Below, one piece after another: positions 1 to 30,458 of a stretch of DNA of 30,458 nt. Where the stretch lies: positions 1-30,458 of the forward strand of contig JAFXWI010000079.1 of the NCBI GenBank assembly GCA_017542915.1, read 5' to 3'. Numbering within the stretch: the stretch's first letter is position 1; the number at the start of each line of letters is the position of its first letter. The DNA comes from Paludibacteraceae bacterium (lineage in GTDB: Bacteria; Bacteroidota; Bacteroidia; Bacteroidales; Paludibacteraceae). Made by a program: the position numbers and the translations under genes. Below the pieces are notes generated by a model. That model did no database searches. It was not told the DNA's origin and was given only the letters and a program-made list of their open reading frames with translations.

Positions 1-1473
1 CTCCTTACCGGTAGCTTTGTCCTTGGCGGTGACGTTCAAGATACCGTTGGCGTCGATATCGAAGGTTACTTCGATCTGCGGTTCGCCACGACGAGCCGGC
101 ATGATACCATCGAGGTGGAAGATACCGATCTGCTTGTTCTGAGCCGCCATTGGACGCTCACCCTGGAGCACTTTGATCTCTACAGAAGGCTGGTTATCCA
201 CAGCGGTGGTGAAGGTCTCGGTCTTCTTGGTCGGGATAGTGGTGTTGGCTTCGATCATCTTGGTCATGACACCGCCCATGGTCTCGATACCGAGTGACAG
301 CGGGGTTACATCGAGCAGGAGGACGTCTTTTACATCGCCGGTGAGGACACCACCTTGGATGGCTGCACCTACGGCTACTACCTCGTCCGGGTTAACGCCC
401 TTCGACGGAGCTTTACCGAAGAATTTCTGTACTGCATCCTGGATAGCCGGGATACGTGTCGAACCACCTACGAGGATGATCTCGTCGATATCGGAGGTCG
501 TGAGGCCTGCGTTCTGGAGCGCAGTACGACACGGAGCGATGGTACGCTGGATCAGGTCGTCGATGAGTTGCTCGAATTTAGCACGCGTCAGGGTCTTAAC
601 GAGGTGAGCAGGAACACCGTTGACCGGCATGATATACGGCAGGTTGATTTCCGTAGAGGTAGAGGACGAAAGCTCGATTTTTGCTTTCTCGGCAGCCTCT
701 TTCAGACGCTGCATAGCCATCGGGTCTTTGGAAAGGTCCGCTCCACCGTTCTCGTTCTTGAACTCCTGAACGAGCCAATCGATGATACGATGATCGAAAT
801 CGTCACCACCAAGGTGTGTATCACCATCGGTTGCTTTTACCTCGAAGACACCGTCACCGAGTTCGAGCACGGATACATCGTGTGTACCACCACCGCAGTC
901 GAAGACAACGATCTTCATGTCCTTGTTGGACTTGTCAAGACCATAAGCCAAGGCAGCTGCGGTCGGCTCGTTGACAATACGGCGTACGTTGAGACCTGCG
1001 ATCTCACCGGCTTCCTTCGTAGCCTGACGTTGCGAGTCGTTGAAGTATGCCGGCACTGTGATGACAGCTTCGGTCACCTCTTGTCCGAGGTAGTCCTCAG
1101 CGGTTTTCTTCATCTTCTGAAGGATGATCGCCGAGATCTCCTGCGGGGTGTAGAGACGTCCGTCGATGTCCACACGCGGGGTGTTGTTATCACCTTTCAC
1201 TACCTTATAAGGAACGCGTGCGATCTCAGATTGCAGACGATCATAGGTTTCGCCCATGAAACGTTTGATAGAATAGATAGTTTTGGTCGGGTTTGTGATT
1301 GCTTGACGTTTAGCAGGGTCACCCACTTTACGCTCACCGCCATCGATGAATCCGACTACAGAAGGCGTAGTACGTTTACCTTCAGCGTTTGCGATAACGA
1401 TCGGTTCGTTACCCTCCATTACGGCTACACACGAGTTTGTGGTACCGAGGTCAATTCCAATAATTTTAGACAT
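1..1473 (-). CDS. dnaK: Chaperone DnaK (Hsp70), 3' end outside window
   Basis: This is the ATP-dependent cytosolic Hsp70 chaperone, which works with DnaJ and GrpE on unfolded proteins. The first 491 codons are present; the family is usually about 630-640 residues, so the rest of the substrate-binding domain and the helical lid lie beyond position 1. The N-terminus reads [20 protein letters not shown], the phosphate-1 signature. Further in are the Hsp70 signatures around [12 protein letters not shown] and [10 protein letters not shown], followed by the linker region [18 protein letters not shown]. The second signature has [10 protein letters not shown] where DLGGGTFD is more usual; this is probably harmless variation. 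The upstream bases GAAAGG could serve as a weak ribosome-binding site. The gene is separated from era by a terminator and a repeat-filled spacer, so it probably has its own promoter, although no clear TAnnTTTG box was found. Confidence 0.98.
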
Positions 1474-1515
1474 AGTATTTTTCCTTTCATTAATTTATTT
1501 TCGATTTATAGTTTA

Positions 1516-1563
1516 CTAGTCGCACTAGATTTTCTAGATGTACTAGATGCACTAGGGAACTAG
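1516..1563. repeat. CTAG array, 9-bp period, upstream of dnaK
   Basis: The tetranucleotide CTAG starts at 1516, 1525, 1534, 1543 and 1552, exactly 9 bp apart, and again at 1560, 8 bp on. The intervening bases vary, so CTAG is the conserved core. The array lies in the presumed dnaK leader. A second CTAG array with the same 9-bp period lies between tdh and kbl. The function is unknown. Confidence 0.85.
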
Positions 1564-1587
1564 TCACCCAAATAATGACAAAAGGCG

Positions 1588-1606
1588 TGCCAAAGGGGAT
1601 TTGGCA
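1588..1606. repeat. Inverted repeat upstream of dnaK
   Basis: TGCCAAA (1588-1594) and TTTGGCA (1600-1606) form a perfect 7-bp inverted repeat around a 5-base centre. It lies about 115 bp upstream of the dnaK start and could be an operator or a leader hairpin. It does not match the CIRCE heat-shock element. Confidence 0.55.
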
Positions 1607-1653
1607 GAAAAAGGCTGACAAAATGGCAGAGGAGAAGGGGAAATGACATATAT

Positions 1654-1671
1654 CCGGCGGAATACCGCCGG
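1654..1671. repeat. GC-rich hairpin between era and dnaK
   Basis: CCGGCGG (1654-1660), the loop AATA and CCGCCGG (1665-1671) form a perfect GC-rich stem-loop. Neither side has a T-run, so it is not a classical intrinsic terminator. It sits about 10 bp beyond the era terminator on the dnaK side. Confidence 0.6.
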
Positions 1672-1681
1672 GAATAGGACA

Positions 1682-1707
1682 TAAAAAATCCGCCAAGATT
1701 GGCGGAT
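1682..1707 (-). terminator. Intrinsic terminator after era
   Basis: ATCCGCCAA (1688-1696) pairs with TTGGCGGAT (1699-1707). On the minus strand the stem is followed by six T residues (positions 1688 to 1683). It lies 21 bp after the era stop codon and should end the transcript carrying kbl, tdh, the M16 peptidase and era before dnaK. Confidence 0.85.
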
Positions 1708-1727
1708 AGATAAAGGCGGATTGATTA

Positions 1728-2660
1728 TCAGGAGAGATCGTAGCCGTAGTGCTTGAGGCGGTTGGTGTTGGAACGCCAATCCTTGTCCACTTTGACGAAG
1801 AGCTGGAGAAAGACCTGCTTTTGGAAGAAGTCCTCGATGTCCTTGCGTGCCTGCGAGCCGACGCGCTTGAGGGCAGAACCGGCTTTGCCGATGATGATGC
1901 CTTTCTGGGATTCTCGTTCGCAATATATCACTGCGTCAATGCGAATGAGTTTGTCCTCTTCCTTGAAGGATTCTACTTCGACTTCGACGGAGTACGGGAT
2001 CTCTTTGTCGTAGTTCTGGAGGATCTTCTCGCGGATGATCTCGTTGACAAAGAAGCGTGCGGGCTTGTCGGTCAGCTGGTCTTTCGGGAAGAAAGGAGGA
2101 CCGACAGGCAGTGCATCTTTGATAGCGTCAAAGAGCTGCGAAACGCCGAATTTCTCCTGTGCTGAGATAGGGAAGATGGTTGCTTCCGGAAGTTGGTTTT
2201 TCCAGAACTCAACTAATCGTTCGAGGGTTTCCTGTGTCGTGAGATCTATTTTATTTATAATAAGGAACACGCTCGAGCCTGCTGAAGACATCTTTTTTAC
2301 TTTCTCGATGAAGTCAGGATTGCGGTCGATGGTGTCTTGCGGCTCGGTGACATACAAGAGAACGTCCGCGTCCACAAGGGCTGAACGGGAGAACTCAAGC
2401 ATCTGACGCTGGAGTTGGTAGTTCGGCGAGAGGACACCCGGCGTATCGGAATAGACCATCTGGAAATCCTCGCCGTTGACGATACCCATGATACGATGGC
2501 GGGTGGTTTGCGCCTTCGATGTGATGATCGAAAGGCGTTCCCCCACCAAGGCGTTCATGAGGGTCGATTTGCCGACGTTGGGGTTACCAACAATGTTCAC
2601 AAACCCACTGCGATGGGTTTGTGAACATTGATTTGATATTTGAGAATTGAGATTTGACAT
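1728..2660 (-). CDS. era: GTPase Era, ribosome assembly factor
   Basis: Era is a GTPase that binds 16S rRNA near its 3' end during assembly of the 30S subunit. The 310-residue product has G1 GNPNVGKS (about residues 25-32), G3 DTPG (72-75) and G4 NKID (136-139). A C-terminal KH RNA-binding domain carries GIIIGKAG near residue 255. The conserved protein starts at about residue 17 (HRSGFVNIVGNPNVG). The 16 residues before it are unusual: they are encoded by period-7 repeats (2631-2665) and by the upstream arm of a perfect palindrome (2591-2630). The ATG at 2660 lies inside the repeat array, and no closer in-frame ATG or GTG was seen, so I keep it. The start is 12 bp after the M16 peptidase stop, so the two are probably co-transcribed. 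Confidence 0.97.
   Translation of the reverse strand: MSNLNSQISNQCSQTHRSGFVNIVGNPNVGKSTLMNALVGERLSIITSKAQTTRHRIMGIVNGEDFQMVYSDTPGVLSPNYQLQRQMLEFSRSALVDADVLLYVTEPQDTIDRNPDFIEKVKKMSSAGSSVFLIINKIDLTTQETLERLVEFWKNQLPEATIFPISAQEKFGVSQLFDAIKDALPVGPPFFPKDQLTDKPARFFVNEIIREKILQNYDKEIPYSVEVEVESFKEEDKLIRIDAVIYCERESQKGIIIGKAGSALKRVGSQARKDIEDFFQKQVFLQLFVKVDKDWRSNTNRLKHYGYDLS
2591..2630. repeat. Perfect 17-bp palindrome within era 5' coding region
   Basis: CAATGTTCACAAACCCA (2591-2607), a 6-base centre, and its exact reverse complement (2614-2630) form a strong hairpin. It falls at era codons 11 to 24. The downstream arm in the coding direction encodes the conserved GFVNIV segment. The upstream arm encodes non-conserved residues, which suggests it is an inverted copy of the conserved arm. 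Confidence 0.95.
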
Positions 2661-2665
2661 TTGTA
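2631..2665. repeat. Period-7 array at era start
   Basis: Five consecutive 7-bp units, ATTTGAT, ATTTGAG, AATTGAG, ATTTGAC and ATTTGTA, abut the era palindrome. The era start codon (2658-2660) and codons 2-10 lie inside. The unit ATTTGAC is the reverse complement of GTCAAAT, the repeated unit between ftsZ and the Wzz-like gene. Confidence 0.85.
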
Positions 2666-2672
2666 ATACTTT

Positions 2673-5603
2673 TTATTCTCCGAAGATCTTGTCTCCGCTC
2701 AACTTATTGACCTTACCGAACTTCGCTTTGAGGGCTTTTTGGTCGATGAGTTTGGGGTCGCCGATGACGAGGATCTTCACGGGTTTGCCTTGGATATGCT
2801 CTTCGTAGAAACGCTCGATGTCTTCGAATTTGAGTTTCTGGACTTGACGGATCTGAAGGGTAGCCGGGTCGATCTGATAGCCAAGTCTCATCCAATTGGT
2901 CATTACCTCGCTCTTGGAGCGGAAGGTGGGATGATTCGAGAGCATAGACTGACGCAAGATCGTACGGATGTTGCCAATGTTCTCCGGATTGCGCGGCATC
3001 GAATCGAGCAGCGAGCAGTACACATTGATAGCATCGTTGACCTTATCGGACTGCGTACCGACGTAGCCGAAGAAATAGGTGTTACGCTGCTGGATAGCCG
3101 GAGTACGGAACGCACCGACTGCGGTATAAGCCATCGAACGTTTCTCACGGATCTCATTCATGACAAGGCCGGAGAAGCCACCTCCGAAATACTCGTTAAA
3201 CGCCTCATACTGAACGGCTTCGTTGATGGAATAAGGCGTACCTTCGATGAGGAAGTATATCTTTGCCTGCTGCATATCGGGGTCCGAAAGGAAATAGAGC
3301 TCGGTCTTGTTGAACTTCGTACGCGGACGATCCACCGGCGAGGTGGTGGGGTTAGCAGGGTTCGAGACAGACATATGCTGATAGAGCGCCAACTTGACGG
3401 AGTCCGCAGGGAGCTGTCCGGCATAGTGGATCTCCAACTCGTAACCGAGGGCTTTCTTCCACTCCGCCTCCAAGTCTTCCTCTACGAGGATGATACCCAT
3501 AGCGGGGTCGAAGATGTTACGTTCGGGCACACGTTTGATGAAATGCGAGTTGTCGCCGTACATGACATACTCGAGCGCCGCAGCGGCACGCATGTCGGAG
3601 TTCTTACGCTCTATGTACCAACGGGAACTGAGTTCACGTCCAACGATGGCATTCAGTTTCTTATGTCCCTCAGAGGAGAACTCGGGGAAGTTCATATGGA
3701 GGTTAACGAGGGAGATGATCTCTTGGAGATGTGCCTCATCGCCTTCGATATAGACTACCACGTAGCTCGGCGTAGCGGAATAGGTACAAGTAGCACCGAG
3801 TTTCGCCAGTTTCTCACGGAACTCATTGACGGATGTACCTTTGGTACCCGGTGCACCTTTGATACCTGCCTCATTCATCATATTGACTGCAAAATCAAGC
3901 AGCGGCTTCTCGTACGTACCGATGCCGTATTTGAGTTTGAGGGTGAAGATATGGTTCTTGGGGTTCGGGGTGACATAGACGTACACGTTTTCCGCAAAAC
4001 GGTCCTGGTCGATGTCCTTGAGGTCCACGAACTTCGGCACGAGTTTGCCGGCAGGGATAGAGGAGAAGTTCTTGTAATACTCCGATTGTCCTTTACCGGG
4101 TTCGAGGGGTTTGATCTGCGGTTTGGCAAGTTTCTCTTTCTTGGGGTTTCCTTCGGTGATCTCGAAGGTTTTCTTAGGAGCAGAGAAATAGGTCTTAGCC
4201 ACAGCCAGCACTTCGGCTTTGGTTATTTTGGCTACTTCCTCTTTCTCAGCAAAGATTTTCTCCAGCGGCACTTGATAAGCGAAACTCTGGAGCAGCATCA
4301 TCGATTTGGTGTACTGGTACTCCATCGAACGGTCGTACTCCTGAAGGAGACTGCGGCGAACGGACTCGAAGAGCTCGTCCGAAACCTCACCATTGAGCAG
4401 TTTGTCCATGGCTTTCTTCACGGAGTTCTCGGTCTCTTTCATGGAGTTATACTCACGCGAAGAGGTGTTGAGGAACGGGATTGCCATGATCTGGATTCGT
4501 CCCATCTCACGTGCCGGACGGAGCGAAGCTTGAGCAGCGAGGAACTCGTTGTCGGACTGCAGTTCGTCCAAGAGACCGATACCCATATCGTTGGAGAGCA
4601 GTTCGCAAGCGATCTGAAGAGCCAGCTCGTCTTTGTCACCGGTCTTGACACCTTTGTATTCCTCGATGAGCATCGGGTAATAGCCCAGACGCGCTTTGAA
4701 ACGCTCGTCTTTGGCGAACTCGGTGTCCGTCCATGTGTTACGAGCAGGCAGCGGCTTGGACTCCATGGCACCGAAGATCTTCTCAATGAGCGGTTTCACC
4801 TCCTCGGAATGGAAGTTACCAACGAGGATAAGTGCCATATTATTAGGCACATACCACGTATTGAAGAACTCGATGAGTTGACGCATCTTGGGGTTCTTGA
4901 GGTCCTGCGGATAACCGATGATGTCCCGCTCGTACGGGGTACCTTTGCAAGCCTCAGCAGCAACGAACTTAGTCACATGCTGGCTGTTATCGTCGGAGTA
5001 CATGTTATACTCCTCGAAGACGTTCTCCAACTCGGCTTGGAACGAACGGAAGACCGGATTCGTCAGACGATCGGCATAGAGGGTAAGCCAACGCTCCATC
5101 TGGTAAGACGGGAAGCTGTTATGATAGAACGTGTAGTCATACGAGGTAGCGGCATTGAGTCCTTCGCCACCGATGGACTGAATCAGGTTCGAGAACTCAT
5201 CGGTCGCTCCATACTGAGCAGCGAGGATACTCTGTTCGTTGATTTTGAGCTGAATAGCATCGCGTTCCTTGGGGTCTTCCGTCATCGCGAGGGTGTCGTA
5301 GAGGGCGATGATATGCTCGTAATAGGGTTTCTCTTTCTCCCAATTGAGCGCGCCCATACGGTCGGTGCCTTTGAAGAGCATATGCTCCAGATAGTGAGCC
5401 AAACCGGTCGCTGTCTCGGGTTCGTCAATCGAACCGGCACGAGTGACGGTAGCTCCAAACACATCGGGCAGGTCTTGGTCTTCCCAGAGCATGACGGTGA
5501 GCCCGTTGTTCAAAGTGTACTGCTGCAAGCCTTCAGGCAGTTGTGCAGCCATCGTTGCGATGCCGCAGACAAGCAGCAAAACGCTAAAGAAAATCTTTTT
5601 CAT
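2673..5603 (-). CDS. M16 family zinc metallopeptidase (insulinase/pitrilysin-like)
   Basis: This is a 976-residue secreted peptidase. It starts at MKKIFFSVLLLVCGIATMAAQ, a typical signal peptide; the frame is open further upstream, but that part overlaps tdh. The inverted zinc motif HYLEH (H70, E73, H74) is followed about 80 residues later by the glutamate-rich segment ELENVFEEYNMY, which supplies the third ligand. The protein has two M16 halves, and only the first carries the zinc motif, as in two-domain M16 enzymes; the second half contains the substrate-contact region around GFSGLVMNEIREKRSMAY. It probably degrades peptides in the periplasm or outer envelope. The ATG is only 2 bases after the tdh stop (TAAATATG), so translation is probably coupled to tdh, although no functional link is evident. 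Confidence 0.93.
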   Translation of the reverse strand: MKKIFFSVLLLVCGIATMAAQLPEGLQQYTLNNGLTVMLWEDQDLPDVFGATVTRAGSIDEPETATGLAHYLEHMLFKGTDRMGALNWEKEKPYYEHIIALYDTLAMTEDPKERDAIQLKINEQSILAAQYGATDEFSNLIQSIGGEGLNAATSYDYTFYHNSFPSYQMERWLTLYADRLTNPVFRSFQAELENVFEEYNMYSDDNSQHVTKFVAAEACKGTPYERDIIGYPQDLKNPKMRQLIEFFNTWYVPNNMALILVGNFHSEEVKPLIEKIFGAMESKPLPARNTWTDTEFAKDERFKARLGYYPMLIEEYKGVKTGDKDELALQIACELLSNDMGIGLLDELQSDNEFLAAQASLRPAREMGRIQIMAIPFLNTSSREYNSMKETENSVKKAMDKLLNGEVSDELFESVRRSLLQEYDRSMEYQYTKSMMLLQSFAYQVPLEKIFAEKEEVAKITKAEVLAVAKTYFSAPKKTFEITEGNPKKEKLAKPQIKPLEPGKGQSEYYKNFSSIPAGKLVPKFVDLKDIDQDRFAENVYVYVTPNPKNHIFTLKLKYGIGTYEKPLLDFAVNMMNEAGIKGAPGTKGTSVNEFREKLAKLGATCTYSATPSYVVVYIEGDEAHLQEIISLVNLHMNFPEFSSEGHKKLNAIVGRELSSRWYIERKNSDMRAAAALEYVMYGDNSHFIKRVPERNIFDPAMGIILVEEDLEAEWKKALGYELEIHYAGQLPADSVKLALYQHMSVSNPANPTTSPVDRPRTKFNKTELYFLSDPDMQQAKIYFLIEGTPYSINEAVQYEAFNEYFGGGFSGLVMNEIREKRSMAYTAVGAFRTPAIQQRNTYFFGYVGTQSDKVNDAINVYCSLLDSMPRNPENIGNIRTILRQSMLSNHPTFRSKSEVMTNWMRLGYQIDPATLQIRQVQKLKFEDIERFYEEHIQGKPVKILVIGDPKLIDQKALKAKFGKVNKLSGDKIFGE

Positions 5604-5605
5604 AT

Positions 5606-6631
5606 TTACCATTCCAATAAAACTTTTCCACATTGTCCGCTGACCATGACATCGAATCCCTTCTGGAAATCTTTGAACTGGTAGCGGTGGGTGATCACCG
5701 GCGAGAGATCGAGTCCGCCAAGGAGCATCTGCTCCATCTGGTACCAAGTCTCCCACATACGACGTCCGGTGATTCCTTTGATGGTCAGAGCGTTGAAGAT
5801 GACATCCGACCAGTTGACCTTGGTCTCCGAGGGCAGGATACCGAGCTGCGCGATGTTCGCACCTTTGTACATATGCTCGATCATGTCGTTGAAGGCAGAG
5901 GGTGCGCCGGACATCTCCAGACCCACATCGAAACCACGGATACCGAGTTGGAACATCGCATCTTGGATCGTCTCACCTTTGGAGCCATCGACGGTAAGGG
6001 TAGCACCCATTTTCTTGGCTATTTCCAGACGGAGCGGATTGATGTCGGTAACAACGATGTTCTTCGCTCCGGCATAACGACAGATACCTGCCGCCATCGT
6101 GCCGATGAGTCCTGCTCCTGTGATGAGCACATCCTCACCCAGCAGCGGGAAAGCCAAAGCGGTGTGCGTAGCGTTGCCGAACGGATCCATGATAGCCGCG
6201 AAATCATCGGGAATACGCGGATGAACACGTACCACGTTCGATTCGGGAACAGAGACGAACTCTGCGAAACAGCCGTCTCGTCCCATGATACCGAGGGAGA
6301 TCGTGTTCTCGCATACATGCCCCATACCTCGGCGGCAGTTACGGCAGTGTCCGCACGTAATATGTCCTTCCGCCGTCACACGGTCGCCTATTTTGAAGTT
6401 GCGAACACCGGGACCGCAGTCCGCCACGATACCCACGAACTCATGTCCCATGGTGTAAGGCGGTTTGCAGTGTGATTGAGACCATGCGTCCCACTTATAC
6501 ATATGCAGATCCGTTCCGCAGATAGCGGCTTTGGTGACTTTGATCAGGACATCATTGACACCCATTTCCGGCATCGGTACATCTTCCATCCAGATTCCCG
6601 GTTCGGCGTATTTCTTAACTAAAGCTTTCAT
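5606..6631 (-). CDS. tdh: L-threonine 3-dehydrogenase
   Basis: This zinc- and NAD-dependent enzyme oxidises L-threonine to 2-amino-3-ketobutyrate. The 341-residue length is that of the E. coli enzyme. The catalytic zinc ligands are at the expected positions (C38 in ICGTDLHMYKW, H63 and E64 in MGHEF), and the structural zinc cysteines are C93, C96, C99 and C107. The nucleotide-binding loop is GAGLIGTMAAG. Its partner kbl lies immediately upstream on the same strand and uses the product. The two genes are separated by a CTAG array that includes the kbl stop. The assignment to Tdh rather than another medium-chain dehydrogenase rests on these residues and on the kbl neighbour. Confidence 0.96.
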   Translation of the reverse strand: MKALVKKYAEPGIWMEDVPMPEMGVNDVLIKVTKAAICGTDLHMYKWDAWSQSHCKPPYTMGHEFVGIVADCGPGVRNFKIGDRVTAEGHITCGHCRNCRRGMGHVCENTISLGIMGRDGCFAEFVSVPESNVVRVHPRIPDDFAAIMDPFGNATHTALAFPLLGEDVLITGAGLIGTMAAGICRYAGAKNIVVTDINPLRLEIAKKMGATLTVDGSKGETIQDAMFQLGIRGFDVGLEMSGAPSAFNDMIEHMYKGANIAQLGILPSETKVNWSDVIFNALTIKGITGRRMWETWYQMEQMLLGGLDLSPVITHRYQFKDFQKGFDVMVSGQCGKVLLEW

Positions 6632-6637
6632 TGTTTT

Positions 6638-6668
6638 CTAGTCTGTCTAGTCTATCTAGTCTATCTAG
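6638..6668. repeat. CTAG array, 9-bp period, between tdh and kbl
   Basis: CTAG starts at 6638, 6647, 6656 and 6665, exactly 9 bp apart, with units such as CTAGTCTAT. The kbl stop codon TAG is part of the last CTAG. The array fills almost the entire spacer before the tdh start at 6631. It has the same core and period as the array upstream of dnaK. Confidence 0.88.
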
Positions 6669-7855
6669 TGTAATACTGCTAACTCCTTGCCGATTTTGGT
6701 GAAGGCGGCAATACATTTATCTAATTGTTCGCGTGTGTGCGCAGCGGACACCTGTACGCGGATACGCGCCTGACCTTTCGGCACAACCGGATAATAGAAT
6801 CCGGTGACGTAGATGCCTTCTTTCTGGAGGGCAGCAGCGAAGTCCTGCGAGAGACGCGCATCGTAGAGCATGACTGCACAGATAGCCGACTGCGTCGGTT
6901 TGATATCGAAGCCTGCAGCACGCATTTTCTCCACGAAATACGCCGTGTTCTCATGCAGACGATCTTGCAGTTCGTTGGAACGCGTGAGGATCTCGAAGGT
7001 CTTGATACCCGCCGCAGCAATCATCGGAGGAATGGAGTTCGAGAAGAGATACGGACGACTGCGTTGACGCAGCAGGTCAATGATCTCTTTCTTACCTGTC
7101 GTGAAGCCGCCGACCGAACCGCCGAAAGCCTTACCAAGCGTGCCGGTGATGATCTCTATCTTACCGCGCATGTTATAGAGTTCGGTCACACCGTGTCCGG
7201 TCTTGCCGACAACTCCGGCGGAGTGCGACTCATCCACCATGACGAGGGCGTTGTATTTCTGTGCAAGCTCGTAGATCTTATCCAGCGGACAGACGTTACC
7301 GTCCATAGAGAAGACACCATCGGTAGCGATGATACGGAAGCGCTGTGCTTGCGCTTTCTTGAGCTGCTCCTCGAGATCCGCCATGTCACCGTTGGCATAA
7401 CGGTAACGCACCGCCTTGCAAAGACGCACACCATCGATGATAGACGCATGGTTGAGCGCATCAGAGATGATCGCATCCTCTTCCGTCAGCAGCGGTTCGA
7501 AAAGTCCTCCGTTCGCATCAAAACAAGCGGCATAAAGGATCGTGTCTTCCGTTCCGAAGAAATCGGAGATGACGCGTTCAAGTTCCTTGTGGGTGTCCTG
7601 CGTACCGCAGATAAAACGCACCGAAGCCATACCATAACCGCGCGCATCCATACGGGCTTTCGCTGCCTCAATAAGCTCTTTGTTATCAGCGAGTCCGAGG
7701 TAGTTGTTTGCGCAGAAGTTGATGACTTCTTGTCCGCCTTCTACAGCAATGCCGGAAGACTGCGGAGTAATGATCACGCGCTCGTTCTTATAAAGTCCTG
7801 CTTCGCGAATCTCATTCAGCGTTTTTTGCAGGTGTTGTTGAAAATCTTGATACAT
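6665..7855 (-). CDS. kbl: Glycine C-acetyltransferase (2-amino-3-ketobutyrate CoA ligase)
   Basis: This PLP enzyme of the alpha-oxoamine synthase family cleaves 2-amino-3-ketobutyrate with CoA to glycine and acetyl-CoA. The product is 396 residues, close to the family standard of about 398. The PLP lysine is K242 in GTLGKAFGGSVGG, and the cofactor pocket includes MVDESHSAG with its conserved aspartate and histidine. With tdh downstream it forms the threonine-degradation pair. The upstream spacer to gdhA holds an 8-bp tandem array. The pair may be co-transcribed with gdhA, since no terminator or clear promoter lies between them. That would place threonine breakdown and ammonium assimilation on one transcript; this is inference. 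Confidence 0.96.
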   Translation of the reverse strand: MYQDFQQHLQKTLNEIREAGLYKNERVIITPQSSGIAVEGGQEVINFCANNYLGLADNKELIEAAKARMDARGYGMASVRFICGTQDTHKELERVISDFFGTEDTILYAACFDANGGLFEPLLTEEDAIISDALNHASIIDGVRLCKAVRYRYANGDMADLEEQLKKAQAQRFRIIATDGVFSMDGNVCPLDKIYELAQKYNALVMVDESHSAGVVGKTGHGVTELYNMRGKIEIITGTLGKAFGGSVGGFTTGKKEIIDLLRQRSRPYLFSNSIPPMIAAAGIKTFEILTRSNELQDRLHENTAYFVEKMRAAGFDIKPTQSAICAVMLYDARLSQDFAAALQKEGIYVTGFYYPVVPKGQARIRVQVSAAHTREQLDKCIAAFTKIGKELAVLH

Positions 7856-7863
7856 AGTTTTTT

Positions 7864-7895
7864 CGTAATGACGTAATCACGTAATGACGTAATCA
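7864..7895. repeat. 8-bp tandem array between kbl and gdhA
   Basis: Four perfect-period units alternate: CGTAATGA, CGTAATCA, CGTAATGA, CGTAATCA. The array lies between the kbl start (7855) and the gdhA stop (7907). The function is unknown. Confidence 0.9.
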
Positions 7896-7906
7896 CGAAG
7901 TTTTTT

Positions 7907-9250
7907 TTAGATGATACCCTGCTCTAACATTGCAGTGGCTACTTTCATAAATCCGGCGATGTTAGCGCCCTTGACGTAGTCGATTGTGCCATCGGGTTGT
8001 GTGCCGTAACGAACACATTGCTCGTGAATCGACTCCATGATATGATGGAGACGCTCGTCCACTTCTTCGGCTTTCCAAGAGAGGTGCTCGGCGTTCTGGG
8101 TCATTTCGAGACCGGAAGTAGCCACACCTCCTGCGTTCACTGCCTTACCCGGAGCAAAAAGTATGCCGTTGTGTTGGAAGAAATGGATTGCCCCCGGCTG
8201 ACATCCCATGTTCGATACTTCGCAGCAACACCAACAACCGTTGGCTTTCAGTTCCTTCGCATCGTCCTCGGAGAGCTCGTTCTGGAAGGCACACGGCAGT
8301 GCGATGTCGCACGGAACCGACCATGCTTTCTTGCCTGCGGTGAAAGCGCACTCTTTCGGGAACTTATCGCTCATGTCTTGCACTTTATTGCGGTTCGAAG
8401 CACGCATGACGAGCATGTAATCGATCATCTCTTGGGTGATACCATCTTTGATGGCTACCACGCCGTCCGGACCGGAGATAGCTACCACTTTGGCTCCTAA
8501 CTCCACTGCCTTCTTAGCGGCTCCCCATGCTACGTTTCCGAAGCCCGAGAGAGCGACCCGTTTGCCTTTAATATCTTTGCCTGCCTTATGGAGCAGATGT
8601 TGCGTGAAGTACAAAGCGCCGTAACCGGTAGCCTCCGGACGGAGGATCGAACCGCCCCAAGTCATTCCCTTACCGGTGAGGACACCTGTATGATATTCGC
8701 GTGCGAGCTTCTGGTACATGCCGTTGAGGAATCCTATCTCACGTCCGCCAACGCCGACGTCTCCTGCCGGGATGTCCTGATCTGGACCGATGCAACGCCA
8801 CAGTTCGAGCATGAAAGCTTGGCAGAAACGCATGATCTCTGCGTCGGATTTGCCGACCGGATCAAAGTCCGAGCCACCTTTGGCACCTCCCATAGGAAGG
8901 GTCGTCAGCGCGTTTTTGAAAGTCTGCTCGAAGCCCAAGAACTTGAGCATCGACGGCGTCACAGCTCTGTGGAAACGCAAACCGCCTTTGTACGGACCGA
9001 TAGCCGAGTTGAACTGCACGCGGTAACCGAGGTTCGTCTGCACTTCGCCTTGGTCATCAATCCACGTCACGCGGAACGTGAAGATACGGTCGGGTTCAAC
9101 CATACGCTCCACGATCTTAGCTGCCTCAAACTCGGGGTGTTGGTTGTACACCTCTTCAATCGACTCCAGCACTTCTTGCACCGCCTGCAGATACTCTGCT
9201 TCACCCGGATGTTTCGCAGCCAACTGCTGCATAATGTTTTGTACTTTCAT
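7907..9250 (-). CDS. gdhA: NADP-type glutamate dehydrogenase
   Basis: The enzyme interconverts 2-oxoglutarate plus ammonium and glutamate. The 447-residue product matches the hexameric bacterial class of about 450 residues. The active-site segment is PMGGAKGGSDFDP, with the catalytic lysine in GGAKGG. The GFGNVAWGAAKKA stretch is the dinucleotide-binding loop. The coenzyme choice (NADP rather than NAD) is inferred from overall similarity to the biosynthetic class and is less certain than the enzyme assignment. A good Bacteroidales promoter lies 62-93 bp upstream, and a 20-bp palindrome lies at the predicted start of transcription, suggesting specific control. Confidence 0.96.
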   Translation of the reverse strand: MKVQNIMQQLAAKHPGEAEYLQAVQEVLESIEEVYNQHPEFEAAKIVERMVEPDRIFTFRVTWIDDQGEVQTNLGYRVQFNSAIGPYKGGLRFHRAVTPSMLKFLGFEQTFKNALTTLPMGGAKGGSDFDPVGKSDAEIMRFCQAFMLELWRCIGPDQDIPAGDVGVGGREIGFLNGMYQKLAREYHTGVLTGKGMTWGGSILRPEATGYGALYFTQHLLHKAGKDIKGKRVALSGFGNVAWGAAKKAVELGAKVVAISGPDGVVAIKDGITQEMIDYMLVMRASNRNKVQDMSDKFPKECAFTAGKKAWSVPCDIALPCAFQNELSEDDAKELKANGCWCCCEVSNMGCQPGAIHFFQHNGILFAPGKAVNAGGVATSGLEMTQNAEHLSWKAEEVDERLHHIMESIHEQCVRYGTQPDGTIDYVKGANIAGFMKVATAMLEQGII

Positions 9251-9283
9251 AAAAATGTGTGTTTTTCAGGTTATTATATCATG

Positions 9284-9303
9284 TTTATTAGAGTTCTAAT
9301 AAA
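9284..9303. promoter_or_regulatory. 20-bp palindrome at gdhA transcription start
   Basis: TTTATTAGA (9284-9292), two central bases, and TCTAATAAA (9295-9303) form a perfect inverted repeat. It begins about 8 bp downstream of the -7 box and so covers roughly the first 20 transcribed bases. That is a typical position for an operator, or it could act as a leader hairpin. The regulator is unknown. Confidence 0.6.
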
Positions 9304-9311
9304 TTCGGGTA

Positions 9312-9343
9312 CAAAGTTACTGCTTTTTTTTCAAATATGCAAA
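9312..9343 (-). promoter_or_regulatory. Promoter of gdhA (Bacteroidales type)
   Basis: On the minus strand TTTG (9343-9340), 20 bases and TAACTTTG (9319-9312) match the Bacteroides -33/-7 consensus. The -33 region reads TTTGCATATTTGAAA, a degenerate form of the palindrome found at the murC, lepA and kinase promoters. Confidence 0.8.
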
Positions 9344-9368
9344 TATTTTTGCAATAATTTTTCGAAAA

Positions 9369-11906
9369 TCACTTTCCTGCAGACACTCCCTCACCTCCGC
9401 CAAGACGCGAAGACTCGTCAAGCTCGCCCACACGGCGGTGTTTATGTTGCTGCTGACGACCGAACAGCCATGTGATCGAAAACATGACGCGTTGCTGACG
9501 AACGGTCTGTTGATACCAACTCGTGTAACCGGGTTGCTGACCCATATCGGTAGTCGTGAAACGCATCGAACGCGCCAGATCTTGAACATTGAGGTTGAAA
9601 ATAAGTCCCTTTTTCATGTACATCTTACGGATACCAAAGGACAGATAATACGTACTCTCCTGCCGCTCATAACCGGTTGTCATCGGCGAAGACCAGTTGC
9701 CGTCAAAGGTAACGGTCCACTCTTTGGGCAAGTAAGCCGAGAGCGTGCCGCCTATATAACCGTAGTGATTGCCGAGTTCGTAAACCGGCTTACCGTCCGG
9801 CCTCTTTTCGTATGATTTATTGAGGAAATGATACCAGCCTGCATTGATGGTTAGCGCTAACCAAGCACCGGACAATTTACGATTTGGACATTTACCATTT
9901 ACCATTTGGCTTTCATCGCATTTCTCGTATTTGGGCACTATAGGCAACTCGGTCAGAGAGATGTTTCCGCCGTGCGTAGTACAAGTACCGAAATTAACCC
10001 AACGCATTCTGCCTGTTCCGTCGGCAAGTATATCCGTCTTGCGGTTGAACATATTCTGCGTGTGTGCAAAATTGAAAGTCAGATTGAGGTATTGCGTCCA
10101 ACTGAAATGCAGCTCCACATCGTTGTTAAACTCCGGCGAGAGATCCGTGTTGCCCTCCTGATAACTATACGCATCCACATAGGTCCGGAAAGGATTCAGC
10201 ATCCAGTAATTCGGTCGTTTGATGCGCCTTGTGTACGATGCAGACACAGCTATCGGTTGCTGCCACTTACCCAGCGGTTTGGAGGTATAACCGACATAGA
10301 CCGTGGGGAACGGATCAAAATACGACTTGTTCGTGATCGAGTCCGCCGATGTCCAGTTGCCGTGCGAGAACGTGTACTCTCCGCGCAGACCGAGTTTGAC
10401 CGACCAGTGTTCGCCAAACTGCTTGCCGACGGAGATATAAGCCGCAGCCACATGCTCTTGGTAACGGAAATCCGAAACGGCTTGCGGACTGAGAACACCA
10501 TTGACCGTGGAGTCCGTCGTCATATGGTTATCGGTCGAAGAAAGGGCATATTTGACACCCGTCTCGATCATGCCGGTTTGCCAGAACTTGGTCTGAAAAT
10601 CCAACTTCGCCGAGTATATTTGCGCCGTCTGACGAGAACGCAGATCCAAGTCCAACGAACGAATGACAAAATCGGATTTCTGTATGTTCTTCGCGCAGGA
10701 CGAATAGCGGTTATAATCCACATTGACTGTCAGTTCCCTCTCCAACGCCTCATTAAACGTGTGCGTGAAGTTGAGGTTCGCCGTGTGTTGCGGAGCCTGC
10801 GTCGAAGTGTTCGTGGAGGTACGACTGAACGTCGTGTCCGAACCTATAACGGTATAACCGATGTTACGATCATCGATGATGTCTTGCTTGATTCGCATAT
10901 ACGGGACTTGCAGAATGAAACCGAACGTATTGGCAGAATCAATATACCAGTCGTTGCCCAATTTCATCATATAGTACTGAAACTCAATATCATAGCCCGA
11001 ATACGAATAGTTCTCCATTGCCTTGGCTCCACCGATAGCAGGGGATGTGCGGCGAGTCTCAAAATCCGCATCATTCTGCGCAAAGACCTGCGTCAGTTGA
11101 CCGAAAGTATAGGTCTTCTCGCCCCGATAATTGAGGTTGAGCGAGAACATATCGTTGTTCAACCATCGTTTGACATCGCCGAAATACATGCCGCCATAAC
11201 CGGCAGAAAGCATTCCGTTCAGACCTTTCATCATATTCTTTTTGGTCTTGATATTGATGATGCCGCCTTGACCCGAAGCATCGTATTTGGCAGAAGGATT
11301 AGAGATGATCTCAATCTTCTCGATCGTATTACCGTCCGTTCCGTCAAGCATCGCTTTGAGTTGTTGTCCGCTCAGGTACGAGGGCTTACCGTCTATCCAG
11401 ATCTCCACACCTTTACCGTTTACGGTAATATTACCATCTTTGTCGATCCGCACACCCGGCGAACGACGGAGAATATCGTTTCCGTTGGAGCCTGCCGAAA
11501 GCGGCGAAGCAGAGACGTTCACCACCAACTTGTCCATCTGTCGTTCAATAAGCGGTTTCTTGGCTTTCACCTCTACTTCTGCAAGACGTTCGGTCTCTTC
11601 GCGCAGCACAAAATCCGGTCCGCCAAAAACGGTCTGATAGCCGACATAGGAGGCTTGAATAAGGAACCTCTCCCCGCCCCTCCCCACAAGGGAGGGAGAT
11701 TCTATGCTGTATCTGCCTTGCTCATCGGTAATATCGCCGGTAAGGAGAACGGAATCTTTGTCAAGAACAGAGATCGTGACATACGGCATCGGATGACCAT
11801 TGACATCCTTGACAGAACCTTTGATGGTCTCTGCATAGCAGTTTGCTGAAAGGGCAAAAACCAATAACAGCCACAGCCCTGATTTGATAACATTTTTGAT
11901 ATTCAT
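9369..11906 (-). CDS. TonB-dependent outer-membrane receptor-like protein (OMP_b-brl_3 type)
   Basis: This is an 845-residue outer-membrane protein. The ATG at 11906 is chosen over an upstream one because a promoter -7 box (11932-11939) lies in between and a signal peptide starts here (MNIKNVIKSGLWLLLVFALS...CYAE). An N-terminal carboxypeptidase-regulatory domain (TIKGSVKDVNGHPMPYVTISVLD) comes first. Then follow a plug domain (LRRSPGVRIDKDGNITVNG, then IEIISNPSAKYDASGQGGI) and a long beta-barrel rich in aromatic residues. It has no SusD partner, so the substrate is unknown. Two segments look inserted: residues near 70 (PSLVGRGGERF), encoded by a GC-rich hairpin, and a barrel segment (around MVNGKCPNRKL) encoded by a period-7 array. 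It lies downstream of an AraC regulator, which may control it. Confidence 0.93.
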   Translation of the reverse strand: MNIKNVIKSGLWLLLVFALSANCYAETIKGSVKDVNGHPMPYVTISVLDKDSVLLTGDITDEQGRYSIESPSLVGRGGERFLIQASYVGYQTVFGGPDFVLREETERLAEVEVKAKKPLIERQMDKLVVNVSASPLSAGSNGNDILRRSPGVRIDKDGNITVNGKGVEIWIDGKPSYLSGQQLKAMLDGTDGNTIEKIEIISNPSAKYDASGQGGIINIKTKKNMMKGLNGMLSAGYGGMYFGDVKRWLNNDMFSLNLNYRGEKTYTFGQLTQVFAQNDADFETRRTSPAIGGAKAMENYSYSGYDIEFQYYMMKLGNDWYIDSANTFGFILQVPYMRIKQDIIDDRNIGYTVIGSDTTFSRTSTNTSTQAPQHTANLNFTHTFNEALERELTVNVDYNRYSSCAKNIQKSDFVIRSLDLDLRSRQTAQIYSAKLDFQTKFWQTGMIETGVKYALSSTDNHMTTDSTVNGVLSPQAVSDFRYQEHVAAAYISVGKQFGEHWSVKLGLRGEYTFSHGNWTSADSITNKSYFDPFPTVYVGYTSKPLGKWQQPIAVSASYTRRIKRPNYWMLNPFRTYVDAYSYQEGNTDLSPEFNNDVELHFSWTQYLNLTFNFAHTQNMFNRKTDILADGTGRMRWVNFGTCTTHGGNISLTELPIVPKYEKCDESQMVNGKCPNRKLSGAWLALTINAGWYHFLNKSYEKRPDGKPVYELGNHYGYIGGTLSAYLPKEWTVTFDGNWSSPMTTGYERQESTYYLSFGIRKMYMKKGLIFNLNVQDLARSMRFTTTDMGQQPGYTSWYQQTVRQQRVMFSITWLFGRQQQHKHRRVGELDESSRLGGGEGVSAGK
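9875..9910. repeat. Period-7 array inside receptor gene
   Basis: The units are ATTTACG, ATTTGGAC (8 bp), ATTTACC, ATTTACC and ATTTGGC. They lie in the barrel-coding region and are translated as part of QMVNGKCPNRKL. The unit resembles those at the lepA-nhaD and ftsA-ftsZ junctions. Confidence 0.75.
11678..11696. repeat. GC-rich hairpin inside receptor gene
   Basis: CCCTCCC (11678-11684), the loop CACAA and GGGAGGG (11690-11696) form a perfect stem inside coding sequence near residue 70. It lies within the segment that appears extra relative to typical carboxypeptidase-regulatory domains. Confidence 0.75.
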
Positions 11907-11931
11907 AGTACTTGCATTTAAAAATTTTGTG

Positions 11932-11939
11932 CAAAAGTA
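11932..11939 (-). promoter_or_regulatory. Putative -7 box of receptor gene
   Basis: The minus strand reads TACTTTTG, matching TAnnTTTG, 26 bp before the ATG at 11906. No TTTG was found at the usual 20-bp spacing; the nearest (TTTGCG, 11955-11950) is only 12 bp away. The promoter may therefore need an activator, such as the adjacent AraC protein. Confidence 0.55.
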
Positions 11940-11987
11940 CTGCTTTTTACGCAAACGGTATATGAAAAAACGGACATCCAAGCATTT

Positions 11988-12848
11988 TTATGCAAAAAAG
12001 ACCGAAAAATCCGGTGTCAAAGGGATGCCTAACATCCTAAACTGCCCGGGAGAGACGCATCTCATCTGCTGAAACTCCAAGGCGGCGTGACTCAGGTCAT
12101 AGTAGCCGTGTCTCAGAACGGTTGCCAACAGGTCAATCGTTTGTCCTTGCGCCGCTTGAGACTGCATGTCCTGCAAAGTTCGATGAAAACGTCTCAAACG
12201 CACAAACTGTTTAGGCGGAATACCCACATAATTGCGAAAGACCCGCAGGAACTGCCTTTCGCCCAGACAAGCGACGGACGCCAATTCCGCCGCAGATATA
12301 TTGCCTTTCGCCTCATCGCAAGCCGCAATCACTTTGCTTAGCCGCGCATAGTGGGCATCGGTTTTCTGCGGAATACGCCCCAAGAAGAAAGCATCCAACT
12401 GCGTCGCGATAGACTCCGCCGTCGGGCTTGATTTGAAGATCTGATCCAGACACAACAGCCCCTCATCGCCGCTCTCATGAGCCGTAAGCACTTGACCGGA
12501 CAACTGCTGCAGATCGATACCCGTCAACACATGCATTCCTCCGGGTTCAAAATCAAGCATCATTCCTTCAAACCATCCGCTCAGCGTCGTCAGACCCAAA
12601 GTCGTCTGGTTCGCGCCCAACAGCATCAGTTCATCGGATCGTTTGCCGCCCACTTCCACCACGGCGTTTCGAACGAAAATAAAACTGCCGTAATTAGGCA
12701 ACAAAGGCTGAACGTGTTTGCCGTTCACAAAACGCGGATCGTCCTCAGGAGGCGTCATCGTGTCCGTCGAGCCTTCCGCACGCACAAACACGTAGCGCGA
12801 TATATACGGTCTGAGCGCCTCTGTGGGATGAACAATCTGGAAAAACAT
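11988..12848 (-). CDS. AraC-family transcriptional regulator
   Basis: The protein has 286 residues. The N-terminal part (MFFQIVHPTEALRPYISRYVFV) resembles the sensor domain found in front of many Bacteroidetes AraC regulators (DUF6597-like). The C-terminal part (about 185-280) holds two helix-turn-helix units: AAELASVACLGERQFLRVFRN, followed by the second HTH ending in CVSPGQFRML. The ATG overlaps the stop of the upstream sensor kinase by one base (TGATG), so the two proteins are very probably made together. The likely target is the receptor gene just downstream, whose promoter lacks a good -33 element; this is inference from position. The ligand is unknown. Confidence 0.9.
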   Translation of the reverse strand: MFFQIVHPTEALRPYISRYVFVRAEGSTDTMTPPEDDPRFVNGKHVQPLLPNYGSFIFVRNAVVEVGGKRSDELMLLGANQTTLGLTTLSGWFEGMMLDFEPGGMHVLTGIDLQQLSGQVLTAHESGDEGLLCLDQIFKSSPTAESIATQLDAFFLGRIPQKTDAHYARLSKVIAACDEAKGNISAAELASVACLGERQFLRVFRNYVGIPPKQFVRLRRFHRTLQDMQSQAAQGQTIDLLATVLRHGYYDLSHAALEFQQMRCVSPGQFRMLGIPLTPDFSVFFA

Positions 12849-14803
12849 CAGCTGATCTGTTTACGTAGATAAATATAGAAAGTCGTTCCTTTCGGCGAAG
12901 TCTCGAATGCAATCCGTCCGCCGGAACCTTCCACTATATGTTTGGAAATAGCAAGCCCGAGACCGTTTCCGTTGGACTTCGTGGTGAAGTTAGGACGGAA
13001 GATCTTCTCCTGAATATCCTGCGGAATACCGGGTCCGTTATCGGAGATCCGAATCTCCATCTCCTTCTCCGAATACAAGGCGTTAAGCACAACGATGATG
13101 TCGCCGTTTTGAGCAAGCCCTGCTCCGCTAACCGCCTGAATAGCGTTACGGATGATGTTCACAAAGACCTGCGAGATCTGCTCTTTGTCCGCCATTCCCA
13201 TGACACCTGAATCCGGTCCGACATAACGAACGGGTATCTGTTCGTCGTTCTCACGTTGCAGAGTAATGACATGCGACAGTTTCTCAGCCACATCCACTTC
13301 GCTCGTCACGACTTCCGGCTGTTTGGCAAAAGTCGAGAACGACTGCGCTATATGCGCGAGATTATCGATCTCGGAAATCAACATCTTCGTCGTCTTGTCA
13401 AAATAAGCGTCAAACTGATCCGTTCCGCGTTTGAGTTGCAGTTTCTGCACGGACAGTTTCATCGGCGTGAGAGGATTATTGATCTCATGCGCAATCTGCC
13501 TTGCCATCGTTCGCCAAGCGCTCTCTCGTTCGGCTTTCGCTAACTGTTCTGCCGATTCTTCCACTTTATCCACCAGCAGGTTATAACGCTCCACCAGTTC
13601 GCCTAACTCATCGTGATACGGATACTCGATATGGTTCGTCTTAGCGCCCATTTCGAAATGCCGCATCTTATCAATCATCAGATGAATAGGAGCAGTCATG
13701 GATCGTGCCGCCCAGAACGAGAACAGCAACGCCAAAATCAGCACGATGATATAAGGTGGCAGCAACCGAGCCAACAGCACATCCACCTCTTCCTTTCGCG
13801 TCTGTTCGCTCAAGAAATACGGAACCGCTATATACCCTATCGTCACAAACGAACCGTTATGGAAAGGCACATACGACACCAAATACGGATGCCCGCCTAT
13901 CTGCTCCAAACACAAAACCGAGTGATCTTCCGCAAAAAGTGCCTCAGGCGCCATACGACGGGAAAGCCTTCCCTCACGGAACAAAGACGGCGTAGAAGAA
14001 GCAATCAACTCACCCGAAAGCGAATAGACGTGCATGTCCTGATTCATATCCAAAGCCAAGTCATGCAGATCCACTTCCAAACCTTGCGCCTGAGAGGGCA
14101 AAAGCGCCACATCCCAGTAATAAAGCGACCTCAGATAAGACTGAATATACTCCGACCTCATCTGCAAATCATGCCGCTGATGCTGCGCATACGTGCGATG
14201 CACATACCGAATGGACATCACAAATATATATATGAATACCGCGAGCACGCACGCGAGGATGACATACATCATTCGCGTCGAAAGCGGCATGTTGCGTATT
14301 CCTTTGTAACGCACCAACCCCCATACACCGACTAAGACAACCAAGCCCAACAAAGCGATACAGAGATAGAAATAGAAACCTGCCGTATGGATCGTAAACG
14401 GCTTGCTCTCCTCTTTCTCCGGCTCGGTAGTATAACGAATCGGCAGGACCGTCAACACGTTATACCTGTTCGTCTTGGTCCAACGAGCTTTCGCTTCCGC
14501 ATTCGCAAAATGCATATCCCGCCACGTGTCATAGGCATAGATATACACCTCATCCGCCGCAAGCCTGTTCGAAGACCAATAAACCATCTGCCGCGCATCA
14601 AAGATATAGAAGAACAGCTCATCGTCTTTCTCGGCGATAAACCGGATAGAATCGATAGGCGCACCACGATCCAAGGCATCGCACAGCAACGCCGTCCTTT
14701 CTTCCGCATGTGCCTGCCGTTTTGCCAAACGTTCCTCTTCCGAGAATCCCGCCTGACACGCCACCAACAGCATACATCCTATCCAAACAATCCACTTCCT
14801 CAT
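12848..14803 (-). CDS. Membrane sensor histidine kinase (NtrY-like)
   Basis: The protein has 651 residues. The N-terminus MRKWIVWIGCMLLVACQAG looks like a signal with a lipobox (LVAC). Next come a small extracytoplasmic region, transmembrane helices near 142-166 and 178-198, a second extracytoplasmic region (about 200-345) and a third helix near 349-368. A HAMP-like segment follows. The HisKA motif is MARQIAHEINNPLTPMK with phospho-acceptor H439. The ATPase domain has an N box (NIIRNAIQA), DNGPGIP (588-594) and GNGLGLA (612-618). The EINNPLTPMK motif is typical of NtrY-type kinases. No response regulator with a receiver domain is nearby; the coupled gene is an AraC protein. Promoter, 5' leader and start codon are covered by repeats. 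Confidence 0.93.
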   Translation of the reverse strand: MRKWIVWIGCMLLVACQAGFSEEERLAKRQAHAEERTALLCDALDRGAPIDSIRFIAEKDDELFFYIFDARQMVYWSSNRLAADEVYIYAYDTWRDMHFANAEAKARWTKTNRYNVLTVLPIRYTTEPEKEESKPFTIHTAGFYFYLCIALLGLVVLVGVWGLVRYKGIRNMPLSTRMMYVILACVLAVFIYIFVMSIRYVHRTYAQHQRHDLQMRSEYIQSYLRSLYYWDVALLPSQAQGLEVDLHDLALDMNQDMHVYSLSGELIASSTPSLFREGRLSRRMAPEALFAEDHSVLCLEQIGGHPYLVSYVPFHNGSFVTIGYIAVPYFLSEQTRKEEVDVLLARLLPPYIIVLILALLFSFWAARSMTAPIHLMIDKMRHFEMGAKTNHIEYPYHDELGELVERYNLLVDKVEESAEQLAKAERESAWRTMARQIAHEINNPLTPMKLSVQKLQLKRGTDQFDAYFDKTTKMLISEIDNLAHIAQSFSTFAKQPEVVTSEVDVAEKLSHVITLQRENDEQIPVRYVGPDSGVMGMADKEQISQVFVNIIRNAIQAVSGAGLAQNGDIIVVLNALYSEKEMEIRISDNGPGIPQDIQEKIFRPNFTTKSNGNGLGLAISKHIVEGSGGRIAFETSPKGTTFYIYLRKQIS

Positions 14804-14839
14804 GGTCTTATTTCAAATCCTCATGGTCTTATTTCAAAT
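14798..14839. repeat. 21-bp perfect tandem duplication over kinase start codon
   Basis: Positions 14798-14818 and 14819-14839 are identical 21-bp units. Each contains an ATG on the minus strand. The inner one (14803) starts the kinase. The outer one opens a minimal reading frame (Met-Arg-Ile-stop). The duplication spans essentially the whole predicted 5' leader. Confidence 0.95.
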
Positions 14840-14846
14840 TCGGCTA

Positions 14847-14878
14847 CAAAGTTACAACTTTTTTTGCATATATGCAAA
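14847..14878 (-). promoter_or_regulatory. Promoter of kinase-AraC operon with 16-bp palindrome
   Basis: On the minus strand TTTG (14878-14875), 20 bases and TAACTTTG (14854-14847) form a consensus promoter. The -33 element is the first half of a perfect palindrome, TTTGCATATATGCAAA (14863-14878), identical to that at the lepA promoter. Confidence 0.85.
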
Positions 14879-14910
14879 CATCCGCCTCACTTTTTTAATA
14901 AAAAACCACA

Positions 14911-14976
14911 TTAAAACACATTTGAAACACATCTGAAACACAATTGAAACACATCTGAAACACAATTGAAACACAT
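14911..14976. repeat. Six tandem 11-bp units upstream of kinase promoter
   Basis: Six contiguous units: TTAAAACACAT, TTGAAACACAT, CTGAAACACAA, TTGAAACACAT, CTGAAACACAA, TTGAAACACAT. The 11-bp period is close to one helical turn, so every unit faces the same side of the DNA and A-tracts are phased. The array begins about 33 bp upstream of the kinase -33 element. No convincing gene lies here; an open frame across the repeats looks like a by-product of the period. Confidence 0.92.
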
Positions 14977-15169
14977 TCACTCGGAGCCTGCACAAGCTTT
15001 GGTACATACTTTCACGATCCAAACACGATATCGCGCCAAATGATACCCCAAACATTCCCAAAGGATACCCCAAGGATACAAGCCGTTTTTTGTTAAAAAT
15101 ACGCTTTATACTATATATACTACGTATATATACTTTTTGATGCCTTTTCCCCCTTTCTAAGCTCTATAC
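14977..15169. other. Gene-free stretch between kinase and lepA promoters
   Basis: No convincing coding sequence was seen. The stretch holds two near-copies of GGATACCCCAA (about 15040-15080) and an AT-rich palindromic patch (TATATAC around 15110-15131). With the flanking repeats it makes up most of a roughly 500-bp intergenic region between divergent transcripts. Confidence 0.6.
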
Positions 15170-15251
15170 GAGATATTCATTATTAATTATTAATTTTTAA
15201 TTGAATTATTGAGATATTCATTATTAATTTTTAATTTTTAATTAAATTATT
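15170..15251. repeat. 41-bp tandem duplication upstream of lepA, built of period-7 units
   Basis: Copies at 15170-15210 and 15211-15251 are identical at 39 of 41 positions by direct reading. Each contains heptamers of the form ATTATTA and ATTTTTA. The second copy ends on the first bases of the palindrome at the lepA -33 element. Confidence 0.9.
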
Positions 15252-15281
15252 TGCATATATGCAAAATTTTTTGTACCTTTG
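15250..15281 (+). promoter_or_regulatory. Promoter of lepA with 16-bp palindrome
   Basis: TTTG (15250-15253), 20 bases and TACCTTTG (15274-15281) form a consensus promoter. The palindrome TTTGCATATATGCAAA occupies 15250-15265. Predicted transcription starts near 15288, giving a leader of about 25 bases before the ATG at 15313. Confidence 0.87.
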
Positions 15282-15312
15282 CAGCCGATTTAATTTGGAT
15301 AAATAGGACTCA

Positions 15313-17088
15313 ATGGATAAGATACGAAATTTTTGTATTATTGCGCACATCGATCATGGCAAAAGTACGTTAGCGGATCGTATGTTAGAGATCACGCAAA
15401 CGGTCGATGTGCGGCAAATGGAGAATCAGGTGTTGGACGACATGGATCTGGAGAAAGAGCGCGGTATTACCATCAAATCGCACGCTATCCAGATGCAGCA
15501 CAAAGGGTACACCCTTAACCTGATTGACACTCCGGGGCACGTGGACTTCAGTTATGAGGTCTCGCGTTCGATTGCGGCGTGCGAAGGAGCCGTGCTCGTC
15601 GTGGACGCTACGCAAGGCGTACAAGCACAGACCATCTCGAACCTGTACATGGCAATTGAGCATGATCTGGAGATCATTCCTGTGCTCAATAAATGCGACA
15701 TGGACAATGCGATGCCTGAACGTGTAGAGGACGAGATTGTCGATCTCTTGGGCTGCAAACGCGAGGAGATCTTACGTTGCTCCGCCAAGACAGGAGAAGG
15801 CGTTCCCGAGATCTTAGACGCCATCATAGCGCGTATTCCGGCTCCGAAAGGAGACCCGAATGCGCCCCTCCAGTGTCTTGTCTTTGACTCCGTGTTCAAC
15901 TCCTTCCGAGGCATCATCGCTTACTTCAAAGTAGTGAACGGTACGTTGCGAAGCGGAGACCAAGTGCGCTTCGTCAATACCGGCAAAGAGTACGATGCCG
16001 ACGAGATAGGTATTCTCAAGCTCGACATGAGTCCCCGCAAGGAGATCTCTGCCGGCAATGTGGGCTACATCATCTCCGGTATCAAGACTTCGACGGAAGT
16101 GAAAGTCGGCGATACCATCACACATGTAGCGCGTCCTTGCGACAAAGCGATTGACGGTTTCGAGGAAGCCAAACCGATGGTCTTCGCGGGCGTGTATCCT
16201 ATTGAGAGTGAAGACTACGAGGATCTGCGTGCATCCTTGGAGAAACTGCAACTGAACGATGCGTCTCTGACCTTTCAACCCGAGTCTTCGATGGCGTTGG
16301 GCTTCGGTTTCCGTTGCGGATTCTTAGGTCTATTGCACATGGAGATCATCCAAGAGCGTCTCGATCGTGAGTTCGACATGGACGTGATCACCACCGTTCC
16401 GAACGTTTCGTATAACGTCTATACCAAAGACGGCGGCATGGTGGAGGTACACAACCCTGCCGGCATGCCGGATCTGACAGAGATAGACCGTATTGAGGAG
16501 CCGTATATCCGTGCGTCCGTAATCACCACAGCGGATTATATCGGTCCGATCATGACGCTCTGTCTCGGCAAACGAGGCGAACTCGTCAAGCAGGAATACA
16601 TCTCCGGCAACCGAATGGAGTTGCTCTTCGACATGCCGCTCGGTGAGATCGTCATCGATTTCTACGACAAGCTCAAATCCATCTCCAAAGGTTACGCCTC
16701 CTTTGACTGGCATATGAACGGCTTCCGACCGTCTAACCTCGTGAAGTTGGATATACTGTTGAACGGCGAGCAAGTCGATGCACTCTCTACCCTCACCCAT
16801 CGGGACAATGCCGTCGATTTCGGTCGCCGGATGTGTGAGAAACTCAAAGAGCTCTTACCTCGTCAGCAGTTCGACATCGCTATTCAAGCCGCTATCGGCG
16901 CTAAGATCATTGCCCGTGAGACCGTCAAACAGGTCCGCAAAGATGTGCTTGCCAAGTGTTACGGTGGTGACGTGAGCCGTAAGCGCAAACTGTTGGAAAA
17001 ACAGAAACGCGGAAAGAAACGTATGAAACAGATCGGCAACGTCGAAGTGCCGCAGAAAGCCTTCCTTGCCGTCCTCAAACTGGATTAA
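15313..17088 (+). CDS. lepA: Elongation factor 4 (LepA)
   Basis: LepA is a ribosome-associated GTPase related to EF-G, linked to translation under stress and to initiation or assembly. The 591-residue length is close to the usual 595-600. The P-loop is [13 protein letters not shown], followed by G3 [12 protein letters not shown] and G4 NKCDMDNA. The C-terminal LepA-specific domain ends in [20 protein letters not shown], with the conserved VPQ-AF-A-L pattern. A strong promoter lies 31-63 bp upstream. The next gene, an antiporter, begins 46 bp after the stop across a period-7 array, so a lepA-nhaD-dedA operon is likely. Confidence 0.98.
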
Positions 17089-17098
17089 TGAAAAAATA

Positions 17099-17133
17099 AT
17101 TTTTAATTTATAATTTTTAATTTCAAATCACAT
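17099..17133. repeat. Period-7 array between lepA and the antiporter
   Basis: Units ATTTTTA, ATTTATA, ATTTTTA, ATTTCAA and ATCACAT run contiguously and stop one base before the antiporter ATG (17135). They occupy most of the 46-bp spacer. Confidence 0.8.
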
Positions 17134-17134
17134 T

Positions 17135-18445
17135 ATGCTTGAGCATTTGATTCCTGCGTGGATGTTAATCCCGTTCGTGGTGATGCTGCTTTGCATCGCC
17201 GTACTTCCGCTCATTCCGCATGTTGGCGAATGGTGGGAGCACAATCTGCACAAGTTGTATGTATCTCTGATTCTCGGCGTGCCGGTAGCTGTGTGGCTTT
17301 GCTGCAACGGCATGACGCACGACATCGAGCATCAGATGATCTACGACTACGTGCCGTTCATTTTGTTGCTGATGGCGCTCTTTGTCACCACCGGTGGTAT
17401 TTGTATTCGAGGAGACCTGAAAGCGACCCCGATGACGAACACGGTGATCATGGCTATCGGATGGTTTTTGGCTTCATTCATGGGAACAACCGGAGCTGCT
17501 ATGTTGCTTATCCGTTTGCTGCTGAGTACCATCAAACAGCGTCAGTACAAAGCGCACACCGTGCTGTTCTTCATCGCCATCGTTGCTAACTGCGGTGGTT
17601 TGCTTTCGCCGCTTGGTGATCCTCCTTTGTTCCTGCTCTTCCAGAAAGGTACACCGTTCACATGGTGGATGCAGAACATGGTATTCGAATGGTTGATCAC
17701 CGGCGCTCTGCTGCTCATCATCTACTACGTAGTGGACCTTTACTACTACAAGAAAGAGCCGCTTCAGAACATCCGCGCCGATGTGCGTGAAGCACGTCAA
17801 CTGCGTGTAACGGGTCTGATCAACGTCTTCTGGTTGATCTGCGTAGTGCTCTGCACGATGTTCATCAACTCGACTTATATCCCTGCAATGGGCGAGCACG
17901 ATGCGCCTTGGTATCTCAAGTTGCTGCGTGAGTGGTGTTATATACTCATCATCGCTGCCAGCTGGTTCACCACCAAGAAAGCTGTTCGTGTCAACAACAA
18001 CTACAGTTGGACTCCTATCTTGGAGGTAGCCTGTGTCTTCTTGGGCATCTTCGCTACGATGACTCCGGCTCTGATGTTCTTGCAGCAACACCCGCTTCCT
18101 GTTCAACACGCATGGGAATTCGTTTACTGCACAGGTGCTCTCTCGGCATTCCTCGACAACGCTCCGACAGCCATGGTATTCCACGCTACTGCTACGACGC
18201 TGCCTATTCCTGAAGGCGTAGAGGCTGTAGCCGGTATCGCTCCGGAGTACATGAAAGCTATTTCGATGGGAGCAGTCTTCTTTGGTGCATTGACTTATAT
18301 CGGTAACGGACCTAACTTCATGGTGAAGTCCATCGCTGAGCAAGAGGGAATCGACATGCCGTCCTTCTTCGGATACATGATCAAGTTCTCGCTCATCGTC
18401 CTCCTGCCGGTATATATCATCACCCAAGTACTGCTTATCCATTGA
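17135..18445 (+). CDS. nhaD: Na+/H+ antiporter, NhaD type
   Basis: This 436-residue inner-membrane protein has about a dozen hydrophobic helices, as expected for the NhaD/CitMHS ion-transporter superfamily. Characteristic stretches are GTTGAAMLLIRLLL, NCGGLLSPLGDPPLFLLF (the re-entrant region with the conserved SP-GDPP pattern), SAFLDNAPTAMVF and LTYIGNGPNFMVKSIAEQ. These are the paired motifs seen in NhaD antiporters and related arsenite or citrate permeases. A sodium/proton antiporter is the best call; an organic-acid carrier is less likely. It probably exports sodium in exchange for protons. It lies between lepA and dedA on the same strand. Confidence 0.88.
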   Translation: MLEHLIPAWMLIPFVVMLLCIAVLPLIPHVGEWWEHNLHKLYVSLILGVPVAVWLCCNGMTHDIEHQMIYDYVPFILLLMALFVTTGGICIRGDLKATPMTNTVIMAIGWFLASFMGTTGAAMLLIRLLLSTIKQRQYKAHTVLFFIAIVANCGGLLSPLGDPPLFLLFQKGTPFTWWMQNMVFEWLITGALLLIIYYVVDLYYYKKEPLQNIRADVREARQLRVTGLINVFWLICVVLCTMFINSTYIPAMGEHDAPWYLKLLREWCYILIIAASWFTTKKAVRVNNNYSWTPILEVACVFLGIFATMTPALMFLQQHPLPVQHAWEFVYCTGALSAFLDNAPTAMVFHATATTLPIPEGVEAVAGIAPEYMKAISMGAVFFGALTYIGNGPNFMVKSIAEQEGIDMPSFFGYMIKFSLIVLLPVYIITQVLLIH

Positions 18446-18481
18446 TGATTGACCGTAAATCATTAAATCGCAAATAAAACA

Positions 18482-19135
18482 ATGAGTTTTATTGATAACA
18501 TCATCTCGTGGTATTCGGCGCATATGAACTATGCGTCGATTACCGCGCTGATGGCGGTTGAGAGTTCGTTTATCCCCTTCCCGAGCGAAGTGGTGATTCC
18601 TCCTGCCGCCTTTGTAGCCGGACAACCGGATAGTGTCTTATGCGCCACGGGTAACTATCCCGTTGATGTGCTGATCATCGTGCTTTTCGGTACGTTGGGA
18701 GCCATGATAGGCGCCATCATCAACTATGCCCTCTCCGTTTGGCTTGGCAGACTCATCATCTATAAGTTCGCCGACAGCAAACTCGGACACATGTGTCTTC
18801 TCTCCAGCGAGAAGCTCCAACGCGCAGAAGAGTACTTCCGTGAGAAAGGCAATGTCTCCACCTTCATCGGTCGATTCATTCCGGGTATCCGCCAACTCAT
18901 CTCCATTCCTGCGGGACTGAGCCGAATGAACTTCGGCGCATTCCTCTGGTGGACATTCTTGGGCGCGTTCCTCTGGAATTGTATCTTGGCTGCTTTGGGC
19001 TATATAGCTGCCGGACAGATGAGTCTCATAAAAGAATATAGCCACGAACTGAGCGTGGCTATACTGGTTCTGTTTGGAGCAGTTGTTCTCTTTTATACAG
19101 CTAAATATCTTATTTCTTTAGCCAAGCGCAAATAG
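18482..19135 (+). CDS. DedA family membrane protein
   Basis: The protein has 217 residues with several hydrophobic helices. The family is associated with lipid-carrier recycling (undecaprenyl phosphate or phospholipid flipping) and membrane homeostasis. The hallmark segment GRFIPGIRQLISIPAGLSRM is present, as is an N-terminal SSFIPFPSEVVIPPA with the conserved acidic and proline residues. It starts 36 bp after the antiporter stop. Its last 26 bases overlap the 3' end of the convergent Wzz-like gene. The specific substrate is not known. Confidence 0.92.
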   Translation: MSFIDNIISWYSAHMNYASITALMAVESSFIPFPSEVVIPPAAFVAGQPDSVLCATGNYPVDVLIIVLFGTLGAMIGAIINYALSVWLGRLIIYKFADSKLGHMCLLSSEKLQRAEEYFREKGNVSTFIGRFIPGIRQLISIPAGLSRMNFGAFLWWTFLGAFLWNCILAALGYIAAGQMSLIKEYSHELSVAILVLFGAVVLFYTAKYLISLAKRK

Positions 19136-20087
19136 CTTTGCGTTTATCTATCAGTTCCGCTAATACGCAACCTCCGATCCAGCCCATCAGAACAAAGAGG
19201 AAGAGGCATTTCTTGCGCTCATTAACGGGTTTGGGATCCAGTGTAAAATGGTTCTCCAATACCACCGGAGCAGTCGCAAACTGCATCCGAAGGTCCATCT
19301 TGTCTGTATGGGTCTGATGCGAATAGATTCCGTCCAAGAAGAGATGCACTCTCCAGTCGCCCATAAACACCATTCCTTCGCGTACCGTTCCGAGCGGTTC
19401 GGAACCCGGATGACCGTGGAAATAGTAATGGGTCGTCAAACTATCCAGTTTCACTAACTGCGAATGGTTGAATCTCACTTTCTCCTTCAAACCTTGCAGA
19501 TAAACGTCATACGCGCGTTGCAAAGCCTCATTACTATTGAGGATTGACAACATCTCTTGCTCCACCTCGGGCAAAAGATGCAAGTCACGCGCCTTGATTC
19601 GGAACTGCAGACAGAGACGATCTTGCATCTGGACGTTCACCGTATCCGTCGGAGAAGACTTACTCTTGAAATCAATATAATCCGCTATGCTGTCTCCCAA
19701 ACAATCGACGATGCGATAGGTATCAAAATAAGATACTTTTTGCTCCGTCAACAGTTGCAGCACACGGGAGTCGGCAGGCAACAGACGACCTGAACGAAGA
19801 GGCGCATATGCCTGCTCGAACTGCTGAATAGAGACACCATTGAGGAATGCTACTGCGTTAGCCTTGTAGATCGTGTTCTCCTCACGGGTGTAGTACAGAG
19901 CCGCAGCCGCAGCCAATACCACCAACGTGATCACAATCCACCAATACCGGTACGTGAGACGAAGCATGTATCCCAACAAACGTCCCAAAGCGGCACATCC
20001 ACGACCTATCGCGCGACCACATAGCACGCACAGGTCAAAAAAATTCATTTCTCTGCCCGTTTCGGGCACTAATCCTTCCTTTTCCAT
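19110..20087 (-). CDS. Wzz-like two-helix membrane protein, function unknown
   Basis: The protein has 325 residues. A cytoplasmic N-terminus precedes a transmembrane helix near 49-66 (WWIVITLVVLAAAAALYY). A roughly 220-residue extracytoplasmic domain follows, then a second helix near 293-310 (CLFLFVLMGWIGGCVLAEL) and a short basic tail. This is the topology of polysaccharide chain-length regulators (Wzz/PCP), and YRYWWIVITLVV resembles their first helix. No kinase domain or other polysaccharide gene is nearby, so the role is uncertain. An alternative start is M14. It follows ftsZ by 80 bp across a nine-unit period-7 array and is probably in the ftsZ operon. Its 3' end overlaps the dedA 3' end. 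Confidence 0.82.
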   Translation of the reverse strand: MEKEGLVPETGREMNFFDLCVLCGRAIGRGCAALGRLLGYMLRLTYRYWWIVITLVVLAAAAALYYTREENTIYKANAVAFLNGVSIQQFEQAYAPLRSGRLLPADSRVLQLLTEQKVSYFDTYRIVDCLGDSIADYIDFKSKSSPTDTVNVQMQDRLCLQFRIKARDLHLLPEVEQEMLSILNSNEALQRAYDVYLQGLKEKVRFNHSQLVKLDSLTTHYYFHGHPGSEPLGTVREGMVFMGDWRVHLFLDGIYSHQTHTDKMDLRMQFATAPVVLENHFTLDPKPVNERKKCLFLFVLMGWIGGCVLAELIDKRKAICAWLKK

Positions 20088-20099
20088 ATAATCTTAAAT

Positions 20100-20162
20100 A
20101 TCAAATTTCCAATATCCAATATCCAATGTCAAATATCCAATGTCAAATGTCCAATGTCAAAT
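20100..20162. repeat. Nine-unit period-7 array between ftsZ and the Wzz-like gene
   Basis: Nine contiguous heptamers run 20100-20162. The units are ATCAAAT, TTCCAAT, ATCCAAT (three copies), GTCAAAT (three copies) and GTCCAAT, in mixed order. The consensus is RTCMAAT. It is the longest array of this family in the window and fills the spacer after the ftsZ stop. Confidence 0.92.
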
Positions 20163-20167
20163 GATCA

Positions 20168-21412
20168 TTAGTTCCTCCTAATCCATCCGAACGCTCTGCG
20201 GACAGGTTTCTCGGGCTCTTCCTGTTTGGGTTCATCCTCTACGGTAATCACCACCTCTTCTGCCGAAGTGGAAGCAGCACGTTCACGCGGTTCTTGCGGT
20301 ACTTCGATTCCCTCCTCACGCAAGGTGTCACTCAGATCGATGAGCGTTGTTTTCTCATCTTCCATCGGTTTGGGTTGCTGAGTCGGATAGTTAGCCTCTA
20401 TCGCTTCGGAGATGGATTTCTTTCCTTCCTCTTCTTCCTCAGAAGGCAGTCCGTCCACCTTATAGCCGGTAGCGATGACCGTTACGCGAACCTCTTCTCC
20501 GAGCGTCTCATCAATAGAAGCACCCCATTGCACCTCGATGTTATCGCCCACTTCTTGTACGAAATCGTTGATCTGATCAATCTCTTCCATAACGATGGCG
20601 TGCTCGGTGGAGCAGTAGAACTGAAGGAGAATACGCTCTGCACCGTGAACGTCGTTGGTATTGACCAGCGGAGAGTTCAGTGCATCGTTGATGGCGTTGG
20701 TAATACGTTTCTCACCGGAAGCGCGACCGATATTCATGATCGCTACACCACCCTTACGCAGCGTATTACGCACGTCCGCAAAGTCGGTGTTGATATATCC
20801 CGGAACAGTGATGATCTCTGCTATAGCTCGCGCCGCGTTCGCTACTACGTCATCCGATTTGGAGAACGCATTGAGGAGGTTGAGTTCCGGATAGATCTGT
20901 TTGAGTTTCTCATTATTGATGATCAGCAGCGCATCTACATGCTTTGCCAAACGAGCCACACCGGTCATCGCTTTCTCGATCTTCTTCTTGCCCTCGAAAG
21001 CAAAAGGAATCGTCACGATACCCACAGTGAGGATACCCATTTCTTGTGCCACTTCGGCTACTACGGACGAAGCGCCCGTTCCGGTTCCACCGCCCATACC
21101 GGCAGCAAGGAACAACATCTGCGTGCCATCATTGAGCGCCTCACGGATATGATCACGGCTCTCCTCGGCATACTGACGCGCGGTTTCTGGATCACCACCG
21201 GCACCTAAACCCGGTCCTAACTGCAGTTTGCTCGGAACGGAGCTTTTGATAAGCACCTGACGATCCGTGTTGCACACGAGGAAAGAGACGTCCTTCAATC
21301 CCTGACGATGCATATAATTGACTGCATTGCAACCACCACCGCCAACTCCGATGACCTTGATAATACTATCTTCTGTCAGTCCCTCAAGGGGTAATGTAAT
21401 AAGATCTTCCAT
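20168..21412 (-). CDS. ftsZ: Cell division protein FtsZ
   Basis: FtsZ is the tubulin-like GTPase that forms the division ring. The nucleotide-binding glycine-rich start is IIKVIGVGGGGCNAVNYM, and the tubulin signature is FLAAGMGGGTGTGASSV. I take the ATG at 21412 (MEDLITLPLEG), giving 414 residues. The frame is open to a TTG at 21436 that overlaps the ftsA stop, but the eight extra residues come from a period-7 array and are not typical. The acidic linker (about 310-400) ends in the basic tail PVRRAFGWIRRN, where the partner-binding C-terminal peptide would be. It lies in the order murC-ftsQ-ftsA-ftsZ. Confidence 0.97.
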   Translation of the reverse strand: MEDLITLPLEGLTEDSIIKVIGVGGGGCNAVNYMHRQGLKDVSFLVCNTDRQVLIKSSVPSKLQLGPGLGAGGDPETARQYAEESRDHIREALNDGTQMLFLAAGMGGGTGTGASSVVAEVAQEMGILTVGIVTIPFAFEGKKKIEKAMTGVARLAKHVDALLIINNEKLKQIYPELNLLNAFSKSDDVVANAARAIAEIITVPGYINTDFADVRNTLRKGGVAIMNIGRASGEKRITNAINDALNSPLVNTNDVHGAERILLQFYCSTEHAIVMEEIDQINDFVQEVGDNIEVQWGASIDETLGEEVRVTVIATGYKVDGLPSEEEEEGKKSISEAIEANYPTQQPKPMEDEKTTLIDLSDTLREEGIEVPQEPRERAASTSAEEVVITVEDEPKQEEPEKPVRRAFGWIRRN

Positions 21413-21414
21413 AT

Positions 21415-21442
21415 TCTTGTAATTTACGATTTTCAATTTTGA
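21415..21442. repeat. Period-7 array at ftsA-ftsZ junction
   Basis: Units TCTTGTA, ATTTACG, ATTTTCA and ATTTTGA run contiguously. The ftsA stop codon (21433-21435) and the last ftsA codons lie inside, and the array ends 3 bp before the preferred ftsZ ATG. Confidence 0.7.
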
Positions 21443-22716
21443 TCAATAAACATATCGAGTGTCGATTCTTTGACCCTCTCGAAGAAACCCGGCCTCTGAA
21501 CGAGTTGGTTCCGGTGGGTATCGCGATAATCCTGTCCAAGCAGGATTGTTCCCACCAACGAGGTATATTCCGGCGAGAGGTATTTGTCCTCTGTATCGCG
21601 ATGCAACAGTAAGTTATGTGCTCCGTATTGCACGCGTAAAGAAGTCAGGCTTTGGATATAATCCAACAAACCTGCCATCATCGCCCCGCCGCCGGTGATA
21701 TACAGCGTGGTGATTCGGCTCTCCACTTTCCGGAGTTCCTCCATTAGTGGGGCGAGGATCTCTTGTAACTTCAGTTCGATGGCCTCTGCCAACTCAACAG
21801 TAGCGATCACCAAATCGCCGCCCATCTCAGGAGTCGCGGGCACGCGTAAGCGCACGTTCTTCTCCACACACGCGGGCGAAGCGCAACCATACTTGCGTTT
21901 GAGCACCTCAGCTGTCGCGAAACTGATACCCTGCTGTTCCAACATGCGGGTGATATGATAGCCGCCTTTGGGCACTACTTTGTTCAGTAAGTACTGTCCT
22001 CCTTTGTATGCAGTCAGGCTGGTAGTCTGTGCGCCGAAGTCCAACACCGCACAACCGTTCATCAGCACATGGTTTCCATCGCAGGTAGCGAACGCCGAGA
22101 GCAAGGTCTCGGGACGAACGAACACATGCTCGATGCTTCGCCCTGCCTGTGAGAACGATTTCTGTAACTGCGTGTCCATCATCTTACGTCCATAGAAAGC
22201 GATATAGTGCGCCTCCACGAGTGCCGCCCTTTGTTCGGGAGAAGGCATCTCGTCCTGCTCTACGCCGTCTAACTTAAAGAACGAAGGCACGAGTCCGAGC
22301 ACCGCCACCTCGGGATTGCGGGCTTCGATCTTCTCTTTGCATTCACGTTCCATCTCGTCTAACAGCTCTTGGCTGACTTCTTTGCGACGCACTTGGTCTC
22401 GACGCGAATGAACGGCTACGATCTGCATCGATTGTCCGCCCACGGACACAAACGCCGTCGGCAGTTCCGGAACACCTATTCGGTTTGCTAATAGTTTGAG
22501 CACTTCTGCAATCACGTATCCCGCATTGCTCGACTGCGTAATAATCCCCTGCTCTACGCAGAGATTGCCTAATTTCTGGGGACGCTCTTCCACTCCCAAC
22601 ACGCGAAACAGATCAGGCGCTATGCGTTGTGCCGCCATCGCCCTGACACTGTCGCTTCCTAAATCGATTGCTACCAAAGGAAGAGAATCTGCTGTCTGTA
22701 CTTGTTTTCTTGCCAT
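21433..22716 (-). CDS. ftsA: Cell division protein FtsA
   Basis: FtsA is an actin-like ATPase that tethers FtsZ to the membrane. The product is 427 residues. The actin-fold phosphate loops are visible: VAIDLGSDSVRAMA (phosphate 1), CAVLDFGAQTTSLTAYKGG (phosphate 2) and LYITGGGAMMAGLLDYI (adenosine). The SHS2/1C domain region with VSVGGQSMQIVAVHSRR is present. The C-terminus GFFERVKESTLDMFIDQN could form the amphipathic membrane-targeting helix. It starts 27 bp after the ftsQ stop, and its last codons lie in a repeat array shared with the ftsZ start region. Confidence 0.96.
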   Translation of the reverse strand: MARKQVQTADSLPLVAIDLGSDSVRAMAAQRIAPDLFRVLGVEERPQKLGNLCVEQGIITQSSNAGYVIAEVLKLLANRIGVPELPTAFVSVGGQSMQIVAVHSRRDQVRRKEVSQELLDEMERECKEKIEARNPEVAVLGLVPSFFKLDGVEQDEMPSPEQRAALVEAHYIAFYGRKMMDTQLQKSFSQAGRSIEHVFVRPETLLSAFATCDGNHVLMNGCAVLDFGAQTTSLTAYKGGQYLLNKVVPKGGYHITRMLEQQGISFATAEVLKRKYGCASPACVEKNVRLRVPATPEMGGDLVIATVELAEAIELKLQEILAPLMEELRKVESRITTLYITGGGAMMAGLLDYIQSLTSLRVQYGAHNLLLHRDTEDKYLSPEYTSLVGTILLGQDYRDTHRNQLVQRPGFFERVKESTLDMFIDQN

Positions 22717-22743
22717 TTGTCGTATAAGGTTTATTGTTTAATG

Positions 22744-23496
22744 TTAATATCGACCTATTACTTGTCCTTTAAAACGGAGATCGAATTCTCTGTAGTTCTT
22801 GCCTTCTATAGCTTCTCCGGCATTCTCCATGAACGTCCGCATTTTCTTCAACTTACGCTCATAACCGTTCATAGCGCCAAGCACTAAACGCTCGTTCTGC
22901 ATCTTACCATTCGCATCCTTCAGATAGAGATAGAGCATAAACGGTGATTGTACGTACAGATGATGCACACGAGCGTTCCAATACTTATTCTCTTGAAGCC
23001 ACTCCGCAAAATCCGCCAACTGCGTCACCGCCATCTGCGTGCCCACATTGCCGCTCACGATCAGAACGGTATCTTTGACAGCCGCCCTCGCTTGCATCAC
23101 ACGCCGGTCGGTATCCACAAGCCATGTGTCCGTATTCGTCTGCACACGTAACATCGGCACCCTCTGGGTGATCTGTACATGCACCTCATTGCGCGGCGTG
23201 AGGTAACACTCTGCCGTACGAACCATCGGATGTGCTTTGATAGCACGCTCTATACGATGCAGCGAGACCAAGTTCAATTTACGCCCCAAAGGATACACAT
23301 CCTCCGCATAAAGGAGCATATTCAACTCCGCCTCCGTGAGGTACATCCGCTCCGATTTATCCTCTATCAGATAGCGCATAGAGACGCAAGGCGCGTCAGT
23401 TGGCGTCATCCGAAAACCACTGATCACAGCCCCCACCAGAAGCAGCGCTGTCACGCACACTCCGATGCTTTTCCATATGATTTGTGCTTTGGACAA
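22744..23496 (-). CDS. ftsQ: Cell division protein FtsQ
   Basis: FtsQ is a bitopic divisome protein linking cytoplasmic and periplasmic division proteins. The 250-residue product has one N-terminal helix (about 8-30). A POTRA-like region follows, containing LNLVSLHRIERAIKAHPMVRTAECYL and VHVQITQRVPMLRVQ, then a domain ending ...EFDLRFKGQVIGRY. Identification rests on this layout and on the position between murC and ftsA. No ATG is available near the expected start; a TTG at 23496 is the best candidate and lies inside a period-7 array, 8 bases after the murC stop. Confidence 0.92.
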   Translation of the reverse strand: MSKAQIIWKSIGVCVTALLLVGAVISGFRMTPTDAPCVSMRYLIEDKSERMYLTEAELNMLLYAEDVYPLGRKLNLVSLHRIERAIKAHPMVRTAECYLTPRNEVHVQITQRVPMLRVQTNTDTWLVDTDRRVMQARAAVKDTVLIVSGNVGTQMAVTQLADFAEWLQENKYWNARVHHLYVQSPFMLYLYLKDANGKMQNERLVLGAMNGYERKLKKMRTFMENAGEAIEGKNYREFDLRFKGQVIGRY

Positions 23497-23520
23497 ATTA
23501 CAAATTATAAATTACAAATT
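23493..23520. repeat. Period-7 array spanning murC stop and ftsQ start
   Basis: Four contiguous units ACAAATT, ACAAATT, ATAAATT and ACAAATT. The murC stop codon (23505-23507) and the presumed ftsQ TTG start (23494-23496) both lie inside. The last murC residues (ICNL) are repeat-encoded. Confidence 0.88.
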
Positions 23521-24932
23521 GCTTTCGTTATTTCCGGCACAAGACGATCGATGTCTCCTGCTCCGATGGTAAGTACTACTACCGGTTCTTTGGACTCCTC
23601 CACACGACGGCGAAGATAATCCACCAGATCCGCTTTCTGTACTATCCGTTTGTCGGTATTGGTCATTTTGGCCAAGAGCATCTCGCTGTTCACACCTTCT
23701 ATCGGCAGCTCACGCGCCGGATAGATAGGCAGCAACACCGCCTCGTCCAGCGTACTGAGCACGCGTGCAAACTCATCTGCAAAATCGCGTGTACGGGTAT
23801 AGAGATGCGGTTGGAATACACCGATGAAACGGCGTTCGGGGTACAACTTACGGATCGAATCAAAAGCAGTAGCAATCTCGGCGGGATGATGCGCGTAGTC
23901 ATCGACATAAGCTACTTTCTCCGTATTCACATGGATATTGAACCGGCGGCTCACTCCTCTAAAGGAGGCAATGCCGTTTCTCAATTCGTTCTCCGACAAT
24001 CCGTTCAGCCACGCTACCGACATAGCCGCTACCGCATTCTCAATATTGACATATACCGGCACGCCTAACTTCACGTCCAATATCGTAGTCGTGGTGTTAG
24101 CAGGGATGTCTATATGGAAATCGAAGTATATCTGCCCTTTCTCCACACGAATATGATCCGCATAGAAATTCAAGTCCTGCGGCTTCGGCTCATTGCTCAA
24201 GACTCCATATGTATAGCATTTCACGCCCTTCTGCAACTTCGGCTCCAGAGCGATGCCGTGCTTCATAACCAAAGCGCCGGTAATCAAAGCCGTGTAGTCC
24301 GCGAACGCTTCACGATAGGCTTCCGGTGTACCGTATATATCCAAATGGTCGGCATCTACTGCCGTCACCACCGACATATACGGCCTCAACTGATGGAAAG
24401 AACGGTCGTACTCGTCCGCCTCTACCACCACATAATTGCTGTCTTTCTGAAGCAGGATATTCGTGCCGTAGTTCATGCTAATACCGCCCAAGAAAGCGTT
24501 CGTGCCTATTTCCGACTGATAGAGAAGGTGAGCCAACATCGTGCTGGTAGTTGTCTTTCCGTGCGTACCTGCCACACAGAGTGCTTTCAGACCATATGTC
24601 ACCAGCCCCAATACCTCTGCCCTCTTGCGGATAGAATAACCCTGTTCGCGCAGATAGGTATAGATAGCACAATCCTCGGGAACTGCAGGCGTGCGCACAA
24701 CCATCGTGTGCTTCTGATTGAAGGAGATAGACGAGTTCTCCAAGAATGAAGGGTCGTCCTCATACGTAATGGAGATCCCTTCACTCTCCAGTTCTTTCGT
24801 CAATCCCGAAGGCGTACGGTCGTAACCCGACACCGTATATCCGCGATGATGAAAATAACGCGCTAAGGCGCTGATACCGATTCCTCCGATACCTAAAAAA
24901 AAGAAATTCTGTATATCCGCTTGACTGATCAT
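23505..24932 (-). CDS. murC: UDP-N-acetylmuramate--L-alanine ligase
   Basis: MurC adds L-alanine to UDP-MurNAc, using ATP, in the first step of building the peptidoglycan stem peptide. The product is 475 residues. The UDP-binding Rossmann segment is FLGIGGIGISALARYFHHRGY, the ATP P-loop is CVAGTHGKTTTSTMLAHLL, and VVEADEYDRSF carries catalytic acidic residues. FRGVSRRFN and DDYAHHPAEI are the usual Mur ligase motifs of the central and C-terminal domains. It has its own promoter immediately after the terminator of the next gene, so here the murC-ftsQ-ftsA-ftsZ block forms a separate unit rather than the end of a long mra/mur operon. Confidence 0.97.
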   Translation of the reverse strand: MISQADIQNFFFLGIGGIGISALARYFHHRGYTVSGYDRTPSGLTKELESEGISITYEDDPSFLENSSISFNQKHTMVVRTPAVPEDCAIYTYLREQGYSIRKRAEVLGLVTYGLKALCVAGTHGKTTTSTMLAHLLYQSEIGTNAFLGGISMNYGTNILLQKDSNYVVVEADEYDRSFHQLRPYMSVVTAVDADHLDIYGTPEAYREAFADYTALITGALVMKHGIALEPKLQKGVKCYTYGVLSNEPKPQDLNFYADHIRVEKGQIYFDFHIDIPANTTTTILDVKLGVPVYVNIENAVAAMSVAWLNGLSENELRNGIASFRGVSRRFNIHVNTEKVAYVDDYAHHPAEIATAFDSIRKLYPERRFIGVFQPHLYTRTRDFADEFARVLSTLDEAVLLPIYPARELPIEGVNSEMLLAKMTNTDKRIVQKADLVDYLRRRVEESKEPVVVLTIGAGDIDRLVPEITKAICNL

Positions 24933-24955
24933 AATTTCTTAATGCAAATCGGCTG

Positions 24956-24987
24956 CAAAGATACGAAAAAAATTGCATATACGCAAA
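24956..24987 (-). promoter_or_regulatory. Promoter of murC-ftsQ-ftsA-ftsZ operon
   Basis: On the minus strand TTTG (24987-24984), 20 bases and TATCTTTG (24963-24956) form a consensus promoter. The -33 element starts a near-perfect palindrome, TTTGCGTATATGCAAT. The predicted leader before the ATG at 24932 is under 20 bases. Confidence 0.85.
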
Positions 24988-25004
24988 CTTTTTATTAAAA
25001 TAAT

Positions 25005-25034
25005 AAAAAAAAGCACCTAACAAGAGGTGCTTTT
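25005..25034 (-). terminator. Intrinsic terminator after L7/L12-like membrane protein gene
   Basis: AAAAGCACCT (25009-25018), a 6-base loop and AGGTGCTTTT (25025-25034) form a 10-bp stem, followed on the minus strand by a run of eight T. It lies between the stop at 25056 and the murC promoter and should insulate murC from the gene upstream. Confidence 0.9.
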
Positions 25035-25055
25035 AATCAATTTGGGCATTCTCCA

Positions 25056-26504
25056 TTATGCCTTTGAACCATAGTTACGCTTGAAACCGACAATGATGCT
25101 ATAGATCATAATGAACAGCGATACTACCGAGATGAGAAGTATAGCGCCAAACAGCAAGCATAATTTAGCAGTCCACAAAATGGCATTCATCGCACTGTTT
25201 CCATCGTTTGACGATAGTCCTCGCGACGTCTGGTTATCACCGATGGTTGGAATAAGTAATCCAATGCCGAACATTCCACCTGCAATCTTATAGGTCCATT
25301 CCGTAATCTTGGCAATGATTGCCGACTCTTTTCTCGTCTTTGTAATAACATAGCCCCACGAATAATTAGCGAAGATATACAGAGGGATAAGAAGGAGAGC
25401 TAAAATCATGAAGATTGTTCCTTTCATCGCTTCACCGGCAGCAATCTTATACCAATGTTTGACATCTTCCAATGCCGCTTCTTTAGTGGCTGCTTCATCC
25501 CATGAGTAAGCATCCTGTATCTCCTTGTTGAGTTGTGCAACTTTTTTCTTGTAATTGGCCAGATCCTCTTGGTAAATTTCTTTTTGCCTTTTAATGGTTG
25601 CGGTGTCTAATTTAGATTGTACTCTTTCAATAGACTCTTTATATGATTTGACACGCCTTTCCTTTTCGTTTATCAAATCAGCACGATACAGATTAGGAGA
25701 TTGCAATCTATTCTCGTAATTAACGATTTGCCGTGCTCTGTCTAATGATAGGGTGTCTTTGCTTGTAGACCAAGCCTCAACTCGCTCCACTTTGGCTTTG
25801 GAAAGCTTTTTGTATTCTCTTTTATCATTTCCTAAGTATACAACAATACCTATGAAAATGAGTGAACCTAATATAATAAGCCACGAGAAATTGAAATGAC
25901 GGCGGGACGACCAGCCCACTACACCGCGCATCTCTTTGAGCACCTTGCGATACTCGGGATCAGCATTGCCCTTGGCTGCTTTCTCGGATTCATCGAGCAA
26001 GGCGTCCATCTTCTGCGTCTCTTCGAGGGTCTCAGGATAGAAGTCCTCTCCACCGACTTCCATCGCCTCTACTAATTTGGCGTACGCTTTTTCATTAGAA
26101 GCTTTCGCAGCATCTACGTCTTCAGCACTAAAGGCATAGCCGCCCATCATGTGAACAGTGTCCGAATCAGCTTCTTTAACGTTCTTGCCGTTCTCGTCCA
26201 CTTTCGGCTGATCGTTCTTGGACAGAGCATCTTCGCCGGAGAAGAGCATTTTAGCACTACCACCGGCCTCATTGATGGCTTTCACCACCATCTTAGCATT
26301 CAGGAAATTACCACCACGTACGGTCTTCGGGAGGCTTCCTGCCAACTCTTCCGCTTCAGTAAGCGAAATCTCTAATTGGGTTTTGAGGACTTGTTTGATA
26401 CCGTCTGCGTTCTCGCCGGCACTCTCGATGAGGATGAAATATTTCTTTTTCCACAAGAAATACCATCCGCATACAAACAAAGCAATGAGAAGAATGATAA
26501 ACAT
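25056..26504 (-). CDS. Membrane protein with ribosomal L7/L12-like domain and coiled coil, function unknown
   Basis: The protein has 482 residues. An N-terminal helix (1-18) is followed at about 22-88 by a domain that aligns well with the C-terminal domain of ribosomal protein L7/L12: YFILIESAGENADGIKQV, then LTEAEELAGSLPK and VVKAINEAGGSAKML. Next come an acidic linker, a helix at about 206-224 and a long charged, coiled-coil-like region at about 225-340. Three more hydrophobic stretches follow (about 362-385, 405-422, 443-472). The gene has its own -7 box and terminator, so it is a single-gene unit. Its 3' two-thirds is visibly more A/T-rich than its 5' third and than neighbouring genes. 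I recognise no full-length family. The L7/L12-like fold could bind another protein. Confidence 0.85.
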   Translation of the reverse strand: MFIILLIALFVCGWYFLWKKKYFILIESAGENADGIKQVLKTQLEISLTEAEELAGSLPKTVRGGNFLNAKMVVKAINEAGGSAKMLFSGEDALSKNDQPKVDENGKNVKEADSDTVHMMGGYAFSAEDVDAAKASNEKAYAKLVEAMEVGGEDFYPETLEETQKMDALLDESEKAAKGNADPEYRKVLKEMRGVVGWSSRRHFNFSWLIILGSLIFIGIVVYLGNDKREYKKLSKAKVERVEAWSTSKDTLSLDRARQIVNYENRLQSPNLYRADLINEKERRVKSYKESIERVQSKLDTATIKRQKEIYQEDLANYKKKVAQLNKEIQDAYSWDEAATKEAALEDVKHWYKIAAGEAMKGTIFMILALLLIPLYIFANYSWGYVITKTRKESAIIAKITEWTYKIAGGMFGIGLLIPTIGDNQTSRGLSSNDGNSAMNAILWTAKLCLLFGAILLISVVSLFIMIYSIIVGFKRNYGSKA

Positions 26505-26582
26505 AATTGTAATTGTAATTGGTTAATAAAATGTGTTGGTATTATTGTTAGGATTTATTCCTAATTATTCCAAAATTTTGCG

Positions 26583-26590
26583 CAAAGGTA
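26583..26590 (-). promoter_or_regulatory. -7 box of L7/L12-like membrane protein gene
   Basis: The minus strand reads TACCTTTG, matching TAnnTTTG, 79 bp before the ATG at 26504. No TTTG lies 19-21 bp upstream, so the -33 element is weak or absent. Confidence 0.6.
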
Positions 26591-26670
26591 TAAAAAAATA
26601 ATTAAAATCACACCATATTTACTAAAAAAAGCATAAAATGACCCCATATTTGCATTTTTTTTCAAAAATA

Positions 26671-26702
26671 TTTGGTCATGTCAAAAAAAAGCAGTACCTT
26701 TG
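26671..26702 (+). promoter_or_regulatory. Promoter of tRNA-Lys
   Basis: TTTG (26671-26674), 20 bases and TACCTTTG (26695-26702) form a consensus promoter. The next gene downstream is the tRNA at 26845, so the predicted transcript has a leader of about 135 bases. Confidence 0.8.
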
Positions 26703-26708
26703 CACCCG

Positions 26709-26844
26709 CTTTTGAGTTAAACGCACGTTTTACCCTCCCTCTCGGGATGTAAACAGCGAAGCGTTTCAGCCCGAAAAGCGTAGCACAACACGTAGCACTT
26801 TACAAGCGCAGAGCGCGCAGTCGTGCGAGTGTTAGTGCAAGCAA
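26709..26844 (+). ncRNA. Long leader upstream of tRNA-Lys, possible small RNA
   Basis: This stretch of about 135 bases lies between the predicted transcription start and the mature tRNA. It has no convincing reading frame and no second tRNA cloverleaf that I can fold by eye. It is more GC-rich than the AT-rich promoter region before it and contains two copies of CGTAGCAC (26779-26786 and 26791-26798). It may be a removed 5' leader or a small RNA co-transcribed with the tRNA. Confidence 0.35.
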
Positions 26845-26917
26845 GTCTCCCTAGCTCAGTTGGTAGAGCAACTGACTCTTAATCAGTGGGTCGAGGGTTC
26901 GAGTCCCTCGGGGGACA
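26845..26917 (+). tRNA. tRNA-Lys (anticodon CUU)
   Basis: The cloverleaf is complete. The acceptor GTCTCCC pairs with GGGGGAC with one G-U pair. The D arm is GCTC...GAGC, and the anticodon arm is ACTGA-CTCTTAA-TCAGT with anticodon CTT, decoding AAG. The T arm is GAGGG-TTCGAGT-CCCTC, and the discriminator is A at 26917. CCA is not encoded, as is common in Bacteroidetes. Confidence 0.97.
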
Positions 26918-26955
26918 CAGAAAAAGGACACTGGATGGTGTCCTTTTTCTGTGTC
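26914..26955. terminator. Bidirectional terminator overlapping tRNA-Lys 3' end
   Basis: The 18 bases at 26914-26931 are perfectly complementary to 26938-26955, with a 6-base loop. In both directions the core GGACAC stem is followed by five T residues, so it can terminate the tRNA on the plus strand and the operon ending at 26986 on the minus strand. The outer arm includes the last four bases of the tRNA gene. Confidence 0.85.
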
Positions 26956-26985
26956 TCTTGAGAGGCGAGAAGAGCCCATTATCGC

Positions 26986-27747
26986 TTACAGACTCTCGGC
27001 AAAAATCTCTGCCTCTTCTATCTGATCTATCTTACCGACATCCATCATCCGGTAGTCGTTCGGCACAAACGCTTTCAGTTCCGCTTTCCCACAAATAGAC
27101 AAATAGAAATCAATGAGGGAGAATTTATCCTCTTTCATGGCGTCCAACATCGCCAACACATCGGGACTGAGGATCTGCATTCCGCTAAATGCCAATAACT
27201 GCGTATTCTCCTTTGTCCATATGCCATTATTCGGTCTCACCTCACCCGTCTTGATATTCGTCCATCCGCAAAGCCTATCTTTCTCATCGAAACAGAGGTA
27301 GCGTTGCGTCTCCCGCTTGGAAACCACCAATTGGCTGACACCTGTACACTCATAAGCGCTTATCAATGCGCGCAAATCGATATTCGACAAGATATCCACA
27401 TTGCACGCGAGAATCGGTCCATTGTCCATTGTCCATTGTCCATTGTCCATTAAAAGCCGAAAGGCTTTTTTGAGTCCCCCACCGGTATCGAGCAACATCT
27501 CCCGTTCATCGGAAACTGCGATATTACAGTTCCACCCTTGGTTTGCACGGATGGTATCAATAATCATATCGGGGAAATGATGCACGTTCACGATGATGTC
27601 GGTGATCCCGGCGTCACGCAGTTTCTCTACCTGCCACTGGAGCAGCGGTTTACCTGCCAACGGCACAAGTGCCTTGGGCATCCTATCGGTGAGCGGTTTA
27701 AGGCGCGTGCCCAAACCGGCAGCAAAAATCATCGCTTTCATTCTCAT
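26986..27747 (-). CDS. Sugar-phosphate nucleotidyltransferase, MurU-like
   Basis: The protein has 253 residues of the NTP-transferase fold. The signature MIFAAGLGTRLKPLTDRMPKAL (about 6-27) binds nucleotide; LDTGGGLKKA and NVD (about 116-118) match the sugar-1-phosphate and metal-binding sites. The short length and the AmgK-like kinase in the same operon suggest N-acetylmuramate-1-phosphate uridylyltransferase (MurU), which makes UDP-MurNAc from salvaged sugar; a mannose- or glucose-1-phosphate transferase is possible. The start is the ATG at 27747, overlapping the upstream stop as ATGA. Residues about 99-110 (MDNGQWTMDNGP) are encoded by a five-unit 7-bp tandem array and look like an insertion in a surface loop. 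Confidence 0.85.
   Translation of the reverse strand: MRMKAMIFAAGLGTRLKPLTDRMPKALVPLAGKPLLQWQVEKLRDAGITDIIVNVHHFPDMIIDTIRANQGWNCNIAVSDEREMLLDTGGGLKKAFRLLMDNGQWTMDNGPILACNVDILSNIDLRALISAYECTGVSQLVVSKRETQRYLCFDEKDRLCGWTNIKTGEVRPNNGIWTKENTQLLAFSGMQILSPDVLAMLDAMKEDKFSLIDFYLSICGKAELKAFVPNDYRMMDVGKIDQIEEAEIFAESL
27417..27451. repeat. Five perfect 7-bp units inside MurU-like gene
   Basis: GTCCATT is repeated five times without mismatch. It is translated in the minus direction; because 7 is not a multiple of 3, all three frames are used in turn, giving MDNGQWTMDNG. The unit differs by one base from GTCCAAT in the ftsZ-downstream array. Confidence 0.97.
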
Positions 27748-28145
27748 AAGGTTTTGGAGATACCACGTTCGCGGTGGATCAATCGGATCTGTACCCCGTA
27801 TTTCTCTTTCAGATGTTGCGCCAGATGCTCCGCACAATAGACAGAACGGTGCTGTCCGCCCGTACAGCCGAAAGCGACCTGCATATGTTCAAAATCGCGC
27901 TCTATGAACCGCTCTACATGATGGTCCACTAACTTATCCACCGACTCCAAGAAAGTGAGTATCTCACCGTCCTTCTCTAAAAAATCAATCACCGGCTGAT
28001 CCATTCCCGTGAGAGTTTTGTACTCTTCGTACTTGCCGGGATTGTGTGTAGAACGGCAATCGAAGACATAACCGCCTCCGTTGCCTGAATCATCGGACGG
28101 GATTCCTTTCTTAAACGAGAACGAGTAAATCGTTACTGATAGCAT
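27744..28145 (-). CDS. Stand-alone RapZ C-terminal domain protein
   Basis: The 133-residue protein corresponds to the C-terminal domain of RapZ/YvcJ, without the N-terminal P-loop ATPase half. Diagnostic segments are IYSFSFKKGIPSD, YVFDCRSTHNPGKYEEYKTLTGMD and AFGCTGGQHRSVYCAEHLA (about 91-109). In E. coli RapZ this domain binds glucosamine-6-phosphate and belongs to the control of GlmS. Here it lies between an AmgK-like kinase and a MurU-like transferase. I take the ATG at 28145; the frame is open further upstream. The gene overlaps the kinase 3' end by 35 bp, and its own stop overlaps the next start (ATGA). A sensing or regulatory role in amino-sugar metabolism is inference. Confidence 0.9.
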   Translation of the reverse strand: MLSVTIYSFSFKKGIPSDDSGNGGGYVFDCRSTHNPGKYEEYKTLTGMDQPVIDFLEKDGEILTFLESVDKLVDHHVERFIERDFEHMQVAFGCTGGQHRSVYCAEHLAQHLKEKYGVQIRLIHRERGISKTL

Positions 28146-29022
28146 ATAAATAAGGATATTGGGTTTGTAACTCAGGGTTCTTTTCAAATAGCTCATGCAG
28201 GTTCTTCAGCGCCAAGGGTATCGACTCCAAGAAATGCGGCTTGCGCTCGAAATAGCCTCGATAGCCATAAGCGCCCAGCACCTGCAACGTGCGGAACAGC
28301 ACAAAATGCGGCAAGGCAGCTCTCCACGCTGTTTCAGCCAAGCTTGGCTGAAGCAGCTTGAGTTCATCCAGATAAGCGTCAATCAGCTTTTCTCTTAACT
28401 CAGGAGCGATCTTCGCTTTTGCCTGCCATAGGAACGAAGCTACATCGTACTGCGTCGGTCCGCGCCTTCCGCCTTGAAAATCGATGAAGTACGGTTGTCC
28501 GTCACGTATCATGACATTCCGGCTCTGAAAATCCCGATACAGGAACGTCTCTGCAGGCTGCGCCAGAATGAACTTCACCAAACTGTCAAAATCATCCTCT
28601 AACTTCGGCTCAGAGAACTCCAACTTCGTGCCCTTCAGGAAACAGTACTTGAAATAGTTCAGATCCCATCGGATAGAACGCTCGTCCATCGCCGGAACAG
28701 GAAAACACACCGACCAATTAAAATCCTTCGCGCCCGTCACCTGTATGTGCGCGAGCGCACGTATAGCGCGTTCTAATAAGGTGGGCTCCAGATGATCGAA
28801 GAGCAGTGTGTCGCCCAAATCCTCCTGCGTATAACTCATCTCATCCTCACTCACGCTGTACAGTTCCGGCACAGGTAAACCCAATGCATGAAAATGGCGC
28901 GCCATGTAAATGAACGCACGGTTCTCATCACGGTTAGTACCCGTCACGCGAATATAAGTCTTTCCATTCGCGTCCGTCTCACGCGTATATACTCTATTAC
29001 TTCCTTGTTGTGCAATCTGCAT
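28111..29022 (-). CDS. Aminoglycoside phosphotransferase-family kinase, AmgK-like
   Basis: The protein has 303 residues of the APH/choline-kinase fold. The catalytic loop is FLYRDFQSRNVMI, with the presumed catalytic aspartate D164 and N169. The metal-binding YFIDFQGGRRGPTQYDVASFLWQA contains D181. The RDxxxRN-IDFQ-GP-YDVASFL pattern matches the COG3178 group that contains AmgK, the anomeric N-acetylmuramate/N-acetylglucosamine kinase of peptidoglycan recycling. The operon with a MurU-like gene supports this, but substrate specificity is inferred. I prefer the ATG at 29022 to a GTG at 29031. Its 3' end overlaps the RapZ-domain gene. Confidence 0.85.
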   Translation of the reverse strand: MQIAQQGSNRVYTRETDANGKTYIRVTGTNRDENRAFIYMARHFHALGLPVPELYSVSEDEMSYTQEDLGDTLLFDHLEPTLLERAIRALAHIQVTGAKDFNWSVCFPVPAMDERSIRWDLNYFKYCFLKGTKLEFSEPKLEDDFDSLVKFILAQPAETFLYRDFQSRNVMIRDGQPYFIDFQGGRRGPTQYDVASFLWQAKAKIAPELREKLIDAYLDELKLLQPSLAETAWRAALPHFVLFRTLQVLGAYGYRGYFERKPHFLESIPLALKNLHELFEKNPELQTQYPYLYAISNDLLVLV

Positions 29023-29044
29023 AATAATCACCTTTCATCTTTCA

Positions 29045-29968
29045 TCAGCATCTAAACTGCAATGCGTGATGGATGCAGCTTATTGTACATGGACCGATGA
29101 TGTGCTCTAATATCCCGTCCGCTTCAAAGAGAAGATGCTTGTCATAGGCTATCTCTATCTCTTTGCCCACAATAGGATAAACGAACGGCAGTTCAGTCAA
29201 TCGACCATTGAAGAGGTTTGGCAAGGCTTTGAGAACCTGTCCGAAAGTCGGCTTGCGAACGAACATCGCGTGAAAGACACCATCCGTCGGATCTGCTTGA
29301 GGATTTTGACGAATACCTCCTCCAGAGAACGGCCCGTTGCCGATATTCATCGTAAAAAGCAGATCATTCACCGCCTCTTTGCCATCCACCGTAAGAACCA
29401 TATGCTGCGACTGATGCTCCATAATGGCATCGATAAGTCCTATGACATAGTTTACATGATGGGAACCGATATATCGCTTGATCGTCTCTGCCTTCTTGCA
29501 ACATAGCGAATCCACTCCAAAACCGACCGAATTGATAAAATAACGGTGCTGCTCAATGCCGTTTCGCCAATAAGTAACGCAGCCGATATCTATCGGATAC
29601 CCCGTTCCCTCAAAGAAGCGAGACAGAGACTCTTGATGGTTCTTAGTAAGCGACCAATACCGACTCCAGTCATTTCCTGTGCCGCGGGGCATCAGACCTA
29701 TCTGTATCCGCGCACGTTGCGCTACCGTCAGCCCCGATCGCATGATACCGTTCACTGTTTCGGACAGCGTTCCGTCTCCGCCTAAAACAAGTATCTCATC
29801 GTACCCCTTTTCCACTAACTCGCGCGCCAATTCGATAGCATGACCGGCATATTGGGTCACGCGATATGCAAACGGCTGATGACGCTTCCGAAGAAGTTTC
29901 CATAAATACATCCGCTGTGCTCGATAAAAACGCTTGCCGGATTTGGGATTGATGATGATACCAAGCAT
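29045..29968 (-). CDS. Diacylglycerol/sphingosine kinase-family lipid kinase
   Basis: The 307-residue protein contains a DAGK catalytic domain: GIIINPKSGK at the start, VLGGDGTLSETVNGI (GGDGT at 63-67), MPRGTGNDWSRYW (GTGND at 96-100), and the C-terminal beta-sandwich with MNIGNGPFSGGGIRQNPQADPTDG. It phosphorylates a lipid such as diacylglycerol, or possibly a sphingoid base; Bacteroidetes make sphingolipids, and the sequence alone does not decide. The ATG at 29968 is used because the upstream extension runs through the terminator of the ribosomal-protein block. The AmgK-like gene follows after 22 bp. Confidence 0.92.
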   Translation of the reverse strand: MLGIIINPKSGKRFYRAQRMYLWKLLRKRHQPFAYRVTQYAGHAIELARELVEKGYDEILVLGGDGTLSETVNGIMRSGLTVAQRARIQIGLMPRGTGNDWSRYWSLTKNHQESLSRFFEGTGYPIDIGCVTYWRNGIEQHRYFINSVGFGVDSLCCKKAETIKRYIGSHHVNYVIGLIDAIMEHQSQHMVLTVDGKEAVNDLLFTMNIGNGPFSGGGIRQNPQADPTDGVFHAMFVRKPTFGQVLKALPNLFNGRLTELPFVYPIVGKEIEIAYDKHLLFEADGILEHIIGPCTISCIHHALQFRC

Positions 29969-29978
29969 GGTCTGAAAT

Positions 29979-30019
29979 AAAAAAAATGCGTACCGCTCCA
30001 TTGGGGTAGTACGCATTTT
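29979..30019 (-). terminator. Intrinsic terminator after rpmB-rpmG-DUF4295
   Basis: AAAATGCGTAC (29983-29993) pairs with GTACGCATTTT (30009-30019), with T residues following on the minus strand. It lies 7 bases after the DUF4295 stop and 11 bases before the lipid-kinase start. The kinase operon therefore either depends on read-through or has a promoter in the hairpin region that I could not identify. Confidence 0.88.
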
Positions 30020-30025
30020 CGTTTT

Positions 30026-30178
30026 TTACTTGAAGAACTCGTTAACCTTCTCGTTCAGAACGATTTCCTCTTGGAAGACGTAAGCACCCGTTTTAGGCGA
30101 CTTAACCATCTTGATGCACTTAGAGTGCGCGCGTCCGGAGTTACCGGTTTGAAGGGTCGCAACCGCTTTCTTTGCCAT
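30026..30178 (-). CDS. DUF4295 small basic protein
   Basis: The 50-residue protein begins MAKKAVATLQTGNSGRAHSK, contains CIKMVKSPKTGAYVFQEE and ends EKVNEFFK. It matches the DUF4295 family, found almost only in Bacteroidetes directly after rpmG. Its basic composition and constant company with L28 and L33 suggest a ribosome-associated role; no function is established. It starts 29 bp after the rpmG stop, and an intrinsic terminator follows its stop. Confidence 0.93.
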   Translation of the reverse strand: MAKKAVATLQTGNSGRAHSKCIKMVKSPKTGAYVFQEEIVLNEKVNEFFK

Positions 30179-30207
30179 AGTTCTAAGCCTTTCTAAATTA
30201 GGGTTAA

Positions 30208-30396
30208 TTACTTAATCTCCTTGTGAAGAGTGTATTTCTTCAAATAGGGATTGTACTTCATGAGCTCCAAACGATCCGGAGTGTTCTTACGGTTCTTGGT
30301 GGTGATGTAACGAGACATTCCCGGAACTCCGCTGGCTTTTTGCTCTGTGCACTCAAGGATTACTTGAACGCGGGCTTCTTTTGTTTTCTTTGCCAT
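30208..30396 (-). CDS. rpmG: 50S ribosomal protein L33
   Basis: The 62-residue protein begins [19 protein letters not shown] and contains the L33 hallmark [23 protein letters not shown]. The second zinc-ribbon cysteine pair is absent, so this is the form lacking zinc ligands. Upstream, AAAGGAG lies 8 bases before the ATG, an unusually clear Shine-Dalgarno sequence for this phylum. It follows rpmB by 17 bp. Confidence 0.97.
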
Positions 30397-30413
30397 ACTT
30401 CAACTCCTTTCGT

Positions 30414-30458
30414 TTAATTGAGATAGCCCTTCTCCGCAACTTGTTTCAGCGCGTTGTC
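30414..30458 (-). CDS. rpmB: 50S ribosomal protein L28, C-terminal end only
   Basis: Fourteen C-terminal residues, DNALKQVAEKGYLN, and a stop are present; the rest lies outside the window. The sequence fits the C-terminus of Bacteroidetes L28, and the gene order rpmB-rpmG-DUF4295 is standard for the phylum. Identification depends mainly on context. Confidence 0.8.
   Translation of the reverse strand, partial: DNALKQVAEKGYLN

Follow-up and report, generated by a model that had tools for sequence, protein, structure and literature searches.

Heptamer excess in tandem repeats is already in print: Mrazek et al. 2007, as reported in PMC4679880 and PMC4692102, found that many genomes prefer units of 7 nt. 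The preference has so far been explained only by a conjecture about polymerase contact, according to which slippage favors about 7 nt (Mrazek 2007 as cited in PMC4692102 and PMC4679880). Also in print are TAACTGA direct repeats in Beggiatoaceae, cyanobacteria, and five Bacteroidetes (PMC4679880), a high density of short tandem repeats in Bacteroidota (PMC12699852), and the Rickettsia palindromic elements, which lie in frame within genes (PMC10969869). A previous sequence-only reading of the DNA analyzed here knew of no named Bacteroidetes equivalent of its arrays, a statement that the published TAACTGA repeats contradict. Unit replacement at a fixed period and heptamer arrays in core-gene loops are unreported in the literature searched, outside which most subscription papers lay.

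Here we describe arrays from a 30,458-nt stretch of the genome of an uncultured gut member of the Bacteroidales, family Paludibacteraceae (contig JAFXWI010000079.1; the window), and from its relatives. They are specific for periods 7 and 8, stand in spacers and in frame within genes, change in length, and in some cases give way as a block to arrays of unrelated units at the same site in close relatives. By form they are heptamer repeats, and the likeness to published bacterial heptamer repeats that the sequence-only reading had seen is borne out. In the window and in its nearest relative (G001), they match the heptanucleotide long simple sequence repeats (LSSR) in the excess of 7-nt tandem repeats over other lengths; the passages of PMC4679880 and PMC4692102 that concern those repeats mention neither block replacement of units at orthologous sites nor arrays residing in frame within core enzymes. 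Like the TAACTGA repeats, for which 7-nt indels between close strains are described (PMC4679880), they are heptamer arrays of gene junctions, but most of the Beggiatoaceae TAACTGA repeats precede start codons in one orientation, whereas the present arrays tend to begin at stops and also occur in genes. The Xanthomonas GGGAATC repeats likewise occupy mostly the same gene pairs in two relatives and vary extensively in length and sequence (PMC4692102); they form one G-rich, quadruplex-forming family in both relatives, whereas the present units average 26-27% G+C (in G001 and two further relatives, G444 and G066) and can be swapped for unrelated ones. The STRR heptamers of Calothrix and the GGGGAYT repeats of Nostoc are also heptamer arrays dispersed between genes; unlike these, the present arrays draw on a large stock of units that changes between sister species. 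Among 439 arrays in seven sample sets, none had TAACTGA units (0/439) and none had the G-rich units GGGAATC or GGGGAYT (0/439), so that by unit tests the arrays belong to neither the TAACTGA nor the G-rich family.

Within genes, the arrays appear to work in part like palindromic elements in frame. Rickettsia palindromic elements are similarly short repeated DNA, in frame in unrelated genes and encoding a conserved peptide, but they are palindromes of about 150 bp (PMC10969869), whereas the present repeats are tandem, directly repeated, and only some tens of nucleotides long, and a unit with the odd length of 7 nt cannot be self-complementary or palindromic.

Heptamer arrays in the window

Tandem Repeats Finder and a lag scan of our own both detected the period-7 arrays of the window. 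The sequence-only reading had placed such arrays in eight stretches at gene boundaries. Seven of the eight had a lag-7 score of at least 12, the exception being 21415-21442. The placement holds for some of them only, since 9875-9910 and 27417-27451 are within coding genes and 15179-15240 is part of a divergent spacer. The features are as follows.

1728..2600, minus strand: era GTPase gene, without an array in the window or in G001
2631..2665: heptamer array with ATTTGAN-like units, in the spacer between the stop of the peptidase M16 gene and era
2673-5633, minus strand: peptidase M16 gene
9369..11906, minus strand: gene for an OMP_b-brl_3/TonB-plug protein, host of the array at 9875
9875..9910: heptamer array CATTTAC/ATTTGG, within the outer-membrane beta-barrel gene
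15174..15243: two AT-rich heptamer arrays, ATTATTA/ATTTTTA, upstream of lepA in a divergent spacer, both inside a duplication of 41 bp
17097..17123: ATTTTTA array, in the spacer that follows the stop codon of lepA (17088)
20096..20163: [AGT]TC[AC]AAT array, taking up the spacer that follows the stop of the minus-strand gene at 20168-21436
21415..21442: weak heptad-like stretch in the overlap of two genes (score 6, under threshold)
23493..23520: ACAAATT array, covering the 3' end of the minus-strand gene at 23505-24932
26986..27741, minus strand: gene for a MurU-like nucleotidyltransferase, with the array at 27417 in a presumed helix-to-strand loop
27417..27451, minus strand: five perfect GTCCATT units that code for the loop MDNGQWTMDNG

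The window contained eight lag-7 arrays (the stretch at 15179-15240 being counted as two because of the 41-bp duplication), against 0.02 expected from 100 block-wise Markov shuffles. Other lags were represented by two arrays at lag 9, one each at lags 6, 8, and 11, and none at lags 5, 10, 12, and 13.

G001 is 92-95% identical to most of the window, and among named genomes, the nearest matches to the window lepA come from MAGs of uncultured Bacteroidales and Paludibacteraceae, many of them of rumen origin. At the site of the array at 2631, the G001 spacer has a different, heptad-like sequence of 56 nt. The array at 9875 is the same in G444; in G001, the anchors are equally far apart (73 nt) and the sequence between them is not an array. 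In L026, ACAAATT-like units occupy the spacer after lepA, where the window has ATTTTTA. Lengths also differ: the array at 20096..20163 measures 63 nt in the window versus 35 nt in G001, and that at 23493..23520 measures 28 nt versus 35 nt.

Period spectrum and array density

The genome-scale sample consisted of 749,863 bases of G001 in 40 stretches (about 30% of the genome), with genes and ORFs called by a simple caller written for this analysis, the start codons of which are uncertain. Arrays scoring at least 12 (intergenic plus in ORF) numbered 84+50 at lag 7, 38+8 at lag 8, 13+7 at lag 9, 4+0 at lag 10, 16+2 at lag 11, 1+5 at lag 12, 0+4 at lag 6, 0+1 at lag 5, and 0+0 at lag 13. Period 7 was therefore the commonest, followed by period 8, and periods 5, 6, 10, 12, and 13 were rare; a genome-wide period-7 excess with differing units, for which the sequence-only reading had proposed a scan, is supported. 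The comparison of lag 7 with composition-matched shuffles that had been proposed as a check gave the same answer, with 27 exact lag-7 runs of at least 11 in the spacers of the first 375 kb against 0.4 in spacer Markov shuffles; the ORFs of this part contained 24. With 84 lag-7 arrays in 78.6 kb of spacers and 50 in 671 kb of ORFs, the density per base differed about 14-fold in favor of spacers. Placement at junctions only is contradicted by the 49-50 of 134 arrays that lay within called ORFs.

Within the genus, there were 18 to 26 arrays per 100 kb in G001, G444, and G066, 11 in G003, and 3.5 in four sparse genomes pooled. The 134 G001 arrays fell into 43 unit classes, against 116 classes for random spacer heptamers. 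The sequence-only reading had taken the differences among units as grounds to set recent copying aside; a vocabulary as limited as this within one genome leaves room for copying between loci. The unit stocks differed among genomes (cosine, 0.75 between G001 and G444, and 0.20 both with G066 and with G003). A trinucleotide-core scan for degenerate arrays yielded no single preferred core.

Turnover of arrays in orthologous spacers

The second relative, G444, is about 96% identical to G001; the comparison of genus genomes left 39 of 178 without a score. Comparison of spacers between the two (477 tried) gave 288 orthologous pairs, a few of which have the window as the partner. An array was present in both members of 36 pairs, in G001 alone in 18, in the partner alone in 19, and in neither in 215. 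The units of the 36 shared arrays differed by 0 or 1 mismatch in 27 cases and by 2 to 4 letters in 9, and these 9 resemble random unit pairs.

Where a unit was lost in the partner, another heptamer array stood in its place in 24 of 50 cases, compared with 53 of 467 partners of spacers without a strong array (Fisher p=3e-9, a value that is too small because each spacer was counted in both directions). The same 50 partners had arrays of lag 8 in nine cases, of lag 11 in four, and of lags 10 and 13 in one each, and none of lags 5, 6, 9, or 12. The replacement excess was clear in spacers of 60 to 200 nt (10/16 versus 15/108; p=7e-5) and was not significant in those of 15 to 60 nt (2/7 versus 17/110). 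One example is a spacer with TTCGTAA units in G001 and TTGTCCA units in G444, for which the anchors in both flanking genes are 98% matched. At some sites, 7-mer and 8-mer arrays were exchanged for each other. Whole-unit length differences were seen at single sites (63 versus 35 nt at 20100 and 28 versus 35 nt at 23493), but only 6 of 20 nonzero spacer-length differences between same-unit pairs were multiples of 7.

Arrays inside genes

An alignment of G001 and G444 over 467 kb contained 180 indels of at least 12 nt, of which 69 were in genes. The reading frame was kept in 58 of these 69, versus 42 of the 111 elsewhere. Variable segments of at least 18 nt had at least three further copies in the genome in 31 of 58 cases (G444) and 17 of 52 cases (G001), compared with 5 of 180 random coding controls. 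Twenty genes were scanned, and matches were found in those for MurU-like, Dus, EPSP synthase, MiaB-like, RNB+S1 exoribonuclease, DXS, DapB, Mur ligase, topoisomerase III, signal peptidase I, and T9SS plug proteins, among others; some of the 20 gave weak or no matches. The variable segments are not all heptamers, and other small repeat modules are also involved. An orthologue could be mapped for 36 of 53 in-ORF arrays of G001 and 44 of 58 of G444 (17 and 14 unmapped). Many of the mapped arrays were unchanged, and others were altered in length or swapped for another array or module.

We favor, with a probability of about 0.5, the interpretation of these sequences as hypervariable tandem arrays of heptamers (and octamers), grown by slippage, repeatedly replaced by non-allelic copying, and retained where tolerated. 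Arrays would grow by polymerase slippage favoring about 7 nt, as in the published idea on heptamers. An array site would then stall and slip and would be refilled again and again by non-allelic copying, through template switching or ectopic conversion, from the array stock that the genome currently holds. Selection would purge copies that disrupt the reading frame or the protein fold, leaving those in spacers, at gene ends, and in tolerant loops, and no sequence-specific function would be needed.

The copying step is one that we infer rather than saw directly. In its favor are the few unit classes per genome and the differing stocks. In addition, shared runs of at least three mixed units between loci exceeded those in shuffled order in G444 (p=0.005), G001 (p=0.025), and G066 (p=0.015). 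Runs of at least four units reached p=0.04 in G066 alone (0.16 in G001 and 0.08 in G444), and runs of at least five were significant in none of the three. Swapped units showed a weak preference for their own genome (exact matches, 31 versus 16, p=0.04; within one mismatch, 31 versus 24, not significant). Local spreading was rejected for period 7, as equal units were not in excess within 10 kb (p=0.40 in G001 and 0.16 in G444). Period-8 arrays of G444 had equal units within this distance in 4 of 25 pairs (p=0.03).

GACTAAC family and a shared peptide

The G444 sample contained 24 arrays of the GACTAAC family, of which 16 were mapped to G001 or the window and 8 had no mapped orthologue. The 16 mapped rows comprised 3 with the same family (one being a misgrouped AACTACT array), 5 with another heptamer array, 2 with an octamer array, and 6 with no array (two of these representing a single locus). 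Many GACTAAC arrays have a G in front and so start with GGACTA.

In G444, GACTAAC units encode the peptide GLTT[NK]D[QH]R[PL]TT, which is read in the same frame each time. The four proteins that contain it are unrelated: Dus, Era, a Pyr_redox_2 protein (oxidoreductase), and an M49/DPP III-like peptidase. This peptide is absent from the 580 called genes of the G001 sample. The G444 era gene carries a 45-nt in-frame array of this family, and the GLTT insertion is missing from the Era proteins of the window and of G001 and from the solved Era 9jkp. A few codons flanking the Era array differ too, which indicates a local exchange larger than a bare insertion. The GACTAAC arrays thus show in-frame insertion into unrelated genes with one peptide, a trait of Rickettsia palindromic elements and MITEs.

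In a more far-reaching reading, the lineage-specific, genome-wide stock of arrays would amount to a peptide-inserting system. Arrays would be copied in trans into gene junctions and, with the frame kept, into the loops of Era, Dus, MurU-like, DPP III-like, and other core enzymes, and over no more than about 4% divergence one unit family could take the place of others at many loci. We give this reading less than even odds.

A dedicated mobile system like the Rickettsia palindromic elements, by which complete heptamer arrays would enter spacers and, in frame, genes, would account for the one-frame peptide in four unrelated proteins, for the Era insertion, and for the common GGACTA start. We consider it unlikely. 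Its units could not be palindromic at an odd length, the common frame may follow from stop-codon avoidance, and different units re-use the same sites. The RAYT (Y1_Tnp) transposase was found in only 2 of 12 genomes, with one match each and no correlation with array density.

A variable loop in a MurU-like enzyme

The loop encoded by the array at 27417-27451 is placed between LLDTGGGLKK and PILACNVDILSN. When the protein is aligned to the solved MurU-type chain 4y7t, the loop falls at a short segment between a helix and a strand that are conserved in this fold. A structure prediction for the MurU-like protein (mean pLDDT, 48.5; 31-row alignment) was uninformative. Among the best 120 homologues listed, the loop is variable and the enzyme otherwise conserved, the loop peptides including VRGERLKVKGE, MKNEKLKIINE, VTGYGLQVTGE, and LTPYTLHRTP.

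A search of the genus matched 111 of 111 genomes. The best 30 loci were taken, of which 29 were readable (L261 could not be parsed and was left out) and, with the window, made up the 30 examined. Loop DNA had a lag-7 score of at least 7 in 21 of the 30 loci and reached this score at any other lag from 5 to 13 in none (0/30); shuffled loops gave 0.05 to 0.3 per lag. The 30 loci contained 11-12 different units. At the codons where the window has GTCCATT, G001 has TGAAAGG-like units, and a tree built without the loop sets G001 (TGAAAGG) apart from the window and G444 (AATGGAC) with support of 100/100 and 97/84. The same tree places G104 (CCTTACA) against G465 (CTAATCC) with support of 95/95, many of the deeper forks being unresolved. 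As for possible sources of these units within the same genomes, the G110 unit, CGGGTTA, has no exact match elsewhere in G110, and exact CYTACAC arrays occur at other loci three times in G105, once in G104, and not at all in G111.

The MurU-like loop bears on allelic recombination, by which arrays would diverge slowly within lineages and then pass by homologous exchange between lineages with different arrays. A loop like that of the window recurs in homologues that are about 75-81% identical, and the G001 protein, at about 90%, has another. Several in-gene events also sit in segments more divergent than the 96% background, and some replaced segments (Era and Dus) differ beyond the array, which makes recombination with a divergent allele possible for these. 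On the other side, many spacers have flanks about 92-98% identical right up to the start and stop codons, and this explanation leaves unaccounted for how the donor lineage acquired the other unit. We judge it less probable still than a mobile system.

Arrays and stop codons

Of the 69 heptamer units in G001 spacers between co-directional genes, 52 contained a stop codon in the sense orientation, versus 31 of 69 in the antisense orientation (controls, 38% and 34%); the corresponding values for period 8 were 28/30 and 17/30. Where the gap measured 100 nt or more, 12 of 26 heptamer arrays began no more than 17 nt from the upstream stop codon (5.5 expected; p=0.0024), versus 5 of 26 at the start codon, and 6 of 17 period-8 arrays were near the stop codon (p=0.04). 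These biases speak for arrays that are selected, either as stop-bearing heptamers that provide stops in all three frames after a gene or as a translation or RNA signal.

We find such selection improbable. The role in RNA processing or translation put forward by the sequence-only reading has only positional support. The units do contain sense stops more often than control spacers, yet changes of the unit do not preserve them: period-7 unit variants retained them in 27 of 39 cases against 27.2 expected. A stop-codon barrier, attractive because of the sense orientation and because 7 = 1 mod 3, was rejected on this chance-level retention. Period-8 variants showed a slight excess (21/25 versus 18.4 expected), but low variation was seen in their antisense stop columns (5.5% versus 9.9% for the others) as well as in the sense stop columns (6.0% versus 10.3%). 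A quarter of the heptamer units have no stop codon at all, and the sense-stop bias arises largely because arrays include or abut the gene's own stop. Periods 9 and 11 (10 and 9 arrays) showed neither sense-stop bias nor stop-proximal placement, and the orientation was reversed for arrays in ORFs (25 anti-only versus 12 sense-only). At least one match to a pattern of five TGA at spacing 7 was present in 111 of the 121 genomes examined from the genus and in 172 of the 294 from the order, but the reversed control, AGT-N4, was as common as TGA-N4 in many genomes, so that these counts are no measure of stop function.

Least probable of all is plain local slippage with point mutation and homogenization (ordinary minisatellite drift), which fits the 27 of 36 shared arrays with units within one mismatch and the clear length changes (63 versus 35 nt and 28 versus 35 nt) but not the other 9 of 36, which differ by 2-4 of 7 letters like random pairs, nor the exchange of periods 7 and 8, nor the arrays in genes whose orthologues have none, so that slippage, offered by the sequence-only reading as one cause, is hard to square on its own with unrelated units replacing each other at the same spot.

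Implications

This clade allows the same spot to be read in many relatives, where the period is fixed and the sequence exchanged, even in core enzymes; the process that writes the units is therefore directly testable by strain sequencing. Gene callers, alignments, and typing schemes may misread array loops and spacers as ordinary divergence. The arrays also show how core proteins can receive short peptides from repeat DNA, a route that the sources cited above describe chiefly for Rickettsia palindromic elements.

Other repeats in the window

Tandem repeats of other periods, a dispersed AT-rich element of ~65 nt, and a single tRNA gene, the only one found, were also located in the window, as follows.

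6637-6669, tandem repeat, period 9
7864-7897, tandem repeat, period 8
14797-14839, tandem repeat, period 21
14907-14977, tandem repeat, period 11/22
9301-9371 (-), AT-rich element
15221-15291 (+), AT-rich element
26650-26716 (+), AT-rich element
26845-26918, tRNA-Lys (CTT)

Periods 11 and 22 predominate in the spacers of some genus members with low array density, and several period-9 units of the nearest relative genome (G001) contain CTAG. The AT-rich element, which matches many places in G001, ends in TTTG...TAMCTTTG and resembles a long promoter of the Bacteroidota type, judged by the -33/-7 motif of such promoters.

Modules exchanged between relatives

Besides heptamer arrays, further small repeat modules were exchanged at similar places in indels between G001 and a second relative, G444, in both genes and spacers (e.g., L018:16929, L017:15273, L153:4646, and L162:4136; locus:position). 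These include CCCTCCC...GGGAGGG palindromes, GTCTTACAGCGAAGCGGTC, GGAGTTAATCGCGCCCTTGCGGCAGAG, and CGGCGAAGCAGATCGTTCGACCGG. A called G001 gene (L018:16501-17703) matched both PcrB and a cytidine-deaminase-like domain, reflecting either a fusion or a gene-call artefact.

Heptamer arrays in more distant genomes

Directly after the GTCCATT array lies a small hairpin-like stretch, AAAGCCGAAAGGCTTT (27452-27470); hairpin and array recur together in more distant homologues as KKAFRLLMDNGQ. A 21-kb stretch of an uncultured member of the Prevotellaceae (RUG216; L073) carries six heptamer arrays, one of them ~200 nt long (unit, CTCATCA), and the trait thus extends beyond the Paludibacteraceae.
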